Assembly (NCBI RefSeq): GCF_015350975.1
Contig: NZ_JADKRX010000004.1
Span: forward strand, 1 to 64,000
Direction: 5' to 3'
Length of the DNA stretch: 64,000 nt
From: Curtobacterium sp. VKM Ac-1395
Lineage (GTDB): Bacteria > Actinomycetota > Actinomycetes > Actinomycetales > Microbacteriaceae
Below, in pieces: positions 1 through 64,000 of this stretch; positions within the stretch are counted from its first letter, which is position 1, and each line of letters begins with the position of its first letter. A model generated the notes under the pieces. It was not told where the DNA came from. It saw only the letters and a program-made list of their open reading frames with translations, and made no database searches. Made by a program: the position numbers and the translations under genes.

Positions 1-102
1 CACCAGTTCCCCCTCGAAGCCTTCCAAGAAGCCCTCGACCTCGTCGGCGACTCCGCCGGCGCCTCCGTCAAGGTCTCCATCATTCCCTCGATGACCAGCT
101 GA
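1..102 (+). CDS. Zinc-type alcohol/polyol dehydrogenase, C-terminal end only
   Basis: Only the last 33 codons are in the window and end in TGA. The visible tail has the pattern HQFPLEAFQEALDLV followed by a VKVSIIP strand. This is the usual C-terminus of medium-chain zinc dehydrogenases (sorbitol/L-iditol dehydrogenase type), in which the last helix covers the catalytic domain and a lysine-containing strand closes the protein. The substrate cannot be judged from this fragment. A full-length relative lies at 5357-6400 and ends with a similar strand. Confidence 0.6.
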   Translation, partial: HQFPLEAFQEALDLVGDSAGASVKVSIIPSMTS

Positions 103-569
103 CCCCGCTCATCCCGAGGCCCCCGACTCCGGGCGGTGGTGGTCGTCCCGCCACCGCCCGGTGCTGTCCCCGTGACGCGCGTTGCTCGGCGCTGCGCTGC
201 GCGGTGCTGCGTCGCGCGTCAGAGGTCGCGGAGCCGCCGCCCGGACGCCCGGTCGTTCCACTCGGTGCGCTCGGTCCCGCGCGCCGAGTGGTGCTGGCCG
301 TCGTGCCCCGTCGGCAGGTCGCAGTGCCAGCGGTCGAACGTCGACGGACACGCCCGGGTCGCTGACGCGCGCGTCTCGGCTGATGGTGCTCGGTCCTGCA
401 TGGTGCCCTTCGGTCGTCCCCCTCCATACAGACGTACGGACCACGGGTTTCGTCACGGATCGCATGCCACGACCCTTCCCGACGACCAGTCACCAGCGCT
501 GAGGTGCATGCTCATGTCGAGGAACATCGCCCGAGCAGCCGGGAACGAGACCCGCGACCGGAGGTGCCG
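103..569. other. Intergenic region with a likely terminator hairpin
   Basis: I see no convincing gene in this stretch of about 470 bases; open frames here overlap each other and have no recognisable protein. A 14-bp inverted repeat at 129-142 and 148-161 (one G-U pair, 5-base loop) lies 26 bases after the preceding stop and probably terminates that transcript. The promoter of the sigma factor gene should lie in the right half, but I cannot pick it out with confidence. Confidence 0.6.
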
Positions 570-1127
570 ATGAACGACGACGTCTCGCTCGTCGACGCCG
601 AGGACGCCACCCTCGTCGTCCGGGCTGCCGACGGCGACGTCCGCGCGTTCGAGGTCCTCGCCCGCCGCCACGGTCCCCTGCTGCGGGTCTTCGCCGCGAA
701 GATGCTCCGCTCGAACGACGAGTCCGACGACGTCGTGCAGGAGTCGTTCCTGATCGGGTGGCGGCAGCTGAGCGACCTCGAGACCCCCGCGCGCTTCCGC
801 CCGTGGATGATGCAGATCGTCACGCGGAAGGCCCTCGACCGCATCCGGTCACGGCGACACCACGACGACGTCGACACGGTCGACCCGCCCGCCCACGCCG
901 TCCACTCGCCGGAGCGTATCGTCGAGGCGCGGCTGCAGCTCGATGCCGTGTGGCAGGCGCTGGACACGCTCCCCGATGACCAGCGCCGGTGCTGGTTGCT
1001 GCGAGAGGCATCCGGCTACAGCTACCAGGAGATCGCCGAGGCACTCGAGCTGCCGGTCTCGACGGTCCGCGGGCTCCTCGCCCGCGCACGACGGTTCTTG
1101 CTCCAGGAGATGGAGGCGTGGCGATGA
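570..1127 (+). CDS. ECF-type RNA polymerase sigma factor
   Basis: A 185-residue sigma-70 family protein of group 4 size. Region 2 spans roughly residues 25-95, with DDVVQESFLIGWR as the region 2.2-2.3 core. Region 4 follows at about 125-180, with LPDDQRRCWLLREASGYSYQEIAEAL and then a recognition helix in VSTVRGLLARAR. The start chosen is the ATG with GGAGG five bases upstream; a longer frame to 504 lacks any homologous sequence. Its stop overlaps the next start (ATGA), so the downstream Asp23-like protein is translationally coupled. No classic zinc-type anti-sigma gene is adjacent; regulation may lie in the coupled proteins, which is inference. Confidence 0.9.
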   Translation: MNDDVSLVDAEDATLVVRAADGDVRAFEVLARRHGPLLRVFAAKMLRSNDESDDVVQESFLIGWRQLSDLETPARFRPWMMQIVTRKALDRIRSRRHHDDVDTVDPPAHAVHSPERIVEARLQLDAVWQALDTLPDDQRRCWLLREASGYSYQEIAEALELPVSTVRGLLARARRFLLQEMEAWR

Positions 1128-1705
1128 CGAACGACGACGCTGCCATGCCCGAGGACGACCTCGTCGACGGCCACACGATGGAGGAGCTCGGCGCCTACCT
1201 CGACCGCGACCGGACCCCCCGCGACCCGAGCATCGAGGGCTCCCCCGCCTGCCGCCTGGCGCTCTCCGGCATGCAGCGCCTCCGTGAGCTCTCGTGGGAC
1301 GCGATGCAGCACCGCGCGGAGGACGACCCCGACCGGGACTCCGCCTGGATCAGCGGCCTGCTCGACACCATCCGCAACGAGGTCCGCTCCGGTCGGGACG
1401 TCCCCGTGGAGCACCCGGACCCCCGGCTCCGCCTGACCATGACCGAGGCCTCGGTCCGCGGGCTCGTCCGTCGCGCCGGCGACACCATGGGCGGTGTCGT
1501 GATGGGTCGCTGCACCCTCCACGGCGACGTCACCGAGCCCGGCACGCCGATCCGGGTCGAGGTGACGGCGAGCATCGCGTACGGCCTGGCCGCCGACGTC
1601 ACGGCTGACCGACTGCGGGCCCGCATCGCCGAGGTGCTCGGTCGGCACACCGAGATCGTCATCGACCGTATCGACGTCGTGTTCGACGACGTCCACGTCC
1701 CGTGA
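1124..1705 (+). CDS. Asp23/Gls24-like protein with an N-terminal extension
   Basis: A 193-residue protein coupled to the sigma factor by ATGA. The C-terminal half (about 105-193) has the alternating beta pattern of Asp23/Gls24 envelope-stress proteins: a GRCTLHGD turn, an IRVEVTASIAYG strand, a helix with LRARIAEVLGRH and a final VIDRIDVVFDDV strand. The N-terminal half is helical and has a short segment, ELGAYLDRDRTPRDP, that resembles the start of some anti-sigma or sigma-partner proteins. A role as sigma partner is suggested only by operon position. It overlaps the next gene by four bases (GTGA). Confidence 0.65.
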   Translation: MTNDDAAMPEDDLVDGHTMEELGAYLDRDRTPRDPSIEGSPACRLALSGMQRLRELSWDAMQHRAEDDPDRDSAWISGLLDTIRNEVRSGRDVPVEHPDPRLRLTMTEASVRGLVRRAGDTMGGVVMGRCTLHGDVTEPGTPIRVEVTASIAYGLAADVTADRLRARIAEVLGRHTEIVIDRIDVVFDDVHVP

Positions 1706-2076
1706 CCGAGGAGCCGAGGGTGCACGACGACCAGGAACTCTCCCGACGCCTCACCGCGCTGATCCGCTCGACCCCCGGCGTCGACGAGGTCTACCCGGCG
1801 CAGCCGATCCTCGAGGCCGCCGCCGATGCGGTCGCCGTGAAGCTCGCGCTCCGGCAGCCGGACGTGCTGGTGGACATCGACCGCGACCACGGCTCGATGA
1901 CCGTCACCGCCGGCATCGCGGCGAACGACACCCGCCCGGCGCCGGACACCGTCCGCGCGGTCGGCGAGCGCATCCGCGACGCCTTGGCCCAGCGGCACGC
2001 CGACGGCGCCGAGGCCCGCGAACCGGACCTGATCACGGTCACGATCCGGTTGGTCGAGGGCCTCGACGCCAGCTGA
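1702..2076 (+). CDS. Small conserved protein of the sigma/Asp23 operon
   Basis: A 124-residue protein with a GTG start overlapping the previous stop. It repeats the layout of the Asp23-like domain in a shorter form: a helix rich in Leu and Arg, a strand VAVKLALRQPDVLVDID, a second strand SMTVTAGIAAND, a helix VRAVGERIRDALAQ and a last strand LITVTIRLVEG. There is no signal peptide or membrane segment. I do not recognise a named family. The third position in a coupled operon suggests it acts with the Asp23-like protein, for example by heteromeric assembly. Confidence 0.55.
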   Translation: MTEEPRVHDDQELSRRLTALIRSTPGVDEVYPAQPILEAAADAVAVKLALRQPDVLVDIDRDHGSMTVTAGIAANDTRPAPDTVRAVGERIRDALAQRHADGAEAREPDLITVTIRLVEGLDAS

Positions 2077-2114
2077 CGGTCAGACGCGCGTCGACCCGTC
2101 CGTTCTCGGTGGGG

Positions 2115-3020
2115 TCACTTGCCGGCCCCGGCGGTGAGGCCGGCGACGAGCTGACGGCGGGCGAGCAGGTAGAGCACCAGGAGCGGCAGTGCCGACAGGA
2201 CGACGGCGGCGAGCGTCGCCGGCACGTTGACGCTGAACTGTCCCTGGAAGTTCCACAGTGCGAGCGGGAGCACCCGGCGGTCGTCGCTCTGGGTGAGCAC
2301 CAGCGGCAGGAGGAACCCGTTCCACACCTGGAGCGCGTCGTAGATCGCCACGGTCGCGATCGAGGACCGCGACAGCGGCAGGACGAGGCGCCAGAAGACC
2401 TGCCACTGGCCGGCACCGTCCACACGCATCGCCTCGAACAGCTCGCCCGGGATGTCCCGGATGAAGTTGACCAGGATCAGCACGGTGATCGGGATCGCGA
2501 AGGCGATGGACGGCAGGATGATCGCCGGGAGCGTGTCGTACAGCCCGACCCGACCGAGGATGAAGAACAGCGGGATGATCGTGGCCTGCAGCGGGATCGC
2601 CAGTCCGAGCAGGAAGAGCGAGTACGTGCTCCGGACCACCCACCGGCGCGAGCGGACGATCGCGTACGCCGCCAGCAGGCACACCATGGTCGTGACGACG
2701 ACCGTGGACAGCGTGACCACGACGCTGTTGAGGAAGTACGTGCCGAAGCCGCTCTGCAGCACCAGCAGGTAGCTGTCGAACGTGGCGTCGGTCGGCGGCG
2801 CGAGCGGGTTCCGCGTGTAGTACGAGCCCTGCGCCGTCAGGCTCGTGACGAGCACGTAGTAGATCGGCAGCAGGACCACGGCGAGCCAGATCCACGCGGC
2901 GACACCGCCGACGACGTTGGGCCGCTGCCCCTGGCGACGCCGGCGCGGTCGCCGTCGTTCGGTGTCCGGCCGAGGGCCGTTCGGGTCGGTCGACCGCTCG
3001 TCGAGGGTTGCCGTTGACAT
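2115..3020 (-). CDS. Carbohydrate ABC transporter permease, MalG/UgpE type
   Basis: A 301-residue inner-membrane permease with a basic, Arg-rich N-terminus and about six membrane helices. The EAA loop that docks on the ATPase is visible as ELFEAMRVDGAGQWQVFWRLVLP around residues 200-222, as usual for the MalG branch of sugar importers. It is the last gene of the importer operon; its start overlaps the stop of the partner permease by one base. No ATPase gene accompanies it. The MsmK-like ATPase at 47851-48951 is the obvious candidate in this window to energise it. Confidence 0.93.
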   Translation of the reverse strand: MSTATLDERSTDPNGPRPDTERRRPRRRRQGQRPNVVGGVAAWIWLAVVLLPIYYVLVTSLTAQGSYYTRNPLAPPTDATFDSYLLVLQSGFGTYFLNSVVVTLSTVVVTTMVCLLAAYAIVRSRRWVVRSTYSLFLLGLAIPLQATIIPLFFILGRVGLYDTLPAIILPSIAFAIPITVLILVNFIRDIPGELFEAMRVDGAGQWQVFWRLVLPLSRSSIATVAIYDALQVWNGFLLPLVLTQSDDRRVLPLALWNFQGQFSVNVPATLAAVVLSALPLLVLYLLARRQLVAGLTAGAGK

Positions 3021-3919
3021 CAGGCGCCTTCCTGCTCACTGGACATGCGGTTGAAGCCGCTGAAGCGGGTCAACGCGAGGGCGATCACCAGGCCGATGAC
3101 GACGAGGACCACCGCGAGGACACTCGCACCACCGAGGTCGCTGGCCGAGAACCCGGTCAGGTACATGTCGAGCGGGAGGATCCGCGTCGCGTACCCGGGG
3201 CCGCCCTGGGTCAGCACGTAGACGATGTCGAAGTACGTCAGCGAGCCGACGATCATCAGCGTCGACGACGTGATCACGGTGTTCTTCAGCTGCGGCAGCG
3301 TGATGCTGAAGAACTGGCGCACGCGTCCGGCACCGTCGATCTCCGAGGCCTCGTAGAGCGACGCCGGGATCTGGCGGGCGCCGGCCTGGTAGAGCAGCGA
3401 GTGGAACGGGATGAACTGCCAGGCGATGACGAAGATCACCACGTAGAGCGCCGTCGCCGGGTTGCCGAGCCAGTCCCGGGCGAGTGCCGGGATGTCGAAC
3501 GCGTGACCGACGCCGTAGTTCGGGTCGAGCAGCGCCTTGTAGGCGATCGCGATCGCTGCCGACGACAGGATCAGCGGCAGGAAGTAGAGCGCGGCGAGGA
3601 GTGCGCGGTAGCGCTGCTTCCCGGAGACGAACACGCCGACCAGGATGCTCATCGGCGTCTGGATCACCCAGGACACGACGATGACCTGCAGCGTGAGCCA
3701 GAGGGCGTGGTACGTGAGGGGGTCGCCGAGCTCACGCACCCAGTTGCTGACCCCGTTGAACACCGGATCGGTGAGGCCGTTCCACGACGTGAAGCTCAGG
3801 CCGAGCGCGATCACCAGGGGGATGATCGCGAAGGCGAGGAACAACACGAGTGCGGGGACGACGAACCAGCTGCTGGGTGCGGAGGCGTCCATGACGACCC
3901 CACCGTTCCGTGTCTTCAT
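3020..3919 (-). CDS. Sugar ABC transporter permease, MalF/UgpA type
   Basis: A 299-residue permease with six predicted membrane helices, starting with a long hydrophobic segment after SSWFVVPALV. The EAA-type loop ASLYEASEIDGAGRVRQFF lies at about residues 195-215. It is followed by the MalG-type partner (one-base overlap) and preceded by the binding protein with a four-base gap. The three form one transcript driven from the divergent promoter region at 6.4-6.6 kb or from the gap at 5253-5356. Substrate unknown; the neighbouring dehydrogenase and isomerase-like genes point to a sugar or polyol. Confidence 0.93.
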   Translation of the reverse strand: MKTRNGGVVMDASAPSSWFVVPALVLFLAFAIIPLVIALGLSFTSWNGLTDPVFNGVSNWVRELGDPLTYHALWLTLQVIVVSWVIQTPMSILVGVFVSGKQRYRALLAALYFLPLILSSAAIAIAYKALLDPNYGVGHAFDIPALARDWLGNPATALYVVIFVIAWQFIPFHSLLYQAGARQIPASLYEASEIDGAGRVRQFFSITLPQLKNTVITSSTLMIVGSLTYFDIVYVLTQGGPGYATRILPLDMYLTGFSASDLGGASVLAVVLVVIGLVIALALTRFSGFNRMSSEQEGA

Positions 3920-3923
3920 GCGA

Positions 3924-5252
3924 TCACTTGCCGATGGTCTTGTTCATGGCGTCCGAGAACTGCTTCGGTGTCGAGGAGCCGTTGAAGAGCAGGTCGAGCT
4001 GCGTCCAGAACTCGGTGGACGCGGCGGGGCTCAGCGCGAGGTCCCACGACTGCTGGAACGACGGCGCGTCCGTGATCATCTGTTCGACCTGCTTGGAGAA
4101 GTCGCCCTTGAGCTTGGGCGCGACGCCCTGCACCGGCGGGATCTGCCCCTGGTCGATCATCGTCTTCACGTAGGAGTCGTTCCAGACGTTCGACGTGACG
4201 TAGTCCAGCGCGGCCTTGGTCTGCTTCGGCGACGCCTTCGAGGACACCGACCAGTAGACGGACGGGTTGCCGGCGATGGACTTCGGGTCGCCCTTGCCGC
4301 CCTCGACGGCGGGGAACGGAGCGATCTCGAGCTTGCCGTCCTTGACGAAGTCCTTGTCGATGCCGCTGATGCCCGAGTACGCCCACGTGCCCTGCAGGAG
4401 GAAGCCCGCACGACCCGTCACCATGAGCGCCAGGTCCGCGTTCGTGTCGGCGGACACCGAGGCGTAGCCGTTGGCGTACCCGCCGGCCTTGATGAGCTGC
4501 TGGATCATCGTCGTGGCCTTGATGACCGCGGGGTCGGACCAGGCGTCCGGCTTGCCGTCGAGGATGGCCTGGAACGGCTGCGGTCCACCGATCCGGTCGA
4601 CGAGGTACTCGATCCACATCAGGTACGGCCACTTGCTCTGTCCACCGAGGGAGATCGGTGCCTGCCCGGCTGCCTTGAGCTTCTTCACGTCGGTGAGCAG
4701 GTCGTCCCAGGTCGCCGGCGCTTCGCTGATGCCGGCCTTCGCGAGCACGTCCTTGTTCATGTACAGCACGACCGGCGCCGTGGACGAGGCCGGGATCGCG
4801 TAGGTCTTGCCGTCGATCTTCCCGGTGTCCGCGATCGAGGGGACGATCTTGTCGGTGAAGTCCTTCTCACCGGCGAGGTCCTTGCTGATGTCCTTGACCA
4901 GCCCGGCCTTGACGTACGACTTCAGCGTGCCGCCGCCCCAGTTGTAGACGAGCGTCGGGGCCTGGGGTGAGTTCACCGCAGTCCGGATCTTGTCCTTGAA
5001 GTCGTTCGTCCCGAAGTAGTCGGCCGTGATCTCCTGCTCGGGGTGGGACTTGTTCCACTCCGCGATCGACGGCTGGATGTTCGGCTTGTCCGCCGTGGTC
5101 GACCAGGCGCTGATCGCGCCGTTCGACGCGGCGCCGCCACCGGCGCTGCAGGCGGCGAGGGCGATGGTCACGCCGACGGCGACCACCGCGGCGGCAGCAC
5201 GCGTCTTCACGCGACCGCGGGCGATCTTCCGCGACGATGCGGGGATCTTCAT
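3924..5252 (-). CDS. Sugar ABC transporter substrate-binding lipoprotein
   Basis: A 442-residue extracellular binding protein of the family-1 type that serves CUT1 importers. It begins with a basic n-region, a hydrophobic stretch and a lipobox LAAC with Cys35, so it should be lipid-anchored. The mature part has ISAWSTTADKPNIQPSIAEW, a KIRTAVNSPQAPTLVYNWGGG region and an aromatic-rich C-lobe (YWSV, FWTQLDLLF) as in oligosaccharide binders. AAGGAG lies eight bases before the ATG. It heads the importer part of the operon. The ligand cannot be deduced from sequence. Confidence 0.92.
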   Translation of the reverse strand: MKIPASSRKIARGRVKTRAAAAVVAVGVTIALAACSAGGGAASNGAISAWSTTADKPNIQPSIAEWNKSHPEQEITADYFGTNDFKDKIRTAVNSPQAPTLVYNWGGGTLKSYVKAGLVKDISKDLAGEKDFTDKIVPSIADTGKIDGKTYAIPASSTAPVVLYMNKDVLAKAGISEAPATWDDLLTDVKKLKAAGQAPISLGGQSKWPYLMWIEYLVDRIGGPQPFQAILDGKPDAWSDPAVIKATTMIQQLIKAGGYANGYASVSADTNADLALMVTGRAGFLLQGTWAYSGISGIDKDFVKDGKLEIAPFPAVEGGKGDPKSIAGNPSVYWSVSSKASPKQTKAALDYVTSNVWNDSYVKTMIDQGQIPPVQGVAPKLKGDFSKQVEQMITDAPSFQQSWDLALSPAASTEFWTQLDLLFNGSSTPKQFSDAMNKTIGK

Positions 5253-5356
5253 GGTGTGCTCCTTCTGGAGGCTCGGGTTGGTGGTGCAGGGTCGGTGACG
5301 GCTCGGAGCCTGGTCACGTCAGGGGACGCCGCATGGCTCGGCCACGCGGGTCGGGC

Positions 5357-6400
5357 TCACGCAGTGCGCTGCCCCGGGAGGACGACGGCCTTCAGGGTCG
5401 CCGGCTGCGTCGCTGCGGCGAGCGCGGCTTCGACCTCGTCGAGGCCGAACCGACCCGTGACGAGCGCGTCGACGTCGACCCGCCCCGACTCGATGAGCCG
5501 GATCGCGGTGGGCCAGGTGTTCGCGTAGCGGAAGACCCCGGTCACGACGAGCTCGCGGTTCTGGATGCGGGACACGGGCAGACGCAGGTCGTCCGCCCCC
5601 ATGCCGACGAGGACGACGGTCCCCGCGGGTGCGACCGCGTGGATGCCGGCGCGGACGGCGGGTTCGGCGCCGGAGGCGTCGATGAAGGCGTCGACCTCGT
5701 AGCCGGCTTCAGCGATGTCGGTGGCCATCGGGTCGACGACGTCCGTCGCTCCGAACCGCAGGGCGACCGCTCGGCGCTCGGCCACCGGGTCGCTGACGAT
5801 GATGCGGGTGGCGCCGAAGGCACGGGCGACCTGCGCGGCGACGATGCCGATGGGACCGGCGCCGGCGATGAGCACGGTGGAGCCCGGGGCGGTGCCGGCC
5901 TTCTGGTTCGCCCAGATGCCGACACTCAGCGGTTCGCACAGCGCAGCCGCCTCGATCGACATCGAGTCCGGGATCGGGTGGGCGTAGTCGGCCTGGATGG
6001 CGGCGTACTCCGCGAAGGCGCCGTCGACCGGCGGGGTCGCGTAGAACTCCATGGACGTGCACAGGTTGTAGCGCCCGTGCTTGCACTGGTCGCAGTGTCG
6101 GCAGGCACGCTGCGGTTCGATCGAGACCCGCTCACCGATCCGGTCGTCAGGGACGTCCGCGCCGACGGCGACGACCGTCCCCGCGGACTCGTGCCCGAGG
6201 ACGAGCGGCTGCTCCACCACGAAGGAGCCGATGCGTCCCTCGTGGAAGTAGTGCACGTCCGATCCGCAGACGCCGACGGCCTCGATGCGCACGAGCACCT
6301 GGTCGGCTTCGAGGGTCGGCACCTGGACCTGCTCGAGACGGACGTCGCCCACCCCGTGCAGCACGCTGGCCTGCATCGTTGCTCCGGTTGTTGCGTTCAT
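5357..6400 (-). CDS. NAD-dependent zinc dehydrogenase, sorbitol/L-iditol type
   Basis: A 347-residue medium-chain dehydrogenase. The catalytic-zinc site shows CGSDVHYFHEG (Cys45) and GHESAG (His70, Glu71). The structural zinc site is Cys100, Cys103, Cys106 and Cys114. A Rossmann fold follows with AGAGPIG and an acidic residue after the second strand (IIVSDPVAER), which favours NAD over NADP. I place the start at the ATG with GGAG seven bases upstream; the frame extends to 6559 but the extra residues match nothing in the family. It is the first gene after a LacI-type operator at 6461-6474 and probably oxidises the polyol or sugar handled by the importer below it. Confidence 0.9.
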   Translation of the reverse strand: MNATTGATMQASVLHGVGDVRLEQVQVPTLEADQVLVRIEAVGVCGSDVHYFHEGRIGSFVVEQPLVLGHESAGTVVAVGADVPDDRIGERVSIEPQRACRHCDQCKHGRYNLCTSMEFYATPPVDGAFAEYAAIQADYAHPIPDSMSIEAAALCEPLSVGIWANQKAGTAPGSTVLIAGAGPIGIVAAQVARAFGATRIIVSDPVAERRAVALRFGATDVVDPMATDIAEAGYEVDAFIDASGAEPAVRAGIHAVAPAGTVVLVGMGADDLRLPVSRIQNRELVVTGVFRYANTWPTAIRLIESGRVDVDALVTGRFGLDEVEAALAAATQPATLKAVVLPGQRTA

Positions 6401-6460
6401 GGCGTTCTCCCTGGCCGCGTCGTCGTGGCCGTCGCTGCTTGCGGATCGAGCGTCCGAAAG

Positions 6461-6474
6461 TGGTAACGGTTCCA
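6461..6474. promoter_or_regulatory. LacI-type operator in front of the dehydrogenase/importer operon
   Basis: Inverted repeat TGGTA-ACGG-TTCCA with a central CG, the layout of LacI/GalR operators. It directly follows the -10 of the leftward promoter, so a bound repressor would block initiation. It matches the half-sites of the operator at 6590-6603. Confidence 0.7.
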
Positions 6475-6504
6475 ACTCTGCGCACTGCTCCAGCGTGATG
6501 TCAA
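6475..6504 (-). promoter_or_regulatory. Leftward promoter of the dehydrogenase/importer operon
   Basis: On the minus strand a perfect -35 TTGACA (6504-6499) is followed after 18 bases by CAGAGT (6480-6475) as a -10. The operator at 6461-6474 covers the expected start site. Confidence 0.55.
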
Positions 6505-6552
6505 GTCTGTCCGCAGTAGAACGCTCCGTTTTCGGCCAGGGGCGGCGCAGAA

Positions 6553-6581
6553 TTGACACGGATGCAGCGCACGTCTATGGT
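6553..6581 (+). promoter_or_regulatory. Rightward promoter of the lacI-type gene
   Basis: TTGACA at 6553-6558 and TATGGT at 6576-6581 are separated by 17 bases. The start site is expected near 6588, just before or within the operator at 6590-6603, which fits autoregulation by the LacI protein encoded next. Confidence 0.65.
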
Positions 6582-6589
6582 CCAGAACC

Positions 6590-6603
6590 TGGAACCGTTT
6601 CCA
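6590..6603. promoter_or_regulatory. LacI-type operator in front of the regulator gene
   Basis: Inverted repeat TGGAA-CCGT-TTCCA with central CG, placed a few bases after the -10 of the rightward promoter. Together with the site at 6461-6474 it forms a symmetrical pair about 130 bases apart, allowing simple occlusion or looping. Confidence 0.75.
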
Positions 6604-6721
6604 ATTGTATTCCGCGGAACCGTCGTCCGCCCGGTGACGGGGCGCCCATCGGAGACATCCCCACGACAGATCGGCCATCCTCGACGGATGGCCTCCACAC
6701 GGAGACCGGGAGGAGGAGCCC

Positions 6722-7768
6722 ATGACCGACTCGAACCCGCGGCGCAAACCCGTGAACGCGACAATGCGCGAGGTCGCCGAGGCCGCCGGCGTGGGCATGG
6801 GCACCGTGTCCCGGGTCTTCTCCAACGAGGGCGCGGTCTCCGCGACGACCCGGGCGAAGGTGGAGGCCGCGGCCGCGCGGTTGCACTACCGCCCGAGCGC
6901 GCTCGCCCGGGGCCTGAAGCGACAGTCCACGAACAACGTCGGGCTGATCGTGACCGACATCTCGAACAACTTCTACGGCGAGTTCGCGCAGGGGGTGCTC
7001 GCCAGCGCCAAGGAACTCGGACGTCACGTCATCCTCTGCGCCTCCGGGGAGGACCCCGCGACCGAGCGCGAGTACGTCGACCTGCTCGTCGAACAACGCG
7101 TCGACGGCATCATCGCCTTCCCGACCGGGGCCAACCTCGACGCCTGGGACACGGCCCGCCGGATCGGCATCAACGTCCTGTTCGCCGACCGCGCCGTCGC
7201 CGGGGTCGATGTGCCGTCCATCCTCGTCGACAACCTCGGTGGCGCCCGACGGCTGACGGAGTACCTCCTCGCGCTCGGCCACGAGCGCATCGGGTACCTC
7301 GGTGGCCCGTCCGAGTTGACCACCGGCAGCCAGCGCGAGGCCGGCTACCGACTCGCGCACGAGCAGGCCGGCGTCCCGGTCCACGACGAGCTCGTGGTCC
7401 GCACCCGGTTCACCCGCGACACCGCCTACGCGAGCGCCACCCGGCTGCTCAACTCCGCGGTGCCGCCGACGGCGCTCCTCGCCGCCAACAACATCCTCGG
7501 AGAAGCAGCACTGGGCGCGATCCGCGACCGGGGCCTCCGCGTGCCGGACGACATGTCGATGGTGATGTTCGACGACGTGCCGTGGGCACGCCTGGTCGAC
7601 CCGCCGATCACCGTCGCCGCGCAGCCCGCGTACGCGATGGGGGTCTCGGCCGCACGGATGGTCCTGACCGAGGGCGCTGGCGCGTCGTCGCAGACCGTCC
7701 CCGTCGAGGTCGTCATCCGCCGCAGCGCTGCACCGAGGCACATCGACTCTCCCGTACCCGGGAGCTGA
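6722..7768 (+). CDS. LacI family transcriptional repressor of the sugar locus
   Basis: A 348-residue regulator. The N-terminal helix-turn-helix with hinge is clear: MREVAEAAGVGMGTVSRVFS, then RPSALARGLKRQ. The periplasmic-binding-like sensor domain follows from VGLIVTDISNNFYGEF to a C-terminal VPVEVVIRRS. AGGAGGAG precedes the ATG. Two matching palindromic operators in the upstream divergent region make it the likely repressor of both its own transcript and the dehydrogenase/importer operon. The inducer is unknown but should be the imported sugar or a product of it. Confidence 0.93.
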   Translation: MTDSNPRRKPVNATMREVAEAAGVGMGTVSRVFSNEGAVSATTRAKVEAAAARLHYRPSALARGLKRQSTNNVGLIVTDISNNFYGEFAQGVLASAKELGRHVILCASGEDPATEREYVDLLVEQRVDGIIAFPTGANLDAWDTARRIGINVLFADRAVAGVDVPSILVDNLGGARRLTEYLLALGHERIGYLGGPSELTTGSQREAGYRLAHEQAGVPVHDELVVRTRFTRDTAYASATRLLNSAVPPTALLAANNILGEAALGAIRDRGLRVPDDMSMVMFDDVPWARLVDPPITVAAQPAYAMGVSAARMVLTEGAGASSQTVPVEVVIRRSAAPRHIDSPVPGS

Positions 7769-7822
7769 TCAGCGGGCGATCCCGCAGGACATCCCACGAT
7801 GCAGTGGGAGGAAGAGTGAGCA

Positions 7823-9931
7823 ATGGAACGCGGCATCTACTTCGACGGTTGGTACCCGAACGAGCACAACTACCACCCGAGCATGCCGCCACGTCGACTG
7901 ACGATGGCGGACGACTTCGTCGAGATGGGCGGGACCGTCCTCGTGTGGGCCGGACTCGGTGGCGGCGTCATCAGCCTGCCGTACCTCGAGGACGAGGCCT
8001 TCGGCGTCGTGCCGCAGCGCTTCCGCCAGCACGGCTACGTGAACGAGTCCGAGTTCATCGCCTATGCGAAGCAGCACGGCATCGACCTCTTCGGCATCGT
8101 CTTCGAGGCACAGGCGTGGGAGTTCCCGGCCGAGGTCGAGGACGGGGTCGTCCTCGCGCAGAACCAGCTCCGCGGCGTCGGCGAGGTCACCACGGTCGGC
8201 CTCCGCGAGTTCTCCACCGACACCGGCCCGGCCGACTGGAAGCCCTTCCGGCACTACTTCCCGGACGGCCTCGTGAACAGCGACGGCGACCAGGTGACCG
8301 ACCTGTGGGAAGAGGTCGTCTCCCGCGACCTCGAGGGCCGACCGCTCCACGCCCACTGGGTCGAGGTCGACGGCAAGGGCCAGTCCTGCTACCTCGCCGA
8401 CCGGAACAACCCGGTGTGGCGCGAGTACCTCAAGGCGATCATCCGCATCCAGATCGACGCCGGGGCGCCCGGCGTGCAGCTCGACGAGACCGACGTCCCG
8501 CTCCTCGCGCTCCGCTACGGGGGCTGCTACTGCAAGGACTGCGTCAAGGGGTTCCGCTCGTACCTGCAGACGCTCGACACCGTCCCGGACGAACTCGTCG
8601 GCGTCGACCTCGGCAGCTTCGACTACCGGCAGTGGCTCCTCGACCAGGGCCACCGCACGGGGACGGCACCGCAGACCTACCCGCTCTACGCCGAGTACTG
8701 CCGGTTCCTGCAGATCGCGATCACCGAGACGTTCCACGAGGTCGCGTCCTACGTGAAGGAGTACGCGGCGGAGCAGGACAGGACGGTGCGCGTCGCGGGC
8801 AACTTCTACGACGTCGCCCCGTTCTACGAGGCGATGGTCGACGACGTGGACGTGCTCGTCACGGAGATGCGCGAGACCAAGTACCAGCAGCCCTGGTACT
8901 ACCGCCACGGCGTGGGCATGGCCAAGGGCCGACCGCTGGTCGCCGTGGAGAACCCGTACGGCGGCGTCACCGCCGAGCTCCTCGCCGAGGTCAAGCGCGG
9001 CCGCGCCCACGACCTGTTCCGACTGTCGATCCTCGAGGCGAACGCGATGGGGGCGAACATGTCGCTGCCCTACGGCTCGTGGCTCGGGACCGAGGTGAAG
9101 GACTCGTACTGGGTCCCGAAGGAGCTCGCCGTCGCGACCGGGCAGACCCTCGTCGCCCTCGACCCCGTCACCACCAACGTGTCGGCGCACTCCGTCGCGG
9201 TGGTCTACTCCGTCCCGAGCGTGATGCGCGCGATGATGGATTCGGACATGTTCAGCGACGACGGCCGCTGGTTCGAGCCGGCGGAGGCCCCGGACGCCCG
9301 TCCGGAGTCGTACTGGGACACCATCGAGCTGCTGAGCCGCTCGGGCCGGACCTTCGACGCGATCGTCCTGCCCGACGAGGGGCTGCGTGCCGACACCACG
9401 GACGCCGACACCTTCGCCGCGTACGCCACGGTGATCGTGCCCGACGCGTGGGACATCAGCCAGCGCCAGCACCGAGCCCTCGTCGACCACCTCGACCGCG
9501 GCGGCCGGGTCGTCGTCGTCGGTGCCTACGGCACGGAGCTCGCCGACGGTGCCGCACAGGAGCTCCTCGCCCATGCCGGCACCACCCACGTCGAGACGAC
9601 CGACGCCGTCCTCGAGCACACCCCGCGCGACGTCCTCGGTGCCTTCACGGAGCACACGGCCGTGAGCGTGCACCGGCTCGAGGACGGGTCCCGCGCCGTG
9701 CACGTGGTGAACTTCGACCACGACGCCGACGCCGACCGCGTCACGCCGCTCACCGACTTCGCCCTCGGGCTGCCGGGCGACGACGGGACGGCGGGGACCG
9801 CCCCGACCAACGCCACCCTGCACCGCCCCGGCACCGCGCCCGAGCAGCTCCCCGTCACCCTCGACGCCGACGGCGTGCCGTGGGTGACCATCCCGACCAT
9901 CGACCTCTACGCGGCGGTGCACCTTGCCTGA
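7823..9931 (+). CDS. Glycoside-hydrolase-like protein, GH42-like layout, specificity unknown
   Basis: A 702-residue cytoplasmic protein (no signal peptide) with GGAGGAAG before the ATG. The first 430 residues look like a TIM barrel: the N-terminal FDGWYPNEHNYH strand, GVQLDETDVP at about 218-226 with a candidate catalytic Glu222, a cysteine cluster CYCKDC at 235-240 followed by GFRSYL, and MRETKYQQPWYY near residue 355. The cysteine cluster followed by a Phe-containing helix is familiar from GH42-like and related putative hydrolases, where it binds zinc. Residues 450-600 resemble a flavodoxin-like trimerisation domain (TVIVPDAWDISQRQHRALVDHLDRGG). I cannot assign a family number. It sits between the repressor and a mannose-isomerase-like gene, so an intracellular glycosidase for the imported oligosaccharide is the natural reading. 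Confidence 0.6.
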   Translation: MERGIYFDGWYPNEHNYHPSMPPRRLTMADDFVEMGGTVLVWAGLGGGVISLPYLEDEAFGVVPQRFRQHGYVNESEFIAYAKQHGIDLFGIVFEAQAWEFPAEVEDGVVLAQNQLRGVGEVTTVGLREFSTDTGPADWKPFRHYFPDGLVNSDGDQVTDLWEEVVSRDLEGRPLHAHWVEVDGKGQSCYLADRNNPVWREYLKAIIRIQIDAGAPGVQLDETDVPLLALRYGGCYCKDCVKGFRSYLQTLDTVPDELVGVDLGSFDYRQWLLDQGHRTGTAPQTYPLYAEYCRFLQIAITETFHEVASYVKEYAAEQDRTVRVAGNFYDVAPFYEAMVDDVDVLVTEMRETKYQQPWYYRHGVGMAKGRPLVAVENPYGGVTAELLAEVKRGRAHDLFRLSILEANAMGANMSLPYGSWLGTEVKDSYWVPKELAVATGQTLVALDPVTTNVSAHSVAVVYSVPSVMRAMMDSDMFSDDGRWFEPAEAPDARPESYWDTIELLSRSGRTFDAIVLPDEGLRADTTDADTFAAYATVIVPDAWDISQRQHRALVDHLDRGGRVVVVGAYGTELADGAAQELLAHAGTTHVETTDAVLEHTPRDVLGAFTEHTAVSVHRLEDGSRAVHVVNFDHDADADRVTPLTDFALGLPGDDGTAGTAPTNATLHRPGTAPEQLPVTLDADGVPWVTIPTIDLYAAVHLA

Positions 9932-10985
9932 CCACACTGCGGACCCCCGACACCCCTGGGCAGCCGCGCCGATCCTCCTGGGCCCGAACCAACCCGCGCA
10001 CCGGCCGTACCTCGGCGGTGCCGGCATCGCGGCGTTCCGCGGGACGCCGTGGACGGGTGCCGACCCGCACACCCCGGAGGACTTCGTCGGCTCCACCACG
10101 TCGGTCCACGGCTCCGCGACGGTCGGCCTGACCGTCCTGGAGCCCGGCCTGACGCTCAAGGAGGCCGTCGCCGCCGACCCCGAGGGGTTCCTCGGCCCGG
10201 ACCACGTGGCGACGTACGGCGCGGACCCGATGCTGCTCGTCAAGCTCCTCGACACCGGCGAGCGCCTGTTCGTGCACCTGCACCCGTCGGACGACTTCGC
10301 CGTGGCGCACCTCGACGAGCGCCGCGGCAAGACCGAGGCGTGGGCGATCGTCGCGGTCGCCGAGGGCGTCGACGCGTACGCCGCGGTCGGCTTCACCCGC
10401 GAGGTCTCGACCGAGGAGGCGACCGCCTGGTTCGACGGGCAGGACGTCGACGGGATGCTCGCGGCCATGCACCGGGTCCCGCTCACGGTGGGGAGCACCC
10501 TGCTCGTCCCGGCGGGGGTCCCGCACGCCATCGGCCCGGGCATCACCCTGGTCGAGCTGCAGCAACCGACCGACCTGTCGATCCTGCTCGAGCACCAGGG
10601 CTACGGCGACCTGACGGTCGAGGACGCCACGCTCGGGCTCGACCTGTCGACGGCGCTCGGGGCGCTCGACCGTCGGCGCTGGGACCCCCGGGACGTCGAG
10701 GCGCTCGCGGTCGGACCCCGCCCCGTCCGACCGTCGACCGTGCAGCTGTTCCCGTCCGCTGCCGACCGGTTCTTCCGTGCCGAGCGGATCACCGTCACCG
10801 GGGTCGTCCCGCTCGACGCCGCGTACGGCATCGTCATCGTGCTCGACGGGGCGCTCCGGATCAGCCACCGCGAGGGGGCCCTGGACGTCACTGCGGGCGA
10901 CACGGTCCTGGTGCCGTTCGGCATCGGCCCGGTCGAGCTCGACGGCTCGGGCACGATCATCCGCGCGATGCCGCCAGCACCCTGA
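9924..10985 (+). CDS. Class I mannose-6-phosphate isomerase-like protein
   Basis: A 353-residue cupin enzyme of the ManA family, translated from a TTG that lies inside the end of the previous gene (8-base overlap). The zinc-binding signature LFVHLHP (His118, His120) is followed by GKTEAW (Lys136, Glu138) and a later PAGVPHAIGPG, all hallmarks of the family. The known reaction is interconversion of mannose-6-phosphate and fructose-6-phosphate. In this locus it may instead act on the sugar released by the upstream hydrolase. Housekeeping ManA proteins are usually longer (about 390-400 residues), so this is probably a pathway-specific copy. Confidence 0.8.
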   Translation: MPDHTADPRHPWAAAPILLGPNQPAHRPYLGGAGIAAFRGTPWTGADPHTPEDFVGSTTSVHGSATVGLTVLEPGLTLKEAVAADPEGFLGPDHVATYGADPMLLVKLLDTGERLFVHLHPSDDFAVAHLDERRGKTEAWAIVAVAEGVDAYAAVGFTREVSTEEATAWFDGQDVDGMLAAMHRVPLTVGSTLLVPAGVPHAIGPGITLVELQQPTDLSILLEHQGYGDLTVEDATLGLDLSTALGALDRRRWDPRDVEALAVGPRPVRPSTVQLFPSAADRFFRAERITVTGVVPLDAAYGIVIVLDGALRISHREGALDVTAGDTVLVPFGIGPVELDGSGTIIRAMPPAP

Positions 10986-11046
10986 CCGCGGACGAGCGGG
11001 CCCTGCTGCACGACCGGCAGGGGCCCGCTCGACGGCGGGGAGCATC

Positions 11047-11121
11047 TGGTGCCCCTGGAGGGACTCGAACCCCCAACCATTTCCTTAGGACGGAACTGCT
11101 CTTCCATTGAGCTACAGAGGC
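11047..11121 (-). tRNA. tRNA-Arg (anticodon CCU)
   Basis: Full cloverleaf on the minus strand with encoded CCA. The acceptor stem GCCTCTG pairs with CAGGGGC (one G-U). The D stem is GCTC/GAGC, the anticodon loop GTCCTAA reads AGG codons, and the T arm is GGGGG-TTCGAGT-CCCTC. The first anticodon-stem pair is a G-A mismatch. Confidence 0.93.
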
Positions 11122-11134
11122 CGGCCCCTCCACT

Positions 11135-12259
11135 CTAGCGGGACCCGACCTGGGACCCGAGCCCCCGGTACGGCTCCAGGAACGCGGTCAGCTCCGCCAC
11201 GTACGACTCCGGCTGCTCGACCGGCGCGAAGTGCCCTCCCCGCCCGGGTTCGGAGCGGTACACGAGGTTCGTCGTCCGCTCGAGCCACTCCCGCGGTGCC
11301 GTCACGAGGTCGCCCGGGTACAGCGAGAACCCCGACGGCGTCTCGACCCGGCGGGCCATCTGCTCGGGCGGGACAGCGGCGTTCGCGTGGTACATCCGCA
11401 TCGCCGAGCCGATCGTGCCGGTGGCCCAGTACTCGGTGACGAGCGCCAGGACCTGGTCCCGCGTGTACACCGACCACAGGTCCCCGTCGCAGTCGCTCCA
11501 CGACCGGAGCTTCTCGACGATCCACGCCAGCAGCCCCGAGGGCGAGTCGTTCAGGCCCACCGCGACGGTCTGCGGCTTGGTCCGGTGCAGCATCGCGTAG
11601 GCGCCCTCGGTGTCGCGCCACCGCGTGGTGGCCTGCACGAAGTCCTGCTCGGCGGGTGACAGCGACGCAACGTCGATGCCGGGCCAGGGCAGCCCGCCGT
11701 CGATGCGGTGGACGGCCACGACCCGGTCCGGGTGGTCGAGTGCCAGGTACCGGACGACGTGCGTGCCGATGTCCCCGCCGGCGACCGCGAAGCGCTCGTA
11801 CCCGAGCTCCGTCATGAGCGGCGCCCAGAGCGCGGCGACCTGGCGGGCATCGAGTGGCGTCGCCGGCACGTCCGAGAACCCGTACCCGGGCATGTCCGGC
11901 ACGATGACGTCGAACCCGGCAGCGGTCAGCAGCGGCAGGACGGTCCGGTAGCGCCACGACGAGTCCGGCCAGCCGTGCGCGAGCAGCAACGGCAGCCCGT
12001 CGCCCGCGTCCGCTCGCTGGTGCAGCACGTTGATGCCCAGCCCGTCGACCTGCACCACACGGCTCGGCAGCGCGGCGAGCGCGTCCCGGTGCGCGCCGAA
12101 GTCGAAGCCGTCCGCCCAGTACGTCGCCAGGTCACGGACCTCGTCCACGTCGACGCCGAGCGACCACCCGGTGCCCTGCGGTGCGTCCGGCCAGCGGGTG
12201 GCGCGCAGCCGCGCCCGCAGGTCGTCGATGGTCGCGTCGTCGATCCACATCCGGGTCAT
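11135..12259 (-). CDS. Epoxide hydrolase family alpha/beta hydrolase
   Basis: A 374-residue protein with the N-terminal epoxide-hydrolase lid domain (about 1-85, DDLRARLRATRWPD) and an alpha/beta hydrolase core. HGWPDS at 95-100 forms the oxyanion region. The nucleophile elbow is GGDIGTH with Asp163, an aspartate as expected for epoxide hydrolases rather than esterases. The catalytic His is in GRGGHFAPVEQP near the end. It would open epoxides to diols; the physiological substrate is unknown. A TAGCGT hexamer lies six bases before the ATG, suggesting a leaderless transcript. It is divergent from the PAP2 gene. Confidence 0.88.
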   Translation of the reverse strand: MTRMWIDDATIDDLRARLRATRWPDAPQGTGWSLGVDVDEVRDLATYWADGFDFGAHRDALAALPSRVVQVDGLGINVLHQRADAGDGLPLLLAHGWPDSSWRYRTVLPLLTAAGFDVIVPDMPGYGFSDVPATPLDARQVAALWAPLMTELGYERFAVAGGDIGTHVVRYLALDHPDRVVAVHRIDGGLPWPGIDVASLSPAEQDFVQATTRWRDTEGAYAMLHRTKPQTVAVGLNDSPSGLLAWIVEKLRSWSDCDGDLWSVYTRDQVLALVTEYWATGTIGSAMRMYHANAAVPPEQMARRVETPSGFSLYPGDLVTAPREWLERTTNLVYRSEPGRGGHFAPVEQPESYVAELTAFLEPYRGLGSQVGSR

Positions 12260-12572
12260 GCCCGCACGCTACGCACATCCGCCGACACCACTCCCGCCGG
12301 TCGCGACCGCCCACCCGTCGTCGGGATCGGGCGAGCCCGACTTCCTCCCGCGCCGTGACGGATCCGGTTCGGGAAACACGGGCGGAGACGTCCGGATCCG
12401 TCATCGCGGAGAACGAGAACAGCCGTACCCGCGCAACACGGTCGTCCCCGTCCATGGTCGACGACACGGCAGCGGCCGCCGACACAGCCAGCGACCGCCG
12501 GGCACGACCACCCACCAGACGGGAGGCTCCCCACCGGCCCGCCCCGAGCCTCCCGTCCGGCAGACTGACGCC
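12260..12572. other. Divergent intergenic region with two inverted repeats
   Basis: No gene is apparent. An 11-bp perfect inverted repeat (TGACGGATCCG at 12356-12366, complement at 12393-12403) lies in the middle and could be an operator or cruciform. A 12-bp perfect inverted repeat (GACGGGAGGCTC at 12518-12529, complement at 12546-12557) ends 15 bases before the PAP2 start. The second arm sequence also occurs as a hairpin at 17054-17097. Confidence 0.6.
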
Positions 12573-13385
12573 ATGACCGACGCAGGCGCCACGCCCCCGA
12601 CCGGCACGACGCCCCACGACCGGCAGATCGGCCGGCGGGACCTCACCGAGTGGCGCTCCCACGCCGGTCAGCGGCTGGCGTCCCGGCACCAGGGGCTCGC
12701 GCAGCGGATCGGTGCGCGCCGAGCGCTCGTCGCGACCCTCGCCGTCGGCGGTGGCATCGCCGTCGCAGCCACTGCCGGCGCCGCGTACATCTACGACGGC
12801 GTGACCGGCCGCGACGGGATCGAGAGCCTCGACGGGCCGGCCCTGGCGCGGGCGAAGACGCTCCGCTCCCCCGCCGTCAACGGTGCCGCGGCCGCGATCG
12901 CCCACGTGTTGGGCCCGGTCGCGATGCCGGTGCTGACCATCGGGTCGGCGGTGGCGTTCGCCGTCCGGGACCGCCGCGCGAGCCCGGTGACCCTGCTCGT
13001 CGCCGCGGGTGCCGGGTCGCTCGCGATGACCCTGCTCGGCAAGGACCTCATCAAGCGCAACCGACCGCACCGCCGCGACGCGATCCCGCCGTTCGAGAAG
13101 TCGCCGTCGTTCCCGTCCGGGCACACTCTCAACACGACGACGATCCTCGGCGTGCTCGCCTACCTGCTGGCGCTCCGGCAGGAACGGAACGGCCCGCAGG
13201 TCGCCCTCGTCGGCGCAGCGGTCGGCACGACCGTGACGGTCGGGCTGTCCCGGGTGCTGCTCGGCGCGCACTGGTTCACGGACGTCGCCGTCGGCTGGGT
13301 GACCGGCGCCGGCTGGCTGTCGATGATCATCACCAGCCACCGCCTGTACCTCAGCACGCAGGACGACGACACCGTCGCCGAGTGA
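12573..13385 (+). CDS. PAP2-family membrane phosphatase
   Basis: A 270-residue membrane protein with all three PAP2 phosphatase motifs: KDLIKRNRP (K-x6-RP), SFPSGHT (PSGH) and SRVLLGAHWFTD (SR-x5-H-x3-D). Several membrane helices surround them, and the N-terminus is a cytoplasmic, charged segment of about 45 residues. Such enzymes dephosphorylate lipid phosphates (phosphatidate, undecaprenyl diphosphate and similar) at the outer face of the membrane. The ATG lies six bases after a weak -10-like CAGACT. The frame extends far upstream, but without family sequence. Confidence 0.9.
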   Translation: MTDAGATPPTGTTPHDRQIGRRDLTEWRSHAGQRLASRHQGLAQRIGARRALVATLAVGGGIAVAATAGAAYIYDGVTGRDGIESLDGPALARAKTLRSPAVNGAAAAIAHVLGPVAMPVLTIGSAVAFAVRDRRASPVTLLVAAGAGSLAMTLLGKDLIKRNRPHRRDAIPPFEKSPSFPSGHTLNTTTILGVLAYLLALRQERNGPQVALVGAAVGTTVTVGLSRVLLGAHWFTDVAVGWVTGAGWLSMIITSHRLYLSTQDDDTVAE

Positions 13386-13448
13386 CCCGGCACGTCCCCG
13401 GGGTGGTTCGCGACACCGGCCGGTGCGCCCGCCCGTAGGCTCCAGGAC

Positions 13449-14195
13449 GTGACCGTCGAGGAGCTCCTGCACACCGTCGCCGGAGTCCTGGCACTCGTCG
13501 CGATCGCCTCGCTCACGCTGGTCCTCGCCCGGGCAGCGGACCCCTGGGCTCCGGCCCTGGCGATCCTCCGCGGCGCGCTGCAGCTCGCCGCGATCAGCCT
13601 GGTGCTCAGCGGGGTCATCCGGTCGCCCCTGCTCATCGCCCTCGCGCTGACCGTGATGTTCAGCGTCGCGGCCATCACGGCCGCCAGACGGCTCGGACCT
13701 GTCAGGGCGGCGATCGTGCCGGTCGCGGTGACCATGGCCGCCGGGATCCTGGTCAGCTGCGCCGTGGTGTTCGGCACCGGAGCGCTGACCCTGTCCCCGC
13801 GGTACGCGCTCGCGATCGGCGGGATCGTGATCGGCAACGCGATGACGATCGCGAGCGTGGCTGGACGCCGCTTCCACGAACTCGTCGACGACCGCTGGGA
13901 GGAGGTCGAGGGCTGGTTCGCCCTCGGCGCCGCGCCCCGCCGTGCGACCGAACAGCTGGTCCGCCGAGCCGTGACGGCCGCGCTCGTCCCCACCGTCGAC
14001 CAGACGAAGACCACGGGCCTCGTCACGTTGCCCGGCGCTTTCGTCGGCGCGGTCTTCGGCGGGGTCTCACCGCTCGAGGCAGGCCGGTTCCAGATCGTCG
14101 TCCTCGCCGCGATCATGACCACTGGCAGCATCACCGCCGTCCTGTTGACCCGGTGGCTCGCTCCCGTCACGACCCGGCCGGTGCCCGCCCGTTGA
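13449..14195 (+). CDS. FetB-type (UPF0014) ABC transporter permease
   Basis: A 248-residue membrane protein with seven or so helices. The family signatures are GGIVIGNAMTIASVAGRRF in the middle and the very conserved VPTVDQTKTTGLVTLPGAFVGAVFGG near residue 190. In E. coli FetB works with the ATPase FetA in iron export and peroxide resistance. No FetA-like ATPase gene lies beside it here. Its GTG lies seven bases after TAGGCT, so the mRNA is probably leaderless. Its last 29 bases overlap the end of the convergent apbE-like gene. Confidence 0.85.
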   Translation: MTVEELLHTVAGVLALVAIASLTLVLARAADPWAPALAILRGALQLAAISLVLSGVIRSPLLIALALTVMFSVAAITAARRLGPVRAAIVPVAVTMAAGILVSCAVVFGTGALTLSPRYALAIGGIVIGNAMTIASVAGRRFHELVDDRWEEVEGWFALGAAPRRATEQLVRRAVTAALVPTVDQTKTTGLVTLPGAFVGAVFGGVSPLEAGRFQIVVLAAIMTTGSITAVLLTRWLAPVTTRPVPAR

Positions 14196-14934
14196 GTCGA
14201 CCCGACACGAGCGGTGGGGTCCGTCGTGCTTCGACGAGGTCACCGCTGGTGGTGACGGCGACCACGCGGACGTCCCACCGCTCGACCGCCTCGAGCAGGA
14301 CGCTCCGACCGCCGGCCAGGACGGCGGTCGCGAGGACGTCGACCTCGACGAGGTCGCTGCCGATGACGGTGACCTGCCGGTACTCGCTCGTCGCGTCGGT
14401 CCGCCAGACGTGCTCACCACGGTGGCTGGTCCCCGACGTCGCGACCGCTCGTGCGCTGCCGTCGAGTGCGACGGTGGTGAGCAGTCGTGCTGGATCGTCC
14501 GGGTGGCTGATGCCGACTCTCCAGGGCGTCGCCGGTGAACCGCCCGCGGTCAGCACGTCGCCACCGGCGTTGCAGCACCACCGTTCGATGTCGGCACCGA
14601 CGAGCACGGCGCCGGCGGCTTCGATCGCCGCTGCCTTCACGATCCCCGCGAGGTCCACGGTGCCGTCCCGCCGGTGCGGGTCGAAGGCGCCAGCAGTGGC
14701 GTTCCGCCACCGGACCGCCTCGGCGTACCAGTGCTTGTGCTCGGCGGACGCGCGGGTCAGCGGGAGGCGCCCGTCGGCGATGCGGGACGCCGGCGAGTCC
14801 GGACGGTACCGGCTGAACTCGGTGTCGAACGCCGTGAACCGGGCCTCGACGTCGGCGAGCACGTCGCTGCCGGGATCGGCGCCATCGATCCGCAGCGACA
14901 CCACGGTCCCCATCGTCCTGAACACGTGGTCCAC
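14167..14934 (-). CDS. FAD:protein FMN transferase (ApbE family)
   Basis: A 255-residue ApbE-like enzyme, which covalently attaches FMN from FAD to a Thr in target flavoproteins using magnesium. Visible motifs: FRTMGTVVSL at the start, GAFDPHRRDGTVDLAGIVKAA, and CCNAGGDVLTAGG. A late VLATAVLAGG replaces the usual ALATAL stretch. It is shorter than the common 300-350 residues and the DLGGIAKG motif is degraded (DLAGIVKAA), so activity should be tested. I chose a GTG start just after the upstream stop; an ATG 21 bases further in is the alternative. Its natural target is the adjacent FMN-binding protein. Confidence 0.85.
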   Translation of the reverse strand: MDHVFRTMGTVVSLRIDGADPGSDVLADVEARFTAFDTEFSRYRPDSPASRIADGRLPLTRASAEHKHWYAEAVRWRNATAGAFDPHRRDGTVDLAGIVKAAAIEAAGAVLVGADIERWCCNAGGDVLTAGGSPATPWRVGISHPDDPARLLTTVALDGSARAVATSGTSHRGEHVWRTDATSEYRQVTVIGSDLVEVDVLATAVLAGGRSVLLEAVERWDVRVVAVTTSGDLVEARRTPPLVSGRLNGRAPAGS

Positions 14935-14938
14935 CGCG

Positions 14939-15442
14939 TCAACGTGCCTGGTCGAGCGCCGACTGGAGCGACTGGAGGTAGCCCTCGGACGTGTACGTCG
15001 CGCCGGAGACGGTGTCGATCTCGGCGGACTGCGCGGACAGGGCCTCCTGTCGGAGCACCGGTGCCGCCTGCGCGCTGATCTGCACGGACCGGCCGTCACG
15101 GTCCGTGAGCTGCAGCGGAGTCACGTCGGTGATCTTCCCGCCGGCGACGGTGACCTGCACCTGCACGTTCCCGAACTGGGTGGCCGCGGCGGTCCCGGTG
15201 TACGTGCCGTCCTTCAGGGCACCGCTGGTCGAACTCGACCCGGTCCCGGTCCCGGTCCCGGTCCCTGTACCGGTCCCGCTCCCGGTTCCGCTCTCGGTCC
15301 CGCCCGCCGTTCCCCCGGCGTCCGACGTGCCCGTCCCGCCCGCGGCGGAGACGGCGTCGCGGTGCACGACCGCGGACTCCACGCCCACACTGAGGATGCC
15401 GATCGAGACCAGGACCCCGCCGATGACGATGCGTGCCCTCAC
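14939..15442 (-). CDS. FMN-binding domain protein, likely flavinylated
   Basis: A 167-residue protein starting at a GTG that overlaps the stop of the upstream reductase (GTGA). It has one N-terminal membrane helix, then a Gly/Thr/Ser linker at about 37-73 that contains an uninterrupted run of Gly-Thr dipeptides, and an FMN-binding domain. The flavinylation motif SGATYT is at 146-151; the final Thr is the residue normally esterified to FMN by ApbE. It should sit on the outside of the membrane and carry electrons from the ferric-reductase-like partner. The linker is encoded by a short tandem DNA repeat at about 15239-15300. Confidence 0.87.
   Translation of the reverse strand: MRARIVIGGVLVSIGILSVGVESAVVHRDAVSAAGGTGTSDAGGTAGGTESGTGSGTGTGTGTGTGTGSSSTSGALKDGTYTGTAAATQFGNVQVQVTVAGGKITDVTPLQLTDRDGRSVQISAQAAPVLRQEALSAQSAEIDTVSGATYTSEGYLQSLQSALDQAR
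15239..15300. repeat. Tandem repeat coding a Gly-Thr linker
   Basis: Repeats of the six-base unit CCGGTC and variants encode the (Gly-Thr)n linker of the FMN-binding protein. Such units expand and contract easily, so linker length may vary between strains. Confidence 0.8.
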
Positions 15443-16881
15443 CAGTCGAACCGCTCTCGGTGCAGGTGCGTCGCCGGGAGTCCGGCACGGAGGGCGTCCT
15501 GCTCGACCAGGTCGCTCCACCGTCCGGGCCCGCAGACGTACAGGTCTGACTGGCGCAGGTCCGGGAACACCGACGCCGCCGAGACGCCGCGCGCGGTGTC
15601 CGAGCTCGAGAGCCACCCACCCGTGCCGCTCCCCCGCGGCCCGATGCTCGTGAACACGCGGTACCCACGCGCCTGCGCCAGGTCGATCACCTCCTGCCAC
15701 AGGGACGTCTCGCGTGGCGATCGCCCGCGCAGCAGGACGGTGACGGCTCCGGCGGGAGCGTCGAGGTGCTCCAGGAACGCCCGGACGGGCGTGACTCCGA
15801 TCCCGGACGCGGCGACGGCCACCCGCGTCGACGTGCGCACCCGGTCCGTGAACACCCCGTACGGGCCAGCGAACGAGACCCGGGTCCCCGGCTGGAGACT
15901 CCCGAGCTGGGCGCTGCCGCGACCGAGCGCCCGGACGGTGACCCGCATGCCGTCGGCGGTCGGCGCGGCGGACAGGGAGATCGGGTGCGCGTGCCACCAG
16001 GTCGCACCGGTCCAGAACCGCCACATGAAGAACTGGCCGCCGCGCGCCTGCAACTCCGTCAGGGCTCGACCGCGCAGGTACAGGGAGACCACGTCCGCAC
16101 CGATCCGCTCGACCCCGACGACGACGACGCGGTGCCGCAGGGACCTGACCATCGGCAGCCCGAACCGGAACACGGCGACGGAGGCGAAGGCGACGACGTA
16201 CAGCACCACCCAGTACACGCGCTCCCAGCTGCCCTGCGCCAGCACCTGTCCCTGGGAGAGCTGGTGCGGGATCGCGAGGCCGACCGCGACGTAGGAGAGC
16301 AGGTGGACGCCGTGCCACACCTCGTACGGGAGCACCTTCCGGACAGCGACGACGGACGTCCAGACGACCGCGACGAACCCGGCCAGGGCGAGGACCGCCA
16401 GCAGGACGTCGGACGTGCTCCACAACGCGACGGCCTCTGCGACGACGTTCTCGTGCGACTCGACCGCGTAGCCGACGACGAGCAGTCCGGCGTGGGTGAG
16501 GAGCAGGTACAGCGCAGGCCTGCCGAGCTTGCCGTGCTGCACCATCGCCGCGTCGTGCCCGACGAGACGGTCGATGAACGGGACGCGAGCGGCGAGGACG
16601 AGCATCACGAGGACCAGGTCGGTCCCGACCATGCCGGCCACGATGCCCGCAGCCACGAGGACCTGTCCGACACCGGAGAGGTCGACCGGTCCAGCGCTCA
16701 ACCAGAGCGTGACCGCCATCGCTGCCGAGCCCCAGACCGCGACGCCGAGCACGTCGACGGCGGCCTGTCGGCGTCGAGCCCGGCCACGCAGTTCCGGCTC
16801 GGACAGCATGCGCTGCCGGTAGCTGCTCTCGGGACCGGTCGGTGGCGTCACCACCGACCGTCGGTTCGTCGTCGTGCTCAT
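15439..16881 (-). CDS. Ferric-reductase-like transmembrane oxidoreductase with FAD/NAD domain
   Basis: A 480-residue membrane flavoprotein. Residues 40-245 hold about six membrane helices with histidines in pairs (THAGLL, VWHGVHLLSY) that can bind haem, as in ferric reductase-like proteins. The cytosolic part has a flavin domain (HPISLSAAP) and a nucleotide domain (ASGIGVTPVRAFLEHL, then YVCGPGRWSD), ending with HLHRERFDW, a tail typical of this reductase group. With the FMN-binding protein and ApbE encoded directly after it, it should pass electrons from NAD(P)H across the membrane to extracytosolic flavin. The final acceptor is unknown. Confidence 0.88.
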   Translation of the reverse strand: MSTTTNRRSVVTPPTGPESSYRQRMLSEPELRGRARRRQAAVDVLGVAVWGSAAMAVTLWLSAGPVDLSGVGQVLVAAGIVAGMVGTDLVLVMLVLAARVPFIDRLVGHDAAMVQHGKLGRPALYLLLTHAGLLVVGYAVESHENVVAEAVALWSTSDVLLAVLALAGFVAVVWTSVVAVRKVLPYEVWHGVHLLSYVAVGLAIPHQLSQGQVLAQGSWERVYWVVLYVVAFASVAVFRFGLPMVRSLRHRVVVVGVERIGADVVSLYLRGRALTELQARGGQFFMWRFWTGATWWHAHPISLSAAPTADGMRVTVRALGRGSAQLGSLQPGTRVSFAGPYGVFTDRVRTSTRVAVAASGIGVTPVRAFLEHLDAPAGAVTVLLRGRSPRETSLWQEVIDLAQARGYRVFTSIGPRGSGTGGWLSSSDTARGVSAASVFPDLRQSDLYVCGPGRWSDLVEQDALRAGLPATHLHRERFDW

Positions 16882-17053
16882 CCGTCAGTCCTGACGCTGG
16901 GCGGCTGGACCGGCCGTCGGACCACTCTTGGTCGGGTGGTGACCCCATTGACGGTCAGGCATCTGTGGACGCACTGTGGTCCGGCAATGGGTCCGCTGAC
17001 CGCCCGCCGATCCGGTAGATCGACCCGGCACGGCGTCCAGGGGGACCGCGTTC

Positions 17054-17097
17054 CGGACGGGAGGCTCGTGGCGGCCTGACACCGGGCCTCCCGTCCG
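17054..17097. terminator. Hairpin after the HNH gene
   Basis: A 12-bp perfect inverted repeat (CGGACGGGAGGC and its complement) with a 20-base loop lies nine bases downstream of the HNH stop, with no T-run. The arm motif GACGGGAGGC recurs in the window (12518-12557 as a hairpin; single arms near 22914 and 33831), so it may also be a repetitive element. Confidence 0.5.
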
Positions 17098-17105
17098 CAG
17101 CGTGG

Positions 17106-17600
17106 CTACGCGGCCACCAGGTACTCGTCCCAGTCCGGCTCCGTGCGCTCCATCCCGCGGACCACCCAGCTCGACCCGTGCGGGGCCTTCGGGCGGAACC
17201 GCAGGTTCCAGCCCATCTCCCGCGGGGTGCGGTCGCCCTTGGCGTTGTTGCACGCCAGGCAGCAGGCGACGAGGTTCTCCCACGAGTCCGCACCGCCGCG
17301 CGACTTCGGCTGGACGTGGTCGATCGTGGTTGCGTGCCGGTCGCAGTAGGCGCAGCGGTTCGCGTCACGCCGCAGGACCCCGCGCCGCGACACCGGCACG
17401 AGCCTGGCGTGCGGGATGCGCACGTACCGGGTGAGGATGATGACGGACGGACGGTCGTAGCTCGAGGTCGACCCGGTGACCGGGTGCTCGACGTCGGCGG
17501 CGACGATGGCGGCCTTCTGGTTCATGACCAGCACGAGGGCCCGCCGGAACGAGATGACCGCGAGGGGCTCGTAACCGGCGTTGAGGACGAGAGTGCGCAT
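17106..17600 (-). CDS. HNH endonuclease domain protein
   Basis: A 164-residue protein. The first half starts MRTLVLNAGYEPLAVISFRRAL, as in the actinobacterial family that couples this domain to an HNH nuclease. The nuclease part shows CAYC, TIDHVQPKSRGG, ENLVACCLACNNAKGDR and a basic C-terminus. The two CxxC pairs bind zinc and DHV provides the catalytic His. It stands alone, not next to phage genes. The short reading frame with hairpin upstream (17698-17826) might regulate it. An SD-like AAGGG precedes the ATG. Confidence 0.87.
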   Translation of the reverse strand: MRTLVLNAGYEPLAVISFRRALVLVMNQKAAIVAADVEHPVTGSTSSYDRPSVIILTRYVRIPHARLVPVSRRGVLRRDANRCAYCDRHATTIDHVQPKSRGGADSWENLVACCLACNNAKGDRTPREMGWNLRFRPKAPHGSSWVVRGMERTEPDWDEYLVAA

Positions 17601-17699
17601 GGGTTCCCTTCCGACGTGCCTGGACGGCTTCCAGGCGATGCGGGGCTACGGATCGAACGGCGTCGGACGAGTGGCCACGACCGGGGCCCGGAACGAAGA

Positions 17700-17727
17700 A
17701 GAGCACCGCCCGCAGGGGCAGTGCTCT
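17700..17727 (-). terminator. Intrinsic terminator or attenuator between the 31-codon ORF and the HNH gene
   Basis: AGAGCAC and GTGCTCT (17700-17706 / 17721-17727) with an inner GC-rich stem fold into a hairpin. On the minus strand it is followed by TCTTCTTCGTTC, a T-rich tract. It begins four bases after the stop of the small ORF and about 100 bases before the HNH start. Confidence 0.6.
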
Positions 17728-17730
17728 CGG

Positions 17731-17826
17731 TCATCCCAGGGCGTGCAGGTGCACGCGGGTCGTGGTCGACCGTATGTCCACGAGCGCGCGCCGACCCATG
17801 GTGCGGGTCGTGCGTGCCGTTGACAT
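17731..17826 (-). CDS. 31-residue ORF, possible leader peptide
   Basis: A short frame, too small for standard ORF calling: MSTARTTRTMGRRALVDIRS followed by TTTRVHLHALG. It has seven Thr and six Arg in 31 residues. It has GGAG five bases before the ATG and a -10-like TAGCCT about 40 bases upstream. A terminator-like hairpin with T-rich tail starts right after its stop, ahead of the HNH gene. This is the layout of a leader peptide with attenuator, but the peptide matches no amino-acid attenuator that I know. It could instead be an independent small gene. Confidence 0.4.
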   Translation of the reverse strand: MSTARTTRTMGRRALVDIRSTTTRVHLHALG

Positions 17827-17876
17827 GAGGTCTCCAGTCCAGGCCGTGTCGGGCCGATGCGCTCAGGCTAAACCAG

Positions 17877-17912
17877 AAACCGGCCCAGCACGAGGAGTGC
17901 TGGACCGGTTCA
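17877..17912 (-). terminator. Terminator of the NlpC/P60 gene
   Basis: AACCGG..CCAGCAC pairs with GTGCTGG..CCGGTT with one mismatch. On the minus strand the stem is followed by TTTCTGGTTTAG. It lies about 25 bases after the stop of the hydrolase gene. Confidence 0.7.
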
Positions 17913-17936
17913 CGGAACGTTCAGGGCGAGCGCGGG

Positions 17937-18944
17937 TCAGACCCCGAAGCGGACGATGTGGTACTCGCTCGTCCAGATCGGTCGGATCGACACGGCACCG
18001 CCGGGCTTGGGGGCGTCCATGATCATGCCGTTGCCCATGTAGAAGCCGTCGTGGGCCTCGCTGTTGAAGATGACCACGTCACCGGGCTGGGCCTCGGACG
18101 TGGGGATCGTCGTGCCGGCAGCGTCCTGCAGCGGCACCGAGTGCGCCAGGTTGATGCCGTACTGGGCGTACACGAACATGACGTAGCCCGAGCAGTCGAA
18201 GCCGGCCGGGGTGGCGCCGCCGAAGACGTACGGGGTGCCGATGTACTGCTTCGCGGTGGCGACCACGGCGGGCAGCGAGAACGGGGTGTTCGCGGCCGGG
18301 GCGGCAGCGGCGGCGGGGACAGCTGCGGCGGCCGTGCCCGCGGTCGTGCCCGCAGTGGTGCTGGTCTTCGACGACGCGAGGTAGTCGGTCGCCGTCGGAC
18401 CGGTGTACGACGCGTACTGCTTCGCGGCGGCGGCGCGGGCGGCTTCGACGTCGGCGGCGTGCTTGCGGGCGTCGAGCGTCGCGGTCGACGTGGCGGAGAA
18501 GCCGTCGCGGCTGGTGTCGGCCAGGACCGCGGCGTCGGAGACCGTCAGCTGCTGGCTCTCGGTGGTGCGGACCGCCTGCTGTGCGGCCGCGGCGTCCGAC
18601 GCTCCGGTCTGCTGCGTGGCGGCGAAGGCGGCGGGGACGGCCATCGTGCCGAACATGCCGGCGGCGACGGCGAGCACGACCGGGGCCATGAACTTGCGCT
18701 TGCGCGAGCTCGCCGTCGGCTTCGCCTGGGTCGAGGCGACGGCGGTCGGACGCACGAGCGGCGCACTGCGGACCGGGGTCACGGCGCGACGGCGGGTGGG
18801 GGTCTCGGCGGCACGGGCTGCACGCCGGGTCAGCGGTGCGTCGGCCGCGTCGAGGTGGCCGGTGTTCGGGAGGCCTGCGTTGGTGGGGACTGCGTTCGTC
18901 GGGTTCGTGGACATGTCGTCCGCGGCGGAACCGGTCTGCGTCAA
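17937..18944 (-). CDS. Secreted NlpC/P60 (C40) peptidoglycan endopeptidase
   Basis: A 335-residue protein with a long basic and Ala/Thr-rich N-terminal segment, a signal-like hydrophobic stretch around residues 85-112 (VVLAVAAGMFGTMAVPAAFAA), a helical middle part and an Ala-rich linker. The C-terminal NlpC/P60 domain starts near 235. The catalytic Cys is in FDCSGYV, the His in EAHDGFY, and the GTPYVFGG motif precedes them. It should cleave peptide stems of the cell wall. The start is a TTG with GGAG nine bases upstream; an in-frame ATG ten codons later is possible. A promoter and a leader of about 150 bases lie upstream. Confidence 0.87.
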   Translation of the reverse strand: MTQTGSAADDMSTNPTNAVPTNAGLPNTGHLDAADAPLTRRAARAAETPTRRRAVTPVRSAPLVRPTAVASTQAKPTASSRKRKFMAPVVLAVAAGMFGTMAVPAAFAATQQTGASDAAAAQQAVRTTESQQLTVSDAAVLADTSRDGFSATSTATLDARKHAADVEAARAAAAKQYASYTGPTATDYLASSKTSTTAGTTAGTAAAAVPAAAAAPAANTPFSLPAVVATAKQYIGTPYVFGGATPAGFDCSGYVMFVYAQYGINLAHSVPLQDAAGTTIPTSEAQPGDVVIFNSEAHDGFYMGNGMIMDAPKPGGAVSIRPIWTSEYHIVRFGV

Positions 18945-19096
18945 GGGTGTGGTCTCCGGCGTCTCGTCATCACCCGCACGGGTTCGGGCTCGTACGTGCG
19001 CAACCCCATCCGTTCGTCATCGTCTCCGATCGAGGCAGGAGACGGGTTCGAGAGACGTCCTGCCACGGGTCCCCAGATCGGCATCAGCCCGGGGAC
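18945..19096 (-). promoter_or_regulatory. Structured 5' leader, possible ydaO-like (c-di-AMP) riboswitch variant
   Basis: The leader between the predicted transcription start (about 19096) and the hydrolase start has three ydaO-like blocks on the minus strand in the right order: GGGGACCC (19074-19067), CGAACCCGTC (19050-19041) and CCTCG (19035-19031). In Actinobacteria this riboswitch class commonly precedes cell-wall hydrolase genes. The block between the first two motifs is much shorter than in the consensus and the GGGTGAATCC element is missing, so this is a tentative call. Confidence 0.3.
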
Positions 19097-19102
19097 TCGT
19101 CG

Positions 19103-19131
19103 AGTGTACGGGGACGCCGTTACCTTGTCGA
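19103..19131 (-). promoter_or_regulatory. Promoter of the NlpC/P60 gene
   Basis: Minus-strand TCGACA (19131-19126) and TACACT (19108-19103) are 17 bases apart. They predict a start near 19096 and a 5' leader of about 150 bases. Confidence 0.55.
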
Positions 19132-19189
19132 GACGAAAACGCCCTTTGGTAACAGATCGGTGACGAAGCCCTGGTCAGAGGGCAGAACG

Positions 19190-19885
19190 TCACGCAGCGT
19201 CGATGTAGACGTGCTGGGCGACCTCGGACGGCAGCTCGATGCCGGCGTCCTCGCCCTCGACGCGCACGGACACGTACGCTCCGGCGCGCTGCACGCTGGC
19301 GAGCCGACCGGGCATGACCCCGGCGGAGCGCAGCTGGTGCAGGAGCTCGGGCTCGAACTGGACGGGCTCGCCGAGTCGACGGATGACCCCGGTGGCCACG
19401 GCGTCGGTGCCCTCTGTTGCGGCGACGATGTTGCGGACGCCGTCGAGGAACCCGCCGGCGTCCGGCCCGCCGATCTCGGCCAGGCCGGGGATCGGGTTGC
19501 CGTACGGCGACTCGGTCGGGTTGCCGAGCATCTCGAGCAGGCGGACCTCGACCTGCTCGCTCATCACGTGCTCCCACCGGCAGGCCTCGTCGTGGACGAA
19601 TGCCCAGTCGAGTCCGATGACGTCAGCGAGCAGGCGCTCCGCGAGACGGTGCTTGCGCATGACGTGGGTGGCGCGGGAGCGGCCCTCGTCAGTGAGTTCG
19701 AGGTGTCGGTCGCCGGAGACCACGACGAGTCCGTCGCGCTCCATCCGGGCGATGGTCTGCGAGACCGTGGGACCGGAGTGCCCGAGCCGTTCGGAGATGC
19801 GCGCACGCAGCGGCACGATCCCCTCTTCTTCGAGGTCGAGGATCGTCCGGAGGTACATCTCCGTGGTGTCGACGAGATCGGTCAC
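19190..19885 (-). CDS. DtxR/MntR family metal-dependent transcriptional regulator
   Basis: A 231-residue regulator. The N-terminal winged helix (residues 1-65) begins TDLVDTTEMYLRTILDLEEEG. The recognition part is LGHSGPTVSQTIARMERDGLV. The metal-binding and dimerisation region has HRLAERLLADVIGLDWAFVHDEACRWEHVMSE, and an SH3-like C-terminal domain follows. Such proteins repress iron or manganese uptake genes when loaded with metal. The GTG at 19885 is chosen because MTDLVDTTEMY is the family N-terminus and AGGAGAGG precedes it. It is divergent from serC. Confidence 0.9.
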   Translation of the reverse strand: MTDLVDTTEMYLRTILDLEEEGIVPLRARISERLGHSGPTVSQTIARMERDGLVVVSGDRHLELTDEGRSRATHVMRKHRLAERLLADVIGLDWAFVHDEACRWEHVMSEQVEVRLLEMLGNPTESPYGNPIPGLAEIGGPDAGGFLDGVRNIVAATEGTDAVATGVIRRLGEPVQFEPELLHQLRSAGVMPGRLASVQRAGAYVSVRVEGEDAGIELPSEVAQHVYIDAA

Positions 19886-19977
19886 GGATCCGCCTCTCCT
19901 GTCAGAACTGAGCGGGACCCACACTACTTCCTCGGGCTGACAAGCAACGACGGGGCGGGCGGCGGACGACCCGTCGG

Positions 19978-19983
19978 TAGGAT
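19978..19983 (+). promoter_or_regulatory. -10 hexamer of a leaderless serC transcript
   Basis: TAGGAT ends six bases before the ATG and there is no Shine-Dalgarno sequence. Transcription is therefore expected to begin at the start codon itself. Confidence 0.5.
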
Positions 19984-19989
19984 CGGCCC

Positions 19990-21108
19990 ATGGCAGACAT
20001 CGTCATCCCGGCCGAATTCCTCCCGACCGACGGACGCTTCGGCTGCGGCCCGTCGAAGATCCGCGGTGCCCAGCTCGAGTCCCTCGTGACACGCGGCGCG
20101 ACGATCCTCGGGACGTCCCACCGCCAGAAGCCCGTGAAGGACCTCGTCGGCTCCGTGCGCGAGGGCCTCGCCACCATGTTCGACCTGCCCGACGGCTACG
20201 AGGTCGTCCTCGGCAACGGCGGGTCGACCGCGTTCTGGGACGCCGCCGCGTTCGGCCTGATCGAGCAGCGCGCCGAGAACCTGTCCTTCGGTGAGTTCGG
20301 GTCGAAGTTCGCCAAGGCCGCAGCGGCCCCGTGGCTCCAGGCCCCGCACGTCGTCGAGGCCCCGGGCGGTTCGCGTTCCGAGCTCGAGATCGTCGAGGGC
20401 GTCGACGTCTACGCCTACCCGCACAACGAGACCTCGACCGGTGTCATGGCGCCCGTCGTCCGCGCCCAGGGCGACCCGGGCGCGCTGACCGTCGTCGACG
20501 CCACGAGCGCCGCGGGCGGGGTGTCCTTCGACGCCAGCGCCACGGACGTCTACTACTTCGCGCCGCAGAAGAACTTCGCGTCCGACGGCGGGCTCTGGCT
20601 CGCGCTGTTCTCCCCCGCGGCCATCGAGCGCGTCGCCCGCATCGCCGCGTCCGACCGGTACATCCCGGAGTTCCTCTCGCTGCAGAACGCGGTCGACAAC
20701 TCCCGGCTGAACCAGACGCTCAACACCCCGGCGTTGACCACGCTGCTGCTCCTCGAGGACCAGATCTCGTGGATCAACGGCTCCGGCGGTCTAGCGTGGG
20801 CGGACACCCGGACGAAGACCTCGTCCTCGACGCTGTACGACTGGGCCGAGTCGGTCGACTGGGCGTCGCCGTTCGTGTCCGACCCGTCGCACCGCTCGCA
20901 GGTCGTCGCCACGATCGACCTCGACGACAGCATCGACGCCGCCGCCGTGGCCGCGGTGCTCCGCCAGAACGGCATCGTCGACACCGAGCCGTACCGGAAG
21001 CTCGGGCGCAACCAACTCCGCGTCGCGACCTTCACGGCGATCGACCCCGACGACGTGCAGCAGCTCGTCCGGGCGATCACCTACGTGGTCGGCGCCCTGG
21101 CGGACTGA
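19990..21108 (+). CDS. serC: Phosphoserine aminotransferase
   Basis: A 372-residue class-V aminotransferase of the actinobacterial SerC type, converting 3-phosphohydroxypyruvate and glutamate to phosphoserine in serine synthesis. The N-terminus reads IPAEFLPTDGRFGCGPSKIR. The pyridoxal phosphate Lys is Lys194 in YYFAPQKNFASDGG. HNETSTG and GNGGSTAFWD contact the cofactor and phosphate. Length is normal for this branch. It is separated from the convergent DUF3027 gene by a 24-bp perfect hairpin. Confidence 0.96.
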   Translation: MADIVIPAEFLPTDGRFGCGPSKIRGAQLESLVTRGATILGTSHRQKPVKDLVGSVREGLATMFDLPDGYEVVLGNGGSTAFWDAAAFGLIEQRAENLSFGEFGSKFAKAAAAPWLQAPHVVEAPGGSRSELEIVEGVDVYAYPHNETSTGVMAPVVRAQGDPGALTVVDATSAAGGVSFDASATDVYYFAPQKNFASDGGLWLALFSPAAIERVARIAASDRYIPEFLSLQNAVDNSRLNQTLNTPALTTLLLLEDQISWINGSGGLAWADTRTKTSSSTLYDWAESVDWASPFVSDPSHRSQVVATIDLDDSIDAAAVAAVLRQNGIVDTEPYRKLGRNQLRVATFTAIDPDDVQQLVRAITYVVGALAD

Positions 21109-21126
21109 CCCGAGACACCCCTGCAC

Positions 21127-21178
21127 CGGGAAACGGACACGGCACCACGGAGATCCGTGGTGCCGTGTCCGTTTCCCG
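21127..21178. terminator. Perfect 24-bp hairpin between convergent genes
   Basis: CGGGAAACGGACACGGCACC and the following CACGG (arm 21127-21150) are exactly mirrored at 21155-21178 with the loop AGAT. It lies 19 bases after serC and before the end of the DUF3027 gene, so it can terminate both strands. Confidence 0.85.
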
Positions 21179-21214
21179 GCGCAGTGCGTGCAGTGCGTGC
21201 GGTGCGCCGGCGTC

Positions 21215-21805
21215 TCAGCGCTGTTCGTCGAGCTCGTCGACGTCGACGAGCTCGATCTCGTCGTCGTCCGACTCGGCGAGGTCGTCCTCGTCGTCGTCGA
21301 AGTCGTCGTCGTCATCGTCGTCCGACTCGTCGTCATCCGACTCGTCGTCGTCCGACTCGTCGTCGTCCGACTCGTCGTCATCCGACTCGTCGTCGTCCGA
21401 CTCGTCAGCGTCGTCGAAGTCCTCGTCCGACTCGTCGTCGTCATCGGAGTCGTCGTCATCGGAGTCCTCGTCATCGACGTCGGCCTCGTCGACGCCCTCC
21501 TGCGCCGCGCGGTAGTCGGCGAGCCGCTCCGACCACGGCACCCACTCGGGCGCGAGCAGCGAGCCGTCGCCCGGCATCAGCTCGACCTCGAGCACGGAGG
21601 GGTCCTCGCCCTCGACGTGCGCGACGCTGACGGTCCAGCGCCAGCCCGGGTAGCCCGCCATGCGGTTGGCGAACAGCACGGAGACGACCCCGTCGCCCTC
21701 GTCGGTGGTGCCCGCGAAGGACCCGACGGTCGACTCCTCGGTGACCTCGAGCAGGGCCGTGCGCGCGAGAGCGGTCAGGTCGGTGTGGTCGGTCGTCATG
21801 GTCAT
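21215..21805 (-). CDS. DUF3027 family protein with a very acidic repeat tail
   Basis: A 196-residue protein. The first 105 residues form the DUF3027 domain found across Actinobacteria next to serC: TALARTALLEVTEESTVGSF, then VSVLFANRMAGYPGWRWTVS and LLAPEWVPWSERLADYRAA. Residues 110-196 are nearly all Asp, Glu and Ser, with the unit ESDDD repeated about seven times. The function is unknown. Its ATG overlaps the stop of the cold-shock gene (ATGA), so the two are coupled. A second ATG lies two codons in. Confidence 0.87.
   Translation of the reverse strand: MTMTTDHTDLTALARTALLEVTEESTVGSFAGTTDEGDGVVSVLFANRMAGYPGWRWTVSVAHVEGEDPSVLEVELMPGDGSLLAPEWVPWSERLADYRAAQEGVDEADVDDEDSDDDDSDDDDESDEDFDDADESDDDESDDDESDDDESDDDESDDDESDDDDDDDFDDDEDDLAESDDDEIELVDVDELDEQR
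21300..21470. repeat. Tandem repeat coding the acidic ESDDD tail
   Basis: Fifteen-base units of the type GTCGTCGTCCGACTC repeat head to tail with small changes inside the DUF3027 gene. Copy number probably varies among strains. Confidence 0.85.
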
Positions 21806-22179
21806 GCGTCCAATTGGTCTGCGACGTGCCGCAGGATCGCGGCGATGCGTGTGCCGTTCTTCGGGTAGCGACCGTGGTGCAGGTCACCGCTGATCCGGTC
21901 GAGCTCCTTCACGAGGTCCTCGACGATGACGGCCATGTCGTCCGCCGAGCGGCGGGACATCTTCGCCAGCGACGGCTTCGGGTCGAGCAGCCGCACGGAG
22001 AGGGCCTGGGACCCCTTGTTGCCCTGCACGACGCCGTACTCGAGTCGTGCACCGGCCTTGACGGTGGTCGTGCCGTCGGGCAGGGACGAGGCATGCAGGA
22101 AGACGTTGTCACCATCGTCGCCGGTGATGAACCCGAACCCCTTCTGGTCGTCGTAGAACTTGACCTTGCCGGTGGGCAT
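21802..22179 (-). CDS. Cold-shock domain protein with C-terminal helical extension
   Basis: A 125-residue protein. Residues 1-67 are a cold-shock domain with RNP1 KGFGFI and RNP2 VFLHAS, binding single-stranded nucleic acid. Residues 75-125 add a helical extension (ADDMAVIVEDLVKELDRISG and then IAAILRHVADQL) not present in the 67-residue CspA type seen at 31996-32199. The extension may mediate protein contacts. It is the first gene of a two-gene unit with the DUF3027 gene. Confidence 0.9.
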   Translation of the reverse strand: MPTGKVKFYDDQKGFGFITGDDGDNVFLHASSLPDGTTTVKAGARLEYGVVQGNKGSQALSVRLLDPKPSLAKMSRRSADDMAVIVEDLVKELDRISGDLHHGRYPKNGTRIAAILRHVADQLDA

Positions 22180-22230
22180 GCGCGGAACTCCTCGATAGGT
22201 GGGCGGCCGTGGTGCGGATATCCTGGGTGG

Positions 22231-22533
22231 ATGGCCAAGCCGACCCGATCACCCGGGGACACGCGGAACATCGCGGAACCCCCGGCGACGTTCAATCGTA
22301 CCGAACGCACGCTCGCGTTCATGATCGGCGGCATCGTCCTCTTCACGATCGTCTGCTTCGCGGTGATGATCATCGGCTGGCTGACGCTCAAGGAGATCCC
22401 CGGCGACGGCATCTGGCCGGTCGCCCTGGGCGTGCTCTACTTCGGACCGCCCATCGCGATGGTCCTGATCTTCGCGCTCCTGGCGGTCACCTGGACCCGC
22501 AAGGCCCGCTCCCACAAGAACGAGGTCCGCTGA
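22231..22533 (+). CDS. Small membrane protein with two helices
   Basis: A 100-residue protein with a polar N-terminus, two hydrophobic segments (about 29-51 and 64-87) and a basic tail TRKARSHKNEVR. I do not recognise a family. The start is supported by TATCCT six bases before the ATG, as in leaderless genes. It precedes the helicase-associated gene by about 30 bases and may be co-transcribed with it. It is divergent from the cold-shock gene. Confidence 0.7.
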   Translation: MAKPTRSPGDTRNIAEPPATFNRTERTLAFMIGGIVLFTIVCFAVMIIGWLTLKEIPGDGIWPVALGVLYFGPPIAMVLIFALLAVTWTRKARSHKNEVR

Positions 22534-22562
22534 CGTCCGCTCCGGACGCCACGCGGAGGACG

Positions 22563-24341
22563 ATGACGACCACCGCCGACCTCGCCGCACGCCTGCGGAC
22601 GATGCCGGACCACGACCTCGAGCGACTGATCGTCGCCCGAGGCCTCCCCACCGCCGTGCTCGGCGAGACGGGCCCCCAGAGCATCACGGACTTCTTCGAC
22701 CTCGCCGAGGCCTTCCGTGCCGACGCCGCGGTCGACGCCGCCGTCGAACGACTCCCCCGACGCACCCTCCTCGCGCTCCGTGACGGCACGACCGGCCCGG
22801 ACCTCGACCCCGCGGTCGCGCTGGGCCTCGCCGACGAGGACGGCCGCGTCGACGACGCAGTCGCCCTGCGCGTGGCCGCCCACCCCGACCTGGTGGACCA
22901 GTCAGAGCAGACGGGAGGCCCGGGTGAGGCCCGCCCCGCCGCTGCGGTCCCCGACACGGCCGACCCCGCCACGCAGCGCACCACCGGCGCGGAGCACGCG
23001 TTCGCGACGATGACCGTCCTCGCCGAACTGCTGCGCGCGGTCGACGACGGCGCCGTCCGCGAGCTCGTCAAGGGCGGCATCGGCTCCCCGCTCGCCCGGG
23101 CGCTCGCGGAACGTTCCAGCGCCGACGCCGAGGTGGTGCCCGGGCGCCTGGGACTGCTCGAACGGATCCACTTCACCACGACCGACGACGGCACCTGGAC
23201 GCTGACCGACGCCGGTCGTGCGTGGCTGACCACCCCGTGGCCGTCCCGGTGGACCGACCTGGTGACCCGCTGGCACGACGGCCTCGACCCGGCCGTCCGC
23301 GAGGTCCTCGACGTCGCCGGGGACGACTGGCGGGACCTCGTCGTCCTCGGCCGCTGGGCGTACCCGGCCGGGGCCCGCTGGCTCGACGCGACCCTGCTCG
23401 ACGTCGCCGGCACCGCGGACGCCCTCGGCCTGACCGTCGAGGGCCGCGTCACCGAGACCGGCCGCACGCTCCTCGGTGACGACGAGCCCGCAGCCGTCCG
23501 CGCCGCCGAGGCCGACCTGCCGCAGACCGTCGAGGGCGTCTACCTGCAGCACGACCTGACGATCATCGCGCCGGGCCCGCTCGCCCCCGCGGCGGACGCC
23601 GAACTCCGCACCGTCGCCGATCTCGAGGCCCCCGGGCTCGCCGCGCGCTACCGCGTGTCCGAGGAGACACTCCGGCGGGCCCTGCGCGCCGGCAACTCCC
23701 AGCAGGACGTGATGGACCTGTTCGAGCGCATCGGCGTCACCGGCGTGCCCCAGCCGCTGGCGTACCTCGTCGACCAGGTCGCCGCCCGTGACGGCAGCAT
23801 CGTGGTGGACCGCGGTGAGGGCGGCATCGGTGCCGTGGTCCGCGGGACCGCCGACCAGCTCGACCTGATCGGGGTGGACGCCGAGCTGCGACAGCTGGCG
23901 TGGGAGCGCCCCGAGCTGACCACCCTGGTGACCCGCTACCCGGCGCACGTGGTGCACGCGGCGCTGGAGGACCAGCGGTACCCGGCCGTGCTGCAACCCG
24001 GGGCCCGCCCGGAGACGCACCACGGGCCTCCCGGCCGTCGCCGTGCACCGGGCCGCAGCCCGGAAGCCGCAGCGCACGCCGTCGTGGAACGCCTCCGTGT
24101 CACGACCGAACGCGGCGCTGCCGAACCGGAGCAGGAGTGGCTCGGACGGCAGATCGACCTGGCCGTCCGCGGTCGCACGCCGATCCGCGTGACGGTCCGC
24201 ATGCCGGACGGCAGTGAGCGGCCGTTCTCGATCGTCCCGACCTCCGTCGCCGCCGGCCGCATCCGCGGGAAGGACACCACGGCCGACGTGGAACGCACGC
24301 TGCCGCTGTCGCTCGTCGTGTCCGTCGACAGCGAAGCCTGA
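22563..24341 (+). CDS. Helicase-associated (XPB/Ssl2-like N-terminal) domain protein
   Basis: A 592-residue protein of the actinobacterial family encoded next to XPB-type helicases. It has a winged-helix-rich N-terminal half and a central XPB/Ssl2-like region: TVEGVYLQHDLTIIAPGPLA, then ADLEAPGLAARYRVSEETLRRAL and VPQPLAYLVDQVAARDG. There is no helicase ATP-binding motif, so it is probably a regulatory or DNA-contacting partner of the downstream helicase. GGAGG precedes the ATG. Two low-complexity Pro/Gly/Arg inserts (about residues 118-140 and 480-505) coincide with fragments of the GGAGGCC hairpin motif seen elsewhere in the window. Confidence 0.83.
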   Translation: MTTTADLAARLRTMPDHDLERLIVARGLPTAVLGETGPQSITDFFDLAEAFRADAAVDAAVERLPRRTLLALRDGTTGPDLDPAVALGLADEDGRVDDAVALRVAAHPDLVDQSEQTGGPGEARPAAAVPDTADPATQRTTGAEHAFATMTVLAELLRAVDDGAVRELVKGGIGSPLARALAERSSADAEVVPGRLGLLERIHFTTTDDGTWTLTDAGRAWLTTPWPSRWTDLVTRWHDGLDPAVREVLDVAGDDWRDLVVLGRWAYPAGARWLDATLLDVAGTADALGLTVEGRVTETGRTLLGDDEPAAVRAAEADLPQTVEGVYLQHDLTIIAPGPLAPAADAELRTVADLEAPGLAARYRVSEETLRRALRAGNSQQDVMDLFERIGVTGVPQPLAYLVDQVAARDGSIVVDRGEGGIGAVVRGTADQLDLIGVDAELRQLAWERPELTTLVTRYPAHVVHAALEDQRYPAVLQPGARPETHHGPPGRRRAPGRSPEAAAHAVVERLRVTTERGAAEPEQEWLGRQIDLAVRGRTPIRVTVRMPDGSERPFSIVPTSVAAGRIRGKDTTADVERTLPLSLVVSVDSEA

Positions 24342-24371
24342 CCCGGCCGTGCACGGCTAGGCTGGAAGGCC

Positions 24372-26087
24372 ATGAACGGACCGCTGATCGTCCAGAGCGA
24401 CCGCACCGTCCTGCTCGAGGTCGCGCACCCCGATGCCGAGGACGCGCGCCACGAGCTCGCCGCCTTCGCCGAGCTCGAACGCGCCCCCGAGCACGTGCAC
24501 ACCTACCGGGTCACCAGGCTCGGCCTGTGGAACGCGCGCGCAGCAGGACACGACGCCGAGAGCATGATCGGCACCCTCGAGCGCTTCGCGAAGTTCCCCG
24601 TCCCGCAGAGCGTCACCGTCGACATCCGTGACACCGTCGCCCGCTACGGGCGGCTCGTCATCCGGCGTGAAGACCCGGCGGACGCCCCCGTCATCGCGAT
24701 CTCCCCGACCGAGGAGCTCGAACGCCAGCCCCGGCTGCTGCTCACGGCGACCGACCCGTCGGTGCTCGCCGAGGTCGTCCGGTCCAAGCGCATCAAGCCG
24801 CTGCTCGGCGACAAGCGCTCCGACACCGCGATCGAGCTGCAGCAGTGGGCTCGTGGGCAGGTCAAGCAGGAGCTCGTGAAGATCGGCTGGCCGGCCGAGG
24901 ACCTCGCCGGCTACACGCCCGGGCAGCCCCACGCGATCGACCTCGACAACTCCGAGTGGGACCTGCGCCCGTACCAGCAGGACGCCGTCCAGAGCTTCTT
25001 CGCGCAGGGCTCCGGCGTCGTCGTGCTGCCCTGTGGCGCCGGCAAGACGCTCGTCGGTGCCGGGGCGATGGCCACGGTGAAGGCGACCACGCTCATCCTC
25101 GTCACGAACACCGTCTCCGCGCGGCAGTGGCGGTCCGAGCTGCTCCGCCGGACCTCCCTGACCGAGGAGGAGATCGGCGAGTACTCCGGCAGCGTCAAGG
25201 AGATCCGTCCGGTCACGATCGCGACGTACCAGATCCTCACCGCCCGCCGGAAGGGCGAGTACACGCACCTGTCGCTGCTCGACGCCCTCGACTGGGGCCT
25301 CGTGGTCTACGACGAGGTCCACCTGCTGCCGGCGCCGGTCTTCAAGCTGACCGCGGACCTGCAGGCCCGTCGCCGCCTGGGCCTCACGGCCACGCTCGTG
25401 CGCGAGGACGGGCGTGAAGGCGACGTCTTCTCCCTCATCGGCCCGAAGCGGTACGACGCCCCGTGGAAGGAGATCGAGGCCCAGGGCTACATCTCCCCCG
25501 CCGAGTGCTACGAGGTCCGCGTGGACCTGCCGCACGAGGACCGCCTGGAGTACGCGGCGTCGAGCGACGACGAGCGCTACCGCCTCGCCGCGACGTCCCC
25601 CGCCAAGACCCCCGTCGTCCGCGAGCTCATCGAGAAGCACCGTGGCGAGCAGATCCTGGTCATCGGGCAGTACATCGACCAGCTCGACGCCCTGGCACAG
25701 TCCCTGGACGCCGCCGAGATCACCGGTGCGACGCCCGTCGACGAGCGCGAGCGGCTGTACCAGTCGTTCCGCGACGGCGACATCGACGTGCTCGTCGTGT
25801 CGAAGGTCGCGAACTTCTCCGTGGACCTGCCCGACGCGACCGTGGCGATCCAGGTCTCCGGCTCGTTCGGGTCCCGGCAGGAAGAAGCGCAGCGTCTCGG
25901 CCGACTCCTCCGTCCGAACAAGGACGGCCTGCCCGCGTCGTTCTACACGCTCGTGACGCGGGACACCGTCGACCAGGACTTCGCCCAGAACCGGCAGCGG
26001 TTCCTGGCCGAGCAGGGGTACTCGTACACGATCCTCGACGCGGACCAGGTCCAGGGGGCGCCCCATGCGCTCTCAGGAAACGCTTAG
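24372..26087 (+). CDS. XPB-type DNA repair helicase
   Basis: A 571-residue superfamily-2 helicase, related to eukaryotic XPB/ERCC3 and common in Actinobacteria. The N-terminal domain has AAFAELERAPEHVHTYRVTR. The ATPase motifs are LPCGAGKT (Lys225), YDEVH (DEVH box at 314-317), LTATL, and a C-terminal helicase motif VSGSFGSRQEEAQRLGRLLR. It is a 3'-5' ATP-dependent helicase/translocase, presumably in nucleotide excision repair. It follows the helicase-associated gene by 30 bases and is likely in the same operon. Confidence 0.93.
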   Translation: MNGPLIVQSDRTVLLEVAHPDAEDARHELAAFAELERAPEHVHTYRVTRLGLWNARAAGHDAESMIGTLERFAKFPVPQSVTVDIRDTVARYGRLVIRREDPADAPVIAISPTEELERQPRLLLTATDPSVLAEVVRSKRIKPLLGDKRSDTAIELQQWARGQVKQELVKIGWPAEDLAGYTPGQPHAIDLDNSEWDLRPYQQDAVQSFFAQGSGVVVLPCGAGKTLVGAGAMATVKATTLILVTNTVSARQWRSELLRRTSLTEEEIGEYSGSVKEIRPVTIATYQILTARRKGEYTHLSLLDALDWGLVVYDEVHLLPAPVFKLTADLQARRRLGLTATLVREDGREGDVFSLIGPKRYDAPWKEIEAQGYISPAECYEVRVDLPHEDRLEYAASSDDERYRLAATSPAKTPVVRELIEKHRGEQILVIGQYIDQLDALAQSLDAAEITGATPVDERERLYQSFRDGDIDVLVVSKVANFSVDLPDATVAIQVSGSFGSRQEEAQRLGRLLRPNKDGLPASFYTLVTRDTVDQDFAQNRQRFLAEQGYSYTILDADQVQGAPHALSGNA

Positions 26088-26109
26088 ACAACAGTCAGAT
26101 GATAGGGGC

Positions 26110-26805
26110 ATGACCGATGGCCCCAAGATCCTGATCGTCGACGACGAGCCGAACATCCGCGACCTCCTCACGACCTCGCTGCGCTTCGCCGGGTTCGCCG
26201 TCCGAGCGGTCGGCAACGGGGCACAGGCGATCTCCGCCGTGCTGGAGGAAGAGCCCGACCTGATCATCCTCGACGTCATGCTGCCGGACATGAACGGCTT
26301 CGGCGTCACCAAGCGCCTCCGGTCCTCCGGCTACACCTCGCCGATCCTGTTCCTGACGGCGAAGGACGACACCGAGGACAAGATCACCGGCCTCACCGTC
26401 GGCGGCGACGACTACGTCACCAAGCCGTTCTCGCTCGACGAGATCGTCGCCCGCATCAAGGCGATCCTGCGTCGCACGATGAACGACGAAGAGGACGCCA
26501 TCATCCGGGCCGGCGAGCTCACGATGGACCAGGACACCCACGAGGTCACGATCGGCGACGCGCAGATCGAGCTCTCCCCCACCGAGTTCAAGCTGCTGCG
26601 CTACCTGATGCTCAACCCGAACCGCGTGCTGTCGAAGGCGCAGATCCTCGACCACGTGTGGGAGTACGACTTCAACGGCGACGCCGGCATCGTCGAGTCC
26701 TACATCTCGTACCTGCGTCGCAAGCTCGACCAGTACTCCACCGAGCCGATCATCCAGACCAAGCGCGGGTTCGGCTACATGCTCAAGGCCTCGAAGGCCT
26801 CCTAG
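26110..26805 (+). CDS. OmpR/PhoB-type response regulator
   Basis: A 231-residue regulator with a receiver domain (ILIVDDEPNIRDLL, phosphoacceptor Asp55 in LIILDVMLPD, Thr-Ala-Lys in FLTAKDD, Lys in VTKPFS). A winged helix follows (ELSPTEFKLLRYLMLNPNRV, then VESYISYLRRKLDQ). It is 22 bases after the helicase and 64 bases before its cognate sensor kinase, with a hairpin in that gap. The pair belongs to the actinobacterial TrcR/TcrX-like group by appearance; the signal is unknown. Confidence 0.93.
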   Translation: MTDGPKILIVDDEPNIRDLLTTSLRFAGFAVRAVGNGAQAISAVLEEEPDLIILDVMLPDMNGFGVTKRLRSSGYTSPILFLTAKDDTEDKITGLTVGGDDYVTKPFSLDEIVARIKAILRRTMNDEEDAIIRAGELTMDQDTHEVTIGDAQIELSPTEFKLLRYLMLNPNRVLSKAQILDHVWEYDFNGDAGIVESYISYLRRKLDQYSTEPIIQTKRGFGYMLKASKAS

Positions 26806-26819
26806 TTCCAGGCTGTTCA

Positions 26820-26852
26820 CGGCGGTCACCGGGTTTCGCCCGGTGGCCGCCG
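26820..26852. terminator. Hairpin between response regulator and sensor kinase genes
   Basis: A 14-bp stem (one G-U pair) with loop TTTCG. It has no T-run and probably attenuates or stabilises, setting the ratio of regulator to kinase rather than ending the operon. Confidence 0.55.
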
Positions 26853-26869
26853 TCTATCGTGAGGGCAGC

Positions 26870-28573
26870 ATGCACTCCAGAATGAACCGCTGGTGGGACG
26901 GCATCTCCCTGCGAACCAAGATCACCGGCATCACGGTGCTCCTGGTGGCGCTCGGGCTGCTCGTCGCCGGCCTCGGCACGATGACCGTGCTGTCGAACTA
27001 CCTGGTCTCCCGCCTGGACACCCAGGTCAGCACGACGAGCTCGCAGCTCGAGGGCCAGAACGTCAGCGACGGGGAGCAGTACTGCAAGCTGTCGGTCGTC
27101 CTCGAGAAGAGCTCGTACGTCGCCGCGTACGACAGCGACGGCAAGCAGATCTGCGACACCCAGTCGACGTCGCAGCCGGACATCTCCCGGATGCGGTTCT
27201 CCGGTGCCGCAGCAGCGGGCAAGCCGTTCAGCCTCTACGACAAGCAGCACAACCACGAGTGGCGAGCGCAGGTCATCCCGGCGAACCTGCAGAACCTGTC
27301 GACCGGCGCCACCGAGACCGGCTACGTGCTCGTCGCCGTGTCGAGCGCCGACACCGACCAGACCATCGCCCGCTTCACGTTCATCTTCCTGGGGTTCGGC
27401 GCCTCGGTCATCCTGCTCGGGGCCATGCTCACCCGGCTGCTCGTCACCGCGACCTTCGACCCGCTCCGCGACGTCGAGGACACCGCCGCCCGCTTCGCCG
27501 CGGGGGACTTCAACCAGCGCCTCGACGCCGACACCCCGAACACCGAGGTCGGCCGGCTGAACCGCTCCCTGAACGCCATGCTCGAGCGGATCGACAGCGC
27601 CTTCGAGGACCGCGAACGCACCATCGCGCAGATGCGCCGCTTCGTCGGTGACGCCTCCCACGAGCTCCGCACGCCGCTGGTGTCCCTCCGCGGGTACGCC
27701 GAGCTGTACCGCATGGGCGCCCTCCGCAAGGAGGAAGACGTCGCCCAGGCGATGGAGCGCATCGAGAAGGAGGCCAAGCGCATGGGACTCCTCGTGCAGG
27801 ACCTCCTCCAGCTCGCCCGCATCGACGAGTCCAAGCCGCTCGAGCTCGGGCCGGTCGACCTCGTCGCCATCGCGCGTGACTCGGCGCTCGACACGATGGC
27901 GTCGAACCCCGACCGCGAGATCCAGGTGCTCGTCGAGGACGTGCCCCAGGCTGTCCGGGCTCCCTCGGCCTTCGGCCCCGCAGCCACGCCTGCCCCCGAT
28001 GCCGTCCCGACATCGCCGTCAGCTGCGACCAACACCACCGGCCCGATCGCCTTCTCCCGCCAGACCATCGCGCGCCTCCGTGCTCGTCGTGGCCGCGCGA
28101 TGGACGTCGAGTCGGAGTCGCAGCCCGGCACCGAGACCACCCCGATGCCCACCGTGGTGCTGCCGAAGCGCCCGCCGATCGTCCTGGCCGAGGAGAACAA
28201 GATCCGCCAGGTCGTGACGAACCTGATGGGCAACGCGATGCGCTTCACCGCGCACGACGACCCCATCGAGATCGGCATCGGCGTGGACGACGACCGGGGC
28301 ATGGCGCACATCGACGTCATCGACCACGGCGAGGGCATCCCGCCGCAGCTCCGCGACAAGATCTTCCAGCGGTTCTGGCGTGCCGACACCTCCCGCGCGC
28401 GCGACACCGGCGGCTCGGGCCTCGGGCTCGCCATCGTGTCGGGCATCGTCGCCGCGCACCAGGGATCGGTCGAGGTCATCGACACCGTGGGCGGTGGCGC
28501 CACCTTCCGCATCTGGCTCCCCCTGCTCCCCCGCGACTACACCCCCGCCCCGCTCCCCACCCCCGAGTCCTGA
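26870..28573 (+). CDS. Sensor histidine kinase with an insertion in the ATPase domain
   Basis: A 567-residue kinase with two membrane helices (about 17-45 and 165-190) around an extracellular sensor of some 120 residues, then HAMP, HisKA and HATPase. The phosphorylated His264 is in ASHELRTP. The N box is NLMGNAMRFT, followed by DHGEGIPP and GGSGLGLAIV. Between the first ATPase strand (about 360) and NKIRQVVTNL (about 440) lies an extra segment of 75 residues rich in Pro, Ala, Thr and Arg that other kinases lack. The start at 26870 has GAGGG upstream. It is the partner of the preceding response regulator. Confidence 0.92.
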   Translation: MHSRMNRWWDGISLRTKITGITVLLVALGLLVAGLGTMTVLSNYLVSRLDTQVSTTSSQLEGQNVSDGEQYCKLSVVLEKSSYVAAYDSDGKQICDTQSTSQPDISRMRFSGAAAAGKPFSLYDKQHNHEWRAQVIPANLQNLSTGATETGYVLVAVSSADTDQTIARFTFIFLGFGASVILLGAMLTRLLVTATFDPLRDVEDTAARFAAGDFNQRLDADTPNTEVGRLNRSLNAMLERIDSAFEDRERTIAQMRRFVGDASHELRTPLVSLRGYAELYRMGALRKEEDVAQAMERIEKEAKRMGLLVQDLLQLARIDESKPLELGPVDLVAIARDSALDTMASNPDREIQVLVEDVPQAVRAPSAFGPAATPAPDAVPTSPSAATNTTGPIAFSRQTIARLRARRGRAMDVESESQPGTETTPMPTVVLPKRPPIVLAEENKIRQVVTNLMGNAMRFTAHDDPIEIGIGVDDDRGMAHIDVIDHGEGIPPQLRDKIFQRFWRADTSRARDTGGSGLGLAIVSGIVAAHQGSVEVIDTVGGGATFRIWLPLLPRDYTPAPLPTPES

Positions 28574-28620
28574 CCCGGGCCCGCCGCCACGGCCGCGCCC
28601 CCGGGGCGCCGGTGCCCCGC

Positions 28621-28678
28621 CCCCGCGAGTCCTGACCCCCGGGTCCAGGCCCCGCGAGTCCTGACCCCCGGGTCCAGG
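28621..28678. repeat. Two tandem 29-bp repeats after the kinase gene
   Basis: Unit CCCCGCGAGTCCTGACCCCC plus GGGTCCAGG occurs at 28621-28649 and 28650-28678, identical, with a further partial copy from 28679. A similar sequence closes the kinase gene at about 28559-28580, so the array may have arisen by duplication of the gene end. Two units with no spacer are not a CRISPR. Confidence 0.85.
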
Positions 28679-28683
28679 CCCCG

Positions 28684-28803
28684 CGACCGGTCGCAACACC
28701 CCGCTCAGTTCCGCCGAGTGGGCGAAGAACGTCGTTCGACGGGCGCTCATCCGACGTGCTCTGACCAGTCGACGGATGTCCGTCGGGGAGTCTCGACCAC
28801 TCG
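28684..28803. repeat. Interspersed palindromic element, copy A
   Basis: An element of 120 bp with imperfect terminal inverted repeats of about 38-40 bp (left arm 28684-28721, right arm 28764-28803). The left arm starts CGACCGGTCGCAACACCCCG. Related copies occur at 29869-29985, 46299-46419, 46522-46641, 50396-50513 and 50677-50795. It lies between the 3' ends of two convergent genes. Confidence 0.75.
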
Positions 28804-28834
28804 AGGCCGCGGCTTCACCGACAGCGCGTCCTCC

Positions 28835-29743
28835 TCACGCCGCGAATCGACGAACCGTGGCCAGTCGCTGCTCGAACGCCTGACGGAGTCGCTCGAACAC
28901 GACAGCCGGCCGGTGCGCATCCGCCGACGTCGCGTGGATGGCGATCCAGTCGTTGACGGTGAAGCCGTTGTCGCGCCGCTGGTCGTGGTGGAACGCGTCG
29001 CGCTCCCGGTGGTGGTCCCCGTCGTACTCGAACGCGATGCGGTGATCCGGCCACGCCATGTCCACGCGACCGAGCAACCGGCCGTCCGGGTCACGAACTT
29101 CGACGTTCAGCTCCGGCTCCGGGAACCCGGCGTCCACGATCGCCAACCGGAACCAGGTCTCCATCGCCGACTCCGATCCCACTCGGACCAGGTCGACCGC
29201 CGTCCGCGCGGCCACCGCAGATCGGGACCCCGGAACGATCGCGCCGAACAGGTCTGCCATTGTCGTCGTCAGGTCGCTCCGCCCCACGAAGTGGTCTCCG
29301 ACCGCGACGAGGGCACGGGTCCCCAGCAGCGGAACGCACTGCGCCCACGTGTCCTCGGGTGTGGACAGCCATCGCCCCGCCACCTCGATGACTCCAGACG
29401 CCGAGAGACGGTGGCCATGGACCCGTGCCCGCCGCATCCGAGGGCCCGTCCCGCTCGTCGAGACGTGCACGGTCTGCTCGCGCTGCACTGCCAGCGGCAG
29501 AGGTGCTCCCCAGAGCCGGGCAGCGGTCGTGTGGCTGAAGAACTGATCCGGACGCATCACGAGCGACAGCGCTTCGACGAAGGACTCGAAGTCGTCACCG
29601 CCCGCCGCCACTCGGACTCCGTGGACCGGTGCGGCCAGGTCGGAGCGACGGAGGCGCTCGGCGTTCACGCCCATCCCGACAGCGTCAGCGACCCGGAAGG
29701 GTCGGTGCGAGAGGGCATCGGGAAGCGGTTGCAGGCGAGGCAT
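28835..29743 (-). CDS. Orphan protein with Vsr/DUF559-like nuclease domain
   Basis: A 302-residue protein of the common actinobacterial type often labelled AbiEi-like antitoxin or DUF559. The N-terminal half has LVMRPDQFFSHTTAARLWG and a winged-helix-like part. The C-terminal half has ETWFRLAIVDAGFPEPELN, then GRVDMAWPDHRIAFEYDGDH, a PD-(D/E)xK-type nuclease core (Asp, Glu, Tyr-Asp-Gly). No toxin gene is adjacent, so I make no toxin-antitoxin claim. The start at 29743 has GGAGG upstream; the longer frame to 29932 runs into a repeat element. Confidence 0.7.
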   Translation of the reverse strand: MPRLQPLPDALSHRPFRVADAVGMGVNAERLRRSDLAAPVHGVRVAAGGDDFESFVEALSLVMRPDQFFSHTTAARLWGAPLPLAVQREQTVHVSTSGTGPRMRRARVHGHRLSASGVIEVAGRWLSTPEDTWAQCVPLLGTRALVAVGDHFVGRSDLTTTMADLFGAIVPGSRSAVAARTAVDLVRVGSESAMETWFRLAIVDAGFPEPELNVEVRDPDGRLLGRVDMAWPDHRIAFEYDGDHHRERDAFHHDQRRDNGFTVNDWIAIHATSADAHRPAVVFERLRQAFEQRLATVRRFAA

Positions 29744-30096
29744 CCCACATCCTCCGGCGGGCGGGGCCGAACGCGACCCACGCCGGACCGGACTGTGGAG
29801 AACGTGCTGGCCCGAGCCTCCTGTGCGGAACCGCGTCGTCCCGGATCCCGCCCTGGCGGCGCTTCCACAGGTCACGACACACCGGCGGTGACCTGCCCAC
29901 TGGTCCGAACTGGTCGTTTGAAGCGAGCCCAAGCGACGTTCTGCGGCCGCTCGGCGGACGTGAGCGGGGTGTTGTGACCGGTCGGACTGGACTCACACAC
30001 GCGCGTGCGACGCGCACGCACCGCACGCCCCGGGACGCACGGGCGCACCCGCGCACGCACGCACCGCCCGCCCCCGGACGCCCGCCCCCGGACGCA
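29744..30096. other. Intergenic region with repeat element and GC-rich low-complexity DNA
   Basis: No gene seen. It contains repeat copy C (29869-29985). It also has an alternating purine-pyrimidine stretch rich in GCGCACGC words at about 29995-30090 that could adopt Z-DNA, directly before the groEL terminator. Confidence 0.6.
29869..29985. repeat. Interspersed palindromic element, copy C
   Basis: 117 bp. The right arm 29944-29985 is a close match to the family (on the minus strand it reads CCGACCGGTCACAACACCCC). The left arm 29869-29907 is more diverged (GGTCACGACACACCGG). It lies between a gene start and the groEL 3' end, the only copy not between convergent genes. Confidence 0.65.
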
Positions 30097-30133
30097 GGAA
30101 GGCCCCCGCACGCTGAGCGTGCGGGGGCCTTCC
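30097..30133. terminator. groEL terminator hairpin
   Basis: GGAAGGCCCCCGCACGC (30097-30113) is exactly mirrored at 30117-30133 with a TGA loop. It lies 13 bases after the groEL stop. Confidence 0.85.
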
Positions 30134-30145
30134 GTGGCGCTGGGA

Positions 30146-32199
<2,054 letters not shown>

Positions 32200-32349
32200 G
32201 ATCTGTTGCTCCCTGCGGTACAGCTGTAGCGATCAACGGCATCGTTCGGGTGATGCCGCGGGTCCGAGTGCGTGCACGCCTCACCCGGGTGTTCCTGGCG
32301 TCCGTCCCGAAGCGGGACGTCATTCCGAGCACTCCGGTGACCACTTGTG

Positions 32350-32377
32350 ACTCTAATCAGGAACGGCGTCCGGACAA
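32350..32377 (-). promoter_or_regulatory. cspA promoter with long 5' leader
   Basis: Minus-strand TTGTCC (32377-32372), 16 bases, TAGAGT (32355-32350), predicting a leader of about 145 bases. I find no gene between 32200 and 32486. Confidence 0.5.
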
Positions 32378-32486
32378 GGGCTGTCACGCACATTCCGCGC
32401 TGATTCCTCATGAACTCAACGTGCCGGAAACACCGTCGTCACATTGACCCCGCGGAATGCGGATCAATCACCGCGAAAGCACCCGG

Positions 32487-33098
32487 TCAGCCGCGGTAGT
32501 CCGCCCCGAGCACCACGCTGACGTCGGCGTTCGGGAACGCCGCCGACTGCTGCACGGCCGTCACCCCGAGCGACGCCGCGATGCCCTGCGCGACCGCCGC
32601 CTGCGACGCCTGCTGGTAGTACACGATCGTCGCGGTCGCCCCCGTCGTGCCGGCGTCCCCGGTCGACGTGACCTTCCACCCGGCGGTCGTCAGCTTCGTG
32701 GACGCGTTCGCGGCGAGCCCGCTCGTGGTCGTCCCGTTCAGCACGACCACGGTCGTGGCGCCCTGGTCCGTCGGTGCGGCCGCCGCGGGCGACGAGGCGT
32801 CACCGGCACCAGCGCCGGCGTCCGGACCGCTCGATCCGCCTGCGGACGGCGAGGCGGACGAGGTCGCCGACGACGACGCGGACGACGACGGCGACGAGCT
32901 GCTGCCGCCTCCGGTGAACGAGTAGCTGCCGTTCAGCAGCGCGAGCACGAGCACCCCGATGCCGACGAGCACCCCGGTCGCGAGCGCAGCCCAGGCGAAC
33001 GCGATCCAGCCGCGGCCACGACGGTGCACACCACGGTGCGCTCCGACTCGTGGCCCGTCGGTCACGTCGTCGAAGCGGTCATGGGAGAATCTCGTCAT
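32487..33098 (-). CDS. LytR C-terminal-domain envelope protein
   Basis: A 203-residue single-pass membrane protein: basic N-terminus, membrane helix at about 31-55, a Ser/Ala-rich linker, and a LytR_C domain from about 112 (TTVVVLNGTTTSGLAANAST, later VSVVLGADYRG). The catalytic LCP domain of LytR-CpsA-Psr ligases is absent, so it is probably an accessory wall protein. Its ATG overlaps the stop of the DUF3263 gene by four bases, an arrangement conserved in Actinobacteria. Confidence 0.87.
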   Translation of the reverse strand: MTRFSHDRFDDVTDGPRVGAHRGVHRRGRGWIAFAWAALATGVLVGIGVLVLALLNGSYSFTGGGSSSSPSSSASSSATSSASPSAGGSSGPDAGAGAGDASSPAAAAPTDQGATTVVVLNGTTTSGLAANASTKLTTAGWKVTSTGDAGTTGATATIVYYQQASQAAVAQGIAASLGVTAVQQSAAFPNADVSVVLGADYRG

Positions 33099-33427
33099 CG
33101 TTCCTCTTCGGTTCGGTGGGCGTCGGCGGGTGCGACGAAGCTGCGAGCAGCGCGTGCACTCGTCCGCGTTCGCCGCAGACGCTGGAGTCGACCGACGAGC
33201 TGCGGGTCGTACGCGAGCGCCGCCGGTGTGTCGATCACCCGGTTGAGCACCTGGTAGTAGCGGGCCGGGGACATGTCGAACTCCACCCGGATCTCCGCTT
33301 CCTTCGTCCGGTCGTGCCGCGCGCGGTCGTGCTCGAAGGCGAGCACGTGCTTCGCGAGCTCACTGAGCTCGTCCGCGGGGATGGTGGTCACGACGGTCCG
33401 ATCACATTCGGGCAACGGGTCTCGCAC
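33095..33427 (-). CDS. DUF3263 family small DNA-binding-like protein
   Basis: A 110-residue protein. The core LAKHVLAFEHDRARHDRTKE, then EIRVEFDMSPARYYQVLNRV, is the DUF3263 helix-turn-helix-like signature. Function unknown. It is translationally coupled to the LytR_C gene. The GTG at 33427 is used here; a second GTG twelve codons in (33391), giving MTTIPADELSEL, is equally likely because a TACGAT -10-like hexamer abuts the first. Confidence 0.83.
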   Translation of the reverse strand: MRDPLPECDRTVVTTIPADELSELAKHVLAFEHDRARHDRTKEAEIRVEFDMSPARYYQVLNRVIDTPAALAYDPQLVGRLQRLRRTRTSARAARSFVAPADAHRTEEER

Positions 33428-33496
33428 ATCGTAGGGGTGCGGCGGATGGTCACCCTGGCATGGCGCTGGACTGTCGTGGATTCACCCTCAGGACCG

Positions 33497-34528
33497 TCAC
33501 AGCGACGGGTCGCGGAACCACCGGGTGGCGGTGCCGAACGCGTCGCAGACGGCCAGGGCCACGCCGTCGAGGGACACCGTCGCGAAGCACGCCGGGTCCG
33601 CCGGGTCGATCCCGTCGGGCAGCGTGGAGGCCACCCCGGCGAGGATCCCGGTGCGTTCGAGCGCGACCCAGTGCACGCCGCGCTCGGTGACGCGGTCGAC
33701 GAACCGCTGCCGGTCGGCGCCCGGCACGTAGACGAGGGTGCCGGCCGTCAGCACGACGGGCTCGCAGTCCGCGGGCAGCGCGTCGAGGGCGCGGTCCAGG
33801 TCGTCCGGTACACGGCCGGTGATCCGGACGGGAGGCTCGGCCAGCGTCACGCGCGCTGCCTCGCGCATCAGGGCGGTCCGGTCCGTCGCCTCGGGCGGGA
33901 CGGCCTGCACCAGCCGTTCGAAGGCCCCGGGGATCCGCAGGTCGACGGGGTGCGGGTCGAGCGCCACGCGCCCGGCGACCCGGATCGCGGCGGCCGACGG
34001 CGACGGCACGGTTCCCCACGCGTCCGCGGTCAGCCGGAGCGACGGCCCCGCGGGCGCGGTGTGCATCCGCACGAGCTCGGATCGCGCCCCACTGTGCCCA
34101 TCGTGCACCCGGAGGTCGAGCGTCACCCGGTCCGGGAACGAGCACAGGCTCGCCGCGGCACCGACGTCGACCAGGCCGAGCGGCCGTGCGACGGCCGCGG
34201 CGAGCGCCGCGACCACCGGCACCAGCGGACCGAGCCGTCGCGGGTCGTTGGCCTGCACCGTCGCGGTGGCGAGGGCCGCGACCAACGCGGGGCGGGCCTC
34301 CTGTCCGAGTGCGCGGAGCGCGGCCGGGTCCGACGGGTCGGCACCCAGGCCGCGGGCGACCGCGAAGACCAGCTCGGGCTGCCGCTGGGTCGGCGGCACC
34401 GTGTCGAGGAGCGCGACCAGGTCGTCGTCGAGCGACCGCGCCCAGGCGGCGTAGGACGGCGAGACGTCCGCGATCCGGTCCGCGTAGGCGGCGTAGCGCT
34501 CCCGCGTCGACGGCGGTGGAGTGGTCAC
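33497..34528 (-). CDS. DUF2332 domain protein
   Basis: A 343-residue protein of the DUF2332 family: RERYAAYADRIADVSPSYAAWARSL at the N-terminus, then GDSA-type segments replaced by RPLGLVDVGAAASLCSFPDR in the middle and HWVALERTGIL near the end. The family has no proven function. The GTG start overlaps the stop of the acetyltransferase gene (GTGA), so the two are one unit. Rightward frames in this stretch are shadows. Confidence 0.85.
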   Translation of the reverse strand: MTTPPPSTRERYAAYADRIADVSPSYAAWARSLDDDLVALLDTVPPTQRQPELVFAVARGLGADPSDPAALRALGQEARPALVAALATATVQANDPRRLGPLVPVVAALAAAVARPLGLVDVGAAASLCSFPDRVTLDLRVHDGHSGARSELVRMHTAPAGPSLRLTADAWGTVPSPSAAAIRVAGRVALDPHPVDLRIPGAFERLVQAVPPEATDRTALMREAARVTLAEPPVRITGRVPDDLDRALDALPADCEPVVLTAGTLVYVPGADRQRFVDRVTERGVHWVALERTGILAGVASTLPDGIDPADPACFATVSLDGVALAVCDAFGTATRWFRDPSL

Positions 34529-34998
34529 GCGCCGGGGCGGTACATGCCGACGTGGGTGATGCCGGCCTCGGCGTACGGTGCCCCGAAGCGGACGAAGCCG
34601 TGCCGTTCGTAGAGCGCGGCGACGTACTCCTGGGCGTGCAGGACGACCGGCTCGTGCCCGTGCTCGGCGAGGACGGCGCCGACGAGCCGGCTCGCGATGC
34701 CGGTGCCTCGGTGGTCGGGGTGGGTGGCGACACGGCCGACGACCCACGCCGGGGCTGCCGCGTCCGCCGGGTGCTGCTCGTCCGGGGCGGGTCGGATCAG
34801 GCGGAGGTACCCCACCGCATCGGCCTCGGTTCCGAACCACCAGTGCTCGGTGTCGGGCTCGCGGTCACGGCCGTCGAAGTCCTCGGCCGAGACGTGTTGT
34901 TCGAGCGCGAACACCCGGTTCCGCAACCGCACGATGCCGTACAGTTCGTCCGTCGTCAGGCGGTCCCAGCGGGTGCGGTGCACGGAATGTCTGGACAT
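34525..34998 (-). CDS. ElaA-like GNAT acetyltransferase
   Basis: A 157-residue GNAT protein with the ElaA pattern: RWDRLTTDELYGIVRLRNRV, then FALEQHVSAEDFDGRD, acetyl-CoA loop VATHPDHRGTGIASRLV and C-terminal YERHGFVRFGAPYAEAGITH. The substrate is unknown. The start at 34998 is fixed by TAAACT seven bases upstream, a leaderless arrangement. It is divergent from msrB. Confidence 0.88.
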   Translation of the reverse strand: MSRHSVHRTRWDRLTTDELYGIVRLRNRVFALEQHVSAEDFDGRDREPDTEHWWFGTEADAVGYLRLIRPAPDEQHPADAAAPAWVVGRVATHPDHRGTGIASRLVGAVLAEHGHEPVVLHAQEYVAALYERHGFVRFGAPYAEAGITHVGMYRPGA

Positions 34999-35053
34999 CG
35001 CGGCGAGTTTACTGAAGTGGCCGACACCCACGGCTGGAAAGCAGGAGGAACCC

Positions 35054-35458
35054 ATGGCACACAACGTCGAGAAGTCAGACGCCGAGTGGCGCGAGGAGCT
35101 CTCCCCCGAGCAGTACGCCGTGCTGCGGCAGGCCGGCACGGAGCGTCCCTGGACCGGTGAGCTCCTGGACGAGGAGCGCGCCGGCATCTACACCTGTGCG
35201 GCGTGCAACGCGGAGCTGTTCAAGAGCGGCACGAAGTTCGACTCCGGCTGCGGCTGGCCGTCGTTCTACGAGTCGGTCGACCCCCAGGCCGTCACGCTCA
35301 TCGAGGACCGTTCGCTCGGCATGGCCCGCACCGAGGTCCGTTGCGCGAACTGCGGCTCGCACCTCGGGCACGTGTTCCCGGACGGCTTCGGCACCCCGAC
35401 CGGTGACCGGTACTGCATGAACTCGCTGTCGCTGAACTTCTCCGCGCAGGGCGAGTGA
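35054..35458 (+). CDS. msrB: Methionine-R-sulfoxide reductase B
   Basis: A 134-residue repair enzyme that reduces the R isomer of methionine sulfoxide. The zinc site is two CxxC pairs (TCAACN and RCANCG). The active site is GDRYCMNSLSLNF with the catalytic Cys, and GCGWPSFY and HLGHVFPDGF are present. AGGAGG lies six bases before the ATG. The complete set of residues indicates an active enzyme. Confidence 0.96.
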   Translation: MAHNVEKSDAEWREELSPEQYAVLRQAGTERPWTGELLDEERAGIYTCAACNAELFKSGTKFDSGCGWPSFYESVDPQAVTLIEDRSLGMARTEVRCANCGSHLGHVFPDGFGTPTGDRYCMNSLSLNFSAQGE

Positions 35459-35492
35459 CCCGGACGCCCTCGTTGGTACGATGAGGGCGTCA

Positions 35493-35565
35493 GCCAGCAT
35501 GGCGCAATTGGTAGCGCACCGTACTTGTAATACGGGGGTTGCGGGTTCAAGTCCCGCTGCTGGCC
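35493..35565 (+). tRNA. tRNA-Thr (anticodon UGU), integration site of the island
   Basis: Cloverleaf: acceptor GCCAGCA/TGCTGGC, D stem GCGC/GCGC, anticodon stem CCGTA/TACGG with loop CTTGTAA, and T arm GCGGG-TTCAAGT-CCCGC. No CCA is encoded. The 3' half from anticodon position 35 onward is repeated at 38627-38666, so integration preserved an intact tRNA. Confidence 0.95.
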
Positions 35566-35566
35566 C
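35527..35566. repeat. Attachment site attL in tRNA-Thr
   Basis: 40 bp, starting GTAATACGGGGGTTGCGGGT, identical to 38627-38666. The repeat ends exactly one base past the tRNA gene, as expected for a tyrosine integrase core at a tRNA 3' end. Confidence 0.92.
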
Positions 35567-35568
35567 GA

Positions 35569-35615
35569 AAAGCCCCGATCAGGAACCGTTTCTAGGAGTT
35601 CCGGATCGGGGCTTT
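35569..35615. terminator. tRNA-Thr terminator
   Basis: AAAGCCCCGATC and its perfect complement (35604-35615) enclose an inner GGAAC/GTTCC stem. It lies immediately after the tRNA and inside the island. Confidence 0.75.
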
Positions 35616-35651
35616 CCCGTTGCACCCCGCACTTACCCCGCGGATTGACGT

Positions 35652-36548
35652 TCAGTCAGTCAGCTTCGACAGAGCTTGCGCGGCTCGCTCGCTGCCGGTG
35701 TTCCGGCCCATGTACCTGTCCTGCGTCATCGAGGGGTTCTTGTGCCCCAGGTACTCGGCGACGTCCCTGGCGGACAGCCCTGAACCGTCGAGCAGCGTCG
35801 CGACTGTCTTTCGGAACGCGTGCAGCTTCACCCCGGCGAACCCGATACGGTCTCGAGCATCCCGCGAGTCGGCCTGCGTGTTGTTCGGGTCACGCAGGTT
35901 TCCGAGGGGCGACGGGAAGACCAGCTCTCCGTCGCCTCGCGATGCCGCTCGTCGTCGGAGCATCGCGTCGACGTGTTCGGGAATCGCGATCCGCCTGTCC
36001 GACCCCTGAGTCTTGCCATGGTCCTGGCGCAGTAAGCCGGCCCCGGGGATGCGTACTACCGTCGAGTGGATATGTACGGCCCCCGGGTGCACGTCATCCC
36101 AGACCATCGCGCACGCCTCCCCTACCCGGCACCCCGTACCCGCCATGAAACGAAGCAGGTCGGGCAGGTCCAACTGACGCAGGCGTGCATCCAGGTCCGC
36201 ACGGACAAAGAGATCCTGTAGCTGCTCAGCACTTAGGGCAGTGGCTCCGTCCCGCCGCTGAGAGACGCGCTCAAGCTCCCGGACGGCGTTCGTGCGCGCG
36301 GCGTCGTTGCGGACGGCGAACCCGAGCATCCCGCTCAGGACGGCGCGACACATCCTCGCCGAGGCGGGGCCGTGGTTCATGATCACCTGGTCCATGAACC
36401 GCTGCAGCCGCTCAGGAGTGGCTTCGAGGACCGCCAACTCACCGAGCGCCGGGAGGATGATCCTGTCGAGAGTCCGTTCGCCGACGCGCTCCACCCGAAC
36501 GCCCGTGGGCGCGCTGATGCGGCGCGCTGGGTGTCGGCTGCTCTCCAC
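35652..36548 (-). CDS. Tyrosine-type site-specific integrase, short N-terminus
   Basis: A 298-residue integrase with the full catalytic set: Arg141 (CRVGEACAM), Lys179, His243 and Arg246 (KLHAFRKT), His269 (EYLGHK) and nucleophile Tyr279 (DRYMG). The core-binding domain starts only at LDRIILPALGELAVLE (about residue 28). The arm-binding domain and first part of the core-binding domain, about 80-100 residues in relatives, are missing, and a terminator lies right upstream. It is therefore probably 5'-truncated, although the GTG-started remainder is open. It sits beside attL and points toward it. Confidence 0.88.
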   Translation of the reverse strand: MESSRHPARRISAPTGVRVERVGERTLDRIILPALGELAVLEATPERLQRFMDQVIMNHGPASARMCRAVLSGMLGFAVRNDAARTNAVRELERVSQRRDGATALSAEQLQDLFVRADLDARLRQLDLPDLLRFMAGTGCRVGEACAMVWDDVHPGAVHIHSTVVRIPGAGLLRQDHGKTQGSDRRIAIPEHVDAMLRRRAASRGDGELVFPSPLGNLRDPNNTQADSRDARDRIGFAGVKLHAFRKTVATLLDGSGLSARDVAEYLGHKNPSMTQDRYMGRNTGSERAAQALSKLTD

Positions 36549-36570
36549 GCGCTGTAGCCCTGCACGACAA

Positions 36571-36606
36571 GACCCCCTCGGGTTCCTTCGGGAACCCGAG
36601 GGGGTC
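36571..36606. terminator. Strong bidirectional terminator upstream of the integrase
   Basis: GACCCCCTCGGGTTCC is perfectly mirrored around a TTCG tetraloop and followed on the plus strand by TTTCGTTT. It lies directly after the stop of the small gene at 36614 and next to the truncated integrase start. Confidence 0.88.
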
Positions 36607-36613
36607 TTTCGTT

Positions 36614-36802
36614 TCAGGACTTCTCGACGCGGGCGATCCGCGCGATGAGCCTGTCGGAGATCGATTCGACCTTCTCGCGATTGTTCCCGAATCCGTCGTA
36701 GAAGTCGTAGTAGCCGTCGTTGTGCTCGTAGTCAGCGGCGTTCACGCTTCCGTGAAAAGACATGCCACTGACGCCATCGTTGATCTTGTACGTGTACTTC
36801 AC
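36614..36802 (-). CDS. Small island protein of unknown function
   Basis: A 62-residue reading frame from a GTG with GAAAGG eight bases upstream: MKYTYKINDGVSGMSFHGSV, then an acidic aromatic part (DYEHNDGYYDFYDGF) and a basic helix DRLIARIARVEKS. The codon use is less GC-biased than the surroundings. An upstream start at 36865 would overlap the divergent gene at 36852, so I prefer the GTG. I recognise no family. Confidence 0.5.
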   Translation of the reverse strand: MKYTYKINDGVSGMSFHGSVNAADYEHNDGYYDFYDGFGNNREKVESISDRLIARIARVEKS

Positions 36803-36839
36803 TTTTACGCCTTTCTCGACGTGCTCGATCCTCCGAAGG

Positions 36840-36845
36840 TACAGT
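36840..36845 (+). promoter_or_regulatory. -10 hexamer before the divergent island gene
   Basis: TACAGT ends six bases before the ATG at 36852, suggesting a leaderless transcript. Confidence 0.45.
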
Positions 36846-36851
36846 CCGACC

Positions 36852-37286
36852 ATGACGTACGCCATCGAGCACGAGAACGAGCGGCCCCACGAGGCGGACG
36901 GACCCTACCGGACAGGCGTGTACAAGACGATCGCCGAGGCAAAGGCGGCCGGTGAGCGCACCGCGAAGCATGAGGGACTGACCGGCGTCGTCATTCGAGA
37001 CCGCGGCGACACCGTGAGCATCTTCGCCGGCAACCTCGTCTCCGAGCTCGTCGACGGCGTCTGGCACGACCGCGGCATCTTCGACGTGCAGAACTGGTGG
37101 CCGAAGCTCGACGACGACACCCGGGCCTGGCTGCTCGAGCACGCCGACGAGCAGGTCCCGACCGAGACCCTGCACCGCATCGTTGCGGTCGGTGGCATCG
37201 TGCCCGGTACCCAGTGGGAAGGACAAGGGGACTACGACTTCCGGCTCCCGTACGAAGCAGCGGAGTGGATCAAGCAGCGGGCATGA
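36852..37286 (+). CDS. Hypothetical island protein
   Basis: A 144-residue soluble protein: MTYAIEHENERPHEADGPYR, then a helix TIAEAKAAGERTAKHEGLTG, a strand VVIRDRGDTVSIF, DVQNWWPKLDDDTRAWLLEHADEQ and a C-terminal RLPYEAAEWIKQRA. The first 55 residues resemble small proteins that handle a repeated parameter or stress signal, but no named domain is evident. It is divergent from the 62-residue gene. Function unknown. Confidence 0.65.
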   Translation: MTYAIEHENERPHEADGPYRTGVYKTIAEAKAAGERTAKHEGLTGVVIRDRGDTVSIFAGNLVSELVDGVWHDRGIFDVQNWWPKLDDDTRAWLLEHADEQVPTETLHRIVAVGGIVPGTQWEGQGDYDFRLPYEAAEWIKQRA

Positions 37287-37368
37287 CGCGACGCGGCGCG
37301 CCCACGAACGACGCGAGAAAGCCAGTTACATTCAATGTTGAAGCCCGATCAAACATAGCCCACCAGCG

Positions 37369-37884
37369 CTACAGCAGGTCATGCATCCAATATTCGAGGT
37401 TTGGATCCTCATAATCATCCTCGAGATACGCAAACCCTGCACCTTCGAATGCCCTCTTGCTTTGCAGATTGCGATGATCAATGCGTGCAAAAGCCCCGCA
37501 CCCCGAATCAGCTGCATCGCGGGCGGCGCGAAGATATTCCAGGGTCTGCCGTAGGAGTTCCGCTCCCACCCCTTGGCCCTTGAAACGGACGTCCCTTGCG
37601 ATGGTCATGACGAGCAACTGTTCGCCACCGTCTGTCCACCCAAAGCGCGAGACGCCAGCCAGGGTGCCCGCTGAGTAGAGCAGCAAAGCCATCTCATCAG
37701 ACGGCAAAGGCAGGCTCATGCTCCGGACGGCAGACTGAACTGAAAGCTGCCATGGCTGAGGGTGGAGCTTTTCCCGCCTGATCCGATCCCACTCGGCTTG
37801 AGCAGGCTCTGCGCAAGTGAACCCGTTGAAATCCTTCAGATGCTCTTGCCTAGCGTCCTGCCAGTCGAGGTCAGTTAGCGGCAC
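37369..37884 (-). CDS. GNAT family N-acetyltransferase in the island
   Basis: A 171-residue GNAT protein with LLVMTIARDVRFKGQGVGAE as the acetyl-CoA site and a C-terminal IDHRNLQSKRAFEGAGFAYL, the usual end of the fold. GC content is visibly lower than in neighbouring genes, a sign of transfer. The GTG start lies 14 bases inside the end of a 61-residue gene. That coupling is reminiscent of GNAT toxin-antitoxin pairs (TacAT type), but the small partner lacks a clear ribbon-helix-helix signature. Confidence 0.75.
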   Translation of the reverse strand: MPLTDLDWQDARQEHLKDFNGFTCAEPAQAEWDRIRREKLHPQPWQLSVQSAVRSMSLPLPSDEMALLLYSAGTLAGVSRFGWTDGGEQLLVMTIARDVRFKGQGVGAELLRQTLEYLRAARDAADSGCGAFARIDHRNLQSKRAFEGAGFAYLEDDYEDPNLEYWMHDLL

Positions 37885-38056
37885 GCGACGCGAGCCAACG
37901 CTCGATCACATCTTTTTCGACCGCCTTCAGCGTCTTCCGCGCGACCGTGGCGTGATAATCCGCGGCGTATTCCGAGCGCTCGTCATCTGTCAGGCCGTCA
38001 CTGCCGACGTCCTGGCTGCGTGCTTCGGGGCGAACCAGCGTCAGGGGAGGGAGCAT
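37871..38056 (-). CDS. 61-residue protein coupled to the GNAT gene
   Basis: A short acidic/basic helical protein, MLPPLTLVRPEARSQDVGSD followed by GLTDDERSEYAADYHATVAR and a basic tail. It overlaps the next gene by 14 bases. TAACAT lies six bases before its ATG, supporting both start and expression. It could be an antitoxin-like partner of the acetyltransferase, but no family match is visible. Confidence 0.5.
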   Translation of the reverse strand: MLPPLTLVRPEARSQDVGSDGLTDDERSEYAADYHATVARKTLKAVEKDVIERWLASRAAN

Positions 38057-38626
38057 GGGTTGATGTTAACTCACCGCCCGTGGGTTGGCACTCACCCTGA
38101 CCGGGGGGTCGCGCAATATAAGGGACGCTACGGCTTCAGCTCGATGCCGAACGGCTCGCCGCCACACCCAAGCCGACCGCCGGGTCGTTCGCTCACCCCA
38201 CTCCACGAGGACCGCGTCCGGTGTCATCGCCAGCGTGTGGCCCTCAACGCGGTCCAGGCGGCTCGGGAACTGCACCAACGAACGCACGGGCATCGGCGGA
38301 TTCAACGGCCGCTCATCGACTCCACGTGCGTCTTTGGGTACGCTGAACGGTTCCTCTGGCGACCAACGATCGCGACGACGGCTACCTATGCGCAGATCGT
38401 GACCGGAACCACCGTCAATCACCGGGGCGACCCTCCCCCCGGTGCACTCACGCTGACCGCTAGCGTGCTGCCCCTCGCGGTGCGCGCGAGTCTGGGGAAT
38501 CTGGCCCGCACTCACCCCGCAGAATGGGACGCATCCAGAGACATCTACCGGAACTCCGTGACAGGACAACGCCCCGGTCAGAGCAGGTTCCGCTAGCCGC
38601 GGGTATCTACCGGAAGACGCGTAGGG
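38057..38626. other. Right end of the island without a convincing gene
   Basis: Open frames exist on both strands but are low-complexity, overlap and resemble nothing; one begins with the antisense of the tRNA repeat. I treat this as non-coding or decayed island DNA. Confidence 0.6.
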
Positions 38627-38666
38627 GTAATACGGGGGTTGCGGGTTCAAGTCCCGCTGCTGGCCC
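38627..38666. repeat. Attachment site attR, tRNA-Thr remnant
   Basis: Exact 40-bp copy of the tRNA-Thr 3' half, from the second anticodon base through one base beyond the gene. It has no matching 5' half and is not a tRNA gene. Confidence 0.92.
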
Positions 38667-38689
38667 CAAGTCCGTCGGCAGCTCCGGCC

Positions 38690-40129
38690 TCACCTCCGGA
38701 TGGTGAGTCCTGCTCCGTCGCGCACGACCTCGCCGTCCGGGATCCACACGACGACCCGGTCGAGCCGTACCCGGTCGAACGAGGACCGCTGCGTCTCCAG
38801 CAGCGACTGCACCTCGGGCGGCAGTGGGAAGCGCCGGTCCGTCCCCACGACGATCGCCACGAACGGTGCGTCGACCACGTCCCGCACGCCGCGCGACCCG
38901 ACGTACTGGTCGTAGTCGCTCGGCGTGATCGCCCCGAAGAAGATCCGCCCGCCGCCCACCCCTTCGTGCCGGAGCAGCGGCAGCAGTCGTGCGACGCCGG
39001 TGGAGCGGGTCTCCCAGACGGTCTTCGCCAGCGGTGCGCTGCCGACCACGGCCGCGACGACGAGGAGCGACGCCGCGGCCGCCGTGAGCCGCCGCGGCGG
39101 GAGGGCGGCCAGTCGCGCGAAGCCGATGGCGGCGAGCAGCACGATGAACGGCATCCACGCCGAGTAGTACGTGGGCAGGGCGATCTTCGCCGCCACCGCG
39201 TAGAACACCCCGAGCAGGACGAGCGGCACGGCCACGAACACGACGAGGCGCCCCGGACGGACCACGAGCGCCAGCAGCACCCCGATCCCGAGCACGACCA
39301 ACACCGGGGTGCCGACGCCGTGCACGAGGTACCAGGCATTGGCCCACCAGGGGGCGAACTGGTACGTCCGCCCGTCGATCTGTGCGAGGTGTCCGTTGCG
39401 GTTCTGCCCCTCCTGGAACTCGAGCATGTAGGTGACGGCAGAGCGGATGCCCATCGGGGCGTACAGCGCGACGACGGTCACCACGAACACCGCGAGCCAC
39501 ACCGCCCCGCCGACCACGAGCGCGCGCCAGCGGCGGAACAGCACCGGGGCGAGCAGGAACGCTGGCAGGAGCACGAGCGTCGACGCCTTCGAGGTGACCG
39601 ACGCGGCCATCAGCACCGCGGACAGGGGCAACCACCACCCTCGGTCGGTCCGCATCCACATCCAGATCGCGAACAGCGCGGTGAGGGCGAAGAACACCAT
39701 CACCGGGTCGAGCAGCGCGACGCGGTCGATCCGCGCGCCGGCGCCCCCGCGCGGTGTCAGCGTCCAGAGGGCCGCGGCGCCGTAGCCGGCCCAGAAGCCG
39801 ATCTCGACGCGCAGCCAGAGGAACAGCACGCCGGCACCGAGCACGACCAGCACACCGACGAGCACCCGGGGCGCGGTGGCCCCGTCGCCGAACACGAGCT
39901 GGGCCAGGCCGAACAGGTACTTCGCCGTGGGCGGGTGCTCGCGGTTCTGGTCGAACGCCCCGTGCACGTAGGCCAGGCCGGCCTTGACGTACGTCGCCTC
40001 GTCCCCACCGACGTTCTCCGCACCGATCCGCCAGAAGCACTGGTACGCGGTGGCGACGGCGAGGAGCACGAGTGCGACGACGCGGACCCCGGCCCGCTGG
40101 GAGGGGCCCTGGAGGTCGCGGGTCTGCAC
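38690..40129 (-). CDS. Membrane glycosyltransferase, GT39/ArnT-like (GT-C fold)
   Basis: A 479-residue protein with about ten membrane helices. The first outer loop has GGDEATYVKAG, with the catalytic Asp-Glu pair of GT-C enzymes, and QNREHPPTAKYLFG. Loops near residue 245 carry GRTYQFAPWWANAWYL. Such enzymes transfer mannose or other sugars from polyprenyl phosphate to proteins or glycans at the outer face. The GTG start is preceded by TAGGAT six bases upstream (leaderless). Its 3' end lies just outside attR. Confidence 0.85.
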   Translation of the reverse strand: MQTRDLQGPSQRAGVRVVALVLLAVATAYQCFWRIGAENVGGDEATYVKAGLAYVHGAFDQNREHPPTAKYLFGLAQLVFGDGATAPRVLVGVLVVLGAGVLFLWLRVEIGFWAGYGAAALWTLTPRGGAGARIDRVALLDPVMVFFALTALFAIWMWMRTDRGWWLPLSAVLMAASVTSKASTLVLLPAFLLAPVLFRRWRALVVGGAVWLAVFVVTVVALYAPMGIRSAVTYMLEFQEGQNRNGHLAQIDGRTYQFAPWWANAWYLVHGVGTPVLVVLGIGVLLALVVRPGRLVVFVAVPLVLLGVFYAVAAKIALPTYYSAWMPFIVLLAAIGFARLAALPPRRLTAAAASLLVVAAVVGSAPLAKTVWETRSTGVARLLPLLRHEGVGGGRIFFGAITPSDYDQYVGSRGVRDVVDAPFVAIVVGTDRRFPLPPEVQSLLETQRSSFDRVRLDRVVVWIPDGEVVRDGAGLTIRR

Positions 40130-40152
40130 CCCGAGATCCTACGGGAGCGAAG

Positions 40153-40187
40153 CGAAGGCCCGGGCGACGATGTCGCTCGGGCCTTCG
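40153..40187. terminator. Hairpin in the gap before the glycosyltransferase gene
   Basis: 16-bp stem CGAAGGCCCGGGCGAC with one G-U pair and a three-base loop. It lies just upstream of the leaderless promoter of the glycosyltransferase gene, so it probably ends read-through from the aldo/keto reductase gene. Confidence 0.55.
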
Positions 40188-40317
40188 GCGCAGGTGGAAC
40201 ACGGATCAGGGGGCGTTCCGGCGCTCGGCGCGGTAACCAGCCGGCCGTACCAGGATGATGACACTGCGCCGAGGCGCTTGTGAAGAGGTCCCAGCCGACC
40301 TCGCGGCTTCCCGCACT

Positions 40318-40354
40318 GATCCCGCAGCCGGCGTCCAGCGACGGCTGCGGGATC
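40318..40354. terminator. Aldo/keto reductase gene terminator
   Basis: 13-bp perfect inverted repeat GATCCCGCAGCCG with an 11-base loop, 12 bases after the stop. Confidence 0.65.
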
Positions 40355-40366
40355 GGTGGTGGCGGG

Positions 40367-41398
40367 TCAGCGGCCGCCGGCGATCTTCCGCTCGCGCTGC
40401 GCGACACCGGCGGTGCCGTACGGGTAGTCGTCGATGCGCGGTGCGCTGGCGTCCGTGAGCGCCTGGAGCTCGGCCTCGTCGAGCACCAGGTCGGCCGCGC
40501 CGAGGTTGTCGGCGAGCTGGTCGAGCGTGCGCACGCCGAGGATGACGCTCGTGACGGCGGGACGCGCGAGCAGCCAGGCGAGGGCGACCTGCGAGCGCGA
40601 GGCGTCGTGCGCGTCCGCCACTCCGGAGAGGACGTCGAGCACCTCCCACGTGCGCTCGTCGTCGTTCCGAGCGCGCCAGGCTTCCATGCCGCGCTCCGGG
40701 TTCTCGCCGAGGCGGGTCGCACCGGTCGGGGCCTCGTCGCGCTGGTACTTGCCGGACAGCCAGCCGCCGGCGAGCGGGGACCAGGGCAGCAGGCCGATGC
40801 CGGCGTCGAGGCAGGCGGGCACGACCTCGTGTTCGATGTCGCGGACGAGCAGGTTGTACTGCGGCTGCAGGGTCACGGGCGGTGCGAAGTGGTGGGCCTT
40901 CGCCTCGTACACGGCCTTGGTGACCTGGTAACCGAGGTAGTTGGAGAACCCGTAGGAGCCGATCTTGCCCGCGGAGACGGCGTCGTCGAGGAAGCGCAGG
41001 GTCTCCTCGATCGGGGTCAGGGCGTCCCACGCGTGCATCTGGTACAGGTCGATGTGCTCGACCCCGAGGCGGTCCAGCGAGGCGTCGAGCGCCACGCGGA
41101 GGTGCCGGCGCGAGAGCCCGAGGTCGTTCGGGCCGTCGCCCTGCGGGAAGCGGCCCTTCGTGGCGAGGACCACCTGGGCGGCCTCGGTCGGGTGGGACGA
41201 GAGCCAGCGCCCGATGATGCGCTCCGACTCGTTGCCGGAGTACACGTCGGCCGTGTCGACCAGGGTGCCGCCGGCCGCGACGAACGCGTCGAGGATGGCG
41301 TGGGAGGTGGGTTCGTCGGCTTCGCTGCCGAAGGTCATGGTGCCGAGGGTCAGGGTGGACACCGCTGTCCCGCTGTTCCCGAGGGTTCTGTGTTCCAT
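40367..41398 (-). CDS. Aldo/keto reductase
   Basis: A 343-residue TIM-barrel NADPH-dependent oxidoreductase. The catalytic tetrad is visible: Asp48 (LVDTADVY), Tyr53, Lys81 (LATKGRF) and His122 (YQMHAWD). The cofactor-binding C-terminal VILGVRTLDQLADNLGAADL is typical of the AKR families that reduce sugar or aldehyde carbonyls. TAGCGT lies seven bases before the ATG (leaderless). Substrate unknown. Confidence 0.93.
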   Translation of the reverse strand: MEHRTLGNSGTAVSTLTLGTMTFGSEADEPTSHAILDAFVAAGGTLVDTADVYSGNESERIIGRWLSSHPTEAAQVVLATKGRFPQGDGPNDLGLSRRHLRVALDASLDRLGVEHIDLYQMHAWDALTPIEETLRFLDDAVSAGKIGSYGFSNYLGYQVTKAVYEAKAHHFAPPVTLQPQYNLLVRDIEHEVVPACLDAGIGLLPWSPLAGGWLSGKYQRDEAPTGATRLGENPERGMEAWRARNDDERTWEVLDVLSGVADAHDASRSQVALAWLLARPAVTSVILGVRTLDQLADNLGAADLVLDEAELQALTDASAPRIDDYPYGTAGVAQRERKIAGGR

Positions 41399-41452
41399 GG
41401 CGCGGACGCTACGCCCGCGTGCCCCGCAGTCGAGAGGGCCTGGCAGTACCCG

Positions 41453-42199
41453 TCACAGCCCCTGTCCGAGGAACGCGATCGCCGCCTCGCGGAACGGCCG
41501 CGACGTCGGAGCATTGAAGTGGTTCCGCCCCGGGATCTCGAAGAACGACGCGTTCGGCGCGGCCTCGGCCAGCCGCACGGCGCTGTCCCGGATGCCGTCC
41601 TCGCTGCCGGCCGCCATCAGGATCGGCTGCGCGGGGGCGTTCGCCGGCGTCGGTTCGATGCTGTTCCGCATGCCCTCGACCATCGCCACGAGTGCCCCGA
41701 GGTCGTTCCCGTCGACACCGGCCGCCATCGTCAGGTAGCCGTTCGTCACGCGGTCCTCGACCGGGGTGCCGTCGGTGATGAACGCCCGCGCCTGGTCGAC
41801 CCGCACGCGCCGCATCGGGTCGGCGTCCGGGATCCCACCGAAGACGGCCCGGCTGATCCGGTCCGGCAGACGTTCGGCGGTGTGCCACCCGACACGCGCG
41901 CCGAGGGAGTACCCGAGGAACGCGACGTCGTCGAGCAGGTACGTGTCGATCACCGCGATGACGTCCGCGACGAGCAGGTCCATCGAGTACGCACTCGGTT
42001 CGTGCGGCTTCGACGACGCCCCGTGTCCACGCTGGTCGAGGGCGACGACGCGGTACCCGGCCCGGACGAGGTCGCGGGTCCACCCGGACGCATGCCAGTT
42101 CAGCACGGCCCCGGAGGCGAACCCGTGGACGGCGACGACGACGGGGGCGTCCTGGTCGCCGAAGTCGTACGTGGCGATGGAGCGGCCGTCGGGCGACAT
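41453..42199 (-). CDS. Alpha/beta hydrolase
   Basis: A 248-residue esterase-like hydrolase: oxyanion VAVHGFASG, then DQRGHGASSKP, nucleophile Ser98 in GYSLGA, an Asp in the SEDG region and His in GRNHFNAP. Substrate unknown. The ATG at 42199 is preferred over a GTG one codon upstream. It is divergent from the NAD(P)H-hydrate epimerase gene. Confidence 0.9.
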   Translation of the reverse strand: MSPDGRSIATYDFGDQDAPVVVAVHGFASGAVLNWHASGWTRDLVRAGYRVVALDQRGHGASSKPHEPSAYSMDLLVADVIAVIDTYLLDDVAFLGYSLGARVGWHTAERLPDRISRAVFGGIPDADPMRRVRVDQARAFITDGTPVEDRVTNGYLTMAAGVDGNDLGALVAMVEGMRNSIEPTPANAPAQPILMAAGSEDGIRDSAVRLAEAAPNASFFEIPGRNHFNAPTSRPFREAAIAFLGQGL

Positions 42200-42262
42200 C
42201 ACGGCGCGGGGTCGGGGAGCGGCGGGGACGAGTGAGATGGCCTCTCAGGGTATCGGGGCACT

Positions 42263-43042
42263 GTGGACCGCATGGACGGCTACGGCGGCGATCAGATCCG
42301 GGCGGCTGAGCGGCCCCACCTCGACGCGGGCGAACCCCTCATGCAGCGGGCGGCCGACGGCCTGGCCGCCATCGTCGGCGCACTGCTCGACGACCCGGCC
42401 GAACGGCCGGGCGACGGCCCCGGCACGGTCCTGCTCCTCGTCGGCAGCGGCGACAACGGCGGCGACGCCCTCTTCGCCGGCGCGCGGCTCGCAGCCGCCG
42501 GCCGGACCGTCGAGGTGGTCCGGGTCGGCAGTCGGGTCCACGAGTCGGGGATGGCCGCCGCCCTGGAGGCCGGGTGCAGCCTCCTGGGTGGACCGTCCGA
42601 CTCCGGGACGGGCGCGTCCACTGCCGGCGCCGCGGACGTCCTGCGGGCTGCGGTGCCGTCGGACGCCGACCGTCTGGCGGAGCTGACGACCGAGGCGGCG
42701 CTCCGCGCCGACCTGGTTCTCGACGGGATCCTCGGCATCGGGGTGTCCGGGGCGTCCGCGCTCCGCTCCCCCGCGCGGGAGTGCGTCCACGCGATCCGCG
42801 AGCTCGCGCGCGACCAGCGGGCGCCCTTCGTCGTCGCGGTGGACGTGCCGAGCGGCATCGACGTCGACACCGGCGGGATCGCGGACGACCACGTCCTGCA
42901 CGCCGACGTCACCGTGACGTTCGGTGGGGTGAAGGCCGGGCTGCTGCGCGGTCCGGCCGCGACCCTCGCCGGACGGATCGAGCTCGTCGACGTCGGGATC
43001 GCGGCCGACCTCGCGGCGATGGAGCCGCTCATCCGGACCTGA
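42263..43042 (+). CDS. nnrE: NAD(P)H-hydrate epimerase (YjeF N-terminal domain)
   Basis: A 259-residue single-domain protein with the AIBP/YjeF_N fold: LMQRAADGLAA, VGSGDNGGDALFAGARL, VLDGILGIGVSG, VDVPSGIDVDTGG and VTFGGVKAGLL. It epimerises damaged R-NADHX/NADPHX for repair. The kinase-like dehydratase domain (NnrD) often fused to it is absent and should be encoded elsewhere. A GTG start lies six bases after TATCGG; an ATG three codons in is the alternative. Confidence 0.92.
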   Translation: MDRMDGYGGDQIRAAERPHLDAGEPLMQRAADGLAAIVGALLDDPAERPGDGPGTVLLLVGSGDNGGDALFAGARLAAAGRTVEVVRVGSRVHESGMAAALEAGCSLLGGPSDSGTGASTAGAADVLRAAVPSDADRLAELTTEAALRADLVLDGILGIGVSGASALRSPARECVHAIRELARDQRAPFVVAVDVPSGIDVDTGGIADDHVLHADVTVTFGGVKAGLLRGPAATLAGRIELVDVGIAADLAAMEPLIRT

Positions 43043-43049
43043 CCGCGGG

Positions 43050-43991
43050 TCAGATGCCGCCGGCGTCCACACCGTCCTCGACGTCACCGCGGGCCTCGAG
43101 CCAGGTGTCGACGAAGTGGCGGTAGTTCGCCGCGATGAGGCCTTCTGCCGCCTCGGTGTCGAGGCCCTCGTGCACCACGTCCTCGAGCGGCTCCTCCCAG
43201 TTGCTCCGGCCGATCGCGAACCCGACGAAGCCGTCGACCGGTGCCGCGGTGCGCAGCCAGTGGTCGAGCTGCTCCTCGGGGGCGTCGCGGCCGAGGACGA
43301 TGCACTGCACCGAGTCGCGGCCGTCACGGCGGGCGGTCGCGACGACGCGCTCGGCGTCCTCGGAGCGGTCGAGGCCCTCGAGCTTCCAGACGTCGGCCTC
43401 GACCCCGTGGTCCTGCAGGTACTCGAGCACCTGCACGACGAGGTCCGGGCGGAGGTCGAGGTCGTAGTCCTCGACCGATGCCTTCTGCTCGTCGGTGCCG
43501 GGGACGAGCAGTTCGACGAGGAACGGGCGGCCGGCGTCGCGCAGGGCCGTGGCGACCTCGGCGAGGTCCGACGCCTGCTGCGCCCGGGGCTCGGCGTCGT
43601 ACGCGGGGTTGTCGCGGACGAGCACCTTCACCCAGTCCGGGTCGAAGGAGTCGACGTGCGCCATCCAGTCGTCGCCGTACTCGAGCTCGAACCACTCGCG
43701 CCCCGACCGCTCGATCGGCATCGCGAGCTGCAGGCCGGCCTCCTTGACCAGACGGGCGACGTCGGCACCGTAGAGCTCGTCGACGAGCACGCCCGTCCGC
43801 TCGCGGGACGCACCGGCGGCGAGCGCCGTCAGGACCCCGCGGTAGACGAGCTGCTTGCCGGCGCGCACCCGTGCGGACTCGGCCTCGTCGGCCGGTTCAC
43901 CGCCGGACTCGTCGTAGGTGTGCTCGAGCAGCGACGAGCGCTGGTCCATCGCGAGCAGGAACAGGGGGTGACGTTCATCGAGCTTCGGCAT
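43050..43991 (-). CDS. DUF2090 (IolC C-terminal-like aldolase fold) protein
   Basis: A 313-residue protein starting HPLFLLAMDQRSSLLEHTY. It has VLVDELYGADVARLVKEAG, FVGFAIGRSNWEEPLEDV and RHFVDTWLEAR near the C-terminus. This is the DUF2090 domain found at the end of some IolC proteins and as free-standing aldolase-like enzymes. A sugar-phosphate aldolase role is plausible but unproven. TAGGAC lies six bases before the ATG. A 19-bp tandem repeat lies just upstream. Confidence 0.87.
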   Translation of the reverse strand: MPKLDERHPLFLLAMDQRSSLLEHTYDESGGEPADEAESARVRAGKQLVYRGVLTALAAGASRERTGVLVDELYGADVARLVKEAGLQLAMPIERSGREWFELEYGDDWMAHVDSFDPDWVKVLVRDNPAYDAEPRAQQASDLAEVATALRDAGRPFLVELLVPGTDEQKASVEDYDLDLRPDLVVQVLEYLQDHGVEADVWKLEGLDRSEDAERVVATARRDGRDSVQCIVLGRDAPEEQLDHWLRTAAPVDGFVGFAIGRSNWEEPLEDVVHEGLDTEAAEGLIAANYRHFVDTWLEARGDVEDGVDAGGI

Positions 43992-44040
43992 GGTCCCGTC
44001 CTACTCCCCGTTCCGTCAGCGCCGCCTCGGTCCGTCCGTG

Positions 44041-44078
44041 CTGACTCGTTCCGTCAGTACTGACTCGTTCCGTCAGTG
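44041..44078. repeat. 19-bp tandem duplication
   Basis: CTGACTCGTTCCGTCAGTA at 44041-44059 and CTGACTCGTTCCGTCAGTG at 44060-44078. Each unit contains the inverted repeat CTGAC/GTCAG. The second copy runs into the last codons of the glycerol dehydrogenase gene. Confidence 0.85.
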
Positions 44079-45218
44079 CTTCGCGACGTACCGCTCGGGC
44101 TCGGGCAGCCCGTGCGCGGCGCGGATGCTCCGGCTGAGGCCCTCGATCGCGATCAGCGCGTCGACGACCAGGTCCGGGGTCACGGGGAACGGCATGTTGT
44201 GGATGGTCTCGCTCTCCACCGTGGCGGCGTCGGCGACCGCGCGGAGCACGTCGGTGTCCTCGACCGTGAGCCCGATCTCGGTGAGCGTGTTCGGCAGACC
44301 GACCCGGGTCGTGAAGACGACGAAGTCCTCGATCTCCGCTGCGGGCGCCCCTTCCATCACGAGCTGCGCGAGCGTGCCGATGTTGACCTTCTGCCCGTGC
44401 GCCAGGCCGTGCGCCTGCGGGGCCGCGGTCAGGCCGTTGTGGATCGCGTGCGCGGCCGCCAGCCCACCGGACTCGAACCCGAGGCCGGACAGCAGGGTGT
44501 TCGCCTCGACGACCTTCTCCAGCGCGGGGGTGACGACCTTCGCCTTCACGGCCTCGATCGCCTGCAGGGCGTTGTCGTGCAGCAGGTCCCAGGACAGCTG
44601 CGCCAGGGCGACGCCCGTCTCGGTCTGACGTCCGCCCGCCATCGTGTCGGCGTTCGCGCGCTTGGCGGCCCGGGCCTCGACCCAGGTGGCCAGGGCGTCA
44701 CCGATGCCGGCGACGAGGAACTGGACCGGGGCATTCGCGACGAGCTGCGTGTCGATGAGCACGAGGTCCGGGTTGTGCGGGAAGAAGCGGTACTCGATGA
44801 ACTCGCCCTCCTCGGAGTAGATCACCGCGAGCGCCGAGGTCGGGGCGTCGGTCGAGGCCGCGGTCGGCACGCTCGCCCACCGGACGTCGGCCAGGTGCCC
44901 GGAGGCCTTGGCGGCGTCGATCGCCGACCCGCCGCCGAGGCCCACCACGACGTCGGACCCGGTGGCACGGATGCGCTCGACCAGCGCGTCCACGGCTGCC
45001 GGCGTCGCGAACCGGCCGAAGCCGACACGCTCGACGGGGAGCCCGGCGGCCTCGAAGCTCTCGGTGACGGCGGACTCGACGATGCCCCACACGACGTCGT
45101 CGGCGACGATGAGCGGACGGGAGCCGACCGGGGCGACGAACTCCCCGACGCGGGTGATCGCACCGCGTCCCTGCACGTAGCGGGCGGGGCTCATCACGGT
45201 GGTGATGGGGGTGGCCAT
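44073..45218 (-). CDS. gldA: Glycerol dehydrogenase (iron/zinc-type alcohol dehydrogenase family)
   Basis: A 381-residue NAD-linked dehydrogenase. It starts MATPITTVMSPARYVQGRGA; GGGSAIDAAKASGH binds NAD. The metal ligands are an Asp in AGIGDALATW and two His in HAIHNGL and HGLAHGQKVNIG. Length and motifs fit GldA, which oxidises glycerol to dihydroxyacetone. GGAAGGAACAG precedes the ATG at 45218. It is divergent from the metalloprotease gene. Confidence 0.92.
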   Translation of the reverse strand: MATPITTVMSPARYVQGRGAITRVGEFVAPVGSRPLIVADDVVWGIVESAVTESFEAAGLPVERVGFGRFATPAAVDALVERIRATGSDVVVGLGGGSAIDAAKASGHLADVRWASVPTAASTDAPTSALAVIYSEEGEFIEYRFFPHNPDLVLIDTQLVANAPVQFLVAGIGDALATWVEARAAKRANADTMAGGRQTETGVALAQLSWDLLHDNALQAIEAVKAKVVTPALEKVVEANTLLSGLGFESGGLAAAHAIHNGLTAAPQAHGLAHGQKVNIGTLAQLVMEGAPAAEIEDFVVFTTRVGLPNTLTEIGLTVEDTDVLRAVADAATVESETIHNMPFPVTPDLVVDALIAIEGLSRSIRAAHGLPEPERYVAKH

Positions 45219-45332
45219 GGCTGTTCCTTCCGTCGTGGGCGCCCGTCGTTGTGCGACAGGTGTCGGCTGGTCCCGACACGGCCGACGGTACGCCGCGCAC
45301 CACAACGCCCGGTGATCCGTACATTCGTCAGC

Positions 45333-46226
45333 ATGACGTTCAACGACGACTCCCGACTGCAGGGCGGCAAGGTCAAGCGCCGCGGACGGACGACGACCGC
45401 TGTGGCCGGTGGCGGGGTCGGGGTCGCGGTCCTGGTGTTCCTCATCGCGCAGTTCACCGGCTTCGACCTCAGCGGCGTCGTCGGTGGCGACGGCGGACTC
45501 ACCCAGATCCAGGGCGGCGGAGCGACGGCCGAACCGGTGACCGAGTGCCGCACCGGCCGCGACGCGAACGCCGACGTCGACTGCCGCATGGAGGGCGCCG
45601 CCGAGTCCCTCGACGCCTACTGGACGGCGGAGAGCCGGCAGCTCGGCGTCTCCTACACGACCCCGGACTTCTACCTGTTCGACGGCTCGACGGACACCGC
45701 GTGCGGCACGGCCTCGGCGTCGACGGGCCCGTTCTACTGCCCGCCGGACCGCGCGCTCTACCTCGACACCGCGTTCTACGACGACCTGCAGTCGAAGTAC
45801 GGCTCCTCGGGCGGTCCGCTCGCGCAGATGTACGTCGTCGCCCACGAGTGGGGCCACCACGTGCAGCAGCTCCAGGGCACCTTCGCCGACACCGACCGCA
45901 GCGGCACCGGGGCGTCCTCAGGCAGCGTCCGCGTCGAACTGCAGGCCGACTGCTACGCCGGCGCGTGGGTGGGGAACGCCGCGTCGACGGAGTCCGCCAA
46001 CGGCCAGACCTTCTTCGAGCCGTTCACCCGCGCGCAGATCGCGGACGCCCTGTCGGCCGCCAGCGCCGTGGGCGACGACAGCATCCAGGAGCGCTCGAGC
46101 GGACACGTCGACCCGGACTCCTTCACGCACGGGTCGAGCGAGCAGCGGCAGCGCTGGTTCGAGCGCGGCTACGAGCAGGGCGCGCTGACCTGCGACACGC
46201 TCAGCATCCCCGGCTCGTCCCTCTAG
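45333..46226 (+). CDS. YpfJ-type neutral zinc metallopeptidase
   Basis: A 297-residue single-pass membrane protein of the YpfJ/DUF2342-like zinc peptidase family. A cytoplasmic basic tail is followed by a membrane helix (about 22-42). The catalytic HEWGHH is at 171-176, with the third ligand region VELQADCYAGAW. Tail residues GHVDPDSFTHGSSEQRQRWF are family-typical. It is expected to act outside the membrane. TACATT lies seven bases before the ATG (leaderless). Confidence 0.92.
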   Translation: MTFNDDSRLQGGKVKRRGRTTTAVAGGGVGVAVLVFLIAQFTGFDLSGVVGGDGGLTQIQGGGATAEPVTECRTGRDANADVDCRMEGAAESLDAYWTAESRQLGVSYTTPDFYLFDGSTDTACGTASASTGPFYCPPDRALYLDTAFYDDLQSKYGSSGGPLAQMYVVAHEWGHHVQQLQGTFADTDRSGTGASSGSVRVELQADCYAGAWVGNAASTESANGQTFFEPFTRAQIADALSAASAVGDDSIQERSSGHVDPDSFTHGSSEQRQRWFERGYEQGALTCDTLSIPGSSL

Positions 46227-46477
46227 CCCCGCTCACCGGGCGGGAACGCCTGGAGGCCCGTCACCCGGCCGCCGGACCGGTCGCAGACCGTCGTGGGCCG
46301 ACCGGTCGCAACTCCCCGCTCACATCCGCCGACCGGTCGTAGACCGTCAGCCGGGGCGGCGCGCGGCGACGGCCTCTGGCCGCTCGGCGCGCATCCGACG
46401 GGGTGTCGTGACCGCTCGGCGAGCCCCGCTCACCGGGCGGGACCGCCTGGAGGCCCGTCACCCGGCCGCCGGACCGG
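46225..46477. repeat. 56-bp direct repeat pair after the metalloprotease gene
   Basis: 46225-46280 and 46422-46477 match at all but one position, 197 bases apart. The unit contains CGCCTGGAGGCCCG, half of the long-hairpin motif. The region looks like a duplicated block (about 197 bp per unit) that has since diverged. Confidence 0.8.
46299..46419. repeat. Interspersed palindromic element, copy D
   Basis: 121 bp; left arm 46299-46339 (starts CGACCGGTCGCAACTCCCCG), right arm 46377-46419 (on the minus strand CCGAGCGGTCACGACACCCC). Confidence 0.75.
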
Positions 46478-46497
46478 CACCGGGCCTCCAGGCGGTC
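46441..46497. terminator. GGAGGCC-family hairpin
   Basis: GACCGCCTGGAGGCCCG (46441-46457) is exactly complemented at 46481-46497. It has the same arm sequence as the hairpin at 50596-50656 and shares TGGAGGCCCG with 56031-56093. Confidence 0.7.
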
Positions 46498-46521
46498 GCG
46501 TCCACCGCGGCACACGGTCCA

Positions 46522-46641
46522 CCGAGCGGTCAGGACTCCCCGCTCACGTCCGCCGACGGGTCACCGATCGTCGGTCGCATCGACGCGGAGCGACGGTCAG
46601 TGGCCGCTCGGCATGCACCACGCGGGGTGTCGTGACCGGTC
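46522..46641. repeat. Interspersed palindromic element, copy E
   Basis: 120 bp; left arm 46522-46563 contains GGACTCCCCGCTCACGTCCG, right arm about 46601-46641 contains GCGGGGTGTCGTGACCGGTC. Its right end reaches the stop codon of the DsbA-like gene. Confidence 0.7.
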
Positions 46642-47587
46642 AGGAAGCGGAGGCTGAGGCGGAAGCCGACGCCGACGCCGACGGGGTGGGCGTGGGGGTC
46701 GGCGTCTGCTCGCCGGACCCGGCCACGGTGATCACGAACGTGCGGAACTCCTCGTTCGTGAACGGCTGCGAGTACTCGTACTGCTGCCCGTTCACGAGGA
46801 CGAGCGGCGTTCCCGGGAAGTCCTTCAGGGATGACCCGGCGATGTCCCCGCCCGACACCGCCGTGGTGCGCTCGTCGACCCACTTGCCGTAGCGCTGGTC
46901 GTCGATGCACTTCGCGATCGTCGACTTCGCCTCGATGCCGCGGACCCCGCCGACGACCTTCTTCAGCTGCGCGTCGGTGAGCCCGGGGGTGTTCTCCTCC
47001 GGCTGGGCGGCGAAGAGCGCCCGGTTGACGGCGAAGAACTGGTCCGGCGAGGACTGCGCGACGCAGGCGGCGGCGTTGGCCGCGCGGAGCGAGTACTTCG
47101 TGCCCTGCGAGCGGTTGGCGAGGATGGCGATCGGGTGGATGTCCACCGTGGCCACCCCTGACTCGACCAGGCCCTCGATGTAGTCGCTGTTCGCCTTCTC
47201 GAACTGGCCGCAGAACGGGCAGAGGTAGTCGACGTACATGGTGATCCGGACCGGCTCCGCACCGGCCGAGGCGCTGGTCGACGCGCTCGGCGACGAGGAC
47301 GCGCTCGAACCGGTCTCGGACACGGGCGTCATGCCCTGGGCGATCGTGATCCCGCCCTGGGGCATCGACGACGGACCGGGGCCAGCCGGCTTGGTGGAGT
47401 CGAGGAGGACGAGCGTCACGACCGTCGCCGCGGCGAGCAGGACGACGCCGAGGCCGACCTGCAGCCCGAGGCGGACTCCGCGCTGGCGTCGCTTCTGCTG
47501 GAGACGGGCCTTGGCGGCGCGTTCCCGGGCGGCTGCTCGGCGCTGGTTCCGCTCGGCGCGGGCATCACCCTCGGGGCGGTTCGTCAT
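46640..47587 (-). CDS. DsbA-family thiol-disulfide oxidoreductase, membrane-anchored
   Basis: A 315-residue protein with a very basic cytoplasmic start, a membrane helix at about 40-63 and a Ser-rich linker. A DsbA-like thioredoxin domain then runs from about 110 with the active site CPFC (Cys123, Cys126), the cis-Pro segment FPGTPLVLVNG, and a Ser/Ala repeat tail. It should form or isomerise disulfides in exported proteins. AGGAGGAA precedes the ATG. The stop codon is embedded in repeat copy E. Confidence 0.92.
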   Translation of the reverse strand: MTNRPEGDARAERNQRRAAARERAAKARLQQKRRQRGVRLGLQVGLGVVLLAAATVVTLVLLDSTKPAGPGPSSMPQGGITIAQGMTPVSETGSSASSSPSASTSASAGAEPVRITMYVDYLCPFCGQFEKANSDYIEGLVESGVATVDIHPIAILANRSQGTKYSLRAANAAACVAQSSPDQFFAVNRALFAAQPEENTPGLTDAQLKKVVGGVRGIEAKSTIAKCIDDQRYGKWVDERTTAVSGGDIAGSSLKDFPGTPLVLVNGQQYEYSQPFTNEEFRTFVITVAGSGEQTPTPTPTPSASASASASASAS

Positions 47588-47850
47588 GACGAAGGGTTCC
47601 TCCTGATCAGGGCCCGCTCGCGCTCACCCCCGCAGGCGGACAGACCCGTCGATCGTAGTGGGGCGCTCTGGGAACCGCCCAATCAGCCCTGGGAGTGTGC
47701 CGATGAGCCCCGAAAGGGTGGCGCGGGGGTCTGTACTCGTGCTTGTATGAGCCCGATGGTCGACGACGACCATCCGGGGCCCTCACGGGCGTACCGCTTC
47801 ACTCGGATCGTCCGGCACGTACCTGCCGGTGGAGAAAGGACCGAACGCTC

Positions 47851-48951
<1,101 letters not shown>

Positions 48952-48967
48952 TCCACAGCACCACCCC

Positions 48968-49009
48968 GGGAGCCCGCGCCCGCCTCACAAGGGCGGGTGG
49001 CGGGCTCCC
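48968..49009. terminator. msmK terminator
   Basis: GGGAGCCCGC and its complement with an inner CGCCCGCC/GGCGGG stem, starting 17 bases after the stop. Confidence 0.75.
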
Positions 49010-49086
49010 GTCGTTCCGTCCCCGGGACGCACGCAGACCCGATGACGCGCACCGTGCCTCCCGTCCGAGCACCCGAAGGAACCACC

Positions 49087-50397
49087 GTGCCCGACTCGTT
49101 GTCCATCACCGCAGCCACCGTCGACCCCGGACTGCTCGACCTGCCGTGGGACCTGCCGCTCGACGCCTGGCCCGACGACACGATCGTCGCGCTGCCGAAG
49201 GGCATCTCGCGGCACCTGGTCCGCTTCGTGCACCTCAGCGGGTACGTCGTCGCGGTGAAGGAGACCGGCGAGGAGATCGCCCGCTCCGAGTACGAGATGC
49301 TCCGCACCCTGCAGCGGATGGACGTCCCGTGCGTGGACCCGGTCGCCGTCATCACGAACCGCGTCAGCGCGGACGGCGAGCCCCTGCACCCCGCGCTCGT
49401 CACCCGGCACCTCCGCTTCTCGCTCCCCTACCGGGCGCTGTACTCACAGACGCTCCGGCCGGAGACCGCCACGCGACTCGTCGACGCCCTCGCGCTGCTG
49501 CTGGTCCGGCTGCACATCATCGGCTTCTACTGGGGCGACGTCTCCCTGTCGAACACGTTGTTCCGCCGCGACGCCGGCTCGTTCGCCGCCTACCTCGTCG
49601 ACGCGGAGACCGGCAAGCTCTACCCGGGCGGCCTGTCGAACGGGCAGCGCGAGAACGACCTCGAGGTCGCGCGCGTGAACATCGCCGGCGAGCTCCTCGA
49701 CCTCGAAGCCGGCGGCCGGCTCGACGAGAACGCCGACGCCGTGGACGTCTCGAACCGGATCGTCGCCCAGTACCGGACGCTCTGGAAGGAGCTCACCGGC
49801 ACCGAGCAGTTCGACGCCAAGGAACGCTGGCGCATCAACGACCGCGTCGAACGCCTCAACGCGCTGGGCTTCGACATCGAGGAGCTCTCGATCAACACGG
49901 CCGCCGGCGGTGACCAGGTGCGCATCCAGCCGAAGGTCGTCGACGCCGGGCACCACCAGCGACGCCTGCTCCGCCTCACCGGGCTCGACGCCGGCGAGAA
50001 CCAGGCCCGACGCCTGCTCAACGACCTCGACGCCTACCGCGCGCGGAACGGTCGCGGGGAGCTCGACGAGGAGATGGTCGCGCACGAGTGGGTCTCCCGC
50101 GTCTTCGAGCCCGTCGTCCGGGCGATCCCGCGTGACCTCCGCGGTCGGCTCGAACCCGCCGAGGTCTTCCACGAGCTGCTCGAGCACCGCTGGTTCATGT
50201 CGCAGCAGGAGGAGCGCTCCGTCTCCCTGCCCGAGGCCACGACCGCGTACATCAACGACGTGCTCCGCCACCGCCGTGACGAGCGTCTGCTGATCAACCC
50301 GCCGACGTCCTCCATCACCGTGCCGATCCCGCTCGTCGACGCCGACGGTGACGTGGACGAGGACGACGAGGCCGAGGACTGGCGCGCCACCGTCTGA
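49087..50397 (+). CDS. DUF4032 protein with kinase-like N-terminal part
   Basis: A 436-residue protein. The N-terminal part resembles lipopolysaccharide-kinase-like folds: VVAVKETGEEIARSEYEMLR, then LLLVRLHIIGFYWGDVSLSN as the catalytic-loop-like segment and YLVDAETGKLYPGG in place of the DFG region. The DUF4032 domain follows (NDRVERLNALGFDIEELSIN, then QVRIQPKVVDAGHHQRRLLR). Actinobacterial, function unknown. I choose GTG 49087 with AAGGA upstream over an ATG at 49042. Its stop TGA is part of repeat copy F. Confidence 0.82.
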   Translation: MPDSLSITAATVDPGLLDLPWDLPLDAWPDDTIVALPKGISRHLVRFVHLSGYVVAVKETGEEIARSEYEMLRTLQRMDVPCVDPVAVITNRVSADGEPLHPALVTRHLRFSLPYRALYSQTLRPETATRLVDALALLLVRLHIIGFYWGDVSLSNTLFRRDAGSFAAYLVDAETGKLYPGGLSNGQRENDLEVARVNIAGELLDLEAGGRLDENADAVDVSNRIVAQYRTLWKELTGTEQFDAKERWRINDRVERLNALGFDIEELSINTAAGGDQVRIQPKVVDAGHHQRRLLRLTGLDAGENQARRLLNDLDAYRARNGRGELDEEMVAHEWVSRVFEPVVRAIPRDLRGRLEPAEVFHELLEHRWFMSQQEERSVSLPEATTAYINDVLRHRRDERLLINPPTSSITVPIPLVDADGDVDEDDEAEDWRATV

Positions 50398-50513
50398 CCG
50401 GTCACGACACCCCGCTCAGGTCCGTCGACCGGCCACACGTCGTCGTCCGGAGCGTCGCGCAGCGACGGCGCGTGCCCACTCGGCGGAACGCCGACGGGGA
50501 GTCCTGACCACGC
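50396..50513. repeat. Interspersed palindromic element, copy F
   Basis: 118 bp; left arm 50396-50436 begins GACCGGTCACGACACCCCGC, right arm 50475-50513. The centre (50434-50472) is nearly identical to that of copy G. The left end overlaps the stop codon of the preceding gene by two bases. Further right-arm-like pieces follow to about 50580. Confidence 0.82.
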
Positions 50514-50595
50514 GGCGCTGCGCGCGCGGGGTCTCGTGACCACTCGGCGGTGCGCCCGCGGAGAGTCCTGACCAGTCGGCCCGGCGCAGTGCGAT

Positions 50596-50656
50596 GCGAC
50601 CGCCTGGAGGCCCGGCGCCGGTCCCGCAGACCGGCACCGGGCCTCCAGGCGGTCGC
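50596..50656. terminator. GGAGGCC-family hairpin, 28-bp stem
   Basis: Arms 50596-50623 and 50629-50656 pair at 27 of 28 positions around a five-base loop. The arm begins GCGACCGCCTGGAGGCCCGG. Confidence 0.85.
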
Positions 50657-50676
50657 GTCACCGGAAGCTGGCTGCT

Positions 50677-50795
50677 GACCGGTCACGACACCCCGCTCAG
50701 GTCAGCCGACCGGTCACACGTCGTCGTCCGGAGCGTCGCGCAGCGACGGCGCGCGACCACTCGGCGGAACGCCGACGGGGAGTCGCGACCACTCG
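50677..50795. repeat. Interspersed palindromic element, copy G
   Basis: 119 bp; left arm 50677-50717 begins GACCGGTCACGACACCCCGC, right arm 50755-50795. It is closest to copy F, 281 bases to the left, suggesting a local duplication. Confidence 0.82.
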
Positions 50796-50821
50796 ACCCC
50801 ACCCCTCCACCCCCAACATGG

Positions 50822-50873
50822 GATCGCACTCCGTGTCGCCTCACCCGACGGGGTGACGACACGAAGTGCGATC
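50822..50873. terminator. rlmB terminator
   Basis: An imperfect long hairpin, GATCGCACT...AGTGCGATC outside and CACCC/GGGTG inside, 23 bases after the rlmB stop on the minus strand. Confidence 0.7.
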
Positions 50874-50895
50874 TGAAGGGGCTGGCGCGCCGCGC

Positions 50896-51906
50896 CTAGC
50901 CGTTGCGACGGCGGCGGGCGACCTCCCACAGGGTGACGCTCGCGGCGATGCCGGCGTTGAGGGACTCCGTGGCGGACGAGATCGGGATGGAGACGATCGC
51001 GTCGCAGGTCTCGGTGACCAGGCGGGACAGGCCCTTGCCCTCGGAACCGACCACGATCACGATCGGGCGGTCGGCGAGCTGCAGGGCGTCGAGCTCCACG
51101 TCCCCGTCACCGTCGAGCCCGAGCACGAAGAGGCCCATCGACTTCAGCGACTTCAGCGTCTGCGTCAGGTTCGGGGCCATCGCGACGGGGGTGCGGGCAG
51201 CGGCACCGGCGGAGGTCTTCCACGCCGAGGCCGTCACGCCGACCGACCGACGCTGCGGCACGATGACGCCGTGACCGCCGAACGCCGCGGTGGAGCGGAT
51301 GATCGCGCCGAGGTTGCGGGGGTCGGTGATGCCGTCGAGGGCGACCAGCAGCGGGACCTGGTCGCGGGAGAACGCACGCTCGACGATGTCCTCGGCCACG
51401 GAGTACTCGTACGCGGGGACCTTGAGCGCGACGCCCTGGTGCACGCTGTCGTGCCCGGTGATGCGGTCGAGCTCGGGGCGCATCATCTCGATGATCGGCA
51501 CACCGCGGTGGTTCGCCAGCGTCAGGATCTCCTTGACGCGGTCGTCGACCTCGATGCGGGTGGCGACGTAGAGCGTCGTCGACGGGGTCTTGGTGCGGAG
51601 GGCCTCGAGCACCGAGTTGCGGCCGGTGACCAGCTCGGAGTCGTCGGTCTTGCGCTGCGGCGGACGACCGGTGCGACCCTGGGGCGTGCTGGACGCGCCG
51701 TGCCGACCGCGGGCGGCCTCGAAGCGGTCCTTCGCGGCCTTCCGCTTGCCGGCGGGGTGGTACGGGCGGTCCTCGGCCTTGGGCGTGGGCTTGCGGCCTT
51801 CGAGCGCCTGGGCGCCCTGGCCGCCGGAGCCGACCTGCTTGTTGCCCTTGCGCCCGGAGCGCACGGCACCGGGTCGGCCCTTCTTGTTCCCCGAGACGTT
51901 CTTCAT
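50896..51906 (-). CDS. rlmB: 23S rRNA (guanosine-2'-O)-methyltransferase RlmB
   Basis: A 336-residue SPOUT methyltransferase. A basic, disordered N-terminal extension of about 85 residues precedes the L30e-like substrate domain (VTGRNSVLEALRTK). The knotted catalytic domain has all three motifs: DPRNLGAIIRSTAAFG, IVVGSEGKGL and IPISSATESLNAGIAASV. It modifies G2251 of 23S rRNA. AAGGAGCAG precedes the ATG. It is the last gene of the conserved carD-ispDF-cysS-rlmB block. Confidence 0.95.
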   Translation of the reverse strand: MKNVSGNKKGRPGAVRSGRKGNKQVGSGGQGAQALEGRKPTPKAEDRPYHPAGKRKAAKDRFEAARGRHGASSTPQGRTGRPPQRKTDDSELVTGRNSVLEALRTKTPSTTLYVATRIEVDDRVKEILTLANHRGVPIIEMMRPELDRITGHDSVHQGVALKVPAYEYSVAEDIVERAFSRDQVPLLVALDGITDPRNLGAIIRSTAAFGGHGVIVPQRRSVGVTASAWKTSAGAAARTPVAMAPNLTQTLKSLKSMGLFVLGLDGDGDVELDALQLADRPIVIVVGSEGKGLSRLVTETCDAIVSIPISSATESLNAGIAASVTLWEVARRRRNG

Positions 51907-51966
51907 GGTCTGCTCCTTCAGCGCCGCGTGAGCGACTTCGGTGCCGCTCGTGGCGGCGGTGCGTCG

Positions 51967-53376
51967 CTAGGCGATGCTCCAACGTGGTCCGGACGAGGTG
52001 TCCTCGATCGTGATGCCCGCAGCGGCGAGGTCGTCGCGCACGCGGTCGGCTGTGGCGAAGTCCCGCGCGGCCCTGGCGTCCGAACGCTCCTGCACGAGGC
52101 GTTCGACGAGGGCGGCGAGCGGTGCGGCAGAGGTGTCCTGACCGGCGCCGGACCAGTGAGACGCTCGCGGGTCGATGCCGAGCACCTCCACCATCGCAGC
52201 CACCTGATGGTACGCGGTCCCGAGCGCATCCGCATCGTCCGTGTCGAGCGCGGCGTTCCCGGCGCGGACGGTCTCGTGCAGGACGGCCAGGGCCTGGGGC
52301 ACCGCGAGGTCGTCGTCCATCGCGTCGGCGAAGGCCTCGGGCACCCCGGGGGCGTCCCGCAGCGAGACGCCTTCGAGTCGCGTGGCTGCCCGGTCGAGGA
52401 ACCCGGCGATGCGGTCGAGCGCGGCCTCGGCCTCGGCCAGGGAGCCGTCGCTGTGGTCGATCGTCGAGCGGTAGTGGGCAGCGCCGAGGGCGTAGCGCAC
52501 GACGACGGCGGGCGCGGATGCGAGCAGGTCGGCTGCGAACACGGAGTTGCCGAGCGACTTCGACATCTTCTGGCCGCCGACCGACACCAGGCCGTTGTGC
52601 AGCCAGTACGACGCGAACGGGTCGCCGGCTGCCGTCGACTGCGCCAGTTCGTTCTCGTGGTGCGGGAAGCGCAGGTCGAGGCCGCCGCCGTGGATGTCGA
52701 ACGCCGGGCCCAGGTAGCGCCGGGACATCGCGGAGCACTCGATGTGCCACCCGGGGCGACCGGCACCCCACGGGGAGTCCCACGACGCGGTGGCGGGCTC
52801 GCCGGCCTTGGCGCCCTTCCAGAGGGCGAAGTCGCGGGCGTCGCGCTTGCCGCGGGGGTCGGCGTCGGTGGCGTCGACCATGTCCTCGCGGCGCTGCCGG
52901 GTCAGCTCGCCGTACGACGCCCAGCTGCCGGTGTCGAAGTAGACGTCACCGGAGTCGTCGGCCGCGGGGTAGGCGTGGCCCCGTTCGACGAGCCGCGCGA
53001 TGATGTCCTGCATCTCCGGGATGCTGGCGGTGGCACGGGGTTCGTAGGTCGGCGGGAGGATGCCGAGCGCGGCGTACCCGGCGCTGAACTCGAGCTCGAC
53101 GCGGTACGCCCGCGCCCACCAGGGCTCGTCGGTGCCGGCGGCCAGGTCGAGCACCTTGTCGTCGATGTCCGTGACGTTGCGGACGAGCGTCACGCGGTAG
53201 CCACGGTGCGTCAGCCAGCGGCGCCAGATGTCGTACACCAGGGCGGAACGCAGGTGTCCGACGTGCGGCGACGACTGCACCGTCGGACCGCAGACGTACA
53301 TGCTGACCTGTCCGTCGACCAGGGGGACGAGGTCGACGACGTCTGCGGCACGGGAGTCGTAGAGGCGAACGGTCAC
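51967..53376 (-). CDS. cysS: Cysteinyl-tRNA synthetase
   Basis: A 469-residue class I synthetase charging tRNA-Cys. Zinc-site Cys in MYVCGPTVQ, the HIGH-type signature HVGH (38-41), the WHIECSAMS zinc segment, and KMSKS around 269-273 are all intact, followed by the helical DALR-type domain. The GTG start has TAGGGT six bases upstream, so it may have its own leaderless promoter within the operon. Confidence 0.97.
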
Positions 53377-53408
53377 GGCACAACCCTAATCGGCGGGGCG
53401 CTGGGGTT

Positions 53409-54674
53409 TCAGGCCCGGTGGACGACTGCCGTCGCGATCGCGGCCAGCCCCTCGCCACGACCGGTGAACCCGAGGCCGTCCGTCGTCGTGCCGGAGACCG
53501 CGACGGGGGCACCGACGACGGAGGCGAGCGCGTCCTGCATCTCGTCGCGCCGGGCACCGATCCGCGGGCGGTTGCCGATGACCTGCACGGTGACGCGCTC
53601 GGGGCGCAGGCCCACGGACGCCAGTGCCTCGACCGCGCCGCGGACGAAGACGTCCCCGGTGGCGCCGGCGTAGGCGGGGTCGGACGTGCCGAACCGGCTG
53701 CCGATGTCACCGAGCCCGCCGGCGGAGAGCAGCGCGTCACACACCGCGTGCGCGACCGCGTCACCGTCGCTGTGACCGGCCAGGCCGGGATCACCGGGGA
53801 AGTCGAGCAGGCCGACCCGGCACGGCGCAGCGGCGTCGAACGCGTGCACGTCCATGCCGAGCCCGACCCGGAACGCAGACCCGTCGGACGAAGCACCAGG
53901 ACCAGAACCGGGACCAGGACCAGGCCCAGGCCCAGGCCCAGGACCAGGACCAGCACCAGCACCAGCGGCGACGACCGCCTCGGCCCGCCGCAGGTCCCAC
54001 GCCGTCGTGATCTTGAACGCGTCCGCATCCCCGGGCACGAACCGCACGGTGCCGCCGGCGGCCTGGAACACCCCGGCGTCGTCGGTCTCGGACTGCCTCG
54101 ACGCCGCGTAGGCCGCCCGCAGCTCGGACACCGGGAAGCCCTGCGGGGTCTGCACCCCGACGAGCGACGAGCGGTCGACGGTCTCGACCACGACGTCACC
54201 CGACACGCGCTTGACGGTGTCCGTGACCGGCAGCGCCGGGATGATCCCGCACCCGTGCTGCGCCACCGCGTCGAAGACGGCCTCGAACTGCGACGCCGGC
54301 GTCAGGCAACGGGCGGCGTCGTGCACGAGCACCCACTGCACCGACGACGGCAGCGCGGCGAGCCCGGCCTGCACGGACGCGTGCCGGTCGACCCCGCCGG
54401 TGACGACCGCCGTGTACCCGGAGGCGACCCCGGCGACGTCATGGACGACCTCGCGGCACCGCTCCAGCAGGGCGGCGGGCGCGACGACGACCACGAACAC
54501 GGGCTCGGCGAGCGTGAACAGCGGGTCGAGCGCCCGCGCCAGCATCACCCGTCCGGCGACGGGCACGAACGCCTTCGCCGTGCCGAGGCCGAGTCGTGTG
54601 CCGGACCCTGCCGCAACGACGACGACCGCCCGGACTGGATCAGTCCGGGCGGTCGTCGTGGAGTGCTGTGTCAC
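53409..54674 (-). CDS. ispDF: Bifunctional IspD-IspF isoprenoid enzyme
   Basis: A 421-residue fusion of two enzymes of the MEP pathway. Residues 14-237 are IspD ([36 protein letters not shown]), which makes CDP-methylerythritol. Residues 265-421 are IspF ([24 protein letters not shown], and a later [17 protein letters not shown]), which makes the cyclic diphosphate. A linker of about 25 residues between them is a run of Gly-Pro repeats. The GTG start is close behind carD. An 18-bp perfect palindrome lies inside codons 6-18. Confidence 0.95.
53895..53965. repeat. Tandem repeat coding the Gly-Pro linker of IspDF
   Basis: Six-base units of the type CCAGGA/CCAGGC encode the (Gly-Pro)n linker; likely length-variable between strains. 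Confidence 0.85.
54620..54658. terminator. 18-bp perfect palindrome inside the ispDF 5' coding region
   Basis: CGACGACCGCCCGGACTG and its complement with a three-base loop. It begins about 40 bases after the carD stop and lies within ispDF codons 6-18. There is no T-run. It may attenuate carD read-through or affect ispDF translation. Confidence 0.6.
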
Positions 54675-54697
54675 TGCGACGTCAGGTCATCGCGTCG

Positions 54698-55180
54698 TCA
54701 GGACGCGAGGACCTCGTCGAGGACGGTCGATGCCTTGTCCTCGTCCGTCTTCTCAGCGAGCGCGAGCTCGGAGATCAGGATCTGACGGGCCTTGGCGAGC
54801 ATCCGCTTCTCACCCGCCGAGAGACCACGGTCCTGGTCGCGGCGCCACAGGTCGCGAACGACCTCCGACACCTTGATGACGTCACCGGAAGCGAGCTTCT
54901 CGAGGTTCGCCTTGTAGCGGCGAGACCAGTTGGTGGGCTCTTCCGTGAACGGTGCACGCAGCACTTCGAAGACCTTGTCGAGGCCTTCCTTGCCGATCAC
55001 ATCGCGGACGCCGACCAGGTCGACATTGTCTGCCGGCACCTCGATCGTGAGGTCACCCTGCGTGACACGCAGTTTCAGGTAGACCTTTTCCTCGCCCTTG
55101 ATGACTCGCGTCTTGACTTCAGAGATGGTTGCCGCCCCGTGATGGGGATAGACGACGGTCTCGCCGACCTCGAATTGCAT
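54698..55180 (-). CDS. carD: RNA polymerase-binding transcription factor CarD
   Basis: A 160-residue CarD protein: RNAP-interacting Tudor-like domain [20 protein letters not shown], then a helical DNA-binding part with [22 protein letters not shown], in which the conserved Trp wedges into promoter DNA. It stabilises open complexes at housekeeping and rRNA promoters. Length and sequence are standard. A TAAACT -10 lies about 27 bases before the ATG. Confidence 0.97.
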
Positions 55181-55206
55181 GTATCAAGCTCCGTTCCGCA
55201 ACGCAC

Positions 55207-55212
55207 AGTTTA
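55207..55212 (-). promoter_or_regulatory. carD promoter -10
   Basis: Minus-strand TAAACT, predicting a start around 55200 and a leader of about 20 bases with an SD-like GGAG. Confidence 0.5.
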
Positions 55213-55325
55213 CCACAAGGGGTTCTCGGGTAAGAGGCCCCGAACGGCGAGCACTGCGGGTCCCCGGTAGGATGGACGGGCGTCGGGCCGATCGGCCGAC
55301 GCATCGTGATCTTCGGAGGAATCTC

Positions 55326-55997
55326 TTGCGAGCTCGGGTACTCGTGTCCGTCGCCGTTGCGGCAACCATCGCGATCGGGGCCACCGGCTGCGCGTTCTTC
55401 ACGCCGCAGGACACCAAGACGATCAAGCAGATCACCGACGGGGTGAACGTCACCGCCGGCAAGATCGATGTCCGCAACGCGCTGCTCATCTCGGACAGCG
55501 GTGACGACGCCCGCTTCGTCGGCACGCTCGTCAACAACAGCGACTCGGACGACATCACCGTCTCGATGGAGCTCGCCGGCGACACCCAGACCGTCGAGGT
55601 CCCGGCCAACAGCCGCGTCGACCTCGCCCAGTCGTCGACCGGCACGGATGAGTCCGAGTCGAGCGTCCAGACGGGCGAGGACACCCAGGGCACGCAGGTC
55701 GTCGACTCCAGGGAAGTCGTGTTCTCCGACGCGAAGGCGACGCCCGGCTCGCTCGTGAAGGTCTACTTCTCCTCCCCCGGCACCGAGGGCGTCTCGGCGA
55801 GCGTCCCCGTGCTCACCAGTGCACAGGAGGAGTACCAGACCCTCGCGCCGAGCCCCAGCCCCAGCTCGACCCCGTCGGCCACCTCGACGTCCCCGTCCGA
55901 CAGCGGCGCGAAGTCGGACGGCGAATCCGCCGTCCCCGGCACGCAGCCGACCGACTCGCAGACCGACTCGTCCGAGGGCGACAACGGCACCAACTGA
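55326..55997 (+). CDS. Putative lipoprotein with Ser/Thr-rich tail
   Basis: A 223-residue exported protein. It starts at a TTG with GGAGG six bases upstream, then a hydrophobic signal ending in GATGC, a plausible lipobox. The mature part has VTAGKIDVRNALLISDSGDD, an Ig-like beta pattern (VGTLVNNSDSDDITVSMELA), and an unstructured tail of some 55 residues rich in Ser, Pro, Thr and Asp. The beta domain resembles copper-chaperone PCu(A)C-like or DNA-modifying-free lipoproteins near carD in relatives, but I cannot assign it. It is divergent from carD. Confidence 0.7.
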   Translation: MRARVLVSVAVAATIAIGATGCAFFTPQDTKTIKQITDGVNVTAGKIDVRNALLISDSGDDARFVGTLVNNSDSDDITVSMELAGDTQTVEVPANSRVDLAQSSTGTDESESSVQTGEDTQGTQVVDSREVVFSDAKATPGSLVKVYFSSPGTEGVSASVPVLTSAQEEYQTLAPSPSPSSTPSATSTSPSDSGAKSDGESAVPGTQPTDSQTDSSEGDNGTN

Positions 55998-56030
55998 CGC
56001 TGACGGGTCCGGCGCACGCCGCGCTCGCAC

Positions 56031-56093
56031 CGCAACGCACTGGAGGCCCGGTGCCGGTCCCTGGGACCGGCACCGGGCCTCCAGTGCGTTGCG
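56031..56093. terminator. GGAGGCC-family hairpin with perfect 30-bp stem
   Basis: Arms 56031-56060 and 56064-56093 are exact complements around a three-base loop; the arm starts CGCAACGCACTGGAGGCCCG. It lies between the convergent lipoprotein and regX3-like genes. Confidence 0.9.
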
Positions 56094-56106
56094 TCGTCCT
56101 GCGGAC

Positions 56107-56787
56107 TCAGGCCTCGATGCGGTACCCGAGACCGCGGACGGTCACCAGGACCTCGGGGGCCGACGGCACCCGCTCGATCTTCGAGCGGATGCGCTTGATG
56201 TGCACGTCGAGGGTCTTCGTGTCGCCGAAGTAGTCGGAGCCCCACACGCGGTCGATGAGCTGCCCGCGGGTCAGCACGCGGCCGGCGTTGCGGAGCAGCA
56301 GCTCGAGGAGCTCGAACTCCTTGAGGGGCATCGGGGTCTCGGAGCCGTCGACCGACACCGTGTGGCGTTCGACGTCCATCCGGATGCCACCGACCTGCAG
56401 GATGCCGCTCTCGGCCGGGTCGTCCTCGGTGCGACGACGGAGGACCGCCCGCATCCGCGCGAGGAGCTCCCGCGTCGAGTACGGCTTCGTGACGTAGTCG
56501 TCGGCGCCGAGCTCCAGCCCGACGACGATGTCCACCTCCGAGTCCTTCGCGGTGAGCATGATGATGGGCGCGTTCGACCTGGTGCGGATCTGCCGGCAGA
56601 CCTCGGTGCCGGACAGGCCCGGCAGCATGAGGTCCAGGAGCACGAGGTCGGGGTTCTCCGCGTCGAACTTCGACAGCGCGGTCACGCCGTCCGCGGCGAC
56701 GGCGGTCTCGTACCCCTCGCGCTGGAGCAGGAACTCCAGGGGTTCGCTCAGGGCCGGCTCGTCGTCGACGATGAGGATCTTGGTCAC
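56107..56787 (-). CDS. regX3: Phosphate response regulator RegX3/PhoP-like
   Basis: A 226-residue OmpR-type regulator. The receiver has MTKILIVDDEPALSEPLEFL, Asp52 in VLLDLMLPG and VTKPYSTRELLARMRAVLRR. The winged helix has LKEFELLELLLRNAGRVLTR and VDVHIKRIRSKIE. The GTG at 56787 overlaps the kinase stop (GTGA). Together with the SenX3-like kinase and the divergent phoU this is the actinobacterial phosphate-starvation system. Confidence 0.92.
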   Translation of the reverse strand: MTKILIVDDEPALSEPLEFLLQREGYETAVAADGVTALSKFDAENPDLVLLDLMLPGLSGTEVCRQIRTRSNAPIIMLTAKDSEVDIVVGLELGADDYVTKPYSTRELLARMRAVLRRRTEDDPAESGILQVGGIRMDVERHTVSVDGSETPMPLKEFELLELLLRNAGRVLTRGQLIDRVWGSDYFGDTKTLDVHIKRIRSKIERVPSAPEVLVTVRGLGYRIEA

Positions 56788-57950
56788 GATGGCTGCTCTT
56801 CCAGTTGCTCTTCGAGTGCTGAGGTCAGTTCGGTGTCCGCCTCGGGCAGGCGGATCGTGAAGGTCGAGCCCTTGCCGGGCTGCGACCACACGCGCACGTC
56901 ACCACCGTGGTTGCCGATGACGTGCTTGACGATCGCGAGCCCGAGGCCGGTGCCTCCGGTGGCGCGCGATCGTGCGGGGTCGACGCGGTAGAAGCGTTCG
57001 AACACCCGGTCGAGGTCCGCCTCGGGGATGCCGACGCCCTGGTCGGTCACCGCGATCTCGACGAACCCCTTGCTGCTCCGGACACCGACGCCCACGCGGG
57101 TGTTGTCCGGGGAGTACTTGACGGCGTTGGCGATGAGGTTCGACACCGCCACCTGCAGGAGCGCCGGGCTGCCCATCACCCGGAGCTTCGACTTCTTCGC
57201 GCGGACCAGCTCGATGCCCCTGGCCCGTGCGACGACCTCGTTGCCGTCGATCGCCGCCTGCACGACCTTGTCGATGGAGGTCTCCTCGCTGGCCTCGAGC
57301 GTGTCCACGGACTGCAGTCGGGACAGCTCGATGATGTCCTTCGTCAGGGCACCGAGCCGCTCGGCCTCGGTGAGGAGCTGTCCCGCGAACTTCCGCACGT
57401 GCACCGGGTCGTCGGAGGCGGCGAGGAGCGTCTCCGAGAGCAGGCCGATCGCGCCGATCGGGGTCTTCAGCTCGTGCGAGATGTTCGCGACGAAGTCCCG
57501 ACGGACCTCGTCGATGCGCCGGGACTCGGTGAGGTCGTCCGCGGTCACGAGCACGTAGCGGTTCCCGAGCTGGGCGGCCCGGAAGCTGAGGTAGCCGACC
57601 AGTTCGCCACGACGGCCGCGCGGGAGCTCCATGTCCTCCGAGCCCATCTCGCCGCTCGCACGGACGCGGTCGACCAGGTCGAGGAGTTCCCGGTGCACGA
57701 GTCGTCGGCGGACGACCAGACCGACGGTGAGTGCCTGCGGTGAGGCGGCGACCACCGTGTTCGACGGGTCGACCACCACGGCCGGGTTGTGCATGGTGGC
57801 GATGACCGCCGCGACGCCGTCCGGCAGGGTGCGCTCGGCGACGTCGGCTGCCCGTGCCGTGCGCTCGGCGGTGATGATCAGTCCGACGACTCCCGCGCCG
57901 AACACCCCGCCGAGGAGCATCGACAGTGGCACGAGCCACGCGTTGTCCAT
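56784..57950 (-). CDS. senX3: Phosphate sensor histidine kinase SenX3/PhoR-like
   Basis: A 388-residue kinase with one N-terminal membrane helix (about 5-27), a PAS-like domain (MHNPAVVVDPSNTVVAASPQ), HisKA with His159 in ANISHELKTP, and HATPase with NLIANAVKYSP, DQGVGIP and GGTGLGLAIVKH. The ATG at 57950 is chosen since TACACT lies six bases upstream; a frame start at 57995 adds nothing. It is coupled to regX3. Confidence 0.93.
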   Translation of the reverse strand: MDNAWLVPLSMLLGGVFGAGVVGLIITAERTARAADVAERTLPDGVAAVIATMHNPAVVVDPSNTVVAASPQALTVGLVVRRRLVHRELLDLVDRVRASGEMGSEDMELPRGRRGELVGYLSFRAAQLGNRYVLVTADDLTESRRIDEVRRDFVANISHELKTPIGAIGLLSETLLAASDDPVHVRKFAGQLLTEAERLGALTKDIIELSRLQSVDTLEASEETSIDKVVQAAIDGNEVVARARGIELVRAKKSKLRVMGSPALLQVAVSNLIANAVKYSPDNTRVGVGVRSSKGFVEIAVTDQGVGIPEADLDRVFERFYRVDPARSRATGGTGLGLAIVKHVIGNHGGDVRVWSQPGKGSTFTIRLPEADTELTSALEEQLEEQPS

Positions 57951-57989
57951 GCCGTCAGTGTAGGAGTGGTCATGCGCGGTTCCGACACC

Positions 57990-58061
57990 GTTCACCGCCG
58001 TTCGCTGGCCTTCACGCGCAGGATCGCGAAGCGTTCAGTCCCAGGTCACCGTTCGTTCACC
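57990..58061. promoter_or_regulatory. PHO-box-like direct repeats between senX3 and phoU
   Basis: TTCACC, TTCGCT and TTCACG at 57991, 58001 and 58011 are spaced ten bases apart. GGTCACC at 58044 and GTTCACC at 58055 are 11 bases apart. This resembles actinobacterial PHO boxes (direct repeats of GTTCACC every 11 bases) and lies in the divergent regulatory region of the phosphate genes. Confidence 0.6.
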
Positions 58062-58107
58062 TGGGCTGACGACACTCCACCGGTACGCATCAGAGAGGTC
58101 TTCCCCC

Positions 58108-58773
58108 ATGCGCGAAGTGTTCCAGCAGGAGCTCCAGGACGTCCAAGAGCGTCTGACCGAGATCGCCGGGCTCGTCGAGTCCGCCATCACCCGAGCCACG
58201 GAGGCGTTCACCGAGTCGGACGTCGCCCTCGCCGAAGAGGTGATCGCCGACGACGCGAAGATCGACGAGGCAGCACAGAACCTCGACGAGGTCGCCATCG
58301 ACATCCTGGCGCGCCAGGCCCCCGTCGCCCGCGACCTCCGCGTCGTGGTGACCGCCCTCCGGGTCAGCTCGTCGCTCGAGCGCATGGGCGACATGGCCGA
58401 GCACATCGCCCAGCTCGCCCGCCAGCGCTTCCCCGAGAAGGTCGTCCCGAAGGGCCTCCGCGGCACCTTCAAGAAGATGGGCCAGCACGACGTCGCGATG
58501 GCGCAGAAGCTGACGCGCCTGCTCGCCACCGAGGACATCCAGCTCGCCGAGGAGATCCGCGACGAGGACGACGCCGTCGACGAGCTGCACGCCAGCGTCT
58601 TCGACTTCGTGCTCGGCGAGGCCTGGAAGGGCGGCCCGGTCGACACCGTCGACGCCACCCTCGCGTCCCGCTACCACGAGCGCTTCGCCGACCACGCCGT
58701 CTCGATCGCGAAGAAGGTGCAGTACCTGGCGACGGGCGACTGGGCCGGCGCGAGCTCCAGCACCACCGTCTGA
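58108..58773 (+). CDS. phoU: Phosphate-signalling protein PhoU
   Basis: A 221-residue protein of two PhoU helical bundles: MREVFQQELQDVQERLTEIA, ILARQAPVARDLRVVVTALR with the following SSSLERMGDMAEHIAQLA metal-binding motif, and the second copy LASRYHERFADHAVSIAKKV. It dampens the phosphate kinase when phosphate is plentiful. It is divergent from senX3-regX3 with PHO-box repeats between. Confidence 0.96.
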   Translation: MREVFQQELQDVQERLTEIAGLVESAITRATEAFTESDVALAEEVIADDAKIDEAAQNLDEVAIDILARQAPVARDLRVVVTALRVSSSLERMGDMAEHIAQLARQRFPEKVVPKGLRGTFKKMGQHDVAMAQKLTRLLATEDIQLAEEIRDEDDAVDELHASVFDFVLGEAWKGGPVDTVDATLASRYHERFADHAVSIAKKVQYLATGDWAGASSSTTV

Positions 58774-58782
58774 GGCACCTCG

Positions 58783-58816
58783 AGGAACGGCCGGCCCCGC
58801 GGGGTCGGCCGTTCCT
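58783..58816. terminator. phoU terminator hairpin
   Basis: AGGAACGGCCGGCCCC pairs with GGGTCGGCCGTTCCT (one G-U) around a three-base loop, ten bases after the stop. Confidence 0.75.
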
Positions 58817-58856
58817 GCGTCCGACGGAGCCGGGCCCGTCTGGGAGGATCGACGAC

Positions 58857-59396
58857 ATGGCCCAGGTCGCGATCATCGTCAACGGCATGCCCGCCTCGGG
58901 CAAGAGCACCATCGGCACGGCACTCGCCGAGGTCCTCGGCTGCCCGTTCCTGTCGAAGGACCGGGTCAAGGAACCGCTGGCGGACGTCGTCGGCCCGATG
59001 ATCGCGTCGCGCCCGCTCGGCGGCATCGCGATGGACACCGTCTGGGCGATGGCCGGGGCGGTCGAGAACGGGGTCGTCGTCGACGCCGTCTGGCTGCGGT
59101 CGCGTGACCGCGCCTTCCTGGAGGCCGGGCTCGCCTCCGCAGGGTCGCCGCGCGCCGTCGAGGTCTGGTGCCACGTCGACGCGGAGACCGCCAGGGAGCG
59201 GCTGGCGGACCGGTACGACCCCGGTTCGCCGGTGCGGCACGAGGTGCACGGCGACCTGGCGGACGTCCTGGCGTTCTGGGACGAGCACGGCGCCGACGCC
59301 GGTCCGACCGGGCTGCTCCCCGTCGTCACGGTCGACACCACGAAGCCGTACGACGTCGGTCAGCTCGTGCAGGAGATCGCCGCGCACTTCGGCTGA
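58857..59396 (+). CDS. P-loop kinase-like protein (AAA family ATPase)
   Basis: A 179-residue small kinase: Walker A GMPASGKST (10-18), FLSKDRVKEPLADV, DAVWLRSRDRAFLEAGL, EVWCHVDAETARERLADRYD and a final VVTVDTTKPYDV strand. The layout is that of small-molecule or nucleoside kinases related to shikimate and zeta-toxin-like kinases. The substrate is unknown. A GAGGAT hexamer lies seven bases before the ATG. Confidence 0.82.
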   Translation: MAQVAIIVNGMPASGKSTIGTALAEVLGCPFLSKDRVKEPLADVVGPMIASRPLGGIAMDTVWAMAGAVENGVVVDAVWLRSRDRAFLEAGLASAGSPRAVEVWCHVDAETARERLADRYDPGSPVRHEVHGDLADVLAFWDEHGADAGPTGLLPVVTVDTTKPYDVGQLVQEIAAHFG

Positions 59397-59420
59397 CACA
59401 CCACCGAGCCGTCGAACGAA

Positions 59421-59453
59421 CGAACGCCCCGCCTGACCCAGGCGGGGCGTTCG
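59421..59453. terminator. Bidirectional terminator before gpmA end
   Basis: CGAACGCCCCGCCTG is exactly mirrored around ACC (59421-59435 / 59439-59453), between the convergent kinase and gpmA genes. Confidence 0.85.
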
Positions 59454-59472
59454 TCGTCGTGTCGGCGTGTGG

Positions 59473-60219
59473 CTACTTCTTCGCGCCCTGGGCAGCGACC
59501 GCGGCGGCACCGGCAGCGGCGGCCTCGGGGTCGAGGTAGCGCGAGGGCCCGGTCGGACGGTGCTCGTCGTCGAGCTCGTACACGAGCGGGATGCCCGTCG
59601 GGATGTTCAGCCCGGCGATGTCGTCGTCGGAGATGCCGTCGAGGTGCTTCACGAGCGCCCGCAGCGAGTTGCCGTGCGCGGTCACCAGGACGGTCTTGCC
59701 CGCGGCGAGGTCCTTCGTGATGTCCGACTCCCAGTACGGCAGCAGGCGGTCGATCACGAGCTTCAGCGACTCGGTGCGGGGCAGGTCCGCGCCGAGGTCG
59801 GCGTAGCGGCGGTCACCGTGCTGGGACCACTCGGCGTCGTCGGCGATGGGGGGCGGCGGGACGTCGAACGAGCGGCGCCACTCCATGAACTTGACCTCGC
59901 CGTACTCCTCGAGCGTCTGGGCCTTGTCCTTGCCCTGCAGGTCGCCGTAGTGGCGCTCGTTGAGACGCCAGTCGCGCTTCACGGGGAGCCAGGCGAGGTC
60001 GGCCTCGAGCAGGGCGATGTCCGCGGTCTGGATCGCCCGGGTCAGGAGCGAGGTGTACAGGACGTCGGGGACGATGCCGGACTCGGCGATGAGCTCGCCG
60101 GCGCGCTTCGCCTCCTTCTCGCCCAGCTCGGAGAGCCGGACGTCGACCCAACCGGTGAACAGGTTCTTCTGGTTCCAGTCACTGTTGCCGTGACGGAGCA
60201 GGACGAGCGTGGAGGTCAT
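59473..60219 (-). CDS. gpmA: 2,3-bisphosphoglycerate-dependent phosphoglycerate mutase
   Basis: A 248-residue glycolytic enzyme, [20 protein letters not shown], with catalytic His10 in LLRHGNS and the second His in [30 protein letters not shown] and [13 protein letters not shown] are classic. It interconverts 3- and 2-phosphoglycerate. TAGGAT lies six bases before the ATG (leaderless). gpm next to senX3-regX3 is also the mycobacterial arrangement. Confidence 0.97.
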
Positions 60220-60225
60220 GCTCCG

Positions 60226-60256
60226 ATCCTACCGAGCGTCGCCGTCCCCGTACCCT
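60226..60256. promoter_or_regulatory. Divergent pair of leaderless promoters, gpmA and methyltransferase
   Basis: TAGGAT on the minus strand (60231-60226) ends six bases before the gpmA ATG; TACCCT on the plus strand (60251-60256) ends six bases before the methyltransferase ATG. Only 19 bases separate the two -10 hexamers, so the promoters overlap. Confidence 0.55.
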
Positions 60257-60262
60257 GGTCGC

Positions 60263-61036
60263 ATGCCCATCGGGAACGTCACGCGCGGCACGACCGGGTA
60301 CAACCGGCTCCGTCGCGTCGACCGGTGGATCGCGACGCTCCCGGCACTCCGGCGGAGCACCGACCCCCTGGTCGCGGACGTCGGCTACGGCGCGAGCCCG
60401 ACGACCACCCTGGAGCTCCGGGACCGTCTGGTGTCCGTCCGGCCGGACGTCGAGGTCACCGGCATCGAGATCGAGCCGTCCCGCGTGGCCCTGGCGAACG
60501 CCGGCACCCGCGACGGCGTGACGTTCCGGCTCGGTGGCTTCGAGACCCCGACGCCCGACGGTCGGCGGCCCGCGGTGATCCGGGCGTTCAACGTGCTGCG
60601 GCAGTACGACGAGTCCGAGGTCGTGGCCTCGTGGCGGGTCATGCAGGACCGTCTGCAGCCGGGCGGGGCGCTCGTGGAGGGCACCTGCAACGAGGTCGGC
60701 CGGGTGGCGTCCTGGGTGACGCTCGACGAGCACGAGCCGCGGACCTTCACGGTGTCCCTGCGGCTGGCCGACCTCGACGTGCCGAGCATCGTCGCGGAAC
60801 GCCTGCCGAAGGCGCTCATCCACCGCAACGTCCCCGGGGAGCGCGTGCACGCGTTCCTGCGCGACCTGGACCTGGCGTGGGCCGTCGCCGCACCGCTCGG
60901 CACGTACGGGCCCAGGCAGCGCTGGCTCGCCGCGGTCGCCGGCATGCGGGACCGCGGGTGGCCGGTGCTGCACGGCCCGACGCGGTGGCGGCTCGGGGAG
61001 CTCAGCGTCCCGTGGTCAGCGGTCGCGCCCGCCTGA
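60263..61036 (+). CDS. Class I SAM-dependent methyltransferase-like protein
   Basis: A 257-residue protein with a Rossmann-type core: motif I VADVGYGASPTTTLELRDRL, acidic end of strand 2 in EVTGIEIEPSRVALA, VIRAFNVLRQYDESEV in the motif IV area, and RLQPGGALVEGTCNEVGR. The target is unknown. The start is supported by TACCCT six bases upstream. It is divergent from gpmA. Confidence 0.82.
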   Translation: MPIGNVTRGTTGYNRLRRVDRWIATLPALRRSTDPLVADVGYGASPTTTLELRDRLVSVRPDVEVTGIEIEPSRVALANAGTRDGVTFRLGGFETPTPDGRRPAVIRAFNVLRQYDESEVVASWRVMQDRLQPGGALVEGTCNEVGRVASWVTLDEHEPRTFTVSLRLADLDVPSIVAERLPKALIHRNVPGERVHAFLRDLDLAWAVAAPLGTYGPRQRWLAAVAGMRDRGWPVLHGPTRWRLGELSVPWSAVAPA

Positions 61037-61173
61037 GGGCAGGCCCGACGGGCCCGACGGGCAGGCCCGACGGGGCCGACAGGGCCCGCAGGACACCGGT
61101 GTTCGTGCGCCGCGCCGCGGACGTCCTCGGCGCCACTGCTGAACACCGGTGTTTCGGGGGGCGGCGGCGGGGG
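61037..61173. repeat. Short repeats between convergent genes
   Basis: GGCAGGCCCGACGGG-type words repeat three times at about 61036-61080. The palindrome ACACCGGTGTT occurs twice (near 61093 and 61142) about 48 bases apart. No gene is seen. Confidence 0.6.
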
Positions 61174-62241
61174 CTAGGAGCGCTTGACCGCGCCGAGCCG
61201 GGGCAGCCGCGGCACGTTCGCCGTCGCACCCGCGCCCGGCGGGACGATGGTCTCCTGCGCTGCCGTCACGACGACGTCGTCCGCGGTGAGGGTGAGGACG
61301 GCGGTCGGGTCGAGCGAGCGCTTCACGATGGCGAGCCCGACGGGGCCGAGCTCGTGGTGCACGGCCGACGCGGCGAGCCGACCGACCTCGGTGCCGTCGA
61401 GCGTGACCGGGGTGCCGGGAGCGGGCAGCACGGCGTCCGAGCCGTCGAGGTGCAGCATCACGACCCGACGCGGCGGGTGCCCGAGGTTGTGGACCTTGGC
61501 GACGGTCTCCTGCCCGCGGTAGCAGCCCTTGCTCAGGTGCACGGCGGAGCGGAGCCAGTCGAGTTCGTGCGGGATCGTCCGCTCGTCGACGTCGCGGAGC
61601 GAGGGGCGCCAGGCGGCGATGCGCAGGGCCTCCACCGCGAGGAGCCCCGCGGCGGGCCGGTCGGACGCGGCCAGGGCGGCAGCGGCGTCCGAGGTGAGCA
61701 CCGCGATCCGCAGCGTCCAGTCGGAGCCGGGGTGGGCCTCCAGGCTGGCGTAGCCCCACCCGCCGGGCGCGACGACGCTCCACGGGTCGACCCACTCGAC
61801 GACTGCGTCGGTGACGGCGCCCGTGTCGGTGAAGGACCCGACGGTGACGAACTCGGCGCTGCGGTCGGCGACCTCGACCCGGAGCATGAACCGCATCGAC
61901 GTCAGCCACGCAGCGAGCGGGGCGGCGTCGGCGGGCTCGGTGAGGAGCCAGGTGGTCTCGCCGTCGTCCACGACGCGGGCGGCGTGCTCGACCCGACCCG
62001 AGGCGTCCAGCACGAGCGTCTCGGTGCTGACACTCGGCGCCAGGCCGAGGAGCAGCTGCGACGTGATCGAGTTGAGCCAGGACAGGCGGTCGGGACCGGT
62101 GACGGTGACCACACCCAGGCCGAGCTCGACCACGGCGGTGCCACGCTCCAGCAGCCGCTGCTCGCCCAGGGGGTTGCCGAAGTGGGCGGCCGGGCCCTCC
62201 GCGGACGCGACGAAGCCGTCACGCGCGGCGAAGACGGCCAT
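61174..62241 (-). CDS. ygfZ: Folate-binding YgfZ family protein
   Basis: A 355-residue GcvT-like protein with the diagnostic YgfZ motif KGCYRGQE (Lys238 onward), DRLSWLNSITSQLL near the start and GHPPRRVVMLHLDG after the motif. YgfZ proteins bind folate and support iron-sulfur cluster enzymes. The ATG overlaps the stop of the nitrobindin-like gene (one base), so the start at 62241 is secure. Confidence 0.92.
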   Translation of the reverse strand: MAVFAARDGFVASAEGPAAHFGNPLGEQRLLERGTAVVELGLGVVTVTGPDRLSWLNSITSQLLLGLAPSVSTETLVLDASGRVEHAARVVDDGETTWLLTEPADAAPLAAWLTSMRFMLRVEVADRSAEFVTVGSFTDTGAVTDAVVEWVDPWSVVAPGGWGYASLEAHPGSDWTLRIAVLTSDAAAALAASDRPAAGLLAVEALRIAAWRPSLRDVDERTIPHELDWLRSAVHLSKGCYRGQETVAKVHNLGHPPRRVVMLHLDGSDAVLPAPGTPVTLDGTEVGRLAASAVHHELGPVGLAIVKRSLDPTAVLTLTADDVVVTAAQETIVPPGAGATANVPRLPRLGAVKRS

Positions 62242-62861
62242 CAGTCGACCTTCGCGAGCTGCCCCGAGGCGTGCGAGGTGAGTCCCTGGCCGAGCGCGGC
62301 GATGTCCCACGCCCAGAAGAGCTTGCCCTCGACCAGCCCGTACAGGCGGGTGGCCGCGGAGTACTCCTTGGCGTTGGCCGAGCGCATCACGGCGTCGGTG
62401 GCGAGGTCGATGCGGCCCTTGCGGACCTGCCCGACGTAGAGCTCGTTGACGCCGGTGGGGTGGATGATCATGGCCTCGACGTCGAAGCCGTCGTTCGCGT
62501 TGCGGAGCGCCTCGACGCTCTGCGTGGTCGTGAACGGCGCGTTCCCCTCGCCCATGAGCATCGCCGGGCCGCGGTCACCCGGCTCGGACGGACGGTCCAG
62601 GCGCCAGTAGCCCATCTCGGCGGCCAGCGGCGTGTGCTGCTCGTCGAGGAGCCACGTGGTGGACGTGTAGTTGAGGTACGGCAGGCCGTCGTGGCTGAAG
62701 CTCACGCGCTGGCCGAACTCGTACGAGCGGACCTCTGGTTCCTCGTCGTCGCCGGACGGTTCGCCGATCGGGTACTCGACCACGCCGGTGCCCTCCCAGA
62801 CGCCGACGAGCCAGGAGAGCGGGACGAGTTCAGCGGCCAGGCCCTCCGGCAGTTCGATCAA
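62241..62861 (-). CDS. Nitrobindin-like (FABP/DUF1794) haem protein
   Basis: A 206-residue beta-barrel protein: LSWLVGVWEGTGVVEYP at the N-terminus, YEFGQRVSFSHDGLPYLNYT, GYWRLDRP and RLYGLVEGKLFWAWDIAALG at the C-terminus. Relatives bind haem and scavenge nitric oxide or peroxynitrite. The start is a TTG overlapping the stop of the upstream 38-residue gene (TTGA). It is coupled in turn to ygfZ. Confidence 0.87.
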   Translation of the reverse strand: MIELPEGLAAELVPLSWLVGVWEGTGVVEYPIGEPSGDDEEPEVRSYEFGQRVSFSHDGLPYLNYTSTTWLLDEQHTPLAAEMGYWRLDRPSEPGDRGPAMLMGEGNAPFTTTQSVEALRNANDGFDVEAMIIHPTGVNELYVGQVRKGRIDLATDAVMRSANAKEYSAATRLYGLVEGKLFWAWDIAALGQGLTSHASGQLAKVD

Positions 62862-62974
62862 CGCTGACCCTTGAACAGCTTCACGACGACGGTCACCGAG
62901 ATGAACGCGATCGCGAGCGACGCCAGGCCGAGGAGGCCCACGTAGAAGAGCTCGAGCGCAAGCAGCGAATCCAT
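62858..62974 (-). CDS. 38-residue membrane protein
   Basis: A very short gene: MDSLLALELFYVGLLGLASL, then AIAFISVTVVVKLFKGQR, one membrane helix with a basic tail. It has TAGACT exactly six bases before the ATG (leaderless promoter) and its stop overlaps the nitrobindin start (TTGA). Both signals together make it a convincing real gene and the first gene of a three-gene operon. Function unknown; it could anchor or assist the haem protein. Confidence 0.75.
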   Translation of the reverse strand: MDSLLALELFYVGLLGLASLAIAFISVTVVVKLFKGQR

Positions 62975-62997
62975 GCCAGGAGTCTACGCGGCCAGGC

Positions 62998-63279
62998 TCA
63001 ACGTGCCAGGAGCACCACGGCGGTCACGAGCACGACGACGAACGAACCCGAGGACGCGATGCTGATCCGCTCGACCAGGCCGTCCTTGGTCGCGGTGATG
63101 AGCTGCAGCACGAAGCTGACCATCACCGACGCCACGAACACGAGCAGCAGCCACGCGAAGGAGTCCCGCTCGCTCAGCGTCAGGACGAGCACGGCTCCGA
63201 CGATCGTCAGCAGCCAGACGGGCAGCACCGACGTCAGCTGCAGGCGGCGCTGGTCGGCGGGCGGGACGGGCTCGGTCAC
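62998..63279 (-). CDS. Small three-helix membrane protein
   Basis: A 93-residue protein from a GTG: a short polar N-terminus MTEPVPPADQRRLQLTSVLP and three hydrophobic segments (about 19-35, 42-62, 73-92). No family recognised. It lies upstream of the 38-residue gene in the same direction and is divergent from glnR. Confidence 0.72.
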   Translation of the reverse strand: MTEPVPPADQRRLQLTSVLPVWLLTIVGAVLVLTLSERDSFAWLLLVFVASVMVSFVLQLITATKDGLVERISIASSGSFVVVLVTAVVLLAR

Positions 63280-63364
63280 GTCCCCATCATGACAGGCGCG
63301 GTCAGGGCGGCGTGTCGAGCATCACTAGGATGTCTCCACGACGTCTTCCCGCTCTGGAGGTCCT

Positions 63365-64000
63365 GTGGCACAGCTCCTGGTACTCACTTCGGCTGCGCCC
63401 GGCGACGTCCTGCCGGCCCTCGGCCTCCTGAGCCACCGGATCCGCCACGTGCCGGCGGAGGCCTCGCACCTGGTCAACGCCCCACAGAGCGACCTGATGT
63501 TCGTGGACGCCCGCACCGATCTGGTCAGTGCGAAGGCCCTGTGCAAGATCCTCGCCACGTCCGGCTCGACGACGCCCATCGTGCTCGTCGTGACCGAGGG
63601 TGGCCTGACCGCGGTCACGAGCGAGTGGAACGTCGACGACGTCGTGCTCGAGACCGCCGGCCCCGCCGAGGTCGACGCCCGCATCCGCCTGAGCTCCGGC
63701 CGGGCCGCCAAGAACCAGACGGGCTCGAAGATCCAGGCCTCCGGGGTCGTCATCGACGAGGCCAGCTACTCGGCCAAGGTCCGCGGCAAGCCGCTCGACC
63801 TCACCTTCAAGGAGTTCGAGCTCCTGCGGTTCTTCGCCACGCACCCGTCGCGGGTGTTCACGCGCGAACAGCTCCTCAGCGAGGTCTGGGGCTACGACTA
63901 CTTCGGTGGCACCCGCACGGTCGACGTGCACGTCCGTCGCCTGCGCGCCAAGCTCGGCGACCTCGAGTCGCTCATCGGCACCGTCCGCAACGTCGGGTAC
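63365..64000 (+). CDS. glnR: GlnR-type nitrogen response regulator, 3' end outside the window
   Basis: The first 212 codons of an OmpR-type orphan regulator. The atypical receiver [20 protein letters not shown], then [20 protein letters not shown] and [20 protein letters not shown], followed by a winged helix ([52 protein letters not shown]), is characteristic of actinobacterial GlnR. GlnR controls nitrogen assimilation without a partner kinase. The GTG start has GGAGG five bases upstream. Confidence 0.9.

Follow-up and report, generated by a model that had tools for sequence, protein, structure and literature searches.

We consider it probable that the six intergenic palindromic elements described here are members of a Curtobacterium family of palindromes, 122 bp long and with four sites each, and that the likely partner of this family is a 302-aa protein encoded between two of the six. 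This protein would bind the half-sites of the elements through a short variable word, and it likely spreads or maintains the copies at gene 3′ ends.

Six element copies and a bracketed gene

The analysed window, i.e., the whole stretch of 64,000 nucleotides, contains the following features, in which other genomes are denoted by G numbers where they need to be told apart.

28683–28804, plus strand: element copy 1, 3′ of the nuclease gene; word class CGGT (half-sites CGASYGGTCRC)
28835–29743, minus strand: candidate partner gene (302 aa), between copies 1 and 2; domains predicted from a structure model
29864–29985, minus strand: element copy 2, 5′ of the nuclease gene and in the opposite orientation to copy 1
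46298–46419, plus strand: element copy 3
46435–46503, no strand: ordinary 3′-end hairpin ("C" hairpin) between copies 3 and 4, outside the element
46522–46643, plus strand: element copy 4, overlapping the stop codon of a thioredoxin-fold gene at 46640
50394–50515, plus strand: element copy 5, overlapping the stop codon of a DUF4032 gene at 50397
about 50516–50579, no strand: two additional 32-bp half-arm repeats, attached to copy 5
50593–50659, no strand: ordinary 3′-end hairpin ("C" hairpin) between copies 5 and 6, outside the element
50675–50796, plus strand: element copy 6
50822–50873, no strand: short palindrome "B" with another word, GATCGCAC, class ATCG

The six palindromic copies reported in a first-pass annotation are all recovered by matrix score (113–137, with a matrix trained on genome copies including these six; 20 random 64-kb sequences with 71% G+C scored no higher than −59), the earlier coordinates being 0–5 bases off. 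Each copy is a 122-bp imperfect palindrome with the inverted arms and variable centre described earlier, and each arm repeats the same motif 31–32 bp apart, giving four half-sites. The element also has a direction, marked by CTCA[CG]GTCCGCC in one arm. The intergenic position was correctly described, five copies lying between convergent genes and one between codirectional genes, as were the two contacts with stop codons, made by copies 4 and 5. The earlier remark that no transposase is nearby holds in the narrow sense, but it overlooks the predicted-nuclease gene that copies 1 and 2 bracket as an inverted pair. The word of palindrome B is the one that flanks the nuclease gene in G041, G013 and G023.

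Across the 3.92-Mb genome, 64 element places were found by the model, 53 of them exactly 122 bp long. A gapless matrix placed 59 copies in 39 intergenic regions (22 convergent, 17 codirectional, none divergent) and none within called genes; for comparison, 12 of 60 gene pairs in the window are divergent. Some copies form tandem composite arrays. The logic of the amplified, REP/BIME-like reading that had been offered is thereby supported, the elements being amplified, located at gene 3′ ends, arranged in tandem composites and variable among species. An exact element pattern searched among 84,980 species genomes returned 23 stretches, all in Curtobacterium, and exact matches to one element pattern numbered zero in viral contigs. 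Among 199 genomes of the family, searched with strict filters and 18 candidates scored per genome, seven matched, three of the same genus and four of other genera, the latter at no more than 47.2 bits.

Constraint in place and the terminator question

Orthologous copies were compared column by column. Between the present genome and G029, 24 orthologous copy pairs show substitution of 5.1% at 48 invariant columns and 27.2% at 44 variable columns, and eight pairs between G041 and G029 gave 5.5% and 25.9%, respectively, neither G041 nor G029 having been used to define the columns. Ten chosen pairs with G043 gave 7.5% and 48.2%. At orthologous positions, substitution in the conserved columns is five to six times lower than in the variable ones, and gap openings number 20 per 2907 bases within elements vs. 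191 per 3882 bases in the 100-bp flanks. Such long constraint in place exceeds the needs of a purely selfish repeat, which counts against the model that we prefer.

Covariation of the stem is absent: 83.0% of cells are paired vs. 84.6% after shuffling, with 500 of 500 shuffles as high, and cells changed on both stem sides number 28 vs. a shuffled mean of 45.8, i.e., there is no excess of compensatory base pairs. Because the columns are constrained in place without stem covariation, the sequence comparison points to protein-bound duplex sites rather than RNA hairpins. The reading of the elements as RNA hairpins or amplified bidirectional terminators, the latter suggested earlier for convergent genes, is rejected and keeps only a minimal probability. 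The consensus, as a single strand, would form a very stable fold, and the copies do sit at gene 3′ ends; however, variable stem positions are uncompensated, and strong ordinary hairpins adjoin the element and are kept in many element-free orthologous regions (two window regions examined). Nor is there a constant direction relative to transcription at codirectional sites, seven elements pointing with and nine against it as read by eye. No replichore polarity was evident by eye among the 52 places of G043, whose genome is a single contig, with the origin assumed near base 1.

A predicted AbiEi–Vsr fusion between inverted palindromes

The 302-aa protein is predicted to be an AbiEi-like DNA-binding module fused to a Vsr-like nuclease. 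In the modelled structure, a winged helix (residues about 1–48) is followed by an AbiEi-like domain (about 50–187), the combination expected of AbiEi antitoxins, and by a Vsr-like nuclease domain (about 190–302), whose predicted Vsr/EDxHD fold contains the conserved acidic residues of Vsr-type enzymes. Pfam yielded nothing for the protein at E 10, and with Foldseek alone no hit reached E 0.001. An adjacent AbiEii-type or nucleotidyltransferase toxin gene was not found in the window, the neighbours being a histidine kinase gene and groL. A search for Y1_Tnp (PF01797) gave no match in the genome and was positive in five of 14 control genomes, and a RAYT is accordingly rejected as the partner.

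The nuclease gene is fast-changing, was found in 60 of 60 genomes, and is the only gene seen between inverted element copies. Of 38 Curtobacterium loci that could be tested, 34 (22/26 and 12/12) have similar palindromes in inverted orientation on the two sides of the gene, similarity being scored as beating all shuffles and four further loci cut by contig ends being left out; the gene thus lies between two inverted palindromes, as RAYT genes do. Four of the 26 loci (G036, G011, G030 and G054) lack significant inverted flank similarity. In other genera, such similarity is seen at 14 of 26 genes of the nuclease family. Among control tiles of the window it appeared in one of 61, namely the tile with the nuclease gene. 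Unlinked paralogs are flanked by inverted palindromes in only one of eight cases.

The flanking word follows the protein

The short word of the flanking palindromes differs among genomes, and it follows the protein tree, not the species tree. Among 26 genomes, three word changes are needed on the protein tree vs. 15 on the species tree (13.9 when shuffled). The word labels had been assigned by eye ahead of tree building, and a crude automatic rule reproduces 33 of 42 of them (35 of 42 with a second rule written after the misses had been seen), GNGC being the weakest label; for the 23 genomes with a rule-reproduced label, the counts are three and 12. Plain co-transfer of linked DNA could also produce this match. 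CGGT and GTCG proteins differ without exception at residues 29, 37 and 102, and residues 32 and 103 mark GTTC and ATCG; helix three of the predicted winged helix spans residues 28–31.

The abundance of dispersed repeats also tracks the allele, as REP abundance tracks the RAYT gene. At least 16 CGGT-model matches were found in 13 of 13 genomes with the CGGT allele vs. seven of 29 others (Fisher 3e-6), where matches differ from copy numbers because a palindromic place can count twice and up to 59 candidates were scored per genome. A phylogeny-controlled test points in the same direction and is non-significant: four to five of seven independent species pairs agree with the link and none oppose it (sign test p 0.06–0.125). 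Among the exceptions are G041 (63 rows) and G013 (58 matches), which have ATCG alleles and many CGGT matches. In G041, without a CGGT allele, CGGT copies decay no faster, with invariant-column substitution of 4.4% vs. 5.1% in G029.

Two sister genomes differ sharply, G043 (CGGT allele) having 52 places and G038 (GTTC allele) no matches, a zero that may be partly an assembly effect since G038 consists of 320 contigs. Two other-allele genomes contain elements that have the same architecture and a different word, and some of these occupy the same intergenic regions. A word-agnostic scaffold pattern gave 46 hits in G012 (0 in the reversed control), 42 in G046 (2) and 27 in G018 (1); it was barely above control in G014 (3 vs. 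2) and G015 (5 vs. 2), and absent in G050. In G046, the copies that were read carry a word different from that of the gene's flanks.

Site occupancy was compared between genomes. For 35 of 40 regions of the present genome, the corresponding G029 region also bears an element, and of 29 loci examined in G043, 20 are common to the present genome. No CGGT-type element was found at the G043 sites that could be evaluated in G038 (0/12) or G012 (0/14). Five empty-site comparisons with G038 revealed missing pieces of about 180–320 bp, with breakpoints that are not element-exact and no clear target duplication, the flank alignments overlapping by 2, 3 and 25 bases at three sites. The first-pass annotation had stated that a mobile or amplified family would be refuted by orthologous sites that are always filled together with a lack of copies elsewhere; copies are in fact abundant elsewhere, and orthologous regions differ in presence and absence. 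As for the MITE that it had considered, a plain, recent insertion is disfavoured by the shared G029 regions and by the constraint on the copies in place.

Proposed system and alternatives

We propose that an allele of the nuclease gene would arrive together with its own flanking palindrome pair, and that its protein would take this pair and further copies sharing its word as substrates, binding the word, nicking or cutting, and copying the element into new 3′-end sites. New-word copies would then accumulate at gene ends, often in regions already holding old-word copies, and the latter, no longer served, would be deleted over time. More tentatively, at somewhat under even chances, such repeat–nuclease systems may extend across the Microbacteriaceae, where swappable AbiEi–Vsr alleles would read their own 4-bp word in a constant scaffold (CGAG-NNNN-CAC half-sites), and allele replacement would rewrite the dispersed palindromes, with old ones purged and new ones installed at gene 3′ ends.

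The most serious competitor, unlikely but deserving real weight, is that the elements are host-serving DNA sites at gene 3′ ends, e.g., for topology, read-through block or silencing, which are kept by selection, with the protein as a regulator or binder and no mover. Conserved columns that are constrained in place relative to a species about 12% diverged in these genes, the near-constant length, the 3′-end positions, and the many sites held in common with G029 and G043 all suit this reading, but whole one-word populations are missing in relatives (the G043 sites in G038 and G012), and model matches range from 0 to at least 59 within one genus. That the palindromes titrate a harmful nuclease or mark self, with selection keeping many same-word copies, seems improbable to us: the predicted fusion of an antitoxin-like DNA-binding fold and a nuclease fold in a single protein and the 16 or more matches in all 13 CGGT-allele genomes examined are what such a decoy would have, yet some other-allele genomes retain large old-word populations. 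We give marginally less credence still to a MITE or REP moved by an unrelated transposase, with the nuclease gene hitch-hiking in a swapped segment. The elements are indeed amplified and intergenic, and a flanking pair linked to the gene would travel along with it; however, inverted flanks recur at the nuclease loci of Curtobacterium and of other genera, vs. one of 61 control tiles, no Y1_Tnp, the transposase family searched, occurs in the genome, and clear target duplications were not seen.

If the proposed partnership is true, bacterial palindromic repeat families need not rely on HUH transposases, an unrelated nuclease with interchangeable DNA-recognition alleles taking the same role. The dispersed palindromes would gain a testable protein, a readable recognition word and candidate specificity residues (29, 32, 102 and 103), and the pairs G043 vs. 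G038 and the present genome vs. G041 would be natural experiments on repeat turnover once an allele has been swapped. There would be practical interest as well in a family of sequence-specific nucleases whose specificities vary naturally.

Comparison with known systems

ERIC is an intergenic imperfect palindrome of ~127 bp that occurs in other bacteria and is not known to have a transposase; its likeness to the Curtobacterium element is one of size and shape. Our literature search found no report of a Vsr, DUF559 or I-Bth0305I-type nuclease paired with dispersed palindromes.

The closest parallel is REP/RAYT, in which, according to PMC2817692, a fast-evolving gene lies between two inverted palindromes that co-vary with its protein, and cognate repeats abound in genomes that have the gene, lying outside genes and in BIME-like composites. 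The Curtobacterium system shares these features, i.e., the inverted flanking pair, the fast-evolving gene, word/protein co-variation, cognate abundance and extragenic composites. It differs in its enzyme, with AbiEi-like and Vsr-like folds by model instead of a Y1 HUH enzyme, in an element of 122 bp with four half-sites instead of a REP of 20–40 bp (PMC3733652), and in the lack of selection for stem pairing. The REP end tags GTAG/GTGG or CGTC have no fixed counterpart at either end of the consensus, and GTGG occurs inside some CGAGTGGTC half-sites. The binding sites of AbiEi and Rv2827c are sets of two and four 23-bp inverted repeats (PMC7319586). The Curtobacterium protein differs from these antitoxins in being fused to a predicted Vsr-like nuclease, in having no adjacent nucleotidyltransferase toxin gene in the window, and in having sites that are dispersed genome-wide.

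Architecture of the element

The first-pass annotation claimed six copies of the intergenic palindrome in the window, and all six proved genuine when the sequence was re-examined and scanned with a matrix. A covariance model trained on 44 copies from the same assembly (hereafter own genome) and searched against its 3.92 Mb returned 126 rows, i.e., 64 distinct places, the element being so close to a palindrome that 62 of these were matched on both strands. Its length is exactly 122 bp at 53 of the 64 places and 107–124 bp at the remaining 11. Over the 44 copies, which were chosen via an arm motif and are thus biased toward conserved arms, mean column identity is 77% and 30 of the 122 columns are invariant. 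The motif CGASYGGTCRC occurs twice in each arm, 31–32 bp apart, so that every element carries four half-sites, spaced by 31, 43 and 32 bp in the 44-copy alignment. The element is also directional, with CTCA[CG]GTCCGCC found in one arm and absent from the other. Some copies have extra half-arms added in steps of 31–32 bp (window 50516–50579; loci L035 and L031), and some form tandem arrays alongside two other palindromes, B and C, in steps of 262–270 bp.

Placement was assessed with the 59 copies found by a gapless matrix and with a simple gene caller. These copies occupy 39 own-genome intergenic regions, 22 convergent and 17 codirectional according to the gene caller, or 23 and 16 once a Pfam match had corrected one misread window gene. 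None of the 39 regions is divergent and none of the 59 copies lies inside a called gene; for comparison, 12 of the window's 60 adjacent gene pairs are divergent.

A hairpin function was considered for the element and rejected, since the expected pair covariation is absent: paired cells amount to 83.0% in the 44 copies vs. 84.6% after shuffling, and the observed score was reached by 500 of 500 shuffles. Close to the outer end, two pairs fail to match in most copies (32 and 27 of the 44), because every half-site bears its own CGASYGGTC. The lack of covariation and these half-site-driven mismatches therefore lead us to read the symmetry as that of apparent protein sites in double-stranded DNA. 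Separately, a strong C hairpin, CTGGAGGCCCGG...CCGGGCCTCCAG, is present at window 46435–46503 and 50593–50659; it recurs in both orthologous regions in many of 30 genomes, with or without the element, and looks like a usual terminator.

Conservation in place

The element sites are kept in place. Among the regions fetched from two other genomes, G029 and G041, element-bearing counterparts exist for at least 35 and at least 19, respectively, of 40 own regions, and 20 of 29 loci examined in the more distant G043 (out of 52 places, two of the 29 being one region) correspond to regions with an element in the own genome too. Substitution between own and G029 copies (24 orthologous pairs) is 5.1% at invariant and 27.2% at variable columns, and the values for G041 vs. 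G029, neither of which contributed to the column definition, are 5.5% and 25.9% (8 pairs). For own vs. G043 they are 7.5% and 48.2% over 10 selected pairs, of which two have misaligned tails. At non-invariant columns, own and G043 copies at the same place differ by 0.407 vs. 0.526 for different places (0 of 10,000 permutations), one nearly identical pair being included. Gaps are about 7 times rarer within the element than over the 100 bp to either side, in a comparison whose gapless-matrix choice of pairs favours a low gap count inside the element. At one own–G043 locus pair (L156/L232), the element differs at only 4 of 122 bases while the surrounding sequence is about 83–86% identical, a pattern suggestive of recent transfer or conversion.

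The variable word and the flanked gene

Genomes with few or no model matches have elements of the same architecture in which another word stands in place of CGGT between CGAG and CAC. Read by eye, the replacing word is GTTC in G012, GTCG in G018, GC-rich in G052, and ATCG at the gene locus in G041 and G013. A pattern with the word left open matched in 21 of the 22 genomes scanned and found none in G050. Matches number 46, 42, 27 and 24 in G012, G046, G018 and G030, vs. 0, 2, 1 and 0 for the reversed pattern, and barely exceed this control in some genomes (3 vs. 2 in G014, 5 vs. 2 in G015). One genome can hold several words: the G046 copies examined are GGGC-type, and its gene flanks carry GTCG.

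The gene in question (window 28835–29743, minus strand; predicted AbiEi-like plus Vsr-like nuclease, 302 aa) lies between inverted copies 1 and 2, and a homologue was found in 60 of 60 Curtobacterium genomes searched. In two sets of groL-locus comparisons (26 and 12 loci), the similarity between one flank of the gene and the reverse complement of the other exceeded every shuffle at 22 and 12 loci, respectively; four further loci run into contig ends. Inverted similar flanks were found at one of eight unlinked paralogs and in one of the 61 control tiles taken from the window, which is the one holding the gene itself. In other genera of the family they occur at 14 of 26 homologous genes, one of 27 loci having been cut by a contig end.

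Other repeats were seen beside related genes. A distant paralog region in the own genome (L326, C14:115700–119400) has a different inverted palindrome, one with GACACCGGTGT in it, on its flanks and is possibly a separate repeat–gene pair. At L393, in another genus, the flanks of the homologous nuclease gene match inverted over about 190 bases, a stretch in which a GACTGGCCACTTCCCCGCGT-like unit is repeated in tandem about ten times. Unlinked paralogs at L325, L329, L331 and L333 show, by eye, a palindrome on the 5′ side only, whose word is GAGCGGGCG-like.

The word in the gene's flanks (the allele class; CGGT in the own genome) follows the protein. On the 42-protein tree, the ATCG, GNGC and GTTC classes each form one supported clade, and CGGT and GTCG form three clusters each, on an unresolved backbone. 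For the 26 genomes placed on a housekeeping tree, 3 word changes suffice on the protein tree, the minimum possible, whereas the species tree demands 15 (13.9 with shuffled labels); for the 23 genomes whose label was reproduced by a simple automatic rule, the numbers are 3 vs. 12 (shuffled mean 11.7). Over 3.7 kb, the own genome shares 96% identity with G041 and 95% with G013, but their gene products, at only 52% and 54% identity to the own protein, go with another word. Residues 29, 37 and 102 completely separate CGGT from GTCG proteins, whereas the markers of two other classes, Thr32 (7 of 7 GTTC proteins) and Glu103 (5 of 5 ATCG proteins), each found in no other class, come from classes that are single clades. 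Residues 28–31 correspond to the third helix of a predicted winged helix.

Dispersed copies and allele class

Linked co-transfer alone could explain the match between word and protein, but two unlinked results go further. One is the number of matches to the CGGT model, of which at least 16 were found in 13 of 13 CGGT-allele genomes vs. 7 of 29 other-allele genomes (Fisher 3e-6, taking genomes as independent, without kinship correction); these are matches rather than copies, among the matches listed (at most 59 per genome), and one place may count twice. With independent species pairs, 4–5 of 7 are in favour and 0 against (p 0.06–0.125). The other result concerns G038, which pairs with G043 as its sister in the housekeeping tree but has a GTTC allele, and G012, also of the GTTC allele. 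No CGGT element was found in G038 (an assembly of 320 contigs) at the 12 evaluable G043 sites, three more loci having one flank only; three sites hold GTTC-type elements, three ATCG-type (one by eye) and six none. In G012, GTTC-type elements occupy 7 of 14 sites, and no site has the CGGT type. At five empty G038 sites the missing piece is about 180–320 bp and not element-exact, and no clear target duplication was found; therefore, these sites look like deletions. Long tandem repeats of other kinds, with no relation to the element, also occupy orthologous intergenic 3′-end regions of G012 (L348, L356, L364).

Proposed role and comparison with REP/RAYT

We commit to the gene's protein as the factor that would bind, spread and maintain the element copies, and we infer its binding, cutting and movement from the patterns described. 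Among open-licence papers, nothing relevant was found on such nuclease–palindrome pairing. In REP/RAYT systems, according to PMC2817692, a fast-changing gene lies between inverted palindromes, which co-vary with it, and cognate copies are dispersed extragenically; the Curtobacterium system is alike in logic on each of these points. However, the Curtobacterium enzyme is unrelated to RAYT, and its element is an address in duplex DNA, 122 bp long and with four sites.
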